Source: Sphaerolaimus hirsutus (taxonomy: Eukaryota; Nematoda; Chromadorea; Monhysterida; Sphaerolaimidae). Taken from it: a DNA stretch of 64,000 bases. A model generated the notes under the pieces. It was not told the origin of the DNA. It ran no database searches and was given only the letters and a program-made list of their open reading frames with translations. Made by a program: the position numbers and the translations under genes. The first letter of the stretch is position 1, and each line of letters opens with the position of its first letter. Below are positions 1 to 64,000 of this stretch, piece by piece. The stretch lies in NCBI GenBank assembly GCA_964036195.1, contig OZ038451.1, forward strand, positions 30,583,927 through 30,647,926. Direction: 5' to 3'.

Positions 1-82
1 ACTTGACGTTCCACTTATAACTGTAAAAACTTACCACTTAAAAGTTTCCTTGACCCTTGTTCACTTGTGGAATTGGCCCCAG
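1..82 (+). mobile_element. M-family element, right end only
   Basis: The sequence CACTTGTGGAATTGGCCCCAG is the right end of the M family described at 467-1422. It stops exactly where the first recognisable exon opens at 83, so it supplies the splice acceptor of that exon. The left part of the element lies outside the window. Confidence 0.6.
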
Positions 83-161
83 GGAAAGCACAGGGTGGCT
101 CAATTGAAATTGCAAAATATGTGTGAAAGTGGCAATCTTGTAGTACCATTGGCATCTGCTG
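83..161 (+). CDS. Gene 1a exon
   Basis: Open in one frame from GGCCCCAG|GGAAAGC to GCATCTGCTG|GTGAGC, leaving one base of a split codon. It encodes a Gln/Leu-rich peptide ending VVPLASA. The exon at 323 completes the codon as GAG. Confidence 0.5.
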
Positions 162-2836
162 GTGAGCTCGTTGATTCGATTTGATATTTGTTATTATTCA
201 TGTCCTTCGCGGACAGCATAATATGCATCAATTTATCAAATTAATTAATTTAATTAATTTGATTTTTTATGGTATTTAATTGTTTTGGAACAATTTGACA
301 AAAAATCGCATGCGAAATGCAGAGACGCTGACATCGTCCAGCTGCGATGGGAGCAGTTGGAACAGAGCGCCACATTTCACATTCAAAAATGCAGGCAATC
401 CATCGGACGAACATTCTCCATACCCGATCAAACGCCTTCTAAACGCCAATCTTTTGAATGAGCCAGGTGCCAATTCCAAAAGTGCACCGGTGACAAGAAA
501 AGTGCTACGTGGTGGATCGAGTTTTAAATAACGATGGAAAATATTCTGGAAAAGTGTGTACATTTGTAAGTGTTCTTTATTCAATGACTTTTCGTAACTT
601 TTATGACATAAATACTTTTTTCAACTAGATTATTGCATTTTAAAATGTTTCTGGTGCCGGTTCCGCAAGTGGAAAAGTTAAGAGTAAAGAGTTAAGAGTT
701 GATTAAAATGATAAATGATAAGTAAAGAGTAGAGTTAAAAGTTAAGAGTTGAGTAAAATCATCTGTCGTTTTTTTCAACTCTTAACTCATAACTTAACTT
801 TACTCATAACTTGCCATTTGTTTTTTTACTCAAGTTTTAACTCTTAACTTTATACAACTCTGTTTTGCTGCGCCGCATAACCATTTGCACATTTTTTGTT
901 TTGCCCCTATGGTGAAACAAGTTTTGTATTGTGTTGCATTTTATTCATGCATTTTCAAACAAACACACCGAAAAAATTGAGAGAAAAAACTTTCCAAATT
1001 TTCTACCTTTCAAATCGTTGTTAGGCATCGTTAAAAATGGTATTTAGGTACATAAATTGTAAAAATTCAACTTATATAGTCAGCGTACATGATACTCTGC
1101 CCTCGCACTGATGTGTCTCGTGTTGGAAGCGTGCCAATGATTATTAAATCATGCGATTTCTGTAAAAAGATGAAAAAGTCTTCGATGTGAATATGTTAAT
1201 GAATAACATTATAACAACAATCAATTTTATCATCTTTTTATGAAACTTGCACGCGTTAACCATCGTTGGCACACTTCCAGCGGGAACCACGCGTGCAGGG
1301 TGTAAAGTAACCGGAGTATAACTAACGATATCTCTAAATGTGAATGCATATTATTTTTAGTTTAGTTTGACTTGACAGTTGACACTTTCCTTGTCACTTG
1401 TCACTTTTGGAATTGGGCCCAGATCTACTCAGTGAGAATCTATTTAACCCAAAAAGTGGTCAGCCTCAAGGGAAAGTCCGTGTGAAGCGGTCATTGGGCA
1501 TTCCGTCGGGCGGGGCGGAGCCCAATTTGAACAGGCCGGAAAGGAAGGCCACAATGTTGGCAGATAAAGCTGTCACGCAGAGATATAGAAGAAAGAGCAG
1601 TGGGGTGAGTGGGTTGTCAAAAGATCAGTAGTCAGAAACAGCATTCCAAAATTAAAATTTGATATTTATTACCATATTAAATACCTCCAGTATAAGATAT
1701 ACCTTACCGTATTTGTCTGAATAATCCCCCTGGGGGATTAATATTTCGCCAGACTTTTTTTTTGGGGGGGGGGAATTATTCGAGGGGGAATTATTCTTTC
1801 ATCAAAATGTTCGAGTTTTTTTTCTATCAAGTCATTTCACGAAATGTGCATTTTTAACACAAAAACGTGCCATTTTTGTTAAAATTTGGCACAACTAATT
1901 GATGAAATATCTTTAAGGGGGAATTTTTATTTCCTCACTCGTCTTTCAGGGGGGGTTATTCGAGGGAGGGACTTATTCAAGGGGGGAACTATTCAAGCAA
2001 ATACGGTATATTGATTTCGTTACCTTCAAAAATCCAAAACTTGTACTTTATCATACAGGGTACCTCATATTTGAGGTATACCTTATATTGGAGGTAATAC
2101 GGTAGTATTTTCTCCGTGTTTTTTTTCCACCAAAATTCAAATTACATTAAGTGTTGGAAATTTCAAAATTTTTTGGATCTCGGTTCACGCTTCAAAAAAA
2201 TTGCGGTTCAGGTATCGGTTCCGGTACTCAGGTTCGGTTGCGGTCAAGTTAGTTCGGATCAAAAACGATTAAAATTTCATTTCCAGATGATAAAATTATC
2301 GGGTATCGGGTAAAAAAAAGCAACGTCAAAAACAATGATGCGGCCCGGGAGTAAAGTTCTGATATCAGTACCAGTTCGGGTATGAGCTTCGGTTCCGGTT
2401 CCGCTTCTCTGTTCCAAAACATGCTTGGAAACACGGTTCGGTTCGGTTCATTTCGGTAGCGTCTCCCGAACCTGAAAACAACTATAAAAAATTACACTGA
2501 AAATTTAAAATTAAAATAAAAATAAAAACAGCTATAAAAATTTATTTTTTACACAGAAAGTTTGTTTTAAAAATTGTTTGTCAAAAGAAGGAATAATGAC
2601 AGAAATCCTAATCGAAAAAAAGTTCATTGAAAATACGTCAAGTAATGATTCTAAAATTTTCAAAATGCGCGCAGGTAATAAGGCACAAGCTTAATAAAAA
2701 GATCAGCACAAAATCGTCACCAAAATGCAGAAAAAATTCACGGAGCAGACAAGAAAATGTTCCTAGTGTTCATGGAGCACAAAAATCAAATATAACTGAT
2801 TGTGATTTTGATGGATCTGTTACTGGAACCGCAACA
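83..2836 (+). CDS. Gene 1a: four exons of an unrecognised protein
   Basis: Four open segments join with matching phases: 83-161 (phase 0 in, 1 out), 323-466 (1 in, 1 out), 1423-1604 (1 in, 0 out) and 2675-2836 (0 in, 0 out). Every boundary has GT and AG. The combined product is hydrophilic, rich in Ser, Asn, Lys and Arg, with no domain I recognise; peptides such as SLGIPSGGAEPNLNRPERK and FNPKSGQPQGK are clearly protein-like. Two acceptors (82 and 1422) are the right ends of M-family elements, and the intron 467-1422 is one entire M element. The model is partial at both ends. The next plus-strand exon, at 7202, needs a phase-1 donor, so either one exon is missing between 2837 and 7201 or a new gene starts at the ATG at 7222. 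Function unknown. Confidence 0.6.
323..466 (+). CDS. Gene 1a exon
   Basis: Acceptor CGAAATGCAG, donor GAGCCAG|GTGCCAATTCC. The frame is open for 47 codons and is Ser/Asn/Pro rich. The donor GT is the first two bases of the M element that fills the following intron. Confidence 0.6.
467..1422 (+). mobile_element. M-family introner: whole intron of gene 1a
   Basis: The intron starts GTGCCAATTCCAAAAGTG and ends CACTTTTGGAATTGGGCCCAG. These ends are inverted copies of each other, so the intron is one inverted-repeat element. CAG stands on both sides (464-466 and 1420-1422): the left copy ends the exon and the right copy is the acceptor. Joining across the element completes codon G|AT and keeps the frame open on both sides. 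A second M-type end starts near 654 and a family Q element sits inside. Confidence 0.85.
1092..1319. repeat. Family Q inverted-repeat element
   Basis: The motif GTTGGAAGCGTGCCAA near the left end reappears inverted as TTGGCACACTTCCAGCG near the right end, followed by ACGCGTGCAGGGTGTAAAG. Related copies lie at about 44930-45120 and, inverted, at about 45549-45810. It is nested inside the M element at 467-1422. Confidence 0.6.
1423..1604 (+). CDS. Gene 1a exon
   Basis: Phase-1 acceptor, then 60 open codons, basic and Pro/Gly rich, to the donor AGTGGG|GTGAGT, a good consensus site. The GC content is clearly above that of the flanks. Confidence 0.65.
1672..2102. mobile_element. Family A-type TA MITE, outer copy
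   Basis: The left end CCATATTAAATACCTCCAG and right end TTGGAGGTAATACGG are inverted copies with TA on both outer sides. A second A element (1707-2006) sits inside it. Confidence 0.5.
1707..2006. mobile_element. Family A TA MITE, inner copy
   Basis: Ends CCGTATTTGTCTGAATAATC and ATTCAAGCAAATACGG, flanked by TA at 1705-1706 and 2007-2008. The inside holds G-rich repeats of the form GAATTATTCGAGGGGG. Confidence 0.75.
2103..2674. repeat. Degenerate GGTTCGG-type repeat and A/T-rich intron
   Basis: From about 2185 to 2480 the motif GGTTCGGT/GGTATCGG recurs on one strand and then in inverted form. It looks like an old motif-array element, but I could not define its ends. The remainder is A/T-rich with nothing recognisable. 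Confidence 0.3.
2675..2836 (+). CDS. Gene 1a exon
   Basis: Acceptor GCGCGCAG, donor GCAACA|GTGAGA, 54 whole codons, Lys/Ser/Arg rich with an acidic end. Phase 0 on both sides matches the exon ending at 1604. Confidence 0.5.
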
Positions 2837-3626
2837 GTGAGAGCTGAATTTTTTCTTAATATGAATTCATTAGCTGATGATATTTGATTTTTTTCTCCAA
2901 AATAACTCGAGTAACTTATTGGCTTGTTTTTTACACACACTAGTTTTCGACCGGAATTTCGAAAACTTTGTAAAACAAATAGATCAGTTTTGATAGGATC
3001 TGAGTTCACCGAAATGAAGCTCTGTCAACTACAGTTGATCGAGATAAAAATAGCCATTCCACTGAAGTCAAATGCATTCAAATCTGAGTTTTCAAATGTT
3101 TTTTTTATTTTTTCCTCGGTTAGCTAACAGGGGGGGGGGAGTTTTTCGAGGGGGTGGGGGTAATCGATATTTATAAAGCTATTAGGGTATATTTATAAAG
3201 CTTCCTCACAACATTTATTTTGATCAAATGGGTATATTTTCGCTATTGCTATTTCATTTACAATCGCTTAATCATATTCATCAATTTCAATTTTTTTTTC
3301 ACATTTTGTTTCACGTTTCACATTCAGTTTTTGTTCTGAATCGTTTTTCCCGTGCACTAGAAAACACGAGCTGTTCCTACTGCAATTTTTCACAATGAAA
3401 AATACCTTAAAAAATGTGACAAGTAAACACGTGTTTCACATCATACATTCCCTTATTTTGCGATTATATAGTAGCAAAAATAGAGGCGGCTGCTAGCCAC
3501 ACGACGTTTTGTTGAATAGGTATAAAAATAGTAATTGTTAAATTGTGGTAGCGCCATGAAAATGGCTTGTATGGTCATGGCGCCAGTTTCCAATTTTGCA
3601 ATTCCTGTGGTATTTCGACTGAACAT
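2837..3626. other. Non-coding stretch
   Basis: Around 2931-3110 lies a partial family F copy (ACACACTAGTTTTCGACC followed by CATTCAAA-type arms). The rest is A/T-rich and holds nothing I recognise. Confidence 0.4.
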
Positions 3627-4740
3627 TTGGCTCTACACTAGTGATGGAATGGCGCCATGGCGCTGGCGCCAATTTAGGGCGCCAAAGGGCGCCGCGCCAT
3701 GGCGCCAATTTAGGGCGCCAAAGGGCGCCGCGCCATGGCGCCATTGGCGCTTGGCGCCCTTTTTCTGTGGCGCCCACAATCTGAAAGGCGCCATGGCGCC
3801 CTTGGCGCTTGGCGCCCTTTTTCCGTGGCGCCCTTGGCGCCTGGCGCCCTGCTTTAAAAGGGCGCCAAAAAGGCGCCAGCAGGGTTTCAAGGTGAGTGCT
3901 GTGTAAATGAAAAAAAAGATGAAAAACGCATCTGTGGATGATCTAAATTCGGCAGAAAAATGGACGAAGTGGTGTGAGCGAGTGAAAATCTTTTGTGCAA
4001 CGGTTCATCAGATGTGTCTGACAGATCAGAAGACGAGAATGATGAACCGTTGAACTTGCAAAATCATAAATCAACGGATTCAAATCGTTGCAAATCCATT
4101 TTTTGTTCAATTCAAGGAAACCTTGATTGGCAAAGTCTATTTGAAGTGAATGGATTGTTGTCAAATGACAATATCCATTGTGTTTGAATTCGTCATGTGG
4201 ATTTTATTTAATTTTTTTTGTTCTAGTGTTGTTTTTGTTCATTACATCCTGGAGAACGCAAATTAAGTAGTGAATGTGTGTATTAGGGTGCTGTAGAACC
4301 TGTTTTAGCACACGCAGGGCGTTCTATGCACTTTTTTATCCTGGTGCCCTTGGCGCCTGGCGCCCTATTTTTCAAACGGCGCCATGGCGCCCTTGGCGCT
4401 TGGCGCCCTCTTTCCGTGGCGCCCGCTTTCCGAATGGCGCCATGGCGCCCTTGGCGCCTGGCGCCCTTTTTCTGTGGCGCCCTTGGCGCTTGGCGCCCAC
4501 TTTCTGAATGGCGCCATGGCGCCCTTGGCGCCTGGCGCCCTTTTTTCTGGCGCTTTTCCATCACTACTCTACACGCACTAGTTTTCAACGGATATTTTGA
4601 AAACGCAGAAATCAGCTTTGAACGCATAGCAGTTCTCTTCAATGAGGCGTCCTCCAAGTTGATCAGAATAGAAAATACCTAACTAATTCCGGTAAACTTG
4701 AATGCGTCCGATGTCGATTTATGAGATTTCAAAGTTTTTG
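3627..4740. mobile_element. Family F element split by a hAT insertion
   Basis: The F terminus GGCTCTACAC stops at 3638 and resumes after 4574 as GCACTAGTTTTCAACGG. The two halves are separated by the hAT-like element 3639-4566, whose 8-bp duplication is part of the F end. The typical F inner arms (ATCAGCTTTGAACGC) follow. Confidence 0.55.
3639..4566. mobile_element. hAT-like element C1 with GGCGCC arrays
   Basis: Termini TAGTGATGGAATGGCGCC and GGCGCTTTTCCATCACTA are flanked by the perfect 8-bp duplication CTCTACAC (3631-3638, 4567-4574). Both subterminal zones are dense arrays of GGCGCCATGGCGCC and CTTGGCGCTTGG units. The 450-bp unique core starts GGTTTCAAGGTGAGTG and is shared with C3 and the truncated copy at 4900-5656. 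It has no intact transposase frame. The 8-bp duplication and TAGNGNTG ends fit the hAT superfamily. Confidence 0.85.
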
Positions 4741-4754
4741 TAGAAAACTACCTA

Positions 4755-5656
4755 CCGTATATCCTTGAATAAGACCCCAGGGGCGTTATTATTTCGTCAG
4801 AGGTTTTGGGGGGGGGGGGAGTTATTCAAGGGGGGTACTATTCAAGGGGGGAGTTACTTTTTCCTCAGAACTTCCAGGAAAACTTTCACTTTATGCATTG
4901 TTTGTATGCTTTTTCCGTGGCGCCCTTGGCGCCTGGCGCCCTGCTTTAAAAGGGCGCCAAAATGGCGCCAGCAGGATTTCAAGGTGAGCGCTGCGAAAAC
5001 GATAAAAAAGCGCGTCCGTGGATAATCGAAATTCGCTGGAAAAATACACGTGGTGCCAGTGGATTGAAATCGTTCGTCCAATGGTTTTCCAGACACTTCG
5101 GCTGGAATGATGGGCCGTGCAACCTACAAACTTGTCAATCAACGGATTCAAATCGTTATAATTCCATTTTTATCCACTTCAAAAAACATCCATTGCAAAA
5201 AAATCTATTTGAGGTGAATGCTTTGCGACAATTTTCATTGTGTTTGAATTAAAATTCACGTGTGAGTTAATATGATTTTATGCAAAATTTTTGTTGCTAG
5301 TTTCGTTTTTGTTGATTACATGCTAGAGAACATAATTAAAGAAGTGATTGTGTAAAATATAGTGTTGGAGAACCATTTTTAGCACACGCAGGGTATCATA
5401 CACACTTATTTATCCTGGCGCCCTTGGCGCCTGGCGCTCTAATCTTCAAATGGCGCCATGGCGCCCTTGGCGCTTGGCGCCCTCTTTCCGTGGCGCCCTT
5501 GGCGCCTGGCGCCCACTTTCCGAATGGCGCCATGGCGCCCTTGGCGCCTGGCGCCCTTTTTCTGTGGCGCCCTTGGCGCTTGGCGCCCAGTTTCCGAATG
5601 GCGCCATGGCGCCATTGGCGCCTGGCGCCCTTTTTTCTGGCGCTTTTCCATCGCTA
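4755..5656. mobile_element. Truncated A element fused to a left-truncated C element
   Basis: An A left end (CCGTATATCCTTGAATAAG after TA) runs to about 4900. There it abuts a GGCGCC array and a C-type core that ends TTTTCCATCGCTA at 5656. The C element lacks its left terminus, so no duplication can be scored. Confidence 0.5.
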
Positions 5657-5800
5657 ACTGGGTCCTGGTAACTTTTTTTCAGTTCTGGGCGACACCATTT
5701 TCAGACCAAAATATGTAAATATTATGTTCCGAAAACTTTCGGCGTCGACATTGGCATGAAAAAGTATTCTCAATTTCGAATTTTTTAAGTCGATTGTATT

Positions 5801-6008
5801 GTGGCTGCACACACTAGTTTACTAACACAAGTAAACTCAATTCGGGTGCCCATAAATCAGCTTTGAACGTATTTGAGTTTACCAGAATACGTTTTTTAGA
5901 TCCTCGTCAACTGTAGTTTACAGAGTTCTCATTTTGGTAAACTCAAATGCGTTCAAAGCTGATTTATGAGCACCCAAAATGAGTTAGTAAACTAGTGCGT
6001 GCAGCGCC
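5801..6008. mobile_element. Family F palindromic element F3
   Basis: The arms GTGGCTGCACACACTAGTTT and AACTAGTGCGTGCAGCGCC are inverted copies, flanked by ATT on both sides. The inner arms carry CAGCTTTGAACG motifs in both directions. Confidence 0.7.
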
Positions 6009-6649
6009 ATTGCACAAATTTAAATTAAATCCTTCATAATTTAGTAGTATTAGGTACACGTTGGCGTTCAATTTTTTATGCGAAAATAGATTGTTAATTG
6101 CGTTTGATTCGTACTGATCGGTAATCGACACGATATTACGGCCATTTTTCACAAAAATATAACGAAAATCTTCTCTTCATACAAAATGCACCTTTCTTAC
6201 CACCACTACATTTTCAATCGTAAAAACGCAATTTCAAAGATGGCCAAAATGCGGAAACAGCTGGCCTTGTTTGTTGGCATTTGGATACTCTGCGGGATTA
6301 CGTTTCAAGTGCAGGTTTTCACCGCTAAATACATCAACTTTTACATTTATTGACCTCAATATGTACTTATGTACCTACCCTGTTTCTTTTAGCATATGGA
6401 TAATTTAACCGAAAATATTTGTGTTTTTGACTGATTTTTGAAACCTATTATACGTGTTTCATGTGGAATATTTAGATCCAGAAACGAATACAGTGCAGTT
6501 TTTTGAAAAGTTTTTCAAGAAAACTTCCCCGGAACATTTGGAGCCTATAAATATGTCACTTTACGAAGTTTGAAATGACTAACTTAAAGATTCTGAAAGA
6601 TTTCAGTAAATTCTGACAAAATTCGACATTTTTCTATCAGTTCCATTTA
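6009..6649 (+). other. Mostly unannotated stretch with one signal-peptide-like ORF
   Basis: A/T-rich. A small open frame from ATG 6186 (inner ATG 6240) to a GT after CAG at 6314 encodes a peptide whose C-terminal part, LALFVGIWILCGITFQVQ, resembles a signal peptide or membrane anchor. No neighbouring exon matches its phase. It could be a first exon or chance. Confidence 0.2.
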
Positions 6650-7076
6650 CCGTATTACCTCGAAATACCCCCAGGGGGTTTATTATTTCGCCAGCAAAAT
6701 TTGAGGGGGGGATAATTCGAGGGGGGGTTTATTCGAGGGGGGGGTCTATTATTTCGCCAGAAATTTTCGAAAATTCCCCATACGCAGACGTAGAAAAATC
6801 AAACAATTACATAGATGTATGTGTGTTTATAGGCATCTATAACTGTATATACACAAAAACCCTTCCCTAACGTCACTTAATCATCAGTTTTAACGTGTGT
6901 TCTGCATTGTACAGAACACAAACTGTGGTATTTGTCATGTACGTTCATGTTACACTCAGTTTTAGGGGGGGTATTTCGAGGGGGGGGTTTATTATTTCCT
7001 CAGCCGAAATTTAGGGGGGGTATTTCGAGGGGGGGGTTAATTCAAGGGGGGGGGGGGTTAATTCGAGGTAATACGG
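6650..7076. mobile_element. Family A TA MITE A3
   Basis: Ends CCGTATTACCTCGAAATACC and TAATTCGAGGTAATACGG, with TA on both sides (6648-6649, 7077-7078). The middle carries the A core seen near 45240-45420 (AATCAAACAATTACATAGAT and relatives). Confidence 0.8.
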
Positions 7077-7201
7077 TAAATAAATAGGCACACACACTTG
7101 ACATTTGAACGAAAGACTGGCAAAATTACCGGTTGCCAATTTTTGATCTAAAACATTCAACCTAAGCCTAAAACCTAGAACCTTAACTTTCAACCTCCAA
7201 G

Positions 7202-7315
7202 GAACCTATCATATAAGAAATATGGAGGCATTCGAGGGCATGCTGCACGGGCTTGCGGAGTTGGATGATGATGGTTATATTGCAACTACTTATTGCGTGA
7301 TGCTGCGAGCGGAAA
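7202..7315 (+). CDS. Gene 1b exon (possible start ATG 7222)
   Basis: Open from CTCCAAG|GAACC to CGGAAA|GTGAGA, phase 1 out. It contains MEAFEGMLHGLAELDDDG from the ATG at 7222. The acceptor is doubtful, because no phase-1 donor exists upstream, so this could be the first coding exon. Confidence 0.6.
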
Positions 7316-10300
7316 GTGAGACGCTAAGATTTCTGATACTGTTTTTATTGCAGCCCCCCCCACTTGAATAAGTCCACCCCTTGCATGTGGCAAGTCCCTC
7401 ATTGCGTAAAATTTATACATTTCGAATAAGTGATAAAATTTGCATGCCTCCAAAGTGAACCTAGCATTCCCATCCACAGTATCGTCACTCCAAGTGAAAA
7501 TAGGTATGGACTTAAGACACCCCCTACCCCTCCAAAAAAACCCCCCACCCCAATCAGACACATCGGGCACTTCGCGTCAAGTGCGCCTTTTGGCCGAATC
7601 GTTGCATCAACGTTGGCTTTCAGGTGCCATTCCCGAACCCTGTAGAATGGACTGTAAAAAATGGTAATGTCATGCAAAGTGTCTAATGGCCCTACACACA
7701 CTAGTTTTCACCGTGACCTGTGTGAAAACTGAAATGGCCACATGGCCACATTCAGTCTACTCTTATCGTATGCTATATGTGTTTTAGTTTTCAAATTTTG
7801 AAACTTCTACCTTCATTAATTTAAATTCAAATTTAATCAAAATTAAATCATTCAACCGTGTCCATCAATTTGCATTTGAAATTTTTTTTCAGTTTTCACA
7901 CGAAGTCACGGTGAAAACTAGTGTGTGTGTGTAGGCACAATTTATGTCAACGTGGTAAAGTACAAATCTGAAATGCTCACTAAAATGTCGAAATATATTC
8001 TTGTTACCCTATGTTTGACATTTTTCACGAGATTTTACATTACTTTTGACACTTTTGCCATATTTCATAAAATTGACGTTGTCCAGAGCATTTTTCAGAC
8101 AATTAGCATGACACTTGATATTTTACAAGGCACTGTACAGGGTGCGGGAGTGGCGCCAGACATGGGATTTGCGCCCACAGCTGCGAGACTGGTTGCCAGG
8201 CTGTCAGATTTGAGGGGTGAAGGTGGAGATGCGACCTTCGAGAGTATAATTTATGCACTGCTGATGAATGATTATAGGGACAGGTGAGCGTTTTTTAATT
8301 TCTTAAGTTTCTCAATTGCTTTCTAAGGTGTCCGTCAACTGCAGTTGACAAAGATTCTAAATAAAGGAGTTGACAAAGTAAACTCAAATACTTTCAACGT
8401 GATTCATGAGAACCAAATTTGAATTGAGTTCTTTAAGCAAACCAGCAAAAACAGAATATTGAAAAAATTGTGGAAACACCTCGAGCCTCGATTCAAAGCC
8501 AATTTTTAATGGGTAGTTAAATTGAGGCGAGTCTATGGGCACAACACATTTCTGTGCCATGTTACAACTCAGACCATATTTCTATGAGTTTTAACCTCGA
8601 TTCACAACTCGAGTTCGAACTTTTTCGCTTTTTCAAACTCCCCAATATTTTTCATTTTTCACTCACATTTCCACGCATACCGTATATCCTCGAATAAGTC
8701 CCCCGGGGAGTTATTTGTTCGTCAGTGTTTTTGAGGGGGGGGGGGGTTATTCAAGGGTGGGGAGTTATTCAAGGGTGGGGAGTTATTCAAGGGAGGGAGT
8801 TATTTTTTCCTCATAACTTTCAGGAAAACTTGCAGGTAGGTAGGTGTGTATACACTGCATAAAATACACACTGTGTATGTGCTTTCGCTGCTGTAGGCTA
8901 ACATTCTTTTGTATTTTTGTCTCACACACTGCACTGCATTTGCATTACGTTTTTCACTTGTTGCACCATTTTCCACACTCATCACAGAGGGGGGAGTTTT
9001 TCAAGGGTGGGGAGTTATTCAAGGGGGGGGGGAGTTATTTTTTCGTCAGCGTTTTTGAGGGGGGAGTTATTCAAGGGTGGGGGGTTAAGGGGGGGTCTTA
9101 TTCGAGGATATACGGTAAATATTTTTGCAGAAAATCTCTGTGCCAGCAGTCTCCATCGATGCTGTGCAACAGTGCCCAATTTGCATTTGAATTTTACGAT
9201 CATTTCAGAGATCGAGATACACTTTACCAGGGGCTTATTGATGTTCTCTTGGATTACCTGGACATGCTGGTAGGCAGTAATTGCTGTCAATCATTGGAAA
9301 AGACTATGTAAAGTGCCATGTAAAGTGTGAAATGTCAGGCAAAGTGTCAAGTGCCAATTTTTAAGGATATTTTACATGAATTTTGACACATGCACGTCAT
9401 TGACCGTATTTCTTCTAATAGAACGGCATACCTCCAATAGAACGGCACTTCTAATAGAACGGCAGTTTTTGGCGCGTTTTTGCACTCATGGAAACAATAG
9501 AACGGCAACTTCCAATTGAACGGCACCTACAATAGAACGGCACGTAGAAGTTTCGTTCGTTAGACGGTAGATCGTTTGGAGTATGCCAGAACACAAAGAA
9601 TGGATGGTGAGAACGTTTAAAGCATTCAATAGGATGTTAAATTACAAACTGATGCTATGATATCTAAATATTGCTCAAGCTTTATAAAAAATAAGGCTAT
9701 GTGCAAATGAGTAAATGTGTGAAAAAAGTTGGCAAAAAAAATAGAACGATAGCCTCCAATAGAACGGCACCTCCAATAGAACGGCATGTAAAAATGTTGA
9801 CGATAAAAATAGAACGGCGCTCTTCTATTAGAAGAAATACGGTAACATATAAATAGCATGACTTTGGACACTTTGCATTACATCTGGGGCCATTCAAAGG
9901 GGGGCTTATTCAAGAGTTTTACAGTAGACAAAACACAAACCCCTCTAAACCTCCCCTGTTCATCAAGGCAATTTAATAAAAGTGTTTTTCTAAACATTAA
10001 GGTTGGGGTGGAATGTTGGACGGCGCAGAACGCCAGCGGAGCGCCGGTGGAGTTGGCGTCTCGCTTGCTGCAGCATTTCGGTGCGCACATGCAGGCGCTC
10101 AGGTACAAGCGAATGCAGGTTTGTTGCCTTTGTGAAATACATACCGTATTTCCTCGATATGGGGCAGGCCTGATACGCACATCTGCCCTTTACGCACATT
10201 CGCCAGTTTTTTTCACTTGACACTTTTTCAAGTGATTTTCAGATATGAGTGAAGTGAAAAAAAGTTGTGCAATGACATTAGTGAACTTTTTTCACTCCAC

Positions 10301-13300
10301 TCATATCTGAAAATCACTTTAAAAAGTGTCAAGTGAAAAAAACGGGCGAATGTGCGTAACGGGCAGATGTGAGTATCAGTGCAACCCCCTCGATATACCC
10401 CCCTCGAAATAAAATTGGCATTAGAAATTGTCTGGTGCACTGGAACTTGTGACAAGACCATCTCAACAAATTGCTTCAATCGCAACTCCCAAAATTCCAG
10501 TCAATCTGCTTGGCAATCAGGAGAATATTAGTGTGTTCCGGTCATCAATTGACTCAAACTGTCAGATGCAGACTGATGGAAATCATCGAACTCTCCCAGT
10601 GCAGGCGCCAGTCCCGAACCATGTAAAGTGGTCCGTAAAGTGCAAAATGTCATGTGAAATGTCATACAAATTTGTCAAATTTCCTGCGAAATGTCAAAGC
10701 TTCAGCAAAAAAGTCTTTTTTCTATTTAATTATTTTAATTGATATTTTACATGACATTTGACACTTTACTCAACACTTTACAGGTTTCGGGATTGCTTTC
10801 AGATGGGATGTAGATTCGTTGCCAAGCGGGGTGGCTCAATTTTACAGGGTGCACAGCGATTTAGAAGATGTAAAGAGTGACTTGGAAGAGGTAAGTCTGA
10901 TTGAACGATATTTGGTGTGGTTTTACGCTTGTGATATAAAGAATTGACTCTAGTGGACAATTTCATCAAGTGGACAAGTGACAAGAAAAGGGGTAAGTTG
11001 TCGGTTAAGTAATACGTGATGTGACCGGGGGTGCACTGATACGCACATCTGCCCGATACGCACATTTGCCCGTTTTTTTTCACTTGACACTTTTTCAAGT
11101 GATTTTCAGATATGAGTAAGGTGAAAAAAGTTGCGCTATGACATTAGTGAACTTTTGTTTGACTTCACTCATATCTGAAAATCACTTGAAAATGTGTCAA
11201 GTGAAAAAAACAGTGAAAAATAGCCATTTTTCACTGTTTTTCTCTTGACACATTTTCAAGTGATTTTCAGATATGAGTAAAGTGAAAAAAGTTGCGCTAT
11301 GACATTAGTGAACTTTTTTCACTTCACTCATATCTGAAAATCACTTGAAAATGTGTCAGGTGAAAAAAACAGTGAAAAATAGCCATTATTCACTGTTTTT
11401 CACTTGACACATTTTCAAGTGATTTTCAGATATGAGTGAAGTGAAAAAAGTTCACTAATGTCATTGCGCAACTTTTTTCGCTTTACTCATATCTGAAAAT
11501 CACTTGAAAAAGTGTGAAGTGAAAAAAACGGGCAAATGTGCGTATCGGGCAGATGTGCGTATCAGGCCTGCCCCGATGTGACCAACCAACTATTGATGGA
11601 ATGGTGCCATTTTAAGCCGGAATTAGAGCTCGAGCATGTAACGTGAAATGATGACGTGGAATGTTTGACGCGAAAAGTTTTGACGTAAAAAGATTTTTGA
11701 ATTACAGCTATCTGACGTAGAAAGATCCGACGACATGTTGACGTAAAAAGATCCGACGACATCTTGACGTGAAAAGATTGGACAATATAATGATATAAAG
11801 ATGATTTGACAATGGGGCCACACACACTGAAACTGAAAATTTCTGCATACCACATTTTCAACTGCCAAATCCAAACCGGAAAATTTATGTTTGGACGGGT
11901 TTTTCAGTAGGTTTTTGTAGGTATACTATAGGTGTTTTGACCCTGTGGCGCTGGCGCCATTTAAGGGCGCCAAAGCGCGCTGGGCCATGGCGCCAGTGGC
12001 GCTTGGCGCCCTTTTCCTGTGGTCCCTGGCGCCTGGCGCTTTGTTTCAGAATGGCGCCCTTTCCGTGGTGCCCTTGGCACCTGGCGCTCTTATGAAGAAT
12101 GGTGCCATGGCGCCATTGGCGCTTGGCGCCCTTTTTTCTTCGCTTTTCCATCACCTTACCATAGTTGTAAAAACGTGTTTATGTTTACTCGATAAGTACA
12201 GATACTTAATTACTGTGTAAACACATGTACGTTACCCCTAAAAAAATACTGGTATACTCAGTGTTGTTACAATACAGGTATTTTTGGAAAATGTAAACAT
12301 AAATGTAAATACCTTTTAGAATTCAGAAGTATAAATACTAAAACGTAGGGTATTTTTAAAATACCTAGGAAAACATAAAATAAAACATGAACGTAAAAAT
12401 TTTATCGAGTGCTGTCAGAGAAAAAGTTTTCACAGTTTTTACAATATTATAGATGTTCCTTTGATCTTATTCGACATTATCTGCTTACATATTTCTTAAA
12501 TTTAGAATGATGGGTTTGGTATATTGAATAGTTACTGGAAGGTGCCGGTCCCAAGCGCTGTAAAGTGTAAAGTAAAGTGTCAAATGTCATGTAAAACGTC
12601 AATCAAAACAAAAAAAAGAAAAGATTTTATAACTGAACCTTACTTTAACTTTGACACTTTATGTTCCTTTACCGTATTTCCTCGAATTACCCCCAGGAGG
12701 TTTATTTTTTCAGAATGGAAATTTTGAGGGGGGTTGAACGAGGGGGTATTTCGAGGAAATACGGGAAATGCGCTGTTGTCACATTTTTATAATTTTAGAT
12801 GACAGAAAAATATTTTAAAAGTGATTTTCCAGCGGGGTTGAATGCCATTCTAAATGTGCTGAATAAAAATGGTTGAAATTTTAAGAATCCAATAGACACC
12901 CCAGTTCCCATCCCACGCAATAATGTGGCCCACACATTTGTTTACAAGTTTATTTCGGTATTTTGTGAAATAAATGGGCTTCATTTAATTGAAGGGCTTC
13001 AATTGAAAAAAAAATCGAAAGTCAGTGAAATTTTAAACATGTGCCTCCACTTGCGAAATTGGCACTCTCTTCACGTTAAAGCATGTTGAACTCATCATTA
13101 CACACTACGTTTGTCATAAAATACGGTTCCATGTAACAAATTTTTTTAATTTTCTCTGATAATTGTGCCAGGAAAACGTAACAAAATGAAATGGTATTTT
13201 TGGAAAGCGTAAACATAAACACAAATATAAATACCTGAATAATGGGGTATTTTGGGTAAACATAAATACCTTTTTGCAACACTGGGTATACTCACATACT

Positions 13301-16300
13301 TTTTGAAAATACGTGAGTACAGAAAACGTATTTCTTTATAGGCTTTTTCAGGATGAAAAGGAAAAAAAAGGTGAGAAAAGCATCATAGGGACAAAATAGC
13401 ATAAACATAGACAAAAACACATTAGCTATGGTGAATTTGATGGTTAAAAGTTTGAAAATTAGTGAGTTTGAGAGACAATTCAGGCAAAATTTCTCAAAAA
13501 TACCCAATTTTATGTTTTCCTGGGACAAAAGTAATTTACTCACGTTTACTTATGAGTAAAAGTAAAAATCAATACTTTACATTTTCTGCACTCACCTGTG
13601 AGTAGTGATGGAAAAGCGCCAGTAAAAATGGTGCCAGGTGCCATTCAAAAAATTGGTGCTGGGCGCCAAATAGCGACAGAGAAAATGGCGCCACAGCGCC
13701 ATCTAAATAAATGGTGCTGGGCACCAAAGAGCACCAGAAACAATGATGCCAACAAACACTTCACTGTTTCAGCCTGTATAAATATCATCACAGAAGCATT
13801 TATAGAGGAGCAACGTAGGATACCATTTTTCTGATGGTGACTCATGCCACAAAACTCATCTTATCATGAATATTTTATTCCCAGGGGGTTATTTTTTTGT
13901 CAACACGTTTTGAGGGGGTTTATTCAAGGAGACTTATTCGAGGGTACTTATTTGAGAGGGTACATTTTACTAAATCGTTGTTTGTAACGTACACAGACGT
14001 TGAAAAATGCAAGAAAAACTGCCATTTATAAGACTGTATAGACTTTTATACGTAAACACCTTCCCGGTCACGTCCGGCACCCATTTTTTGATTTTACTTC
14101 TCACATCCTATACCCAGTTCTAGGGTGCCGCAGAGGCTGAAACTTGGAGGAGATATTGGCGCAACCCCCCTCTACCTCGCATGAATTAGGGGGGTCGCGC
14201 CATTATCTCCCCCAAGTTTCAGCTTCTGGCGCGCCCTAGAACTGGAGATAGTGTGTCACAAGTACGATCAAAAATAGGGTGCCGGACGTGACCGGGAAGG
14301 TGTTTATGTAGATGGCAAAAACTCTGTCACTGTCATTATTTGTTACCTCTGTTCTGCGTTTTGTTTTTTGGGGGGTATTTCAAGGGGGGTTTATAAACTC
14401 ATAGTGTCCATTTTAGGGGGGGGGGCATATTTTGAGGAAATATGGTATAGGCATTCCATATTGCTTGAATAATTCCTCCCCGTCATTGTGGGTCATGTTT
14501 CAAGTTTTGCAGTTTGCATGTGGTATAAAACAAACAACATGAACACAAACTTGCAGTGCTAGCAACAAATTACAATGGTGACTGTGTAAAATATCATCTA
14601 AGTGATATCATTCCACAGTTGAATATGGAACGATGTAACCATTCATCCCTGCATTTTGGCATGATCTCCGGCGCCATCGAAAACAATGGCGCTGGGCGCC
14701 AAATTGGTGCCAGCGAAAATGGCACCAAACGCCAATGGTGCCATTCAAAAAAATGGCGCCAGGTGCCAGATGGCACCACAGAGAAGGGCGCCAACGCGCT
14801 GGTGCCCTTTGATGCCATTTTAGGGCGCCAGCGCCATGGCGCCATACCAACACTACCTGTGAGTAAAACATTTACATTTATGTAAATACTTTACATTTAT
14901 GTTTACTATTGAAAATCATTTCACGTCAGATGATTGCATGCAATCGTCTGACGTGAAATGATTCGACGTAAAAAGATTTTAAAATCTTTTTACGTTGAAT
15001 CATTTCACGTCAACATTTTACGTCAAATGCAAAAATGACAGTGACGTGAAATGTTTCACGTAAAATGTTTGACGTAAGTTGTGTGATGAAAAATGTGATA
15101 ACATGAAATAAAATATTGCATATTTACGAAATGAAAATTTGATTTGAAAATGTGATTTGATAAAAATGCACATTACTGCATCCCATTCTGTTGTACATTG
15201 ACTGATTTTTTACTGTTCGAGTGTGTTGGGATTTGGGGTCTGGGATATGATGAATTGTTTTGGTTTTCTCGAATAATCCCCCAGTCCTGAGATAAGGGGG
15301 GCCTATAAAAAGGTGGTCATTTTGCACGCATGATCTGCACATTGACTTTGCAGCTTAATAACTCAGTCATTTCTGGGCTGATTTGGATCGTTCAACACTT
15401 AAAATAATCAGGACAACCTTCAGATTCAATTTTTATGGTCGGATTAGTGATTTCTAAATTCTGTATGCCAATTTGACCCGCTTTTAAAACATGAAAAAAT
15501 ATTTTATTATTAATTTTTCAAGACGTTTTTTGAACATTCTATCATATATTTGAGACAAAACGAAGTAATCTGGCCCAAACATTATTTCAATATCTTGTTC
15601 CAGTCAAAAGTTGGCATGCCAGAAGCAGCGTGCCAGGTGCCAAGGGCGCCTCGGGAAAATGGCGCGAAGAGCAAAGGGGGCCATGGTGCCCATCGCGAAT
15701 AAGAGCGCCAGGTGCCAATGGCGCCACATGAAAAAGGGCGCCAAGCACAAATGGCGCCATGGCATGGCGTCTCGTGGCACCCGCAAATGGCGCCAGCGCC
15801 ATGGCACCATTCCATCACTAGTCTAGAGTATATGATAGCATGTTCAAGAAAATTATTTTTCATGTTTAAAAACTGGGTCAAATTGGCATACGGAATTGAG
15901 ACATCACTACTTTGACCACCAAAATTGAATCTGCAGGTTGTCCTGATCATTTGAAGTGTTGAATGATCCAAATTGGCCCCGAAATGTCAGAATTATTAAG
16001 CTTCATAATCCATGTGCAGATTGGCCATTCAAAATTACCACCCATTTATAGACACTTCTTATCTCGGGACTGGGGTATTATTTGAACAAACCAAGACAAT
16101 TCATGATAGCCCAGACCCAAAACCTCAACATTCTTAAAAGGCATCAAAATCGGCCAATCTACAACAGAATGGGACGCAGGAATGTGCATTTCTATGAATA
16201 CATGAAAAACATACACTAATGAGTTTACACCAAAATATTTACATGAAACGTTACAAATACAATAGAAATAATATACACACTAAATCACTTTTACCATTCA

Positions 16301-19300
16301 TTTCACTTAAAAATATATTTTACGTATTCATTTCACGTCAGAAATAAAATTCTAATTACAGCTTGATGTAGAATGTTTTTGATGTAAAATGTTTATCAGT
16401 AAACATCTTTTCACGTCAACACTCTGACGTGAAAAGATTCGACGACTTACATTTCACGTCAACATTTCATGCGACGTGAAATGTTGCTGACGTGAAAAGT
16501 TTCTGACGTGAAATGTTTGACGGGAAATGTTGACGTGAAAAGATGCAATTTTGACATACAATTAATAACACATTAATTACTCAATATTTTTCAAATCTTT
16601 TTTGGGACATTATAAACAATTACCAGGACAATCTTATTCTGAAATTACAACACCGTATCTTTGTCCGTTCTCATGTAATTAATTATTTGACATCATTCCA
16701 CGTCATCATTTCACGTTGAATCGACGCTGAGCTCTAATTCCCGCTTTAGGGCACCAAAAAGCGCCTTGTCGTGACGCCATTGGTGCTTGACGCCTTGTCC
16801 CAGCACTTTTTCATCACTAAAGTAATATACACAAATAATCCTCCATTCGCACTTTCCACTAGTGATGGAAAAGCGCCAGAAAAAATGGCGCCAGGCGCCA
16901 AGGGCGCCATGGCGCCATTCGGAAAGTGGGCGCCAAGCGCCAAGGGCGCCACAGAAAAAGGGCGCCAGGCGCCAAGGGCGCCATGGCGCCATTCAGAAAG
17001 TGGGCGCCAGGCGCCAGGGGCGCCACGGAAAGAGGGCGCCAAGCGCCAAAGGCGCCATGGCGCCATTTGGAAAATAGGGCGCCAGGCGCCAAGGGCGCCA
17101 GGATAAAAAAGTGCCTACAACACCATGCGTGTGCTAAAAATGTTTCTACAGCACCACTGTACGCGCATTCACTTCTTAATTCGGGTTCACCAGGATGTAA
17201 TGAACAAAAACAAGGCTAGCAACAATTTTTTTTTGAATAAAATCCACATGACGAATTCAAACGCAATGGAAATTGTCATTTGACAACAATCCATTCATTA
17301 CAAATAGACCTTTCAAAACAATGTTTCCTAATTGCAACGATTTAAATCCGTTTATTTATGATTTTGCAAGTTAACGATCCATCATTCTTGTCTTCTGATC
17401 CGTCAGACAGATCTGATGAACCGTTGGACGAAAGATTTCCACTCACTCACACCACTCCGTCCATTTTTCTGGCGAATTCAGATCATCCACGGATGCGTTT
17501 TTCATTTTTTTCGTTTACACAGCACTCACCGTGAAACCCTGCTGGCGCCTTTTTGGCGCCCTTCTAAACCATGGCGCCAGGCGCCAAGGGCGCCACGGAA
17601 AAAGGGCGCCAAGCGCCAAGGGCGCCATGGCGCCTTTCAGAATGTGGGCGCCAGGCGCCAAGGGCGCCACAGAAAAAGGGCGCCAAGCGCCAATGGCGCC
17701 ATGGCGCGGCGCCCTTTGGCGCTCTCAAATGGCGCCAGCGCCATGGCGCTATTCCATCACTACTTTCCACACACCAAAATCATACCCCCAACGCCCCCCA
17801 GATAGCCTCAACTGCGAACATTCGTTCAGCCCTTCTGCCCGCTATGACACTTAGCACTGCCCTGGGAACGACACTCGGCGGGCACCAACAGCACGCCGGA
17901 CACGCACAGGGTGAACATGTTGGACACGAAGGTAGAGTTGTCAATATTATTTTGTGGTATTTTTGGGAAAAGTAAATGTAAATTTTGATGATTTACCTAT
18001 ACTAGGTAAAGCGTAAAATAATTTTGAAAAAAATACCGGGGACACGTAAAAAGCACGCGTAGACGCAAAAAGTTATACCTAACTGCTATTATTGATTTTG
18101 GGAATTCTATAATGCCTTGGCTTTTCTTTTTTTACATTTTAAATAATCACACGGAATTGACATCACTACTGATGACTATCAATATCATAAACATACATGC
18201 AACGCAACTCATTCTTTATCAACCGTAAACTGTAAAATTTTGCACCTCCATGGAGTATTTTTACATTTTGTCAGTACCCAGATATTGTTATCAGGGAAGC
18301 GTAACAAAGCGTATTGGTATTTTGAAAAAAACGTAAACATAAACTTAATAATAAATACCAAATTAATACCCGGTACATTCATTTTAAACCGAATGTGATA
18401 TAGATGATGAACATGATGAGGCCCAAGCCGAGCGGCACCAACGCGCTGGGGAGCGGTTTGGCCAGGGAGTTGGGGGAGTCATTGCTGGGGAGTGTGATCC
18501 TTTTTATGATCCCGAGACTGACATTTGAATGGGGCGAATTTGGAAACAAGAGAGTGATGAGAAATGTGACAAAATAACTCATGAGTTGTAAGTCAAGTGA
18601 CAAATAAATTTCTGTAGAAATATATTTATTTGGCTCTTTTAGATTGACTTGTTTGTCACTCAGCTTAGAACTTCTAACTTTCCTAACACAGCAAAAAAGG
18701 GGTGTGTGATTCGTGGTGAAGTGTTGTGAAGTGGCTTCATGCAGACCACGGGGTTTGGCGTGAAGACACTTCACTGCGCCTCCTGGGGGCAATCCCAAGC
18801 CCTGTAAAGTGTAAAGTAAAGTGTCAAATGTAAAGTCAAATGCAAAGTAAAGTGTCAACCAAAACAAAAAAGAAAAGATTTTATTACTGAACTTTGCATG
18901 ACAATTGACACTTTACTTTGCATTTGACTTTACATTTGACACTTTACTTTACACTTTACAGGGCTTGGGATTGCCACCTGACCTTCACGAATTATGCAAT
19001 GCTGCTATGATTCGTGAAGTGCACTTGCCTGTAGTGATAACAGGTGAAGTTGTGGAAGAAACTAAAACCAAATCTCATATAGCGTGTGAAAATGACTTCA
19101 CGGAGGCTTCACACACATGATATCCAACCCGCTTCCGCACACTTGACAGACATATTTTTTGTACCTTTCTGTCACGTTTTTGTGAAATTGTCACGACTGG
19201 CTTTGAGGGAAGTACATGCATGTTGTTTTTGATTAAAAAGCATGCATTTTTTAAGTAAGAATGAATGCTTTATTGTATTTTTCCAAACGTTTACTTTTTC

Positions 19301-22300
19301 TACACCGAGTTGTTTCTGGGTTGTGGTTTTACACTGAAAGTGATTTTTCTAGTTCCAGTTTTTTTCACGTTTTCGTGTAATCATTTAACTTTTTCAATTT
19401 TTTTAACTTTTCTATAGGATTCGAATATTTTTTCAATCAGTTTTACATTTATTGCATGTGAACCGTTCAACGCAAATGTATACGTGTACAAAATATAAAG
19501 AATATCCTTATACTCCGCATACCGTACGCTACGTAGTCCATGATGACGTCATTGTCCATCAGTTCAAAATTGTTCCAAAAAAAGACAGTTTCACAGACGA
19601 AACATGCGTTGCTTCGCACAACCTCGTTTTTTTCTCCCGTTTTTACATTTTTTGTGAATGTGCGTGCATAAATACCCTGCTCAGGTCACGCATTATCGGC
19701 TATGACATAAGTAATTTTGGAGCGATACTTTGCGGTTTGTCTAGTATATCTACCGTATTTCCTCAAAATACCCCCTCGAAATACCCACCCTCAAAATGGG
19801 CACTATGAATTTATTAGCCCCGCCCCTCACAATACCCCCCTCGAAAGACCCACCCTCAAATGGGGGACTATGAATTTATGAGCCCCGCCCCTCACAATAC
19901 CCCCCCCCTCGAAATACCCACCCTCAAAATGGACACTATGAATTTATTAGCCCCGCCTCTCACAATACCCCCCTCGAAATACCCACCCTCAAAATGGGCA
20001 CTATGAATTTATTAGCCCCGCCCCTCACAATACCCCCCCCTCAAAATACCCACCCTCAAAATGGGCACTATGAATTTATTAGCCCCGCCCCTCACAATAC
20101 CCCCCTTGAAATACCCACCCTCAAAATGGGCACTATGTATTTATTAGCCCCGCCCCTCACAATACCCCCTCGAAATACCCACCCTCAAAATGGGCACTAT
20201 GAATTTATAAGCCCTGTCCCTCACAATACCCCCCTTGAAATACCCACCCTCAAAATGGGCACTATGTATTTATTGGCTCCGCCCTTCACAATACCCCCCT
20301 CGAAATACCCACCGTCAAAATGGGCACTATGAATTGATTATTTCCGCCCCTCACAATACCCCCCTCGAAATACCCACCCGACATGGGGGGTTTGAGAGCG
20401 ACCCTCTGGATTATCCTCAGGGAGTCGCTCAGGGCTGTGCACTGAGTCCAACCCTATATGCAATCTACCGTATTTCCTCGAAATACCCCCCCCCCTCGAA
20501 ATACCCCCCCTCGAAATACCCCCCCTCAAAATGGACACTATGAACTTATAAACCCCCCCCTCGAAATACCCCCCCCCAAACTTAGTGTATAGAGCACGTA
20601 AATGACAAAGGCTGCGGTTTGTCATCTGGGTAATGCAAAACACACGTTAAAAACGATGACTCTGTTATGTGAGAACAGTGGTTATACGTCTACACACTTA
20701 TACAAGTCTTTAGAGTCTTATAAATGGCGATTTTTGTTGCATTTTCGACATCTGCGTACGTTTCAGACGACAATTTAGAACTTGGTTTTCAAAAAATTTC
20801 TGGCGAAATAATAATCCCCCCCTCGAAATACCCCCCCCCTCGTTTAACCCCCCCTCAAAATTCTCACTATGAAACAATAAACCCCCCGGGGGTATTTCGA
20901 GGAAATACGGTACATGCATGATCTTGCTGGCGTCCTGCTTGAGACAGGATGCAGAGCAAAATGTGGATATAACCAGGACAAAATTCCGGCCCTATTCTTT
21001 GCAGACAACATAGTGTTGCTGGCAAGCAAAAATAGCGAGCTGGAAAAGCTGATAGAGGTTTTCAGCAAATGGTCATGGGCATGGAGTGTGTCGATTAACC
21101 CTAAATACTAAAAGTGATTTACTTCGATGGGGAACCTCAAAACGGAAAAAAGATCTTGGCCCTTACAAGTTGGGGATCCAAAAAAAACAACCATAACATC
21201 ATTGCAAGAAACGGATAGCATACGGTACTTGGGTGTCCAGATGAATAGAGGGCCAGATCCATTCTCGGAGCACAAGCCCAATCGGCTGACAAAGATGAAG
21301 CAATTATCGAGCCTTGCGATATCGGCAGCACGAAACTCCGGTGCACCTATTTACAATGGAAAAATAACATGGAAAAGCTATGTTGAACCGGTGAGTATGT
21401 TCGGTGTTGAAATAACAGGCATTTCAAGAAAAATGTTAACGGAAAGGGACAAATTATACATCAAGACAATACGACGTATTGCCCCACTGCCAAACAAAAT
21501 GAGTAGTTCAGCACTGTTACATGATCTAGATGGTATACTGCCTTCAGACAAGTATTACCAACTAGTACTGACAAATGACAACTAAACACCTTCCCGGTCA
21601 CGTCCGGCACCCATTTTTTGATTTTACTTCTCACATCCTATACCCAGTTCTAGGGTGCCACAGAAGCTGAAACTTGGGGGAGATATTGGCGCAACCCCCC
21701 TCTACCTTGCACGAATTAGGGGGGTCGCCGCGACCCCCCTAATTCATGCAAGGTAGAGGGGGTTGCGCCAATATCTCCCCCAAGTTTCAGCTTCTGGCGC
21801 GCCCTAGAACTGGAGATAGGGTGTCACAAGTACGATCAAAAATAGGGTGCCGGACGTGACCGGGAAGGTGTTTATATGTCCAGGATAGATAAGACAAGAT
21901 GGCTGTACAGAGCCTGGGACATTGATAGTAATCTGGCTGGAAATAAAAGGCTACAATTGGATAACACGACTAGAACTTTAAGAGAGACAGCCAAAGAATG
22001 CCTAGACATCAAAATAGACACAAATGTTCTAACAAAGGCTGACATAAAACACATGTCCATAGACGGCGTAGGGCGGAGACACTGAGAATTATACGCAACC
22101 AAACGGCGCTCTCATATAGAGGTTATGATGAAACGACACTAGAGATTAAAAGTGTTCGCTACAATGAATTAAATTGGTTCGGTGCGAGGCTAAATGCACT
22201 GCACACAAGGGGGCGCGGAGGTCACAAGTTATGCAGCATGTGCTCCAACAAATACACAAAAACAGTGGCCAATCTGCACCACATACTACATGTATGCAGG

Positions 22301-25300
22301 GGGACTGATAACCTACGAAAAAACATAAGAAATAAAAACATGCTCAGTGCCGTGTGATTGGTTTAACAACCCACTGGGTAAATCTGTATGTCATAATCAT
22401 AGGAGAGAACTGGATAAATTACTTGTCTACGGGACCAGCCACTTACATGACAGGTAGACATTACAAAACATTATTCATAACATGTTACAGTGAGCAAGGC
22501 TGATCATCTCAGCTGCAAATTGGTTGTAAATACGGGAAGGGAAGGTCGTCATTAACAAAATGAAATTTGTTCAGATAAGAAATGATTTCAGGCACGAAAC
22601 GTATGTTGGTCATACCCGACCCTTTTAAAATATTTTTTTTGTGAAAGTGTGTGCATAAGTATGGCGTTTGCGCGTAGGACATAAGTATGTGCGGATGCAT
22701 AGCGTGCTGCCGGCGGAGTTTACGTAAAAATACGACAACCCACGCAAGGGACCCCATTCTCAGACACTTAAGAATGGGTTTTTATGTTATTTATACACTG
22801 GCTAAATATTCTGTTCAACTGCCACAGTAATATTCAGTTGTCGATAGCTATAGGTAATACGCTACATTTCAAATGATTTTTAAGAAACTGTTTCGCATTT
22901 CCACTAAAATCAGAAACCGGTCTCAATGTAAGCAGTTTTTGTTTCAGTACAGCACTCGAGAGGCACTCAGACTTTGTTTATTTGCACCCACCAGTAAATG
23001 CTAGGGTTTGAAATTGGACCCTTTCAAAATTTGAATTCTGTTCAATACGGATTGGGAAAAGCGAGAATCCCGATGTCAGTCCCGCACCCCGTTAACTGTA
23101 AACTATGGTGTCCAGAGACGTAGCCAGGATTTTTGAGCGGGGGGGGGCGGATTGTATACGGAGCCCGTAGAACGGGGGGGGGGGCGGCGCCCCCCCCCCC
23201 CTAAAATTTTACCCCTGTTGTAGGGGAATGGCGCCATGGCGCGGGCGCCATTCGTAGGCGCCACGCCATGGCGCCACTGGCGTTGGCATTGGCGCCAAAA
23301 CAGCAGTATACGTCTGTATTTTACAGGCATATACAGCGACATGGACAGAAATTGAGTCCATTTTCACTGGCTTTTAGGCCGCGAAGACTGGTCAGCCAAA
23401 AAGATATGTTGTGAAGGGAGAATGCGCGCTTGCGCGCAAAAATTTTTCAAACTGTCGACAAAATCGTCGTCTGAAAGTGCCATTTCTGGCACATTTTTTG
23501 GTCCGGCCCGGGAAGGGGGGGGGGGCGGCCGCCCCCCCCGCCCCCCCCCCTGGCTACGCCCTTGATGGTGTCAAATGTCTTGAAAAATGTCATACAAATT
23601 TTGTCAATTGCCATGCAAAGATTTTGCGAATTTCAGTTATTATACCGTATAAACTTTATTCACAGCAAAAAATGGGGTTGTGATGCGTCATGAAGCGGCC
23701 TCTGTGAAAACACTTCCACACGCTTCAACACGCTTCACAAGATTTTTGGTGAAGTGTGTGGAAGACACTTCACCAAAAATCTCGTGAAGCGTGTTGAAGC
23801 GTGTGGAAGTGTCTTCACAGAGGCCGCTTCACGACGCATCACACCATTATTTTTTTGCTGTGCTAGTTGTGTTATGAATTCTGCACCCAAATGAAGGAAT
23901 GGCGAAATTAGATCCTGTTAGATTCATAAACAATCATTCCCCCCGTTTTAGGCTTTTCGTTGTGTCCAATTTGAAGAAAAAAAGCATGCTGTTTTGTTAA
24001 TGCAACATATTTAGATGATTTGATAGAAACGTACTTGCAAATTTTTATGAATCAATGATATTTACCTCCTTGAATAATTCCCCCCATTGAACAGTTTCCA
24101 CTCAAATAAGTCTGTGAAAGAAAATTTCCCTGGGAAATTATTTGAGCAAATATGATAAATTAGATTTACAGGGTGGCCCACGTCAGGCGCACGGTTTCAA
24201 TTGGCTCCCAACACGTCAATTTTGAATGAAAACGGTTCACATTTGGTATGGGAGTAGATAAATGTACCCCATTTGTTGTGTTAAGTGCACGGTTTCATAT
24301 CGCAAGATTTTATGTTGGAATGTGAAGCACAGTTTCATACGTGTTTGAACATGGTCCATTGTGTTTGGATGTGCATGCTGTGCATACAGTTCAACAGAAA
24401 CAGCAAAATGTTGAATGTTCAAGATGCTGTCAAGCTGACAAATCAGCAGTGCTTCCTTGTAGCTGCATGGTTTGTGGAGATAAAACAAAATTGCTTAATC
24501 ATTTGCATAATGTCATGGCTAATGCTGGTGGTTATGTGGAGTGACGTTGTTTCGCATGATGTGATCAAGGTGATAATTTAGCAATATAAATGTGTGCACT
24601 TAACGCACTAAATGGCGTACATTTATCTACTGCCATGCCAAATTTGGACCATTTTTCTGAAGAATAGGTGCTTTGGTGGATGAGTGAAACTGTGCACCTG
24701 ACGTTCAAACACATATGAAATTGTGTTTCACGTTAGGACATGAAATTTTGCGATATGAAACCATGCACTCAACACAACAAATGGGGTACATTTATCTACT
24801 CCCATTCCAAATTTGAACAGTTTTCCCTCCTAATTAACTCCTTGGAAGCCAATTCAAACCGTGCGCCAGACATGGGCCACCTTGTACTTTCACATTTCGC
24901 AAGTTTTATTATACCATAAACTTTATAAAAAATTCGTCACTTATAGAATCAGTTTGGCCGGATGCGATGCTGAATTTCGCAATGCAGTGACCAGAAATTT
25001 TGCCCCCATCAGAGACAATTTGATGCGCGCTGCCAGCCTGTGTGATGTGAATGTGCGTCGAAGGTTTTTAATCAACGTTTACGGCAAAAATGGGTGTCTG
25101 ATGCGTAAAGCGTTGTGAAGTGGGAAGGCATATACCGGATACATTTACTCGACTAATTCCCCCAGGGAATTATTTTTCCTCAGACACTTTTGAGGGGGAA
25201 CTACCGTATTTCCTCAAAATACCCCCCTCGAAATATTCCCCGTCTCAAAATACCCCCACCCTCAAAATGGCCACTATGAATTTATTAGCCCCCCTCGAAA

Positions 25301-27653
25301 TACTCCCCCCAAATTGAGTGTAAAGCGAACGTTAATGACAAAACCTGCAGTCTGTGATTCGGGCAATGCAAAACACACGTTAAAACAATGAATTGTTACA
25401 TTAGAACAATGTCCATAGACTCTTACCGTATTTCCTCGAATTACCCCCCGGGGGTTTATTTTTTCAGAGTGAAAATTTTGAGAGAAAAACGTGAAAAATG
25501 CAACAATAACCACCATTTATAAGTTTTTACAGCCTTATATAAGGATGTGGATGGTATAAACGATGTTCTAAGGTAACACAGTAAGTGTTTTGAACGTCTG
25601 TTAGGCATTTCCCGGACCACAAATCCATAGTGCCCATTTTGAGGGGGGTATTTCGAGGATTCCAGGTACTTCTCCCCCCGTGGACAACTTGCCCCCGGAT
25701 TGTGTTGTATTAGCGTTTTGTCCGTGTTGCATTACCGTTTTGTCGTGTTGCATAAACGTTTTGTCGTGTTCCATTAGCGTTATGTCCGCACGGACATAAC
25801 GCTAATGCATCACACCACGGGGGGAAGAAGTCCATGGGAAACGTGAAGTTAACGTATTTCGAGGGGGGGGGGGGGTATTTCGAGGAAATACGGTATATAT
25901 AGTGGTTATTGTTGCATTTATCTACGTATGCATACGTACATACGACAATTTAGTACAGGAATTTCAAAAAATTTCTGGCGAAAACATAAGCCCCCCTCTC
26001 GTTTAACCCCCGCTCAATATTCTCACTCTGAAACGATCACCCCCGGGGGTATTTCGAGGAAATTCGGTATTCAAAGCCCAGAGGGTAAATTCAAGTGGAG
26101 GAAGTATCATTTGATCAAAATTTCCAAGCATGTACCCATCGCACTTCATACACACTACGTTCGAGCCGTGGCTCTGGCGCATGGTGCAAACGCCAAATTA
26201 CCAAAAATTGATACCGTATTTCCTCAAAATACCCCCCGGGGGGTGATTGTTTCATAGTGCTCCCGAGAGGCGGGGGGGGGGGTATTTCGAGGGGGGGGGG
26301 GTTATTGTTTCACCAGAAATTTTTTTGAAACCCTAGTACAAAATCGTTGTTTGTGATGTGCGCTGGGGTAGAAAAATGCATCAATAACTAACATGTATAG
26401 ACTCCTGTAGACTAATATTAGTACGTAGATGGTATAAACACTGTTCTAACGTGACACCGACATTGTTTTAACGGGTGTTCTGCAGTACACTGAACACAAA
26501 CTACAGTTATTGTCATGTACGTTCCCTTTACACTCAATTTGGGGGGGGGGGTATTTCGAGGGGGGGGGGTTGATTGTTTCATAGTGGTCCCGAGAGGGGG
26601 GGTAGAACGAGGGGGGGGTATTTCAAGGGGGGGGGGGGGGTATTTCGAGGAAATACGGTAAATAGGATTCTTGGTGCTCGCTGCTATTCTGCTCTGATGC
26701 AATTGGCACTTCCGCTGGAGGTCGAGGTCCCGGTGCTATTCTGCTCTTTCGGCGCCTGGCGCTTTTCGCATCAGTATCAAACCCATTTTGTACAGTGATT
26801 GAAAACCTATAATATACCCTAATATTTACACAGGAAACAGTGAACTCAGTCAAGCGCAGAGCGGCACTAAAAGTGGCCGCCAGCCCGCCAGAAGATTATG
26901 AGCCCCAAAGTAATTCAGTTGACAATCAGAAAATTACAAACGATTCTGCAGTTGACAACGATTCATCACTTCCAACCAGGAAACATGTTCATATAACAGA
27001 TTCGAACAACAATGACCTTGATCTGAGTCAAATCCAGGGTGAAAAAAATTCTGAGCACCAATATGTGACTAGAAAGCAACAAAGGCAGGCGTACATGTCA
27101 ACTTTGTCAAGTGTGGCCCATACTCCACCGCAGTTTGATTACAAGGCAAGTGTATGGAAAGTTTTGGAAGTGTCAAATTATGTTATAATTTTTTACTGGA
27201 TATTTGTTGTTTTTCATGACAATTTGTATGACTTTGGACACTAGGCATGATATTTGACACTTTGCATGATTTTCCACATGTTACAGAGATATATACATTG
27301 TTTCTGACACTTTTCATGACATTTGTCATTTCACAGGACGTTTTGCATGACTTTTGCACCTTCCATGATATTTCACATTTTACATGGAAATTTACATTGC
27401 CTGTGAGTGGCAACAGTAGTTACTATAATTAGGCAAGTCCAAAAATTTCCCCCATTCCCTACAGGTGAACCAATACTACTCAATTTTGGACACTCCATAT
27501 TCGCATGCACCAAGATCCAGATATTATACCCCCTCGTATGGCCATTGGACTCGTGCTGGAACGGGCACCAGTGTGGCTTCATCTTCGCGCTACAGTCACA
27601 GGTCAAATGTGCTTGCTGACAGGTATGGCAGAAGTGGTGGATTTCAGAAATGA
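7202..27653 (+). CDS. Gene 1b: MIF4G-like (PAIP1/CTIF/MIF4GD-type) protein
   Basis: Exons with matching phases: 7202-7315, 7558-7623, 8160-8283, 9131-9269, 10002-10118, 10425-about 10600, 10803-10890, then less certainly 17802-17931, 24947-25063, 26077-26215, 26666-26773, 26834-27145 and 27465-27653 (stop). The first five encode a helical-repeat segment: SLHQRWLS, then APTAARLVARLSDL, an FESIIYALLMNDY stretch, AFEFYDHFRDRDTLYQGL and VELASRLLQHFG. Spacing and pattern resemble the MIF4G HEAT-like domain of PAIP1-type translation factors. That assignment is my inference from remembered patterns, not a search. Later exons are hydrophilic and the last is Ser/Tyr/Arg/Gly rich. The true start may be ATG 7222. 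One exon is probably missing between 17931 and 24947 (phase 1 to 2). Confidence 0.6.
7316..7557. other. Intron of gene 1b with decayed CCCC-rich MITE
   Basis: Contains GAATAAGTCCACCCC and several C-runs typical of a family A remnant. The acceptor CCAATCAG lies at its end. Confidence 0.4.
7558..7623 (+). CDS. Gene 1b exon
   Basis: Phase 1 in and out. It encodes RQVRLLAESLHQRWLS and ends TTTCAG at the first base of introner L1. Confidence 0.75.
7624..8159 (+). mobile_element. L-family introner L1: whole intron of gene 1b
   Basis: Starts GTGCCATTCCCGAACCCTG and ends GTGCGGGAGTGGCGCCAG, with CAG at 7621-7623 and again at 8157-8159. Without the element the exons read CTTTCAG-ACATGGG, which encodes LSDMG in one open frame, so the insertion created the intron. 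A family F element (7688-7938) is nested inside. Confidence 0.9.
7688..7938. mobile_element. Family F element F4 nested in L1
   Basis: Arms GGCCCTACACACACTAGTTT and GTGTGTGTGTAGGCAC are inverted copies flanked by AAT on both sides (7685-7687, 7939-7941). Insertion into L1 lengthened the intron without touching its splice ends. Confidence 0.75.
8160..8283 (+). CDS. Gene 1b exon
   Basis: Phase 1 in, phase 2 out. It encodes FAPTAARLVARLSDLRGEGG and FESIIYALLMNDYRD, then GACAG|GTGAGC. The split codon AG|A is completed at 9131. Confidence 0.85.
8284..8679. other. Intron with a decayed family F fragment and a dyad
   Basis: A decayed F inner arm is visible at 8335-8430. From 8465 to 8620 an imperfect dyad uses CTCGATTCAAAG-type and GTTTTAACCTCGATTC-type motifs. 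Nothing coding. Confidence 0.3.
8680..9115. mobile_element. Family A TA MITE A5
   Basis: Ends CCGTATATCCTCGAATAAGT and TATTCGAGGATATACGG with TA both sides. G-rich GGGGAGTTATTCAAG repeats fill both subterminal zones. It ends 15 bp before the exon at 9131. Confidence 0.75.
9131..9269 (+). CDS. Gene 1b exon
   Basis: Acceptor ATTTTTGCAG, donor ATGCTG|GTAGGC, phase 2 in, 0 out. It encodes FAFEFYDHFRDRDTLYQGL and LLDYLDML, typical amphipathic helices of the predicted MIF4G-like region. Confidence 0.85.
9404..9842. mobile_element. Family P MITE P1 (AATAGAACGGCA arrays)
   Basis: The ends CCGTATTTCTTCTAATAGA and TATTAGAAGAAATACGG are inverted. Both subterminal zones are runs of CTCCAATAGAACGGCAC-type units. 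The left TA has become GA. The core (ATGCCAGAACACAAAGAATGG and onward) is shared with P2 at 54939-55368. Confidence 0.75.
10002..10118 (+). CDS. Gene 1b exon
   Basis: 39 codons, GC-rich, encoding VELASRLLQHFGAHMQAL. Phase 0 at both ends, using the donor GAATGCAG|GTTTG; an alternative donor at 10102 would not fit the next exon. Confidence 0.8.
10144..10424. mobile_element. Family A element carrying fold-back element H1
   Basis: An A left end after TA (CCGTATTTCCTCGATAT) is interrupted by H1 at 10161-10387. H1 starts GGGGCAGGCCTGATACGCAC, ends GTGCAACCC and has the 9-bp duplication CCTCGATAT (10152-10160, 10388-10396). The A sequence then resumes and runs up to the acceptor ATTGGCATTAG. Confidence 0.7.
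10425..10604 (+). CDS. Gene 1b exon
   Basis: Open from GGCATTAG to CAG at 10604. It encodes IASIATPKIPVNLLGNQ and later LPVQ. The next exon needs a phase-2 donor, so the splice may occur after GT at 10600 (a GC-AG intron) rather than after CAG at 10604. Confidence 0.7.
10605..10802 (+). mobile_element. L-family introner L3, imperfect fit
   Basis: Starts GCGCCAGTCCCGAACC and ends GGTTTCGGGATTGCTTTCAG, with CAG at 10602-10604 and 10800-10802. The donor dinucleotide is GC instead of GT. The phases on each side differ by two bases unless the donor shifts 4 nt upstream. Confidence 0.6.
10803..10890 (+). CDS. Gene 1b exon
   Basis: Encodes WDVDSLPSGVAQFYRV and LEDVKSDLEE, then the strong donor GAAGAG|GTAAGT. 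Phase 2 in, 0 out. Confidence 0.75.
11027..11574. mobile_element. Fold-back element H2 with 9-bp duplication
   Basis: Ends GGGGGTGCACTGATACGCAC and GTGCGTATCAGGCCTGCCCC, flanked by GATGTGACC at 11018-11026 and 11575-11583. The interior is a chain of dyads around TCAAGTGATTTTCAGATATG. The 9-bp duplication with G-start long inverted repeats suggests a MULE or Foldback-type element; no transposase is present. Confidence 0.75.
11939..12154. mobile_element. Degenerate GGCGCC (family C) fragment
   Basis: GGCGCTGGCGCC and GCTTGGCGCCC units run to the right terminus CTTTTCCATCAC. The left terminus is not recognisable. Confidence 0.45.
12259..13284. mobile_element. hAT-like element K1 (GTAAATAC motif)
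   Basis: Termini CAGTGTTGTTACAATACAGG and CTTTTTGCAACACTG are flanked by the perfect 8-bp duplication GGTATACT (12251-12258, 13285-13292). The subterminal zones consist of GTAAACATAAATGTAAATACC-like repeats. It contains an L-family left fragment near 12540 and a 93-bp A MITE (12672-12764). Confidence 0.85.
12672..12764. mobile_element. Short family A MITE A7
   Basis: Ends CCGTATTTCCTCGAATTACC and TATTTCGAGGAAATACGG around a G-rich middle. TA remains on the left only. Confidence 0.6.
13865..14445. mobile_element. Family A MITE A8 nested in C2
   Basis: The left end is degenerate (TATTTTATTCCCAGGGGG). The right end TTTTGAGGAAATATGG is followed by TA. The A core is split by B1. Confidence 0.55.
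14055..14304. mobile_element. Family B palindromic MITE B1
   Basis: Ends AACACCTTCCCGGTCACGTC and GACGTGACCGGGAAGGTGTT are perfect inverted copies flanked by TA (14053-14054, 14305-14306). The second copy, B2, at 21585 confirms the boundaries. Confidence 0.9.
15163..16192. mobile_element. Family J long inverted repeat
   Basis: Arms of about 330 bp (15163-15490 and 15860-16192) are imperfect inverted copies. The ends are AAAATGCACATTACTGCATC and ATGCAGGAATGTGCAT-like, bounded by TA. The 360-bp spacer holds a C-family fragment with right terminus ATTCCATCACTA at 15820. Confidence 0.65.
16860..17762. mobile_element. hAT-like element C3 with GGCGCC arrays
   Basis: Termini TAGTGATGGAAAAGCGCC and GGCGCTATTCCATCACTA are flanked by the 8-bp duplication CTTTCCAC (16852-16859, 17763-17770). 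The core is the same as C1 in the opposite orientation. Confidence 0.9.
17802..17931 (+). CDS. Gene 1b exon (probable)
   Basis: Acceptor after a C-rich tract (CGCCCCCCAG), donor CACGAAG|GTAGAG. GC-rich, 43 codons, Ala/Thr/His/Gly rich, phase 0 in and 1 out. The phase agrees with the exon ending at 10890, 7 kb upstream. Confidence 0.55.
17934..18378. repeat. K-type GTAAATAC repeat, partial
   Basis: TAGAGTTGTCAATATTATTT resembles the K1 left terminus. AAAGTAAATGTAAATTTTG and CGTAAACATAAAC motifs follow. No right terminus or duplication found. Confidence 0.4.
18379..18517 (-). CDS. Candidate terminal exon with one membrane segment
   Basis: On the minus strand, after CAAATGTCAG, an open frame of 45 codons ends in a stop. 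It is GC-rich relative to its surroundings. It encodes LPSALVPLGLGLIMFIIYI, a single hydrophobic helix close to the C-terminus. The rest of the gene was not found, and the phase (2 in) could not be tested. Confidence 0.4.
18675..19117. mobile_element. Family G element split by an L element
   Basis: CACAGCAAAAAAGGGGTGTG starts a G-type TTCAC/GTGAAG repeat that is interrupted at 18786-18977 by an L element. GTGAAG-type sequence then continues to about 19117. The G right end is not intact. Confidence 0.4.
18786..18977. mobile_element. L-family element L6 (not in a recognised exon)
   Basis: Arms GGGGCAATCCCAAGCCCTG and CAGGGCTTGGGATTGCCAC, with CTG on both sides (18783-18785, 18978-18980). Its interior is nearly the same as L4 in gene 4, which marks a recently active subfamily. 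Confidence 0.75.
19118..19752. other. A/T-rich stretch, nothing recognised
   Basis: No repeat end, dyad or convincing exon seen on either strand. Confidence 0.4.
19753..20391. repeat. Tandem array of about 65-bp family A units
   Basis: After an A left end, a unit containing CGAAATACCCACCCTCAAAA, TGGGCACTATGAATTTATTAG and CCCCGCCCCTCAC is repeated about ten times with few differences. The array runs straight into LINE copy 2. Confidence 0.8.
20468..20910. mobile_element. Family A TA MITE A10 inside the LINE
   Basis: Ends CCGTATTTCCTCGAAATACC and TATTTCGAGGAAATACGG, TA at 20466-20467 and 20911-20912. Removing it and one TA gives ATCTACATGCAT, which continues the LINE reading frame. This fixes the target site as TA. 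Confidence 0.95.
21585..21872. mobile_element. Family B palindromic MITE B2 inside the LINE
   Basis: Same termini as B1. Excision to a single TA gives GACAACTATATGTCC, in frame with the LINE. The arms are long inverted copies around a short unpaired centre. Confidence 0.95.
22461..23112. other. LINE 3' flank and A/T-rich DNA
   Basis: Nothing recognised except a decayed L-family left end near 23076 (GATGTCAGTCCCGCACC). Its continuation is found after the W element at 23565. Confidence 0.35.
23113..23564. mobile_element. hAT-like element W (GCGTAGCCAG termini)
   Basis: Ends CAGAGACGTAGCCAGGATTT and TGGCTACGCCCTTG are inverted, flanked by the perfect 8-bp duplication ATGGTGTC (23105-23112, 23565-23572). 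Long G and C runs are subterminal. A GGCGCC fragment of family C lies at 23229-23300. Confidence 0.85.
23661..23862. mobile_element. Family G palindromic element G1
   Basis: CACAGCAAAAAATGGGGTTG at one end and TTATTTTTTTGCTGTG at the other; the arms (GAAGCGGCCTCTGTGAA and CTTCACAGAGGCCGCTTC) pair over almost the whole 202 bp. No target duplication visible. Confidence 0.75.
24169..24884. mobile_element. Mariner-like MITE, 716 bp
   Basis: Ends CAGGGTGGCCCACGTCAGGC and GACATGGGCCACCTTG, TA at 24167-24168 and 24885-24886. The motif CGCAAGATTTTATGTTGG reappears inverted near 24740. TA target and CAGGGTG start are typical of mariner elements; no transposase frame. Confidence 0.8.
24947..25063 (+). 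CDS. Gene 1b exon (probable)
   Basis: Acceptor CACTTATAG, donor CGTCGAAG|GTTTTT, phase 2 in and out. It encodes EFRNAVTRNFAPIRDNLMR and CDVNVRRR, helical in character. Confidence 0.55.
25204..26069. mobile_element. Cluster of nested family A MITEs
   Basis: A left ends at 25204 and 25426 (each after TA), and right ends at about 25665, 25893 and 26068. Near 25671-25850 an insert has ends CTTCTCCCCCCGTGG and CCACGGGGGGAAGAAG. That insert holds a GTGTTGCATTAGCGTTTTGTC-like tandem repeat, followed by its inverted partner. Confidence 0.6.
26077..26215 (+). CDS. Gene 1b exon
   Basis: Phase 2 in (AG|C joins the exon ending 25063). It encodes FKWRKYHLIKISKHVPIALH and AVALAHGANAKLPKID. It is squeezed between two family A MITEs. 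The only phase-compatible donor is ACC|GTATTT, where GT belongs to the terminal repeat of the MITE at 26214. Confidence 0.6.
26214..26658. mobile_element. Family A MITE A13 that makes up nearly all of an intron
   Basis: Ends CCGTATTTCCTCAAAATACC and TATTTCGAGGAAATACGG with TA both sides. The predicted intron 26216-26665 starts at the GT of its left terminus and ends TAAATAG, 7 bp outside its right terminus. Confidence 0.65.
26666..26773 (+). CDS. Gene 1b exon (tentative)
   Basis: 36 open codons, phase 0 both ends, donor GCATCA|GTATCA. It encodes AGGRGPGAILLFRRLALFAS. Another frame is open too, so this rests on phase agreement with both neighbours. Confidence 0.4.
26834..27145 (+). CDS. Gene 1b exon
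   Basis: Acceptor TATTTACACAG, 104 codons, donor TACAAG|GCAAGT (a GC-AG intron with otherwise perfect consensus). Asn/Asp/Ser/Gln rich and probably disordered, e.g. DSNNNDLDLSQIQGEKNSEH. Confidence 0.7.
27465..27653 (+). CDS. Gene 1b last exon
   Basis: Acceptor TCCCCTACAG, phase 0, 62 codons then TGA. Tyr/Ser/Arg/Gly-rich tail, e.g. APRSRYYTPSYGHW and ADRYGRSGGFQK. A second plus frame and a minus frame are also open here, so strand and frame rest on the phase match to 27145. Confidence 0.6.
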   Translation: MNQYYSILDTPYSHAPRSRYYTPSYGHWTRAGTGTSVASSSRYSHRSNVLADRYGRSGGFQK

Positions 27654-27681
27654 GGTGATTGTGGCAGCTGTTGTTGATCTG

Positions 27682-28160
27682 GGGCCAGTTCCGCAAGTGG
27701 ACAAGTTAAGAGTAAAGAGTTAAGAGTTGAGTAAAATGACAAATGGCAAGTTAAGAGTAAAGTTAAATGATAAATGATGAGTTAAGAGACAAGAGTAAAT
27801 TTAAGAATAAAGTTAAATGACAAATGATTAGTTAAGAGATAAAAGTAAAGTTAAGAGTCAAGCAAGTGTATCCAAATCTTTTTTTTTGTATCCAGATCTT
27901 ATGTTTTTGTATCCAAATCGTATTTTTGACATAAGATTTGGATACAAAAAATAAGATTTGGATACGAAAAAATAAGATTATGATACACTTGCTTGACTCT
28001 TAACTTTACTCTTATCCCTTAACTAATCATTTGTCATTTAACTTTACTCTTATCTCTTGACTCATCATTTATCATTTAACTTTACTCTCAACTTGCCATT
28101 TGTCATTTTACTCAACTCTTAACTTTTAACTCTTAACTTTTCCACTTGCGGAACTGGCCC
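27682..28160. mobile_element. M-family element M2, long palindrome
   Basis: GGGCCAGTTCCGCAAGTGGA and TCCACTTGCGGAACTGGCCC end a nearly complete palindrome of AAGTTAAGAGTAAAG repeats. CTG on both sides (27679-27681, 28161-28163). Neither strand offers a GT at the donor side, and it lies beyond the stop codon. Confidence 0.8.
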
Positions 28161-28163
28161 CTG

Positions 28164-28530
28164 GTGCCACTTCCACAAGCAGTAACAAGCCACAAGCAGC
28201 ACTTCCACAAGTAAAAAAACGGAACTAGAAGTAAGGAGTAAAGTGAGATGTGAGAAATGTAAAAGTCTAAGTAAATGTGAGTATCAAGGGCAGGTAAAAA
28301 GTCTAAAGCAAAACAAGATCAGAAGTGAAATGAGAAATATAAATTGTTCTTTTTTTTACTTCTCATTTTATTTTGCTTTTGACTTTTTACTCGCCATTGC
28401 CATTTCACTTCTCAATTCTTATTATATTTCACTTCCAACTTTTTACTTGCTTGCCATTTCATTTCTCACTTCTCATTTTACTACTCACTTGTGTATTGCT
28501 TTTTACGTTTCCACTTGCGGAATTGGCAGC
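28164..28530. mobile_element. M-family fragment M3
   Basis: Starts with CCACTTCCACAAGTAAAA-type sequence and ends GTTTCCACTTGCGGAATTGG. The inner arms are AAGTAAATG and CATTTCACTT repeats. Confidence 0.5.
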
Positions 28531-28856
28531 TTCTAAACTGATTCACTTATGGGATGAATTTTGGTGATTGCCATTTTGATGATTGCCAGTGATTGGTGTT
28601 GGGTTTTTTTTCGTTAAATTTTTTTCACGTTTTAGAAAAAATTGCTTAAAATGGAAGTGAAGTGTTTTATTTGTTCATGGTCAAAATGAAGCTGTGGTTC
28701 AAATATCATGCTTTAAGATGTTAATCACAATTTGCGCTAGTGAGGTAATACACATCAATATTTTTACATTAATAGTTAGAGCAGTGCCGCAGCCGCACAT
28801 AGGCCTCTACATCGCTAGTACAAAGTCTGGAGAAACGGCTCTCCCACCTTTATCTA

Positions 28857-29372
28857 CCGTATTTCCTCGAAATACCCCCCCCCTCGAAATACCCCCCCCT
28901 CGTTTGACCCCCCCCCCCTCTCGAGATCACTATGAAACAATCACCCCCCTCGAAATACCCCCCCCCCCAAATTGACTGTAAAGAGAACGTACATGACAAA
29001 TACTGCAGTTTGTTTTCTGCGTAGTGCAGAACACACGGTAAAACAATGTCGGAATCACGTTAGAACAGTGTTTATACCATCTACGTACTACTATTAGTCT
29101 ACAGGAGTCTATACATGTCAGTTATTGATGCATTTTTCTACCCCAGTGTACATCACAAACAACGATTTTGTACTAGGATTTGAAAAAATTTCCTGTGAAA
29201 TAATAACCCCCCCCTCGAAATACCCCCCCTCCGCACAAACATTTTGGACCTAGCGTTCTGGCCGGAAAAACGTCTCTCCCAACTTTATCTACCGTATTTT
29301 TTCGAAATACCCCCCCCTCTCGGGAGCACTATGAAACAATCACCCCCCGGGGGGTATTTCGAGGAAATACGG
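28857..29372. mobile_element. Two family A MITEs in a duplicated target segment
   Basis: A14 starts at 28857 after TA and runs to about 29232. A15 is 29292-29372 (81 bp, almost only terminal repeats), with TA on both sides. The sequence before each (GGCTCTCCCACCTTTATCTA and GTCTCTCCCAACTTTATCTA) is a duplicated flank of about 35 bp. Confidence 0.65.
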
Positions 29373-29433
29373 TAGATTAAATACATGTTATACTAAAGAA
29401 TAGAAATAATATATTATACATGAATGCACATAG

Positions 29434-29754
29434 TTAAACATACTTTTTCCTAGTCAACAAAACGACAATATCATCATAATTCACATATTTATAGTTTGCC
29501 GAATCTTCCAACTCAAAGTTGTTCTTCTCCAATAATGCAAAAATTTGCTTCTCAGTCAAAGTATGGCATCTGTACTTTTTAAATCCTGATGTGTAGTGAT
29601 TCTCATTCAAAATGGCACCCATGGCCAAAAATCCACCAGGCTTGATCAATTTGCAAGTATTGTTCAATGCCAAGCAATATTCATCATCGGATGTGGTGGC
29701 ATATTCAAGACAGAAAATCGTGCTCACAATGTCGAACTGATTTGGTGGCTGTGA
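29434..29754 (-). CDS. Methyltransferase exon 5 (C-terminus)
   Basis: Acceptor ATTATTTCAG, phase 0, 106 codons and stop. Carries STIFCLEYATT and CKLIKPGGFLAMGAI, the conserved C-terminal half of the fold. Confidence 0.9.
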   Translation of the reverse strand, partial: SQPPNQFDIVSTIFCLEYATTSDDEYCLALNNTCKLIKPGGFLAMGAILNENHYTSGFKKYRCHTLTEKQIFALLEKNNFELEDSANYKYVNYDDIVVLLTRKKYV

Positions 29755-32700
29755 CTGAAATAATGAAGATTACAGATAATATGATGAGACACACGGCAAA
29801 AAATGGGTGTGTGATGCGGCGGGAAGCAGGCTTGATGTAAAAGCGCTGCCCCCAGCATTACGAATTTGTCATCAAGTGTCTTCCACACGGTTCACCTAGC
29901 TTCACTGATATTTTAGGCGCTTCCACAATAATTGTTAAAGACACTTAATTCACGAAACTGGCGCTTTTTCACACATCATTTACCGTGTATCCTCGAATAG
30001 GTTCTCCCCTCAAAACTCCCCATCGAATAAACTCATGTAAGTCATGTAAAATGCAGCAGGAAATGGCAAACGCATACAAAGCTTCTGTTAGTTAGATTAG
30101 ACACTAAATACGTAAATAACACATGTTTTCCTATCCATTCAGACACTGATTTAAAAAAAATGGTTACACTAGAAAATTGTGATACAAATTCAGATTTCAA
30201 ATTCAAAACTTTTAAGATTCAATTCGAGACTTTATACAACTATACAGAAGATACAGGTTGGTATGCAAACCCTTGTGTGGGGTTTAACCCAAACAGAGAA
30301 GTGGGTATATTTTTGAGAGCTAGAATGCTTTTTGTTAAACTTTCATTTCATGCGTTTACAATTTTTACTCATTTTATGTGGATTTATCGTTTGATGGTTT
30401 TACCAATGCTTTACTTTGGAAGATTGTCACACACTACTCAGTGTGGTTTCCTTTCTCAAAGTTCCTTTGTTGTTAAAATCTGCTTACTCTTATACATGTG
30501 CAAGTTAGTAAATGGTGCACATTTAGAATCACTTTATTCAATAGACTCTGAAAATGGCACATTGGATGTTCTAGCTGGTTTTACCATGCTGTACCAAAAT
30601 GCACGGTCATTGAAAGGAAAGTGGAGTGAGGTTTTGATTGCTATTTCAAACACTGCTGCAGATCTGCTTTGCTTTGTTGAAACAAACTTGATGTGTGCTA
30701 CTGATGCAGGCTCATTGAACGGTTACACAGCTGTACACACATTTAAGAGTGGTAAAAAAACAGGTGGTATTTCAATGTATCTGAAAAATACATTGCGATA
30801 CACAGTTAACGCTACTTTGCATTCTGATTATATCTCAGGCGTTCGCATATTAACTAACCATGGGCAAGCATATAACATTTTTGCTTGTTACTTAGAAAAT
30901 AACAGCAAGGCGAAAAAGTCAATGGAAGTACAAAAATTAAACAGTGGTATCTTAGATACACTGGGACACCTTCTTGTGCGATCCAGACAGAACGATGAGA
31001 TAACAATATTAATAGGGGATTTCAACGGTCACATTGGATGTGATGAGTTGGGTATACCGGGCAACAAACAGGATGTGAATGAAAATGGAAAATTAATCAG
31101 GGATTGGATATGCGAATATACACCAACCCTATTAAATGAACGCTTAAGAGGTCAGTGGACATTTGAAAGGAAAAATGCTGAATCGATAATTGATTTATGT
31201 TTTTCCTCCACAGATATTGACATCACAGGGTGCATAGATGACTGTGGTGAACAATGCCCTTTAATCTCAGACCATCATGCTATAATCATGAAAATCAACA
31301 TGAACCCAGAAAAAATAAAACCAAAAACTAGAATAATAAAACCAACTCAAGATGAATGGGAGATATTTCATACATGCACAGAAAATGCGCATGCGACAGA
31401 TTACATGGATATGATAAAAAGTGTTCATGAAGCAGCAATTGAGTCAACAACTGGGCGCAAACAAATCAACACAGGCCCAGGTCATAGGCCTAACAGAGAA
31501 ATCCAAAAACTCCATCGGCGTATGGCCAAGGAACGTCGCAAATTTAAAAAAACAGGGGAGCTTCAACATAAACAAAATCAAACAAGACTTAGGGCAGAAT
31601 TACGCCGGGTAAAAAAAAGAAAAGAAAGGGAACAAAATGAAAAACTTATGGATAAATTGGTTTTGGCAAGTCACAACAACATTAATCACATCTATAAACA
31701 TGTGAACAAAAACAAAAATATTCACTCGGGGATAGTACACACAATGGAAAATGAGAAAGGTGATCTGATTCAGTCTCAATCTGAAATGAACATAGAAATG
31801 AAAAAAGCTTGGGCTACAGTTATGAAACTTAACCCCGGAAACACAGAATGTCCAACAGTTGACAAATTACTAGACACATCTGTACTGATCAATACAGGTG
31901 CCACCACAGAATTCTCAATGGCAGAACTGGATAATGCAATTAAACATTTAAAAAATAACAAATCACCAGGGACTACTGACATTCATCACGAGTACTTTAA
32001 GCACATGAGTGTCTCATTCAAGGAAAATTTACGGTTGATGTACAACTCATGGTTGGACGGATCAGAGATCCCACAAGAAGCAAAAATTTGCAAAATGGTT
32101 TTACTTCACAAGAAAGGTCCAAAATCTGATATGAAAAACTACAGAACCCTAGGTATCTCATGTAACATTAAGAAACTATACATGATACTTTTAAATAAGC
32201 GTTTAATAACAATTTGTGAAGAAGCTAATGTCTTTACAGAATTGCAAGGTGGATTCCGACCAAACAGAAGAACATGTGATAACGTTCAAATCCTAAAAAC
32301 ATGCTATAGCTATGCAAAGGCTAATGGAAATAAATTTTACACATGCTTTGTGGATGCAGAGAAGGCATTTGACCGCGTTGTTAGAGACAAATTATGGAGA
32401 AAAAAATGATAGATATGGGTATACCAAGCAAACTGGTAACAGCAATTGCTAATGCCTACACAAATATTAAGGTAAAAATGACATATGCTGACTATACAAG
32501 TGAAGAGCTTGATTACCCATATGGAGTTGCACAAGGTTGTGCATTGAGCCCAACACTCTACGCCATTTACATGTATGACTTGGCACACGTACTTCAGGAG
32601 TCAGGACTAGGTGCAAAATTGGACAAAAATACAAGTAAAATCCCTGGATTATTCTTTGCAGATGATGTGTGTTTGACATCAAATACAGAACTTGGATTGC

Positions 32701-35700
32701 TTAAAATATTAGACCTCTTCAGTGACTGGGCCTGGAACTGGAACGTAAGCATAAATACATCAAAATCCATGGTCCTACGCTGGGGGGAACATTCAACTCC
32801 AATGAAATGGCCCCTGGGCTGGTCAGCTGAAAAAATCAAAGGTGAAATACATGAATGTGACGAGACTAAGTATCTCGGCATAACCATCACCTCAGAGCGT
32901 AATCCATTCCACAAACATATACTCAATTCATACACTAAAATGTTGAAATTCAGCTCGTTAGCCATTTTATCTTCAAAAAATGCACTATGCAAAAATATGC
33001 TACAAGGGCTATGTTGAGCCACAAAGTATGTACGGACTAGAAGTAACCGGTGTAGATGCAAAAATACTATCTAAAATGGATAAATTATACATCAGTACAA
33101 TGAAACGCTGTGTGCGCTTGCCAAACACATGTAGTTCAGCGAGTTTAACACTTGACCTGGGCGGGAATTTACCCTCCGACAAATATTACCAAATGGTCAT
33201 AACATATCACAGATACATGCATTTACTAGATAATTTAAGACTCCTCAAAATATCGCTTAATTCTGACAAAAAATTATGTGGGAATGCCTGACTCTCAAAA
33301 ACATGTGAAACATCAGAAAGTCAATTCAGGGGGGCATGCAAACATGTAAGAATCACTAACCAAACAGCACTTTGTTTGACTAAGATCAACCTAAAACGGA
33401 TGATAGAACAAAATAGACATGCGATATCACTGCAGGCAGTGCAAAGCCAAAAGATTGCTGACATACGCCCTGAAACACACAGTCAATGTAGTCTAAAAAG
33501 CCTAAAATACACTCATTTAAACTGGTTTGCTGCACGGCACAACGGGCTTCGCGATCACGCGATTACAGGTAGAAAATTATGTTTAGCATGTAGCACTGAA
33601 AATTGCAAAATATGTAGCAGTGTGACCCATATACTCTATACCTGCCAAAAATTAGACAGAATGCAAAATGACATTACCACTCTTAAATGTGTGTATAACT
33701 GTGCATCTAAATATGATTTGCTTAATGGAAATGTTTGTAGCAGGCACAGAGATCTGATAGATAAGTTGGTTTCCACCGGGTTATACTTTCATGGATAGTG
33801 CTGGTAATTGAATGCTGCTGTAACTGTAAATGAGTGCTGAGTATCACAATCACCTAAGTCTGAATAATACTCAGTCAGGGTGATTGTATATATATTCATG
33901 CAATGTCATTTGACATTTACAGCAGTATGTATGCATGGGTAATACTGTGATATTGATGTGATGATTTACAGAATAAAGACAAAAAATTTCACTTTAAATA
34001 ATGTTAAACTTGCATTAAATAAAAAAAATTTGTAAAATAATCAATTACATTTATGTGATAATTAAACTTCTTAAGAGAAAACCCCCAAATTTTTCAGATC
34101 ATGGAATGAGCATCATTTTCCAGGTCATAAATCACATTGGATTTGGGTGGTGTGCCATTGGCAGAATGCTCGATAACAAAGGGTGATTGAAGTAATGTTA
34201 GGTGACATTCTTTATGTTTTTGTTGACATTGGAATTTGTTAATTCTTGTGTTGACATATATATATTTCCTATATACTGTATCCTGTGCGGAAGGACCAGA
34301 CCTTATCTTGGCTGTCCCTTATGTATGAGTAAAATTGCTTGTACATTGATCCGCTCTACCTTTAATTAAATTAAATTAACTCCCCTGGGGACTTATTCAA
34401 GGATACACGGTACATACAAATTTTGGTGGCAGCGGCGTATTAAGAAACATGAAGTTCTGTGAAGTCTTCACATAGATTTTTGTGAAGCATGTGGAAGCAC
34501 AGACATGCTTATTGAAGCATCGGGAAGTGTCAGCGTGAAGGCACTCCACAACACTTCACTGCGCATGCACACCCCTGTTTTCTGCTGTGCAAAAAAAAGT
34601 TGCAGATGCAAAGTGAAGTCTCATGGAGTTCCTTCACACAGACACTTCCCGATGCTTCACCAAGCGTCAACACTTCCACACACACTTCCACAGCACTTGA
34701 CACACATCATGAATCTCTACATGAACACACTTCACACTTCTTTCTATGGTGCCGTTCCCGTGATTGACATGTACCTATATTTTATTATGTTAGTGGAGGA
34801 TGTGGAAGCGTCCATGTCATGAAGCATCTTCCAAAATTTGCAAGCACATGAAGTGACATTGAAGCTAGGTGAAGCATGTGGAACACATTTTACCATAAAT
34901 CAAACAAGGAAAAATAAAATTACCTGGCCCTCCAACAGAACATTATCACCCTCATTTGTATTGCCTAAAGCCCCTCTAGGATTATTTACATCACAAGATA
35001 TAACACCTCTGATTTTGCTTCTGGTTACATCAATCATTTTAGCAGGACCCTGGTTTGATGCTTCATAAGTTTGCAGTGAGTGCAATATTTTTGTCCAATC
35101 AAACGTGTTTGGAGAATTTTGCCAGAACCTGAATAGAATGATGAAAAGGAATTGTTATGTTATGATATTTGTAGCCAAGAACCTCATTTAGTTTAGTTTA
35201 GTTTCATTCGATTTTATTTGTTTTGAGATTAAAATATTTTGAGTGAAATTTTCTTCATTAAATTTTTGAATAAATGTTCTAGAATTTGTAAAATCAACCT
35301 GCCGCAACCTCCAGGAAACTATCTAATCCAAAATATCCCTTAAGGGGTCAATGCCGCATATGGAGAAATAAAAACCATTTAAGAAGTGTCTCACTTATGC
35401 TGCGATTACAGCTGGGGCGTAAAATTGACCGGGCGTAAAATTGATTTTGGGCGTAAAATTAATTACAGATGAATGGATAAAGATACAACATTGTTATCTC
35501 AGTCAAAGAAAGCTTAGATGCAGAAGTTTCTTGTGTCCAAAGCTCATGAGTTTATTTAAATCGTACTGGGAGTTATGAATTTTAGCACAATTTTGTCAAT
35601 TATGCGCTGTAAGTGGCGTAAAATTAGGGCGTGAAATTAAAAAAATTTGCGCCAAAATTCATAACTTCTAGTGCAATTAAAATAAACTGATGAGCTTTGG

Positions 35701-38431
35701 ACACAAGCAACATCTGCATGTGCGCTCTCTTTGACTGAAATTACAATGCCATATCTTTATCCATTCACCTGTAATAAATTTTACCCCCAAAAATCAATTT
35801 TACGCTGGTCAATTTCACGCCCTAGCTGTAATCGCAGCATAATGAGAATCGAGAACTTAAATGGCAAGGAAAAAATTCAAAGCGAAATAAAATGAGAGTT
35901 GAGAAGTGAAATGAGAAGTGAAAAATATACTCCCCTTTTCACTTTTTACTTTTCATTTCACTTGTCAGTTCTCAAAAGTTATTTTTTATATCTTCACTTG
36001 CGAAATTGACCTCAGGGGCCAGATTTAATTCTCCCTACAGATTTGTAGGGTAGGGCGTACGCCCGATAGATGTTTTAAAGTTCAGCCGCATCGACGCACA
36101 TGCACCGAGAGCAAGGCGGTTTGTAAAATATACGAAACCATCCCTTTAGGTCGCCGATTTTACAATATGACGTATATCACTTCGATTTTGGCCAGGAAAT
36201 CACTATTTCGTCATTTCTTGGCCGTCTGCCAATTCGCTTTTTATTTTATTTTGTCGGGCGGGTTACTCGCATAAGTCTTCGCCAAGAAATGACGAAATCA
36301 TGATTTCCGTGCCAAAATCGAAGTGATATACGTCATATTGCAATATCGGCGACCTTAAGAAGGGATGGTTTCGTATATTTTACAAACCGCCTTGCTCTCG
36401 GTGCATGTGCGTCGATGCGGCTGAACTTTAAAAAATCTATCGGGCGTACGCCCTACCCTACAAATCTGTAGGGAGAATTAAATCTGGCCCCAGGGACTTA
36501 TTCGTGAGTATGTATTTAATTAGTAGGTAGGTATTCAAAAGTTCAAAAAGTAAATATGAGTCAACCCACTCAATCAGCATTTGCCTAGCCTGACTAGAAT
36601 AATCTGCCATATAAATATTCTGAACGCAATTTCTCAATGCGACAGCGGAGTGAACAGTTGGCCCGCAGCCAAGTTCCAACAGAACTGAATTGGCACCAAG
36701 ATCCGGCAGTCTGCACAGTGAGCAGTGATCAAAGGAAGCACACTGCACTTAAAAAAATAAAAATAGTGAGCGAAATATCATTGTTCACCTTTAACGGAAA
36801 TCATTCCCACCTAACACGGTGGTAACTGGTCATTAAAAGGTATCATTTAAATATCTGGGAGAATATTTACTATAGATATGATTTACTGACTGCCACAGCA
36901 AAAATGGGTGTGTGATGCGTCGGGAAGCGGGCTGGATGCGCGTGAAGCGGCTCGCATCCACACGCTTCCACACGCTTCAGCACGCTTCACCAAGAATGCT
37001 GAAATTTGTGGTGAAGTGTCTTCCAAGCGCTTCACCTAGCTTCACAAACGTTTCACGCGCTTCCAAAAATGTGGAAGACACTTCGCGCTGCTCGGCGCTT
37101 CCACACGTGTCACTCACATATACATTTGCGTGCCAGCACTATGTTAAGAAGCGTGAAGTGTTTTCACACAAAATTTCGTGAAGCGCGTGGAAGCGCAGAG
37201 CATGTTCGTGAAGCATCGGGAGGCGTCAGTGTGAAGACACTTCACGATGCTTCACCGCGCATCCAAACACTCATTTTTCTGTGTGCACGCACACATTATA
37301 ATCAAATCTACTATTTATGTGCTATCTGAAAACCTGCCAAATGAATTTCTTTTCTTTGTGTTGCAACGAATGCCATAGCAATTTTTATAGCATTTAGTCA
37401 TTATCAGATTTGCCATTTGCATTGATTTCTTACCATAATACATTTGCATTGATTTCTTACCAGAATTGACAATTTTGTGCACAAGTTTTCTCATTTGACC
37501 ATTTAACTGTATTCATGAAAATGCCATATTATAGCAATTTTTATAGCATTTAGTCATTATCAGTTTTCAGATGGGTATCCTATTTATATATAGAAACGTA
37601 TAATCCTTCATTTACCAAAAATACCCTTCATTCAGATTGGATATGGTAGATTTCACTGTAAAGTGTCCAATCAGGGGCACTCCGGAACCCTGTAAAATTT
37701 TTTGTCATGCAAAGCATCAGAAGGCATGTAAAATGCCATGAAAAATCCCAAACAAATAATCAGTATTCAGTACGATAAAATGAAATTTGGCATTTTACAT
37801 GACACTAAGATTACCTGACTTTTGACACTTTTATACCGTATTACCTCGAATTATCCCCCCTTGAATAACCCCCCCCCCCTCGAATTAACCCCCTCCCCCT
37901 CGAATTACCCCCCTCAAAATGGACTGGGGAAATAATAAAACCCCATGGGGGTATTTCGAGGTAATACGGTATTTTACAGGGTCTGGGAGTGGCAGCAGCA
38001 CTGTATCAGTCTGAAAATTGGCTATAATTAACGCACCTGGAAGCCAAAACCGGCCAGAAAAAAATCATTATTTCCATGGCAGTGTCATCTTGCATACTGG
38101 TGTAAAACTGGCGCAAATATGCCCCTGGCGCCACTCACAGACACTGTAATATGCCTGGTAAAGTGAAAGTTTTGCGCAAAGTGTGAAAGTCGTGTCAAAC
38201 AGTAATAAAAACAAAGGTAAATTTGGAATTTTCCAGGAAATTTTACATGACTTTCGACATTTTGCGTGACACTGGACACTTTACTGACATTTTACAGGGT
38301 CTGGGAGTGAAACCTGGGTCCCAATCGAATTTATGGGCCCCCGGATCCAAAAATTGTTCGATCCTCAAATCGCTGTCGCTTTTGCAAATTTGATTTTTTT
38401 CATCCTGATTTTCCTTGTTTTCGCAGCTCAT
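29434..38431 (-). CDS. NNMT/PNMT/TEMT-family SAM-dependent methyltransferase
   Basis: Five minus-strand exons: 38431-38314, 38124-38051, 36742-36570, 35128-34924 and 29754-29434, with phases 1, 0, 2 and 0 all matching; 296 residues, slightly longer than the usual 260-290. Exon 2 gives the family N-terminal motif (AYLRQFYT, like the DYLEKYY region of NNMT). Exon 3 has the AdoMet-binding motif I, LLELGCGPT, and the acidic loop MADYSSQ. Exon 4 has FDWTKIL. Exon 5 has DIVSTIFCLEYA and KPGGFLAMGAILNE (the post-motif-III strand) and the C-terminus. Members transfer methyl groups from AdoMet to small amines in the cytosol; the substrate here cannot be told. Intron 1 is exactly introner L2. The last intron (5.2 kb) holds a LINE. 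Confidence 0.92.
29791..29989. mobile_element. Family G element, degenerate
   Basis: Starts CACGGCAAAAAATGGGTGTG and ends CACATCATTTACCGTG, with TTCCACACGGTTCACC-type arms inside. No target duplication recognised. Confidence 0.5.
30120..34060 (+). mobile_element. APE-type non-LTR retrotransposon (LINE), near full length
   Basis: Long coding region 30160-33798 plus a 3' part ending A/T-rich near 34060. A 3' dyad pairs GCTGCTGTAACTGTAAATG with CATTTACAGCAGTATG (33815-33930). It lies antisense in the last intron of the methyltransferase gene. Clade not resolved; the endonuclease plus C-terminal zinc-knuckle order fits the Jockey/I/CR1/L2 side of the LINE tree. Confidence 0.85.
30160..33798 (+). 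pseudogene. LINE endonuclease-reverse transcriptase ORF, broken
   Basis: Frame 1 (30160-32406, 749 codons): a hydrophobic N-terminal region at residues 50-115. Then AP endonuclease motifs YQNARSL (145-151), FVETNL (172-177), GDFNGH (286-291) and SDHH (370-373). Then RT motifs NNKSPG (599-604) and CFVDAEKAFD (729-738). A frameshift follows at the A-run 32399-32406; frame 2 carries GVAQGCALSP and the catalytic FFADD at about 32655-32670. A second shift lies near 32985, and an in-frame TGA at 33289. The C-terminal C-x2-C-x12-H-x4-C motif lies at about 33580-33645. All catalytic motifs survive, so decay is recent. Confidence 0.9.
34380..34890. repeat. MITE remnants: A right end and family G fragments
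   Basis: A decayed A right end (ACTTATTCAAGGATACACGG) lies at 34388-34410. G-type GTGAAGCATGTGGAAGC repeats run to a right end CCTGTTTTCTGCTGTG at about 34595. A second TTCCACACACTTCC-rich part runs to 34890. Confidence 0.45.
34924..35128 (-). CDS. Methyltransferase exon 4
   Basis: Acceptor TCTATTCAG, donor GGCCAG|GTAATT, phase 2 in, 0 out. Encodes FWQNSPNTFDWTKILHSLQT and VISCDVNNPRG, which match the FDW and strand-4 regions of the family. Confidence 0.9.
35398..35840. mobile_element. Family O TA MITE with GGCGTAAAATT repeats
   Basis: Ends TGCTGCGATTACAGCTGGGG and CCTAGCTGTAATCGCAGCA, TA at both sides (35396-35397, 35841-35842). GGGCGTAAAATTGA units are repeated three times at the left and inverted at the right. 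Confidence 0.85.
35860..36014. mobile_element. M-family right fragment M4
   Basis: GAAATAAAATGAGAGTTGAG-type repeats end in CACTTGCGAAATTGACCTCAG. Confidence 0.4.
36016..36490. mobile_element. Family N near-perfect palindrome
   Basis: Ends GGGCCAGATTTAATTCTCCC and GGGAGAATTAAATCTGGCCC, with CAG on both sides (36013-36015, 36491-36493). The arms of about 200 bp are nearly identical, so it is young. It shares the CAG target and GGGCC start with families L and M. Confidence 0.85.
36570..36742 (-). CDS. Methyltransferase exon 3 (AdoMet-binding motif I)
   Basis: Acceptor AAGTGCAG, donor ATTGA|GTGGGT, phase 0 in, 2 out. Encodes VLLELGCGPTVHSAVALR and IYMADYSSQARQMLIE. Confidence 0.9.
36894..37283. 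mobile_element. Family G element G2
   Basis: CACAGCAAAAATGGGTGTGT at the left and CACTCATTTTTCTGTG at the right, flanked by TGC on both sides (36891-36893, 37284-37286). GAAGCG and CGCTTC motifs fill the arms. Confidence 0.7.
37675..37992. mobile_element. L-family element L8 with nested A MITE
   Basis: Starts GGGCACTCCGGAACCCTG and ends CAGGGTCTGGGAGTGG, with CAG at 37672-37674 and 37993-37995. It lies inside intron 2 of the methyltransferase gene, not at its edges. A 134-bp A MITE (37836-37969, TA both sides) is nested inside. Confidence 0.7.
38051..38124 (-). CDS. Methyltransferase exon 2
   Basis: Phase 1 in, 0 out, acceptor TGGCGCCAG (the end of introner L2). It encodes AYLRQFYTSMQDDTAMEIM. 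The donor TGGCCG|GTTTTG is weak but is the phase-compatible one; a stronger site CCAG|GTGCGT, 11 nt downstream, would break the frame. Confidence 0.8.
38125..38313 (-). mobile_element. L-family introner L2: whole intron 1 of the methyltransferase gene
   Basis: Read on the minus strand it starts GTTTCACTCCCAGACCCTG and ends CAGTGTCTGTGAGTGGCGCCAG; CAG precedes it and ends it. The split codon G|GG closes across it. The left end carries TT where other L copies have GC, but GT is kept. Confidence 0.9.
38314..38431 (-). CDS. Methyltransferase exon 1 with start codon
   Basis: The ATG at 38431 is the start I prefer: it begins a hydrophilic peptide (MSCENKENQDEKNQ). An upstream in-frame extension exists but is hydrophobic and unlike the family. 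Ends FLDPGAHKFDWDP, phase 1. Confidence 0.75.
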
Positions 38432-38792
38432 TCTTTTGAGGTATATCGACAGAAAATGTAAAATGTAAATGTGAATGCCCGAAAACGAAAAAAAGGTAGA
38501 AAATGTGGTCGGCAGTGTGTGAAATTTCATACGTCTGTACTCTACTTATGTATGTCATGTACGAACACACATATTTATATATATGTATATATACCTATGT
38601 ATGGAAATATATGTATTCATTTGTACATCTCAGGCCACTGCAAACATTTGCTCCAATTGTCTGCACCTCACTTCACCTAGCGGATCACTTTTTTTCACCC
38701 GCCAGGCACTTAGGAATAATTTCTCAGTGAAGTAGACAACATGTGTGTGCACGGGGCGCGGCGCACTCGAATCGTGGCGGGGAAAGCTCAGA

Positions 38793-40385
38793 ATCCAAAC
38801 AGCGCATAATACAAACAGCATAATCCAAACCAAAATGAGGCAAAATCCAAACGAAAATGAGGCATAATCCAAACACTTTTTGTGCCACCAAACTGCACCA
38901 TAATCCAAACAGAAATGAGGCAAAATCCGAACAAAAATGAGGCATAATTAGTGATGGAAAAGCGCCATGGCGCTGGCGCCTGGTGCTAGCGCCAAAGCAA
39001 AAAGCGCCATGGTGCTTTTGGCGCTTGGCGCTAAAACGCTCTGGCGCCATTGGCGCTTGGCGCCAGGATCTGAGAAAGCGCCATGGCGTTTTTGGCGCTT
39101 GGCGCCATTTTCTGGTGGCGCTATTGGCGCCTGGCGCCGGCATTTAAAATAGCGCCAAAAAAGCGCCAACCTTGATTATAAAATTGTTATGATTCAGTGA
39201 AAATAGACAGGCCAGTTGATCAGTTTTGAGAATGAATCAATAAATATTGATAGATATAAGGGTATAAGGGAACATTTATATACATAAAATATCAATTAGG
39301 TAAAATTTGAGGCAAATATACCCTCAAGGGGTTTATTTTTTCAGAGTGCAAATTTTGAGGGGGTATTTCGACAGAGGGGTTTATTATTTTGCCAGGAGTT
39401 TTCATAAAGGATCGTGTAAACAATATGTATTTACTTACATACCCATAACTGGTGATAAACATGACTAAATGGGATATAATATTTAGGACCTATCAATGTA
39501 CAACTGTTTGGCTGAAAAATAGGTGTATCCATTGGGATTTTAACGATGTATGAAACATTGCAGTGGTTGATTAAACTTCAATGGCAAATGTTAAATCGAC
39601 TACTGCGACATCAGCGGTATGTCACAGCTACGAATTGATTATTCTACAAACAAATTGCAGAAAATTTTTTTTGGTGCTGGCGCTATTGGCGCTTGGCGCC
39701 ATTACCCTCTGGCGCCATTGGCGCTTGGCGCTGAGGTTCAGAAAAGCGCCATGGCAACTTTGGCGCTTGGCGCTATTTTGCTCTGGCCACATTGGCGCTT
39801 GGCGCTGAGGTTCAGAAAAGCGCCATGGCGACTTTGGCGCTTGGCGCTATTTCGCTCTGGCGCCATTGGCGCTTGGCGCTGAGGTTCAGAAAAGCGCCAT
39901 GGCGACTTTGGCGCTTGGCGCTATTTTGCTCTGGCGCCATTGGCGCTTGGCGCTGAGGTTCAGAAAAGCGCCATGGCGACTTTGGCGCTTGGCACTATTT
40001 TACTCTGGCGCCATTGGCGCTTGGCACCAAAAGCCAGAAAAGCGCCATGGCGCTTTTGGCGCTTGGCGCCAAAAGTCTGGCGCTTTTTCCATCACTAGGC
40101 ATAATCCAAACACTCACTTTGCCTGTTCTCATGCATTCATGTATTTATTTACATCTGATGTTGCCATTTTAACAACCACTGCACTAAAATTGCAATAATG
40201 GTAAAAACTATCCATTGGTCACTTCAAAGCTACAACTCAAGTCATTTTCCCATTAAATCTGCCTCTTAAATCTCAAGTGGTGTTCACGTCTTTGACAGAG
40301 TTTTGACAAGCGTTTGCATTTTGCCTCATTTTTGTTTGGATTATGCTGTTTGGATTATGAGCTGTTTGGATTTTGATGCAGACTC
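38793..40385. mobile_element. Family R element (AATCCAAACAG arrays) split by hAT C4
   Basis: The left zone repeats CATAATCCAAACAAAAATGA units. The right zone (40320-40385) carries the inverted form ATTTTTGTTTGGATTATG. The hAT element 38949-40097 is inserted in one unit. Confidence 0.6.
38949..40097. mobile_element. hAT-like element C4 with GGCGCC/GGCGCT arrays
   Basis: Termini TAGTGATGGAAAAGCGCC and GGCGCTTTTTCCATCACTA, 8-bp duplication GGCATAAT (38941-38948, 40098-40105). The right array has four near-identical units of about 92 bp containing CGCTGAGGTTCAGAAAAGCG. The core is unrelated to C1/C3. Confidence 0.85.
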
Positions 40386-40399
40386 AATCGTGCGCACAA

Positions 40400-41690
40400 A
40401 CAAAATGCGCCCCAGTTATCAAAGATGGCAAAGTTTCTGAACAAAGGGTTTTTTAAGTAACTTAATTATTTTTCCAAATGGTTTCCGAATTTTTGAAATT
40501 GGGTTTGAATTTTCGGCTTTTTCAACTATATTCTTCAAATTTTTAAAACGAATTTCGAATATACCTGATTTGATATCTAATCTGATTTTTTGATGAAATA
40601 ATAATTTGAAAACTTAAAAGATCGAAAATTCGGAAACGTTTTCAAATTTCCGTTTGCCATCTTCAGCTGCAGTGCAGTGCGGAATTTGTGTATTCTGTGC
40701 TAAATGGACTAGTGTTTGAAAAATGCAAGTTTACAGTGATGGCAAACTGAATTGACTTATTTACTGCTAAACAATATTGCACAAAGAATAATTAGATGAC
40801 AATAATGTCTGGAATTCGGATTTGATTGCATGACAGACAGATTATTAGGTACATTTACTTCATCGTTAAATTGTATGACACTAAACAAATTTGTATGACA
40901 TTGTACATGTCATTATGATGCTTTACTGTTCACTTTATATGGTGCAGGACAGCCATCTGGCGTTGGAGTGCATAAGTTAACGATTTTTTATATATTTATA
41001 TATACGACTCAAATTACCATAGTGAGTGACGCCCAAGAAAACGAATGCAACTGAAAATATAGTCTGACTCACATTTTTTTGCCAAAAAAGAGCACACGGT
41101 ATTTTTATGGCAATTCTGACAAGTTGACAACATTTGACAAGTCAAGTGAAAAGTGCCATATTCCCGACAAATCATGGTCGAGTATACATAACTTAGCTGT
41201 GAATGCACGCCAAATTGCTGATGAATTGTGACTGTCACTTTGACTGGCAGTGGCGAAAAAGTGTGAAAAATTTATCATGAGTTTTCATGACATTCCACAA
41301 CTACAAGAAAGTGTGGTGAAAGTTCATGTGCTGTAATCGTCAAGCAATTAATACAAATGATGCAACAACGTGTTTGATAATTGCCACAAGGTGTGAGCAA
41401 GTTTTCCTGTAATGACAATGTGTCTTTCACTTGACAAGCATAAAATGGAATGCTAATTTGTCACTTTCAGAAGTTGGTCTCTTTAACAAGGCCAATTTGT
41501 GTAACCAACAAATTGTAACCAACAAATGTAACAACAAAATTTTATGAAATGTATAGCAAGGAAATAATAACTCCTCTAGGATCTTAATCAAGGATATAGG
41601 GTAATTCAGACAAAAAGTTTATATGCTGACAAATTTCAATTTCCTTCCGATTGAAAGTTACAGCACTTTTAACTGTTGAGGTGGTTGTGC
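40400..41690. other. A/T-rich stretch, nothing recognised
   Basis: No convincing exon, repeat terminus or dyad over 25 bp on either strand. Confidence 0.4.
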
Positions 41691-42335
41691 CTAGGGTGTC
41701 AAATTTCTGTTTTCCGTTTTCCATATTCCGCAGGCAATTTTTTTCCGTTTTCCGTTCCGTTTTCCGGCTGCTGAAATTTTTGTTCTGTTGTCCGTTCCGT
41801 TTTCCGGCCACTAAATTTTCCATTTCCGTTTTTCCGGCTGATTTTCCGTTTTCTGGCCAAATTTTTAGTTTTTCTGTCTTTTTTCCATTTTCTGGCTCAA
41901 TTTCCAGTTTTTCCATCTTTTTTCCCATTTTCCACCTCAATTTTCCGTTTTTCCAACTCATTTTACCTTTTACTGGCTCAAATTTCTGTTTTCTGTTACA
42001 GCCAAACTGGTAAACATGCAGATTGTCAATTATGTGAATTTTTTCTGTTTCCAGCAAAATTTATGCAATTTTATCCACTTGCGGCAAAATTTCAGCAAAT
42101 TTTTTCCATTTTCCAGCAAAATTTCAGCAAATTTTTTCGTTTCCGTGCAAATTACATTTTTCCATTTCCGTTTTTCCGGGCCCTTTTTCCGTTTTCTGGC
42201 CGCTGAAATTTTTTTCCTGTTTCCGTTTTCCGCCAAGTGCAACTTTTTTCTGTTTTCCGTTCCGTTTTCCGGCCGCTGAAATCTTTTTCTGTTTACGTTT
42301 CCGTTTTCCATAAAATTTTTTTTTTGACACCCTAG
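41691..42335. mobile_element. Family S element (TTTTCCGG arrays)
   Basis: CTAGGGTGTCAAATTTCTG at the left and TTTTTTTTTGACACCCTAG at the right enclose an array of CCGTTTTCCGGCNGCTGAAA units. hAT-like ends (TAGGGTG), but the flanking 8-mers do not match. A second left end lies at 62633. Confidence 0.65.
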
Positions 42336-42867
42336 CTGTTCCCTCAAAATTCCACACCTGGGCCATTAGCTGACATTTGCTAATGCACACTTAAAATGTT
42401 ATTTTATGACTTGTGAATTGTGAATCAAAGAGAGCCGACAACATCAAATTTTTGTTGTAGTAATCACCAAAGCGGAATATGGATCTCATTAAGATTTTTA
42501 TTTGATTTTTATTGATATTTATATCCATTTTCTATAACCACAGCTTATATTTGCAAGGATACAATAATGTGTATGAGTTCTGTACGATTTAGGAGAGCCA
42601 AAACTCGAGGCAGTGCACAGCGATTTCATAAAAAATAGACATTAAATTAACGCAGGTGCTCACTGAAAAGCATACATAAAATTAAAAAAAACATAAATGC
42701 GTACATAAAATGAATACATATACACAGACAATAACTGGTAATAACTGGACAAAATAGACTATTGCACTAAATTGCGCTCGACACACAGGAATTTTGGGGT
42801 ATGCATTTGAACGTTCTTGGAAGGCGGAACTGGGACACGTCTTCAAACTAAATTTGGATGGAAAAAC
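42336..42867. other. A/T-rich spacer, nothing recognised
   Basis: No feature seen between the S element and the LTR element. Confidence 0.4.
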
Positions 42868-43294
42868 TGTTGTGTGCACGGGAAACAGGGCTCACAGCGT
42901 ACTGAGTCCGTGGCGCACAGGCAGTGATTCGCAGTTGAGTTGATGAATTGGCAAGTGGACCTTGAACAATAGGCGAAGCCAAGTCCACAGTGCCAACAAC
43001 CAAGGATGGAGAAATTGTGTTTGAGATGTGGTGTCATTGCGTTTTGTGTGTAACGTTGCTCGGCGACACGGGTCTCAAAGTCTTAGCATCTCATATTCAT
43101 AGATGGTCACCCCCCGAAGGGGACATGAATAATGAGGGAAATGAGTCAATGAACATCAACTGACCTAAACACCCAAGTGGTCACTACTCAAGATTGGTTG
43201 AAACATAAAAGTTAACGGTTCAGACCAATCACTCCAAACCTATCCAACCATAGGAATGCAAGTGTATATAATGTAGTAGACTCTGACTACAACA
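42868..43294 (-). repeat. LTR (3' LTR in minus orientation)
   Basis: 427 bp, TG...CA with inverted TGTTG/CAACA ends. Apparently identical to 44397-44823. Confidence 0.9.
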
Positions 43295-43679
43295 GTCCCC
43301 CCCAAGTTCACCCTACAGGGGGAACTGACAGAAAAACAATAATCAAATTCATACAAAAATCACAACAAACACCAATTACAATAGAATAACAACATTCACC
43401 CAATAAACAGAAATGTCACCATTGTGCATGATCACTTAGCCTTGGGGTGTTCCTTGTCTTTCCTGTAGTTCCTCTATCCCTTGAATGCCATCACTGGTGC
43501 ACTGACTGCTGGTTGCTGGTTGGGTGGTATGTTGAATGGGTGATATGGCTGATCTGGATTCTGGTACTTGGTGATTTGATAAACTGGTTGGGGATGTCAG
43601 GGGAGATGTTGGGAGGATTTTACTTGGTGGTGGGTGTCCTCTGTTTTGATGGTTGGGTGTGTGGGTTCTGCTGGTGTTG

Positions 43680-44310
43680 CCGATTGACAGCCAGGGTATG
43701 TTTGGGTTCCTGGCATTGCTGATTATTAGCCAGAGATGTGTTTTTATTTACCAGTGTCACTGATTGACACACAGCACGATGGTTCAGGTTTCCAGTGTTG
43801 CTGCTTGACAACTGGGATGGTTAGGCTGTCAGTGTCGCTGCTTGACATCTGACCTGTTTGCCTCAGTTCCTGGTGTTAGACAACTGGGGGTTTTAGGCTG
43901 TCGGTGTCTCTGTCGGACAGCCGACCTGTTTGCCTCTGTTGCCAGTGTCTCTGCTTGCCGACCAGGGTTTTTGGGCTGTCCGGGGTTGCAACCGCTGCTG
44001 GGTTGCTGTTTGCAGTGTTGGACATCATTGTGTCCCTGCTTACGCTCAATTGGCATCATATGCTCGTCGCTTGCTCTGGACGGCAGAAGGTGTGGGGACC
44101 GCTGTTGCTAGCGGCGCTACCACGGGCCGGAAGGTGTGGGGACTGCTGTTGCTAGTGGCGCTACCACAGGGCCAGAAGGTGTGGGGACCGCTGCTGCTAG
44201 CGGCGCTACCACGGGCCGGAAGGCGTGGGGACCGCTGTTGCTAGCGGCGCTACCACGGGCCGGAAGGTGTGGGGACCGCTGTTTCTAGCGGCGCTACCAC
44301 GGGGCGGAAG
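43680..44310. repeat. Internal tandem repeats of the LTR element
   Basis: Around 43680-43990 a 55-70 bp unit (GTCAGTGTCGCTGCTTGACA-like) recurs about six times with divergence. At 44087-44310 a 44-bp unit (AAGGTGTGGGGACCGCTGTT, then GCTAGCGGCGCTACCACGG) recurs five times. Confidence 0.8.
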
Positions 44311-44396
44311 GCCGGGAGGGTGCTGCCGATGTCACCAGGGGACAATCGGTGGCGGGTTTGTATGGCTTGAGATGTTTCAAGCCAGTGTGGTCACCA

Positions 44397-44823
44397 TGTT
44401 GTGTGCACGGGAAACAGGGCTCACAGCGTACTGAGTCCGTGGCGCACAGGCAGTGATTCGCAGTTGAGTTGATGAATTGGCAAGTGGACCTTGAACAATA
44501 GGCGAAGCCAAGTCCACAGTGCCAACAACCAAGGATGGAGAAATTGTGTTTGAGATGTGGTGTCATTGCGTTTTGTGTGTAACGTTGCTCGGCGACACGG
44601 GTCTCAAAGTCTTAGCATCTCATATTCATAGATGGTCACCCCCCGAAGGGGACATGAATAATGAGGGAAATGAGTCAATGAACATCAACTGACCTAAACA
44701 CCCAAGTGGTCACTACTCAAGATTGGTTGAAACATAAAAGTTAACGGTTCAGACCAATCACTCCAAACCTATCCAACCATAGGAATGCAAGTGTATATAA
44801 TGTAGTAGACTCTGACTACAACA
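44397..44823 (-). repeat. LTR (5' LTR in minus orientation)
   Basis: Partner of 42868-43294. TATATACACTTGCATTCC on the minus strand may be its core promoter. Confidence 0.9.
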
Positions 44824-44929
44824 AAACAAACCCTGGATGGATTAATAACAGGATTTCTGTTGAAAAAAAGATTCCTGGTGCCAATACCGCAGGCGAGAAG
44901 CTATGCAAGGTATACTCGGCTAACATGAT

Positions 44930-45810
44930 ACTCTGCCCCCGCACTCATTTATGTCTCACGTTGGAAGCGTGCCAATGGTGATAACGCATGCGATTTTTGT
45001 AAAAAAGATTAAAAAAATAACGTTTACTTTTTCCAACTTTTTATGAAAATCGCATGCGCAAAAAATCGTTGGCACGCTTCCAGCGGGAACCACGCGTGCA
45101 GGGTGTAAAGTAACTGGAGTACCGTATTACCTCGAATTATCCCCCCCTTGAATTAACCCCCCCCTCGAAATACCCCCCTAAATTTCGGCTGAGGAAATAA
45201 TAACCCCCCCCTCGAAATACCCCCCCTAAAATTGAGTGTAACGTGAACGTACATGACAAATACCGCAGTTTGTGATCTGTACAATGCAGAACACACGTTA
45301 AAACTGATGATTAAGTGACGTTAGGGAAGGGTTTTTGTGTATATACAGTAAAATATACCTATAAACACATAAAAATCTATGTGATTGTTCGATTTTTCTA
45401 CGTCTGCGTATGGGGAATTTCCGAAAATTTCTGGCGAAATAATAGACCCCCCCTCGAATAAACCCCCCCCTCGAATTATCCCCCCCTCAAATTTTGCTGG
45501 CGAAATAATAAACCCCCTGGGGGTATTTCGAGGTAATACGGTATATGCAATGTATACTCCAGTCCCGTTACACCCTGGACGCGTGGTTCCCGCTGAAAAC
45601 GTGCCAAAGACTTTGTACACATACGATTTTCATAAAAAAGTTGAAAAAGTCATCTCTGTTATAACGCTATACGTTAACTCATTCACAACAATGATTGTTT
45701 TTCATCTTTTGTACAAAAATCGCATGCTTTATGATCATTGGCAAGCTTCCAACGCGAGACATAAATGCGTGCGAGGGCAGTGTGATGTCCGCCGATTATA
45801 CATGGTGTAT
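44930..45810. mobile_element. Two inverted Q copies around family A MITE A16
   Basis: Q2 (44930-45120) and an inverted Q3 (45549-45810) face each other, both with GGAAGCGTGCCAA or relatives. Between them A16 (45122-45541) has CCGTATTACCTCGAATTATC and AATTCGAGGTAATACGG ends and TA flanks. Confidence 0.65.
45122..45541. mobile_element. Family A TA MITE A16
   Basis: TA at 45120-45121 and 45542-45543. Its core is shared with A3. Confidence 0.8.
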
Positions 45811-45869
45811 TTATTGCTGGCAAATTATCTCGCAGCCACACATATACTAGTCTGCGCAGATACATATAT

Positions 45870-45958
45870 CCCTATGTCTGACGAAAAAAATAAAAGCCCC
45901 CTCCCCCTTGAATAAACCCCCTCGAATTAAACCCCTGGGGTATTTTGAGGAAATACGG
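45870..45958. mobile_element. Family A right-end fragment
   Basis: CCCCTTGAATAAACCCC-type repeats end TATTTTGAGGAAATACGG followed by TA. The left end is missing. Confidence 0.5.
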
Positions 45959-46293
45959 TAATTCACATGAAAGCGTACCTTGCTTTGCCTTGTACAGGGC
46001 TGCGTTCGGTAGATTTCTCTATCGTGATTTTAGTTCCTCTACCAAAAAACGTTTGAACACATAACTCAAGTATCATAATGGTTCCAGTGTGTGGTGCACC
46101 TTTAGAATTAAAAAGGGGAAGACATTTTCTGCTTTCTTCACAAGCATTCGTCGCGGGTAGGATATAGACATACAAACTGGTGAATTTCAAAACTTCTAGA
46201 TATCAATATCTCTACTGCTAAGTTTTTTGCTACTCAGGGATTTAGTAGCTCTAAAAAGACAACATATTAAAATAATAACAAAAATCTCACAAT

Positions 46294-46502
46294 GTTGCCG
46301 CACACACTAGTTTACTAACAGAAGTAAGCTGAAATAAGCTATGAACATATTTGGGTTTACCAGAATGATCTATTTGATATCTTTGTCAACTGTAATTAAC
46401 AGACACATCATTCTGATAAACACAAATGCGTTCAATTCAAGGCCAATTTATGAGTTTACCAAAACTTGAATTTTTTGGCAGTAAATTAGTGTGAGCAGTG
46501 CC
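46294..46502. mobile_element. Family F element F5
   Basis: GTTGCCGCACACACTAGTTT and TTAGTGTGAGCAGTGCC arms, flanked by AAT on both sides. Confidence 0.7.
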
Positions 46503-46556
46503 AATAACATCAATAATTCCTTAAGAAACCTCAAAACAAAAAAGCTCCCCCAAAAA

Positions 46557-46793
46557 TCAGTACCAAACATAATCACCAAAGCTCATCTTTTGCCTGCCAA
46601 CTGCCCCATAAACTGGCCCTGGAAATCCCCAAAACCAAGGCCCCAGTCCATATCTCCCAGAATAACTGGCATAATTGTGAAAAATCATGGGAAATCTTTC
46701 TGAAGTGTGCAAAATTGTCATTGCTGCGTCGGGTAGTCTGATCCGGGATGCATAATATGCCCTTCTATAGGCTCCAAAGTGCCTCACTGAGCT
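46557..46793 (-). CDS. Gene 3 terminal exon
   Basis: Acceptor GGAGTGGCACCAG is the end of L7. Encodes SSVRHFGAYRRAYYASRIRL and the aromatic/Gly-rich C-terminus. Confidence 0.65.
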   Translation of the reverse strand, partial: SSVRHFGAYRRAYYASRIRLPDAAMTILHTSERFPMIFHNYASYSGRYGLGPWFWGFPGPVYGAVGRQKMSFGDYVWY

Positions 46794-49460
46794 CTGGTGC
46801 CACTCCCAGACACTGTAAAATGTTCTGAAAAATGTCAAATGTCATGCAAGTGTCAAAAGTCATGCAAAATGGCCTATGCATGCCATGCAAAGTGTCAAAA
46901 GTCATGTAAAATGCTATGTAGAATGGCAACCAAGGTTATCCATGTTGCAGGACATTTTGCAAGATTTTTGACACTTTGGATGACATTTGACATTTTATAG
47001 GGCATTTTACAGGATCTGGGAGTGGCCCCTGGCAGGAGTAGGGCACACGAATGGGGCGTATCCTACTCGTGATTAGGGTGCTTAGGGAGCGAGACAGGGA
47101 GCGGTGCCGAAAGTAGCCTGTAGGGAGAATGAAGTGCCTATGAGGAAATATGTCTTTTCAGCTTTTCGATTCACCGCTTTACATCAAAAAATGGGTGTGG
47201 GATGACTGTGAAGTGGGCTGGATGCATGTGAAGCGGCATGCTTCCACATACTCCCATCAGCATCATGAAACTTATGGTGAAGTGTCTTCCACATGCTTCA
47301 CCTGGCTTCACATGCATCAAAAATTAGTGTAAAGCTGCCATACCCATTGTACCCCAGCAGAAGGATGGTGGCATAGTTTTGTACTCAGAAATAACCGCTT
47401 ATCATAAGAGGCGCAACAACCCATATTGTGCTTGTGACATTCACATGAGTAGTGATGGAAAAAGCGCCAGGACTTTGGCGCCAAGCGCCAAAAGCGCCAT
47501 GGCGCTTTTCCTGACCTCAGCGCCAATGGTCTCCTCTATGTTATGGTCTCCAATGGGGGTTTGGAAGCGGGGTGGGTAACCCACTTCCAATTCACCCAGC
47601 TATCTATCTAGTGATCTTTTTATGCAATTATTTTAGCTACTATGCCCTGGCTGAAACCCTGCCCCCAAATCAGGCAGCTATCTATCTGGAGTGACTTTTT
47701 GTAGAAGTTTCGCCTCAATTTTTGCTAAAAAATCACCTATTTTCAACACTTTTAGCCTATTTTGTCCTTCAAAATCTATTGTTAAGTGCCTTATAGTTTA
47801 TTTCCAGCTATTTTTGGAAATATATGCACCTGTATACTGTATTTCTCGTAACAGAAGTTCTGTTTCTTTTGTCAACTTTGTGAGCTGCACTTCTATTGGT
47901 GACCACCCTTCTATTTTTTGACAACTTTTCAGCTAAACTTTTTCAAGTTCTGCCAACGCTTTTCACAGTGTTACGTTTCACAATATTTTTTAAATATTAG
48001 CCCTCTCTTATAATCTTTTTTAACCACAATTCCACGCCCAAATTCAGTTGAAATCACCCATGTTTGACAAAAGGTTATGTACAGGGTGGGGCAATTTAGA
48101 CCTACGCTCTGGATTTCGAATAACTTGTCACTGGGAGATCGGATTGACGTGAAATTTTAGGTCAACATTAACAACTAAATAGGAAAGGATCCCTGAAAAT
48201 ATGGCTGCCATAGCTCCACTCTAGTTGTTCATGCAAACACAAAAAATTTCGCTTTACTGCCACCTTGCTTTACAATTTCCTTATCGGTAATGCGGATTAG
48301 TGGTGCGCGAGCACGCATTTTGGCATGCCACTGCGAATAAAAAGAGAGACAAAATTTGTAAAAACAATCCCAATCCCAATCCGGGTCCCGAAAAGTGGAT
48401 CCCGTTTGAAACCTATCATGGGGTGGTGGTAAAGTGACAATTACGCATTTTCATCAATAACTTGTAAACTAGTAGAGCTATCGCTGCCATATTCTCAGCG
48501 ATTCTTACCTATTTAGTTGTTAATGTTGACCTAAAATTTCACGTCGATCCGACCTCCCAGTGACAAGTTATTTGAAATCTAGAGCGTAGGTCTAAATTGC
48601 TCCACCCTGTATGTAATGAGTCAACATAAAATGGATTTGATGGATGAAATCACCAGGCCATGGCTCCATACTTTGCAGCCATTGTATTGCTGTATGTAAG
48701 ATTACAAAGTAGTCCAACTTGTCTGATATTTAAACGTTGCGTATGATTAATCTGCACATTTTTCACGCTGGTGTTGGCGCTTTTTTGGCGCTTTATAAAA
48801 CACCAGCGCCAAGCGCCAATGGCGCCAGGCCATCATAGCGCCAAGCGCCAAAAGCGCCATGGCGCTTTTTCATCGCACAGCGCCAAGCGCCAATGGCGCC
48901 ACAGCAAAAAGGCGCCAAGCGCCAAAAGCGCCATGGCGCTTTTTGCTTTGGCGCTAGCGCCAGGCGCCAGCGCCATGGCGCGTTTCCATCACTACACATG
49001 AGTCAAAATTTCACCTTGTAACACCTTCTTATCGGAGCCCTTGTGTGAAGTTGGCAGCCAGCCAAAAATTTCGAAATCGCCATAAATATAAATGAAATTG
49101 GCTAAAAATAGGTATATAACTATGTATATTGATGAAAAATGTGATTATAACTGTGGAAATTGGCAAAATGGAACAAATTTTAGTAATTTTTAGCTTTCAC
49201 TTTCGTTTGTACATTACGCCCTTGTGAATGTCACAATGTGACAGTAAAATTTCTGCATGTGACAGTCACAAGCGCACAAGCACTTACGCCGCTTATGCGG
49301 CGCTTATCTTCAACATAGTACCCACAGTTTCAGCAAAAACTAACCGGGTTGGCGCACAACGGTTGTATTGGTTGAATATTTTATTGAATCGACCACTCTC
49401 TGGGCCCTCTGCTGGGAGCGCACTTTTAGACTGTATGCATCCCAGGCAGGCCTGGGGTAT
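46557..49460 (-). CDS. Gene 3: 3' exons of an unrecognised protein
   Basis: Terminal exon 46793-46557 (phase 0, 78 codons and stop) with a Gly/Tyr/Trp-rich tail (SGRYGLGPWFWGFPGPVYG). The penultimate exon 47117-47029 has a strong acceptor (TCTCCCTACAG) and encodes RSLSRSLSTLITSRIRPIR. Between them lies L-family element L7. A likely earlier exon is 49460-49345 (LGCIQSKSALPAEGPESG); its best donor (after 49345, phase 2) does not fit, while GTGCGC after 49358 (phase 1) does. The protein is basic and may be small; no family recognised. The exon at 54917-54765 could belong to the same gene, but gene 4 lies between them. Confidence 0.55.
46797..47028 (-). mobile_element. L-family element L7 occupying a gene 3 intron, donor lost
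   Basis: On the minus strand: TGCCAG|GGGCCACTCCCAGATCC ... GAGTGGCACCAG. CAG is on both sides and exon phases agree (0/0). The first dinucleotide is GG rather than GT, so normal splicing would fail unless another donor is used or the base is an error. Confidence 0.65.
47029..47117 (-). CDS. Gene 3 penultimate exon
   Basis: Phase 1 in, 0 out, after the acceptor CATTCTCCCTACAG. Encodes a basic, Ser/Arg-rich peptide ending VPYSCQ. Confidence 0.6.
47450..48994. mobile_element. hAT-like element C5
   Basis: Termini TAGTGATGGAAAAAGCGCC and GGCGCGTTTCCATCACTA, 8-bp duplication CACATGAG (47442-47449, 48995-49002). Short GGCGCC arrays sit at both ends. The 1.2-kb core contains the mariner-like MITE at 48082-48609. 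Confidence 0.85.
48082..48609. mobile_element. Mariner-like palindromic MITE (family D)
   Basis: Ends CAGGGTGGGGCAATTTAGAC and GTCTAAATTGCTCCACCCTG, TA at both sides (48080-48081, 48610-48611). Arms of at least 120 bp carry CGGATTGACGTGAAATTTTA and its inverse. Confidence 0.85.
49345..49460 (-). CDS. Candidate upstream exon of gene 3
   Basis: Acceptor AATTTCCAATTGCAG, Ser/Ala/Pro-rich peptide ACLGCIQSKSALPAEGPESG. The donor is ambiguous (after 49345 or 49358). The opposite strand is open as well. Confidence 0.4.
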
Positions 49461-49519
49461 CTGCAATTGGAAATTTGCCAATAAAGTGCCTGTGGAAACT
49501 CACACTGTCAACTGATATT

Positions 49520-50720
49520 TTGGCATCTAAAAATTTGAGATGAAAGTGAACTGGAAAATTTTTTTTTAATAAAGCATATTATTTTTAGTATGTAACTTGG
49601 GTGGGTGTAAAACAAAGCTCATTTTGCAAATGCCATAATTGGCACCATTTATGCTCTCAAAAACAGTCTCCAAAATGTTCAGTTTACAGAGAGAAACAGT
49701 TTACAATATGCACCTACTCTTCGAATATTCTACCATGACCATTTTTCAGTCTTTGGTTGTTCCATTGTTTTAATATTAAATGCTTACTGAAAACAAATAG
49801 TTTATTCAACTTTCAATTGCTAGCACTCCTGCCTCTGTATCAATATTTCATTTGCTTTATAAATGTTTATAGGTATACATCCATTGGGGAAGTTATTTTT
49901 ATCAACCATTTTATCCATTGAAACACAAGTGAAAAATATAAGTGTATGTAAATATTGCTGATATGCACATATGACAAAAAAATCAATTTAAACATGAAGG
50001 GATCATGGAAAAATAGCTCTTTCATACCTAGATGAGATACTAATAGAAACTATTGAACAAATGTTAGAAACCAAAACAGAAAACTAAATATTCTGCTAAA
50101 ATGAAATCTAACACCCAAACTAAAAATTTTATACATTCAAAACAAAAGGACACAAAATCATCAACACAGTTGCCAAAAGAAATCAATACAAGTTGAAACA
50201 CCTAAGAATGTACATATTTAGGATAGGATAAATCCCACTGACAGGTAATGCTGTTGAAACACATTACATTGATCAGTGCAAATCAAAGCTTTTTTTGTGT
50301 AAATTCACTTCACCAAACAGAACACAACCCTGTCATTTACAAATAAGTGAAAACAAGCAAATTAAAGATCTCACCAAACATGATGGAAAACAGGATTTAG
50401 GATAATTAGTATTAGCAAATGTCAAATGTAGGTACTACTAAAAATTTTGTCAAACATGCAACAATGTGATAGAAAAGCAGCGATTTTTGGCATTTTTATT
50501 TGTGTTTTCATGTTTCATGGGCATTTTGTGGTGCAAATCACATCTAAAATAATGATTGTTTGTCATTTTCTGAAATTGAGACATTTTCAGAACATGCAAT
50601 GCCTTCTTACTACTTTGCAATCTCGAAATGTCCAATTGCAAAGCCAATTTTCCACCAGCACTCAGAACGGAACACAGCCAACAACCCTCAAGTAACCCTC
50701 AACCCCAAATCGCATCCCGC
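49520..50720. other. A/T-rich stretch, nothing recognised
   Basis: No repeat ends or exon-like segments found; the composition is strongly A/T. Confidence 0.4.
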
Positions 50721-50721
50721 C

Positions 50722-50749
50722 TCAGTGGCCCATGTGGAGCGAGTGCCTC
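50722..50749 (-). CDS. Gene 4 exon 3 (nine codons)
   Basis: Acceptor GACTGCCCCCAG, then AG|G completes Arg and HSLHMGH follows before TGA. Confidence 0.7.
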
Positions 50750-52148
50750 CTGGGGGCAGTCCCAAGCCCTGTAAAGTGTAAAGTAAAGTGTCAAATGTAA
50801 AGTCAAATGCAAAGTAAAGTGTCAATCAAAACAAAAAAGAAAAGATTTTTTTACTGAACTTTGCATGACAATTGACACTTTACTTTGCATTTGACTTTAC
50901 ATTCGACACTTTACTTCACACTTTACAGGGCTTGGGACTGGCACCTGGCGGCGGCCTTGTAGCCCCTGGGGTGGTCCTGCCAGGGCTTGACGTCCAGCGG
51001 CCAGGGGTACCACTCGGTGTGGATGTGGCCGTCGTGCCAGTGGTTGTAGCTGAGCGCGTCCCACGACCTGGGAGGGGTCTGGTAGGGCGAGCGCAGCTGC
51101 GACGCGAACTTGCGCACCAGCCAGTAGTACTCCTGGTTGATGTCCTCGTCGTACGACCGCCTTCGAGTGCCGGGACACTTGGGCTTGGGGCTACCGTATT
51201 TCCTCGAAATACCCCCCCTCGAAATTCCCCCCCCCCTCAAAATGGACACTATGAACTTATCACCCCCCCCCCCCCTCGAAATACCCCCCCCCCCCAAATT
51301 TAGTGTATAGAGAACGTAAATGACAAAGGCTGCGGTTTGTCATCCCGGCAATGCAGAACACACGTATAACGATGACTCTGTTATGTGAGAACAGTGTTTG
51401 TACGTCTACACACTTATAAATGTCTTTAGAGTCTCATGAATGGCGATTTTTGTTGCATTTTTCGACGTTTCAGACGACATTTTAGTACTGGGATTTCAAA
51501 AAATTTCTGGCGGAATTATAAACCCCCCCTCGAAATACTCCCCCCTCGTTTAACCCCCCCTCAAAATTCTCACTCTGAAAAAAACCCCCCGGGGGTATTT
51601 CGAGGAAATACGGTAATTAGGTCTCCCTACATGTACACTGCAAGAAATATTTATGTACAGTGGGTGTGAAGTCGGCTGGATCTGTCTGAAGCAGCCATTG
51701 CGAAGATATTTACGTGGCATTTTGTTGTGTATCACACACACACACACACACACACATATTTCTTGCGGTGTAAACTGAATGGAACTCAAATATAGAACAT
51801 AAAGGCATCAAAATAAAATCCAAAAAAAACAATTTGCACACATTGTCGTGCAAAAAAAATCAATTTACAATTCCTGGCAAACCTTGGTGTGGGTGCGACA
51901 GTGGAGGGCACATTTGAAGCATCCTGAAAAAGCGAGAATTTCTCAACATTTGGCAACTTTCCAGCATGCACACAAAATCGTCTAACCGAGGAAAACAATT
52001 TCGCCAGACGGGAGTGATCCCTGGCGCTACTGAAGGACATATTAACAGCCCTCTTATACGCGTGTTCCATATTGGAGCCTAGTTCAGCGGCAGAAAGTCT
52101 CGACTCTCTCTGCTGCGCTGCCACCACTGATTGACTGCGGCGCACCAT
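50722..52148 (-). CDS. Gene 4: complete three-exon gene, 179 residues
   Basis: Exons 52148-51883 (start ATG with AAAA upstream), 51190-50945 and 50749-50722 (stop), all junctions phase 2 and GT-AG. Exon 1 is Ser/Arg/Ala rich (MVRRSQSVVAAQQRESRLSA). Exon 2 holds a striking Trp/Tyr/His/Pro segment (SWDALSYNHWHDGHIHTEW then YPWPLDVKPWQDHPRGYK) preceded by DEDINQEYYWLVRKFASQL. The exceptionally high GC of exon 2 and the rare-residue content argue for a conserved protein, but I do not recognise the family; His-x-His and Trp clusters could bind metal. No signal peptide or membrane helix. Intron 1 contains family A MITE A18 with its TA two bases from the acceptor. Intron 2 is exactly introner L4. 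Confidence 0.8.
50750..50944 (-). mobile_element. L-family introner L4: whole intron 2 of gene 4
   Basis: Minus strand: GCCAG|GTGCCAGTCCCAAGCCCTG ... CAGGGCTTGGGACTGCCCCCAG|GAGG. CAG is on both sides. The arms are inverted copies around GTAAAGTGTAAAGTAAAGTG repeats. Confidence 0.92.
50945..51190 (-). CDS. Gene 4 exon 2
   Basis: GC-rich; encodes KPKCPGTRRRSYDEDINQEY and the Trp/His-rich block. Phase 2 at both ends. Confidence 0.8.
51194..51613. mobile_element. Family A TA MITE A18 in intron 1 of gene 4
   Basis: Standard A ends with TA at 51192-51193 and 51614-51615. The acceptor TAG uses the A of the duplicated TA. Confidence 0.85.
51732..51756. repeat. CA microsatellite
   Basis: About 12 uninterrupted CA units. 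Confidence 0.9.
51883..52148 (-). CDS. Gene 4 exon 1
   Basis: ATG in a good context, 88 codons, donor CCAAG|GTTTGC, phase 2. Ends NVPSTVAPTP. Confidence 0.75.
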
Positions 52149-52259
52149 TTTTGGATATTTTTGGAATTTTAGAGATTTAAAATGCCCTATTTTTGGTATC
52201 CCAAGGTTTTCCTGCGTGTGAATTTTGATTTTCTTGGTTTGAAATGGTATTTTTGGCTG

Positions 52260-52470
52260 GCCCTACAGCCAGGTTAGTTTTTAACTGAAATTTCGAAAAC
52301 TCATAAATCCACTTTGAATGTATTTGTGATCATTAGAATGATGTGCCCATCAGCTATAGTTGACAGAGATTAAAGGTTATATGCATTATTGGAAACTCAA
52401 ATCAACTACATTCAAAGCTGATCTATTTATAAAGTTTCAAAATTTCTGTTGAAAACTAGTGTGTTTGGGA
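52260..52470. mobile_element. Family F element F6, degenerate
   Basis: GGCCCTACAGCCAGGTTAG at the left and GTTGAAAACTAGTGTG at the right; inner arms ACTTTGAATGTATTTG and CTACATTCAAAGCTGATC. Confidence 0.55.
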
Positions 52471-52890
52471 ATTTGCTGATGTAAAATAATACTCAAGTTA
52501 TATAACAATCTGTGAATCTGTCAGGCGAACATAGTATAACACTTGAGAAGTAAACAGCAATACACGAAAAATGGATTTATAAATACAATGAAAATCCACC
52601 AAGTGAAGATACACAGATCTCCGGTATAAGACAAGAAGGCAAAAATAGCTGGGAAAATGGAAACTGTTAGTTTTTGAGCGACGCCCAGCGCCCGCGGCAA
52701 AACTAAATCTGCAGAGGCGGACAATTTTTCTAACAAGTCATACCTTTACACACTGAAATTGAGCTTATTTAAAAAGCTATTACAGTTCACAGACTGCACA
52801 ATTAGCTGTGTAATCTACCGTATTACATATGAATAGAGTATATAGCGGGCAGTCACTACAGTAAAAATAAACCCAAATAAAAGCAAATTA

Positions 52891-53344
52891 CCGTATTTCC
52901 TCGAAATACCCCCCGGGGGGTGATTGTTTCATAGTGGTCCCGAGAGGGGGGGGGGGTCAAACGAGGGGGGGGGTATTTCGAGGGGGGGGGTTATTATTTC
53001 ACAAGAAAATTTTTGAAAACCAAGTACGAAATTGTCGTCTGAAACGTACGCAGACGTCGAAAAATGCAACAAAAACCGCCATTCATAAGGTTCTGTAGAC
53101 TAATATTAGTATGTAGATGGTATGTACACTGTTCTAACGTGATTCCGACATTGTTTTAACGTGTGTTCTGCACTACGGAGAACACAAACTGCCATATTTG
53201 TGATGTACGTTCTCTTTACACTCAATTTGGGGGGGGGGGTATTTCGAGGGGGGGGGTGATTGTTTCATAGTGGTCTCGAGAGGGGGGGGGGTCAAACGAG
53301 GGGGGGGGTATTTCGAGGGGGGGGGGTATTTCGAGGAAATACGG
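52891..53344. mobile_element. Family A TA MITE A19
   Basis: Ends CCGTATTTCCTCGAAATACC and inverse with TA on both sides. Its core is shared with A13 and A14. Confidence 0.85.
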
Positions 53345-53357
53345 TAAGCTAGGAAAA

Positions 53358-54740
53358 TGACCCTGCACGCATTAGTTGACAACGACACTAAATGTCAACT
53401 GGTTCCAATCCCAATTTAAAGCTTGCTGACGAGCCGATGAACAATGTTCAAATAGAAAAGTGTTGAATCGTGTTGCAAATGAAATTGTAATGTTGAAAAA
53501 CTGCGGTGAAAATGTGCAATGCAAATATTTACAACGCCAGCATGAAAACGTGTATACTCAGCAGTAGTGATGTAAAAGCGCCATGGCGCTGGCGCCTGGC
53601 GCTAGCGCCAAAGCAAAAAGCGCCATGGCGCTTTTGGCGCTTGGCGCCTTTTTGCTGTGGCGCCATTGGCGCTTGGCGCTGTGCTATGGAAAAGCGTCAT
53701 GGCGCTTTTGGCGCTTGGCGCTATGATGCCGTGGCGCCATTGGCGCTTGGCGCTAGCGTTTTAAAAAGCGCCAAAAAAGCGCCAAGAAGTTCAAAAAATT
53801 TATCATTATTTTATGTAAAAAGACCTTGTGTGCATAATTTACATAAGAAATTGTGTTACTGTAAGTGTATTCCAGGAAGAACAAACCCTCTACTTACTAA
53901 TTTTGTAAACTATGTCCATGCAATTGCAAGGATATTCAAAAAAAATTCCCAAATAATGGGCCTAATGGTTCCCATCCCAATTCAAAGCTAGCTCATGAGC
54001 GATGTTTAAATACATAGTGTTGCATTATGTTGAAAATGATGTTGTATTGTTGGTATGTGCAAGTGTTGCATTATGTTGAAAATGATGTTGTATTGTTGGT
54101 ATGTGCAATGTACTAGGCCGGAATGAAGAGAATATATGTGTATGCAACACTGGGTAGAGTTACTCATTAGCAACCATTGGATTGGGATGGGAACTAGTTG
54201 ACATTGGCTGTCGTTGTTAACTAGTGCACTTTATGAGCAGCAAATTTTTTTGGCGCTGGCGCTATTGGCGCTTGGCGCCAACATCCTCTGGCGCCATTGG
54301 CGCTTGGCGCCGTGGTCTAGAAAAGCGCCATGGCGCTTTTGGCGCTTGGCGCTATTTTGCTGTGGCGCCATTGGCGCTTGGCGCTCGCTTCCCAAAAGCG
54401 CCATGGCGCTTTTGGCGCTTGGCGCCAAAAGTCTGGCGCTTTTTACATCACTACTCAGCAGACACGATACTCTACAAACAGATAAAAGTTATGTCTTTGG
54501 CTGGCAGACGGCCAGCCAATAACTTATGGAAGTCGTGATGAAGACGAAGTGATGGCGAGAGATGATGATGACGTCACGATGGAGTGTTTCCTCCGGAAAA
54601 ATGTAAGGCCTAATGTCATCCGAGTATTATGTAGGTATACATACAATAATGCGTAGTGGTACTCGTGAACGTGAGCAATCTTGGAATTGGGATGGGGACC
54701 AGTTGACGTTTGGTTCCGTTGTCAACTGGTGTGTGCGGCC
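53358..54740. mobile_element. Family E element split by hAT C6
   Basis: CCTGCACGCATTAGTTGACA at the left and GTCAACTGGTGTGTGCGG at the right, with CAATCCCAATT/AATTGGGATGG arms. A second similar arm pair lies inside the C6 core at 53960-54225. The GGCCNTGCAC-type ends link it to family F. Confidence 0.55.
53565..54453. mobile_element. hAT-like element C6
   Basis: Termini TAGTGATGTAAAAGCGCC and GGCGCTTTTTACATCACTA, 8-bp duplication CTCAGCAG (53557-53564, 54454-54461). GGCGCT/GCGCCA arrays on both sides. Confidence 0.9.
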
Positions 54741-54764
54741 ACTTCCCCGCCAATGCCTGCCAAC

Positions 54765-54917
54765 CATATTTAGCAGAGCACTCATTGAGGCACTCGAATA
54801 GGACTTTACTTTAGCCCCCAACTGTCTATCTCGAGAATTTTTCATTTGCCATATAAAAACTCGAGTGGGCACAGTACCGGGCGCCCATACATCATATATT
54901 TCAGTGTGTTGCACCAT
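54765..54917 (-). CDS. Candidate first coding exon
   Basis: ATG at 54917 preceded by AAAA, 51 open codons (IYDVWAPGTVPTRVFIWQMK, then SYSSASMSALLNM), donor AATATG|GTTGGC, phase 0. Downstream partner not established; 49460 is phase 0 and could follow, but gene 4 lies in between on the same strand. Confidence 0.45.
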
Positions 54918-54938
54918 TTTTATGGTGCCAGTCAGATA

Positions 54939-55368
54939 CCGTATTTCTTCTAGTATACGGGCACCGGCATACCTCCTATTTTCTATAGAAGGACACCTCC
55001 AATAGAACGGCAGATATTGGCAGATTTTTTGCTAATAAAACATCGGTGGCTCCAACAAACAAATAGAAATTGCTTTGGAAGAGTGCCAAAACACCAAAAT
55101 ATAAAAAATGGAGAACGAAAAAGCAATTACGGAAAGCCAGATGAAAGCATTAAAATATTTATATTAAATTTAAAAATTGATGCTCTAATAGATATAAAAA
55201 TTTTTTTCTAATGTTTCATCCAAATGTTAAACGAAAAAAGTTGTGGAAAAAATAAATAAAAACATCCTCCAAAGAGGTAGAGGGAAAAAAATTGACGGTA
55301 AACATACGGCACGATTCAGTAGACTTGAATGCCTACTATTGTATTGTATTTTATTGGAAGAAATACGG
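54939..55368. mobile_element. Family P MITE P2
   Basis: CCGTATTTCTTCTAGTATA and TTGGAAGAAATACGG ends with TA on both sides (54937-54938, 55369-55370). Core related to P1; the AATAGAACGGCA arrays have mostly been lost. Confidence 0.75.
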
Positions 55369-55587
55369 TAGCACCTTAAAAAAAGGTGCAATCGAACCTG
55401 ATTGAACTGGATATTTGGTAAATGGCGGAGTGAGGGAGGGAAATTAAATCTGATTACTGTAAATATATATGACCGAGCCTTACGCGCCACGTAAAATGTA
55501 TTACCGTAATATGATGAATAAAGTCAGTTGAAAATTCTATAGTCACCCGTAGTGCATGAAATGCAATCACAATGTGATGGTAAAATA

Positions 55588-55847
55588 CCGTATTTCCTCG
55601 AAATACCCCCACGGGGTTTAATTTTTGAGAGAATTTTGATAGAGAAACGTGAAAAATGCAACAATAACCACCATTTATAAGTTTTTACAGCCTTATATAA
55701 GGATGTAGGTGGTATAAACGATGTTCTAACGTATTTAACACAGTAAGTGTTTTGAACGTCTGTTATGCATTTCCCGGACCACAATTTCATAGTGCCCATT
55801 TTGAGGGGGGGGGGTATTTCGAGGGGGAGTATTTCGAGGAAATACGG
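55588..55847. mobile_element. Family A MITE A20, short subfamily
   Basis: TA both sides. The core TTTATAAGTTTTTACAGCC and GGTATAAACGATGTTCTA is nearly identical to A21 and A24. Confidence 0.85.
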
Positions 55848-56114
55848 TATTCTTTTATTCAGACAGGATGTGTTGTTATTGTAAAGTGTGCGTTCAATTC
55901 AGTGGACAAGAGTAAATATTGAAGAGCTCGGAGCGAAGTTCCAGTTGATGTCTTCAAGTTGGTCGCTGTGTTGGCTGACCTGTCTGAGTGGCGCACTTAA
56001 AGTTGCAAAAAGTGTGTGCTTCATTCTGTTTTAACCCATCACAATAATAGTTTGTTGAATCGCTCAAGGCTGAGATACAAAAATAAAACACAGAAATACA
56101 GAAACAGGTACCTA

Positions 56115-56357
56115 CCGTATTTCCTCGAATTACCCCCTGGGGGTTTATTTTTTCAGAGTGAAAATTTTGAGAGAAAACCGTTAAAAATGCAACAATAACC
56201 ACCGTTTATAAGTTTTTACAGCCCTATTTAAGGATGTAGATGGTATAAACGATGTTCTAACGTAACACAGTAAGTGTTTTGAACGTCTGTTATGCATTTC
56301 CTGGACCACAAATTCATAGTGCCTATTTTGAGGGGGGGGTATTTCGAGAAAATACGG
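56115..56357. mobile_element. Family A MITE A21, short subfamily
   Basis: 243 bp, TA at 56113-56114 and 56358-56359. Near-identical core to A20 and A24. Confidence 0.85.
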
Positions 56358-56471
56358 TAAATACAGAATAAATCACTCCCATAACTGTAAAATGTCGAAT
56401 GTCATGCAAAGAATCAAAAGACATGTAAAATATCATGAAAAACGTTTAACATCGAGAGAAAGAACAAAAAA

Positions 56472-56590
56472 TACCGTATATCCTAGAAAGGGGAGTTATT
56501 TTTCGTCAGTATTATTTAATTGGGGAGTTATTCGAGAGGGGGTTTATTCGAGGGGTGGTATTATTTTTTCGTCAGGATAGTTAAGTAAAA
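56472..56590. mobile_element. Family A left-end fragment
   Basis: CCGTATATCCTAGAAAGGGG followed by GGAGTTATTCGAG repeats; no right end. Confidence 0.45.
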
Positions 56591-56725
56591 AGCATGATCC
56601 ATATATATTGTATCAGTGGGGTTTAAGATGATTCCATAAACCTTTAAGACAGAATACATATTTATTATTTATGCAATGAAATCAATGCTAGTGAACATAG
56701 CTCCAAAACAATAAATGCTTTTAAC

Positions 56726-57364
56726 CAGAGTAGTTAGAATTACTGAACTTTTTAAAAAGTATATGTAAACGTAAAGTATTTTTTTTCTACTCACACCAAA
56801 GTATAGAAAACGTAAAATACTTTTATTTTACTCGTACTTACGCGTAAATGTGGGTACGTTTATTGTGAGTGTAGAAACGAGTACTTTTTTACATGTACAG
56901 AATATGTAAAATTGGGCACATTTTCATACATGGTCAGCACAACGTATGTTTTTCTGAAAGAAAATGATAGATAAATATGATGACTTTATAAAGTTTATCG
57001 ACAACACACTTTGCAGGGAAATCTACCCTATGCCAACCGAACAATGAACAAAAAATTGGTTATATTTCTGAAATAATAGAAATAACGTTGGTAATATGGG
57101 TCAATTTTAACGTGGAACATACAACAGACCATATTACGTCAGTTTATTCATCAAATCATGGTATCATTTTGTTTAAAGCTTGCGGTTTGAGCAGTAAATG
57201 TCCCACATTGAAAGTTCTGAAATACATTTTCCGTACGCGTATGCTTTGAAAATGTATGCGTACAAGTGCGTACGGTATTTTTGTAAAGTATATGTAAATG
57301 TATTTACCGCGTACTCGCGTACACGTATTTTTCGAGTAAACGTACGTACGTTTTAACAACTTTG
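56726..57364. mobile_element. hAT-like element K2 (GTAAACGTA motif)
   Basis: CAGAGTAGTTAGAATTACTG at the left and TACGTTTTAACAACTTTG at the right, perfect 8-bp duplication CTTTTAAC (56718-56725, 57365-57372). Interior zones are ACGTAAAGTATTT and CGCGTACACGTA repeats, as in K1. Confidence 0.85.
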
Positions 57365-57499
57365 CTTTTAACGTTGTTTTTTTTCATGGACGTCTTTCGC
57401 ATCAAAGAGGGGGAGTTTTTCGCGGAGTTATTTTCTCCTCAGTCAGTTAACATGGCAGTTTTTAGAAGGGTGCTTGATGCAGGATTAAATGGTAGACAT

Positions 57500-58629
57500 T
57501 AGGGTTCAAACAATTATTTTGAATATCGAATATAGAATATCGGATATAGACCATTTTTTTATATTGAATATCGATTTTGAAAATTTTGAAAAAATATCGA
57601 ATATCGATGTATAAAATTTTGAAAAAGTATCGAATATTGATAACAAAAATATTGAAAAAATATCGAATATCGATATCGAAAATCGGCCATTTTTCGATAT
57701 ATCGTCATATAATGTCATTTTTGTTGGAGTGCTAAATTGAAGCCAGAAAATGCTGATATGCTATTTTTCGCAACATGCCCTTAAGCAATTGGGTTATGAG
57801 TATGAACTGTAATATTCACCAATTGTTTTTTTGCCTGATACACTTTGATTCATCACGTTTTTCTTTCATGTTCTATTTTTGACTGATGTAAACCTTGGTA
57901 AAATTACTTGTACCATTTACATTTCAATAAAGTGATGATTAACCATGTGCGCAACCACATGAAAATACATTATGCCACTTGAAATACCGTATTTCCTCGA
58001 AATACCCCCCCCCCCTCGAAATACCCCCCCCTCGAAATACCCCCCCTCAAAATGGACACTATGAACTTATAAACCCCCCCCTCGAAATACCCCCCCCCAA
58101 ATATAGTGTATAGAGAACGTAAATGACAAAGGCTGCGGTTTGTCATCTGGGTAATGCAAAACACACGTTAAAAACGATGACTATGTTATGTGAGAACAGT
58201 GATTATACGTCTACACACTTATACAAGTCTTTAGAGTCTTATAAATGGCGATTTTTGTTGCATTTTCGACGTCTGCGTACGTTTCAGACGACAATTTAGT
58301 ACTTGGTTTTCAAAAAATTTCTGGCGAAATAATAAACCCCCCCCCCTCGAAATACCCCCCCCCCCTCGTTTAACCCCCCCTCAAAATTCTCACTCTGAAA
58401 CAATAAACCCCCAGGGGGTATTTCGAGGAAATACGGTATGCATCGCTATACCAAAAGCAAATTGCAATATTGAATATCGAAAATATCGAAATATCGATAA
58501 TTTTTTAATATTGAATATCGATATCGAGGTTCCATATCGTATCGATATCAAATATTGAGTTTCAGAAAAACAAATATCGAATATCAAATATCGATATCGA
58601 TATCGAAAAGTCATATCGTTCAAACCCTA
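57500..58629. mobile_element. hAT-like element T (TATCGATATCGAA arrays)
   Basis: TAGGGTTCAAACAATTATTT and CATATCGTTCAAACCCTA termini, perfect 8-bp duplication GTAGACAT (57492-57499, 58630-58637). Both ends carry dense ATATCGAATATCGATATT arrays. Family A MITE A23 is nested inside. Confidence 0.9.
57987..58436. mobile_element. Family A TA MITE A23 nested in T
   Basis: Standard ends, TA at 57985-57986 and 58437-58438. Core nearly identical to A10 and A18. Confidence 0.85.
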
Positions 58630-58833
58630 GTAGACATGTAGTAGGGTATTTACGCGAATTTTGACACTGCGTGACATTTTAAAAGGTCTGGGAAAAGGCA
58701 AAAGAAGCCAACTCAATAATCATCCCACCGTTCACCGAAGAAAGTGCGTCATTAAACATTCAAATGAACGAATCCATTCAACTTCATTGCACTCTCGTGG
58801 TATTTGGCAAAGGTCCAAGTTATAAATATCAAG

Positions 58834-59021
58834 TCAAATTCTCGATGGTGAATCGTCATCAAAACCCGATCGACTATCGGACGTTTTTTTGGTCGCACTT
58901 TTCTTGAAACGCGTCGTGAAATATGGCGCAGATTGAACCAGTCGGCGCGATTTCTTCCCATTGGCGCCATCATTTTTTTGCCATCTAGTTGACAGTATTT
59001 TGCGCAGGAAACTGCTTTTTC
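58834..59021 (-). CDS. Gene 5 last exon
   Basis: Acceptor TTCTTGCTACAG, 62 codons to TGA in the chosen frame. A second frame is also open here, so the choice rests on phase. Confidence 0.5.
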
Positions 59022-61369
59022 CTGTAGCAAGAAAATGTCTATACTCGGCGGACCGCAAAGTATGCGTCCAAAATTATAAGTACCTACCGTATTTCCTCGA
59101 ATTACCCCCGGGGGTTTATTTTTTCAGAGTGAAAATTTTGAGAGAAAAACGTGAAAAATGCAACAATAACCACCATTTATAAGTTTTTACAGCCTTATAT
59201 AAGGATGTAGATGGTATAAACGATGTTCTATCGTAACACAGTAAGTGTTTTGAACGTCTGTTATGCATTTCCCGGACCACAAATTCATAGTGCCCATTTT
59301 GAGGGGGGGGGGGGGTATTTCGAGGGGGGGGGGGGGTATTTAGAGGAAATACGGTACTTATGTCCTATACAATAACGCGCGAGCAGGATACTGATGAATG
59401 CACTTTCACAAAAAAAACATTTAATAAAAAGGAAAAGGCGGAGTCACGTAAATGCAAGTGATGAATGTTTTTGTCTGGAACGTTTTATCTTTTTGGAACT
59501 TTGGAGTTTTGATTTTATTCACGATGACATCATGGCATCAAAATGATTACCTACATACATCTGTAGTTTTTCTACAGCCAATGGGTAACATGTGTTACCT
59601 TTTTTACTCGCATTTGACTTATCGCTGTATGCGACAAGTAAACTTCATTTCATTTATTTTATCATGATTAGCATTGAAAAAATCTCAGGGAGATTTATAT
59701 TAAAAAAATCTAAGAAAATATAAGATTTTCTGAGATTAATATTTTTTGTCGATTTTCTGGAGAGATTTAATGGCCCTGCGCACACTAGTTTTCACACGAC
59801 ATTTCGAAAACTCATAAATGATCTTTAAACGTGTTTGAGTTTTCCACAATGAGTCATTTTTAATCTCCGCCAACTGCAGTTGACGGCCACCTCATTGTAG
59901 AAAACTCAAATCCGTTCTAAGCTGATTTGTGAGTTTTCGAAATTTCGTGTAAAAACTAGTGTGCGCAGGCACAATTATATTTTCTTTTTGAGAGATTTTC
60001 TGAGATTTCTAAAAATATCAGAAAATCTCTCAAATTCTGATATTTATATTTATTTATTTTTTTCCCAGATGTTTTGAGAGAGATTTAATTATATATTTTT
60101 CTTGAGAGATTTTCTGAGATTATATTTTCTAAAAATTGACGATTTTTCAATGCTAATCATGATGAAATGTTTCATCAGAAAAATGCATAACATGTTGTCT
60201 GCAAAGCATAAGCGCATTTACTCTAATACAAGGTCTTTCATACATAACTTGGTACTTTGGTACCAAATAACAAAAACATGAAGATTTCTTGGACATGGCG
60301 TATCATTGGACAAAAAATCCGTTACCAATTCATGTTACTGTTATCTAGATAACCGATTGAATTAGATCTAAACAGGAAATCTATTGAACAGAAAAGAAGT
60401 TGTGTCAACTAATTTGGTTGGTAATAACTACAGTTGGTAAATAATGTAAGAAAAACACAGAAAAGAAGTTGTGTCAACTAATTTGGTTGGTAATAACTAC
60501 AGTTGGTAAATAATGTAAGAAAAACACAAAAACAAACTTCTCTTAGTTTGCACGCTACTCTGGCCATGATAATGCATGGGGCACTTTTCATCCACATGCA
60601 GCATCCTCTCAATATCCACCATAACTTCATCAGGAGATTCTACCATTTCCACATGCACAGCACCATCAGATTTGCCAGCAGCATTGTCTGGTGCCAATCT
60701 CCCGGCAACTGGGGCACTCCCAGACTCTGTATAATGGCTTGGAAGATGTCAAATGTCATACATAGTGCCCTGGATTGTGGCGACACAGCAAAAAATGGGG
60801 GTGTGATGCGTCGTGAAGCGGCCTCTGTGAAGACACTTCCACACGCTTCAACACGCTTCACGAGATTTTTGGTGAAGTGTCTTCCACACACTTCACCTAG
60901 CTTCACGATGGCCAAAATTTCATGAAGCGCGCTTCCCGATGCTGACGCAGTGAAGACACTTCACAAACATTGTGCAGCATCGTTGACACACGTCTGTGAT
61001 GTGAAGTGTCATCACATTCAACTTTGTGAAGCGCCGGGAAGCGCCGACCAGCTTCGTGAAGCGTCGGGAAGTGTCGCCGTGAAGACACTTCACGACGCTT
61101 CACGACGCATCAAACCCCCATTTTTTGCTGTGCGAGTGAGTTTGTCATTTTCTAGGTAATTTCCCATTACTTTAGACACTTAGAATGATATTTGACATTT
61201 TACAGGACATTTTACAGGGTTTGGTGGTGGCACCAGAATTCACTGCTTTTGTCTGTAGTATAAAAATATCACTGGCTGTGGCATTGGCTCCAGGTGGCAA
61301 CTGCGTTTCCTTGCACGTGGGGCAACTGGCTTCTCTGCAAGTTTTTTGTGACATTTTATTCTCATAAAT
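58834..61369 (-). CDS. Gene 5: three exons of an unrecognised protein
   Basis: Exons 61369-61234 (or from ATG 61354), 60708-60559 and 59021-58834 (stop), each junction phase 1. Exon A: CREASCPTCKETQLPPGANA, with a C-x2-C pair. Exon B: acidic, ESPDEVMVDIERMLHVDEK, and ending MHYHGQ. Exon C: very basic, Lys/Ser/Arg rich, ending KKTSDSRSGFDDDSPSRI. No domain recognised; the basic tail suggests nuclear or nucleic-acid-associated. The intron between A and B is introner L5. The donor of exon B (CCAGA|GTAGCG) is chosen for phase. If ATG 61354 is not the start, the 5' end lies upstream. Confidence 0.6.
59087..59354. mobile_element. Family A MITE A24 in a gene 5 intron
   Basis: TA both sides; short subfamily with the same core as A20 and A21. 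Confidence 0.85.
59669..60155. mobile_element. hAT-like element U (GAGATTTTCTGAG arrays)
   Basis: TAGCATTGAAAAAATCTCAG and ATTTTTCAATGCTA termini, perfect 8-bp duplication ATCATGAT (59661-59668, 60156-60163). Arrays of AGATTTTCTGAGATT fill both arms. F7 is nested inside. Confidence 0.85.
59772..59972. mobile_element. Family F element F7 nested in U
   Basis: GGCCCTGCGCACACTAGTTT and AACTAGTGTGCGCAGGCAC, flanked by AAT on both sides (59769-59771, 59973-59975). Best preserved F copy. Confidence 0.8.
60370..60530. repeat. Tandem duplication of about 67 bp
   Basis: The block AGAAAAGAAGTTGTGTCAAC through AGTTGGTAAATAATGTAAG is present twice in a row without visible change. Confidence 0.85.
60559..60708 (-). 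CDS. Gene 5 middle exon
   Basis: Acceptor GAGTGCCCCAG (end of L5). Encodes AGRLAPDNAAGKSDGAVH and MVESPDEVMVDIERML. Confidence 0.65.
60709..61233 (-). mobile_element. L-family introner L5: whole intron of gene 5
   Basis: Minus strand: AATTCTG|GTGCCACCACCAAACCC ... GAGTCTGGGAGTGCCCCAG|TTGCC. The split codon G|TT closes. The duplicated triplet now differs by one base (CTG before, CAG after). Family G element G3 is nested inside. Confidence 0.88.
60784..61132. mobile_element. Family G element G3 nested in L5
   Basis: CACAGCAAAAAATGGGGGTG and CCCCCATTTTTTGCTGTG termini, flanked by CGA on both sides (60781-60783, 61133-61135). Arms of GAAGCG/CGCTTC motifs. Confidence 0.8.
61234..61369 (-). CDS. 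Gene 5 first recognised exon
   Basis: Acceptor AATTTTGCAG at 61370, or start ATG at 61354; 45 or 40 codons, phase 1 out. Encodes the C-x2-C peptide CREASCPTCKETQL. Confidence 0.6.
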
Positions 61370-61496
61370 CTGCAAAATTGTCTGTGAAAGACAATAGAAA
61401 TGCAGCAACAAATGAGTGTGTGATGCACTGTGAAACAGGGTGGAAGTATGCGAAACAGCCTCTGTGAAGACACTTAGACATGGTTCCATATCCTTA

Positions 61497-61885
61497 AAGC
61501 CGGAATTAGAGCACAGCGTCGATTCGACGTAAAATGACGACGTAAAATGACGTTGTAAAATTAATTACACGAGTGTGGATCATGCTACGGGTCTACAATT
61601 TTCTAAGGATAATATATGAATCAATACCTTAATCGTGTCCAATACTGAGTGTTATCAGCCACAACTAGAGCGAATTGAAAAATTCAATTTTTATCATTTC
61701 ACGTCATCATTTTTCGTCAGGGAACTAACTTTACATTTCACGTCAATGATTGCAAGCAACCGTGCCACAGCCACAGCCACAGCCAGTAGACCCGTAGCAT
61801 GATCCACACTCGTGTAATTAATTTCACGACGTCATTTTACATCGTCATTTCAGGTCGAATCGACGCTGAGCTCTAATTTTGGCTT
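61497..61885. mobile_element. Family I inverted-repeat MITE I2
   Basis: AAGCCGGAATTAGAGCACAG and GACGCTGAGCTCTAATTTTGGCTT, TA both sides (61495-61496, 61886-61887). Short relative of the 5.1-kb element at 11615. Confidence 0.85.
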
Positions 61886-61889
61886 TATG

Positions 61890-62632
61890 AGATGTAAGGT
61901 GAAGTGCCTTCGGCATGCTTCACCTATCATCACCAACTGAAAATATATATTCAGCATGCTCCTCACAAACCACATTGGCAATTGGCATGGTTATGAATTA
62001 GTGTGAAAAAATGCAAAGTTAAGTGGCTTCATGCAAAAACCAAGCATGTGCAAGAAGACGGTTTGAGGGACATCACACACACATGCACACATGCGCTGCA
62101 CACCACACACTGCTATGTTAGAAAAAGTGCGTCTGTGATGCACTGTGAAGTGTTATGAAAACTTCACACAGACACATGGCTAGTTGTGGTGTGAAGTCAC
62201 TGCAGTTTACTTCAACATCAAATGCTTGACATAAAATACTTCATGAATGATGAAAATTGCATTGTGAAGTGCACCTCATCAATTTTGACCAATTGTGTGG
62301 AATGACCACAGAGGCTGCTTGTGCACAACCAGCTCACTTTGACATGCTACCAAAATTATTTTTTTGCAGAGCTATAATATAGGTATACTCGGGGGACTTT
62401 ATGCCCTTACATTTGTCCGAGGAAACACTCGATCGGTGTGTTACGTCATTTTTTAGCCGCTGTCCAACTCGTTCCGGTGTGAAAAACAAAGCGAAAATCT
62501 GCATACCTAATGAAATGTTCGGCCGCGCTCGAACTCGTTCTGATGCAAAGTACGGAATATTTCCTGAATCTCAAGGTCATATTTATACAAAATGTTTCGC
62601 AAAGCAGTGAAAAAGACTGCGATAAGTTCTGC
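61890..62632. other. Stretch with weak family G-like repeats, otherwise nothing
   Basis: Scattered GTGAAGTG/CTTCACAC motifs between 61890 and 62280 look like eroded G copies. No termini or exons defined. Confidence 0.35.
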
Positions 62633-62950
62633 CTAGGGTGTCAAATTTCCGTTTCCGTTTTCCGTTTCCGCCTTTCCGCAGGAAAATTTTTTACCTTTCC
62701 ATTTTCCATTTTCCGGCAGCCAAAAAAATTTTACCTTTCCGTTTTCCGTTTTCCGGCAGCCAAAAATTTTTTACCTTTCCATTTTCTGTTTTCTGGCAGC
62801 TGAAAATTTTTTACCTTTCCGTTTCCGTTTTTCCGGCCCATTTTTCCGTTTTCCAGCTGAAAAATTTTTACCTTTCCGTTTCCGTTTTAACAGGCCATTT
62901 TTCTATTTTCTGGCTCGATTTTCAATTTTCTGGCATTTTCCCATTGTTTT
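62633..62950. mobile_element. Family S element, left end only
   Basis: CTAGGGTGTCAAATTTCCG, then about seven CTTTCCGTTTTCCGGCAGCC units. It stops against the BEL/Pao fragment without a right terminus. Confidence 0.55.
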
Positions 62951-64000
62951 TCCAATCTGTATTTATCTTCAATTGGCTCATCCCATTGTGTTGTTTTTGT
63001 CTCTTGGAGCAGCATTGACACCTGGGATTTCAGGGTCAGTGAAACAGGTGCTGTGAAGGTGAACCCAATTGGGTCATATGCTGACACCAATAATTTATTC
63101 AAGTTTCATCTGGTTGGTGTTGTGATGCTGTCAATTTGCAATTTTGGTGTTGATATTGCCAGCATGTCCGTTCGGTGATTTTATTTCATGCCCATTACTG
63201 CGACAATTTTATTCACCTTTGGACTCCTGTCGTTTTCTGCTATTTCATTCATGACTGATCTGGAGTTTGACAGCCATTCCCTCATGTTCATAGAACATTG
63301 GTTAAATAAAGCTTTGACTTTGTAATATAGTTCTAAAGCTTCAACTTCATTCGTGACACTCATGATGAAGTTATTGATGTAAATGTTGTTTATTATCACC
63401 ACCAACTGGTTTCATTCCCCTTCATTTTCTTCATATTCATTCATGTTGTTTATTGTCACATTTAAATGGTATTTTATGACTGCTCCCAAAATTGCTGGGC
63501 TGCAGACAAGTCCAAACAGTACGCGTTTAAAACGAAGTACTATTAAGTTATTTTCAGTTACTGGTTTTGAGGCATCTTTCAGCCAAAAAAATTGTGTGTA
63601 GTCTCTAGCTTGGTCATGCAATCCTATTTGCAAAAATGCCTTTTCAATATCGGCAATTAATGCTAGATTGCCTGCCCTGAACCTCAGGAGTAGGCCCAGT
63701 GCTAATGGTGTTGTAATTGGTTCTCTAAAAAGGCACTCGTTGAAACTGGGCTTACCTGCCGACCCATTGTACACTATTCTGCATGATGTCGATTTGCCCG
63801 GCGTGATTACTGGCTGGTGTGGCAGGTAATGAATCCCCTTGTTGTCTGTTTTTTTTGTCACAGATCTCAATTATTCCCTTTTCTAGTTGGTCGTCCAAAA
63901 CTTTCCGGTATTGTTTGAATAAGTTTGGATCTTTGTTGAATCTTCTTATCAGTGATTTAAACCGCACCAAGGCTTCTGCTTTTCCCGTGGGCAGGTCACT
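62951..64000 (-). pseudogene. BEL/Pao retrotransposon pol fragment, broken
   Basis: Minus strand, running off the right edge. It reads as a BEL/Pao reverse transcriptase: YLPHQPVITPGKSTSCRIV, then ADIEKAFLQIGL (first catalytic Asp kept) and FGLVCSPAILGAVI. The YVDD box then appears as YINN at 63367-63381. A connection-like part with YDPIGFT and WDEPI follows. There is a frameshift near 63850 and stops near 63410 and 63180, and it is truncated by the S repeat. Both metal-binding acidic residues of the box are Asn, so it is inactive. Confidence 0.9.

Follow-up and report, generated by a model that had tools for sequence, protein, structure and literature searches.

The origin of new introns is an old question, and it is raised anew by a stretch of 64,000 nucleotides of the Sphaerolaimus hirsutus genome (contig OZ038451.1, positions 30,583,927 to 30,647,926, hereafter the window), in which several genes carry whole introns of like sequence. 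A preliminary description had attributed five introns of this stretch, in four genes, to the inverted termini of one single element. The coordinates and ends of these five introns proved correct, each of them starting and ending at the inverted termini of an element, but these termini are of two types: L, beginning GTGCCAATTCC, in the intron at 467-1422, and M, reading GTGCCANTCCC..CCCTGTAAARTG with single changes, in the other four.

The L-type intron, L1 (467-1422, plus strand), reads CAG|GTGCCAATTCC..GGAATTGGGCCCAG| between CAG flanks and has further repeats nested within it. Three of the M-type introns are likewise flanked by CAG, namely M1 (7624-8159, plus strand, CAG|GTGCCATTCCC..GGGAGTGGCGCCAG|), which contains a second, nested repeat, M2 (38125-38313, minus strand, CAG|GTTTCACTCCC..GTGAGTGGCGCCAG|), and M3 (50750-50944, minus strand, CAG|GTGCCAGTCCC..GGGACTGCCCCCAG|), a 195-nt member of the youngest M subfamily located near the 3' end of its frame. 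The fourth, M4 (60709-61233, minus strand, CTG|GTGCCACCACC..GGGAGTGCCCCAG|), has CTG on its left and CAG on its right, so that the CAG described as preceding the element is found in four of the five introns, while the one closing the intron is found in all five. In the split codon of M4, this CTG is synonymous with CAG (serine, TCA/TCT).

Beyond these five, the window contains one more coding insertion, M8 (10605-10802, plus strand), an M-type element with CAG flanks that would be a GC-AG intron of the gene already carrying M1, which brings the coding insertions with exact ends to six (five M and one L). Positions 1-82 of the plus strand hold the 3' end of a further L-type intron, whose 5' end lies beyond the window (..GGAATTGGCCCCAG|, 18 of 24 terminus positions matching). 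Of the other copies, L3, N, M5, and M7 are non-intronic. L3 (27682-28160, flanked by CTG) and the palindromic element N (36016-36490, GGGCCAGATTTAATTC termini, flanked by CAG), neither of which has an assigned strand, have GGGCC termini that are perfectly symmetric over 20 nt, and neither resembles an intron. L3 is adjoined by L2 (28164-28529, plus strand), an L-type copy with a shortened right end and unequal flanks, CTG and CAG. On the minus strand, M5 (18783-18977) has CAG flanks when read GT-first and no open frame at its flanks, M7 (37674-37995) is non-coding, has CTG-type flanks and harbors a nested repeat, and M6 (46794-47028) lies between two open flanks in reversed orientation, with its GG end first and no terminal GT.

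Scanning the window for the M terminus gave 19 matches that agree in at least 19 of 26 positions, compared to one in total in 20 simulated windows. The L terminus gave 7 matches against 0-4 per simulated window, which is no proof by itself, and the L family therefore rests on its paired ends and on genome counts. Inverted termini with identical CAG or CTG flanks were found at 12 places of the window, in a search whose control triplets were not clean (AAA/TTT 20, TCA/TGA 19, TAA/TTA 17, AAT/ATT 13, CGC/GCG 11). The candidate at 24187-24866 was rejected as a CWG element since its inverted repeat extends outward beyond the triplet, and the places at 15367, 34534, and 52288 were set aside as likely due to chance.

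A genome-wide search for element ends in the 348-Mb assembly (762 contigs) yielded 10,995 exact GTGCCANTCCC M ends (5,517 + 5,478), compared to 166 (82 + 84) for the same pattern written backward. These GT ends are preceded by CAG in 4,255 cases and by CTG in 4,083 (controls 4 and 3), meaning that 8,338 of the 10,995 (75.8%) are flanked by CWG. CWG-flanked ends of the GG type (CWGGGGSCANTCCC) number 9,347 (control 108) and are thus roughly as abundant as the GT ends. Besides, the triplets match in 13 of 16 pairs of GT and GG ends on contig C1 below 3.43 Mb, drawn from the ends listed there (36 CAG, 31 CTG, and 71 GG). Among 28 elements paired by their sequence (window and loci L001-L028), 8 have CAG on both sides, 7 have CTG on both sides, and 13 have unequal flanks, some of the latter reflecting misplaced ends, as in M4 and M7, whose flanks are unequal through ends off by about one base. 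For the L type, 1,539 CAG-flanked CAGGTGCCARTTCC ends occur in the genome (control 0). M is thus a genuine transposon family whose insertion target is CWG, duplicated as 3 bp, and whose copies usually combine a GT end with a GG end.

These elements are also mobile, since M3 and M5, which occupy different targets, share 96.4% identity across all 195 nt, and near-identical copies are found elsewhere in the genome. A first look retrieved 1,133 relatives of M3, and all 40 that were scored (M3 included) are 96-100% identical over essentially their full length, an identity from which the M3 subfamily appears to be young. The many 1-195 matches among these 40 were not used as a sign of CAG excess, given that the ranking favors the last three bases. 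Viral and genome contigs scanned with the patterns gave zero matches, in a search from which records near the window were possibly excluded.

As to the class of these transposons, the NuwaI group of PIF/Harbinger-like (PHIS) elements is described as having a 3-bp CWG target duplication and termini that usually begin with GGG, and as being reported from animals only (PMC4482050, in the parts that deal with this group). Both marks are found here: the CWG duplication in M, and GGG-type termini in the 9,347 GG-type ends as well as in the GGGCC of L3 and N, the GT end being the one that deviates. In view of these two shared features, L and M likely belong to the NuwaI class. They differ from it in that one terminus of M is GTGCC, while the parts of PMC4482050 devoted to NuwaI do not describe its members as intron makers. 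Autonomous members of this group are expected to encode a DDE transposase and a Myb/SANT protein between shared termini. At least 163 matches to the PHIS transposase domain PF13359 were obtained in the genome (306 candidates, 150 of them scored), and a transposase with L or M termini was not found among the two families inspected. Read inward, the end of the commonest family is TGGCCCCGCGCACACTAG, and this different end led us to reject it as the source of L and M mobility; the second family inspected has an M3-like copy inside.

Taken together, these data suggest how such an element could become an intron. L and M are high-copy non-autonomous DNA transposons (MITEs) inserting at the palindromic triplet CWG and duplicating it, and a typical M copy is asymmetric, with GTGCC at one terminus and GGGG or GGGC at the other. 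An exonic insertion in which the coding strand reads CAG|GTGCC...GCCCC|CAG would form a potential new intron, the upstream CAG and the terminal GT of the element providing the donor, and the C-rich terminus followed by the duplicated CAG providing the acceptor. Splicing would then restore the original message exactly, so that the gene would tolerate the insertion in the form of a new intron. The arms of the youngest subfamily are predicted to fold into a single long stem, outside which the splice sites at both ends stay unpaired. This reading as a whole, that is, NuwaI-like CWG MITEs spliced at the terminal donor when they are exonic and on the CAG strand, is in our opinion a probable one.

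That the insertions are spliced as introns is suggested by the frames and genes around them. The split codons had been described as closing and the exons as staying open, and the joined frames are indeed open across these five introns, but CAG..CAG pairs of like span drawn at random from the window are equally open in about 3% of cases for 467 and 60709, 9% for 7624, 11% for 38125, and 44% for 50750. The last figure refers to the most open frame of 50750 and not to its presumed coding frame, which runs for 9 codons past the junction before a stop. Fisher combination of these figures gives p = 0.0055, and the openness of the frames is weak evidence that supports introns without deciding for them. 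Once M1, M8, and the ordinary introns are taken out, the six exons join into 184 codons in a single frame, although a second frame is also open around M8. Exact removal of M2 from the gene at 38125 gives a PF01234 match of 61.4 bits (cut-off 25) that crosses the junction, to be compared with 56.4 bits for the downstream exon alone and no match for the upstream part alone; the difference of 5 bits is a small one. This gene is predicted by its domain match to encode a methyltransferase of the NNMT/PNMT/TEMT type. Neither the NNMT-type peptide nor the LINE retrieved a match in protein searches. Four of the genes bearing insertions were assigned to no recognized family by Pfam and PDB searches, the PDB searches giving nothing useful and, in one case, a set of short matches to designed repeats. 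The gene at 7624 may resemble MIF4G, a likeness that Pfam and PDB did not return, and NDUFB8 was dropped for the gene at 50750 as a guess devoid of Pfam support.

One may argue from these figures that the exon frames arise by chance or belong to dead genes, in which the elements would be ordinary MITE insertions: random sites are as open in 3-44% of cases, and four of the genes have no recognized family. Nevertheless, the PF01234 match of 61.4 bits spans M2, the gene with M1 has a relative that is 54% identical, and the combined p is 0.0055, so that chance frames appear very improbable. Outside the window, four M3-like copies were picked from the top ten matches, and one of them (L064) lies between open, coding-looking flanks of 37 and 42 codons, while a second (L063) does not, and the remaining two (L062 and L065) are inserted at a CAG adjoining another M or L terminus. 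L016:4412-4597 is likewise bordered by open frames, of 73 and 53 codons. The joined flanks of L003, L013, L016, L017, and L028 have no Pfam match above the cut-off.

The best evidence for intron gain comes from a relative. When the peptide that the 7624 gene would encode after splicing was used as a query, a single protein was retrieved: P0001, encoded on a metagenomic contig, with 54% identity over 54% of the query. Across the M1 junction, its segment RLLAESMHQRWLSDSSF aligns with RLLAESLHQRWLS^DMGF of the window, with neither gap nor intron, and P0001 thereby represents the empty M1 site that the model predicts. Relatives that lack the introns had been proposed as a check, and they are now represented by this site, one of the six insertions. 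P0001 also has 16 additional residues elsewhere, which resemble an unspliced short intron. M1 was probably gained in the lineage studied here rather than lost in that of P0001. The same alignment bears on the idea that the introns are older and that MITEs merely landed inside them, next to the splice sites. Larger ordinary introns do contain many M copies, for instance in the PHD-finger gene of L027; yet in six cases the two exon edges fall exactly at the two ends of the element, and P0001 is devoid of an intron at the M1 site, which makes such older introns an improbable explanation.

A closer competitor concerns the donor that is used. In the seven M copies tested, a second GT-type donor (CCT|GTAAAA and similar) lies 18 nt inside the terminus, in frame and free of stops, so that the frame cannot separate the two sites. 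The introns might therefore be real but spliced from this internal CCT|GTAAAR, the insertion adding six codons, and either orientation could be spliceable given a CAG on the coding strand, since both termini carry the +18 donor. Compared with the donor consensus, the terminal site matches better in three of the seven copies, the two are equal in three, and the internal site matches better in one, which is to say that the latter is equal or better in four of seven. It would also be the sole route for the reversed M6: having no terminal GT, this copy is restricted to its +18 donor and could be spliced, if at all, only from there. Against this, the six added residues lower the PF01234 score at M2 from 61.4 to 57.9 bits, and the P0001 match at M1 falls from 116 bits with the terminal donor to 109 bits with the internal one. 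In the same line, the RNA structures predicted for M3, M5, and M8 pair the arms over most of the element and leave the terminal 2-4 bases and the last 5-7 bases unpaired, with the +18 site within the stem, though the terminal GT of M2 is paired in its own predicted fold. L1 has no internal donor at +18. The terminal donor is accordingly favored, and use of the internal one is considered unlikely.

While the anatomy of these mobile elements fits the earlier proposal that target and terminus together supply both splice sites, the idea of a dedicated introner whose copies are mostly intronic is to be rejected in light of the CAG:CTG ratio of 51:49 (an excess of 172 for CAG, p = 0.061), which makes insertion nearly neutral as to orientation. 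Since a CTG duplication, read GT-first, gives no AG acceptor, the terminal route to an intron is closed to about half of the M copies, and since the ratio is near 1:1 genome-wide, selection for intron function does not act on most copies. M5 itself has no frame open across both sides despite its 96.4% identity to the intron M3. Within the window, all six coding copies have a CAG acceptor, as retention predicts, but six are few and their recognition partly used that very feature. For a transposon that targets CWG and has GT at one end, the creation of introns is a by-product, and the outcome of a minority of insertions. The distribution of copies also speaks to a spread of the introns as RNA, by reverse splicing, as proposed for fungal introner-like elements. 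Near-identical introns at unrelated places would be expected from it, but the inverted termini, the CWG duplication, the copies devoid of open flanks, and the 4,083 CTG-flanked GT ends that are unspliceable at the duplicated triplet make it the most remote of the explanations considered.

Elements that generate introns are not new in themselves. Those of Micromonas and Aureococcus, in work by Huff et al. from 2016, are said to be MITE-like, with inverted repeats and a target duplication, and to support a DNA-transposon model. They would share with M and L a MITE-like, inverted-repeat and target-duplicating intron origin, and would differ by the host and the duplication, the elements of S. hirsutus using a palindromic triplet and being mostly not introns. 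In the sections of PMC9860276 that deal with Chrysochromulina sp. (Gozashti et al. 2022), the introner brings the 5' splice site and the 3' site derives from the target duplication, as appears to be the case for M and L, but the duplication is of 4 bp and terminal inverted repeats are absent, in contrast to the 3-bp CWG and the long inverted repeats seen here. The same source finds introners in only two groups of animals and mentions GC 5' splice sites in some introner families. The introner elements of Amoebophrya, in the portions of PMC7789003 concerned, have direct repeats of 3-5 nt at the edges of the intron, and their inverted repeats can fold into a hairpin bringing the exon borders together. 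M and L resemble them in both respects, while their putative splice sites are GT/GC-AG with one triplet type, as opposed to the non-canonical sites and varied repeats of Amoebophrya. Introners and Harbinger elements are named together in a fungal paper. A search that excluded subscription papers and preprints, where this family has possibly been described, found no paper with both introners and NuwaI. Introners being already known, what seems new here is a CWG-duplicating, inverted-repeat variant.

More speculatively, a CWG MITE of the PIF/Harbinger type may have gained polarity, one terminus becoming a GT donor and the other remaining C-rich, with a hairpin exposing both splice sites and the +18 donor held in reserve. 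Splicing would then silence those insertions that fall in exons on the CAG strand. This fuller scenario is put forward tentatively, with slightly more doubt than belief. The asymmetry of the termini suggests that the step from MITE to introner would have been a single one, the appearance of GT at one end.

A young transposon family thus seems to create new introns as a side effect. Because CWG is palindromic, a control is built into such genomes: GT-first, the CAG copies are spliceable at the duplicated triplet and the CTG copies are not, and the genome-wide ratio of about 1:1 separates insertion from retention in genes. If the reading in terms of polarity is true, the CTG copies would let selection on intron function be measured over thousands of insertions.

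Among the M elements, inverted-repeat transposons of which some copies appear to form introns, the intron candidate M3 (50750-50944, minus strand) and the copy M5 (18783-18977, minus strand), which is not flanked by open frames, differ at 7 positions in total. Two of these, positions 7 and 186, pair with each other in the predicted stem and have changed jointly from G-C to A-T. Besides, several M copies lie within ordinary introns of a PHD-finger gene found elsewhere in the genome (L027, 3700-4510; PF00628 match of 61.3 bits).

M copies also host, and are hosted by, other repeats. The PF13359 transposase profile recovered a high-copy PIF/Harbinger family (L029-L058) with the end sequence TGGCCCCGCGCACACTAGTTTAC; most of its 30 loci are 97-99.8% identical to one another. 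The window contains short relatives of this end at 7684-7711 and 59768-59795, one of them nested within the intron candidate M1 (7624-8159, plus strand). The non-coding copy M7 (37674-37995, minus strand) contains a nested repeat with CCGTATTTCCTCGAAATACCCCC-like ends, a type found in many places all through the window (for example at 37836-37972, 51190-51616 and 6648-7078). Conversely, an M3-like copy sits inside a second family (L059-L061), matched weakly by PF13359, and M elements therefore travel inside other transposons.

Further repeats were recognized by eye, namely long arrays in which GGCGCC/TTGGCGCC words abound (3640-5660 and 38960-40200) and a tandem duplication of ~70 bp (about 60388-60530). 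Two long frames resemble a LINE, with endonuclease and reverse transcriptase (30031-33017, plus strand), and a BEL/Pao-like polyprotein (63412-63870, minus strand); a protein search with the former returned no match.

Finally, at two genomic loci (L062 and L065) and at window 28160-28164, where L3 (27682-28160) abuts L2 (28164-28529), copies are inserted exactly at the CAG/CTG adjoining another L or M terminus, and element junctions already present thus seem to act as insertion targets.
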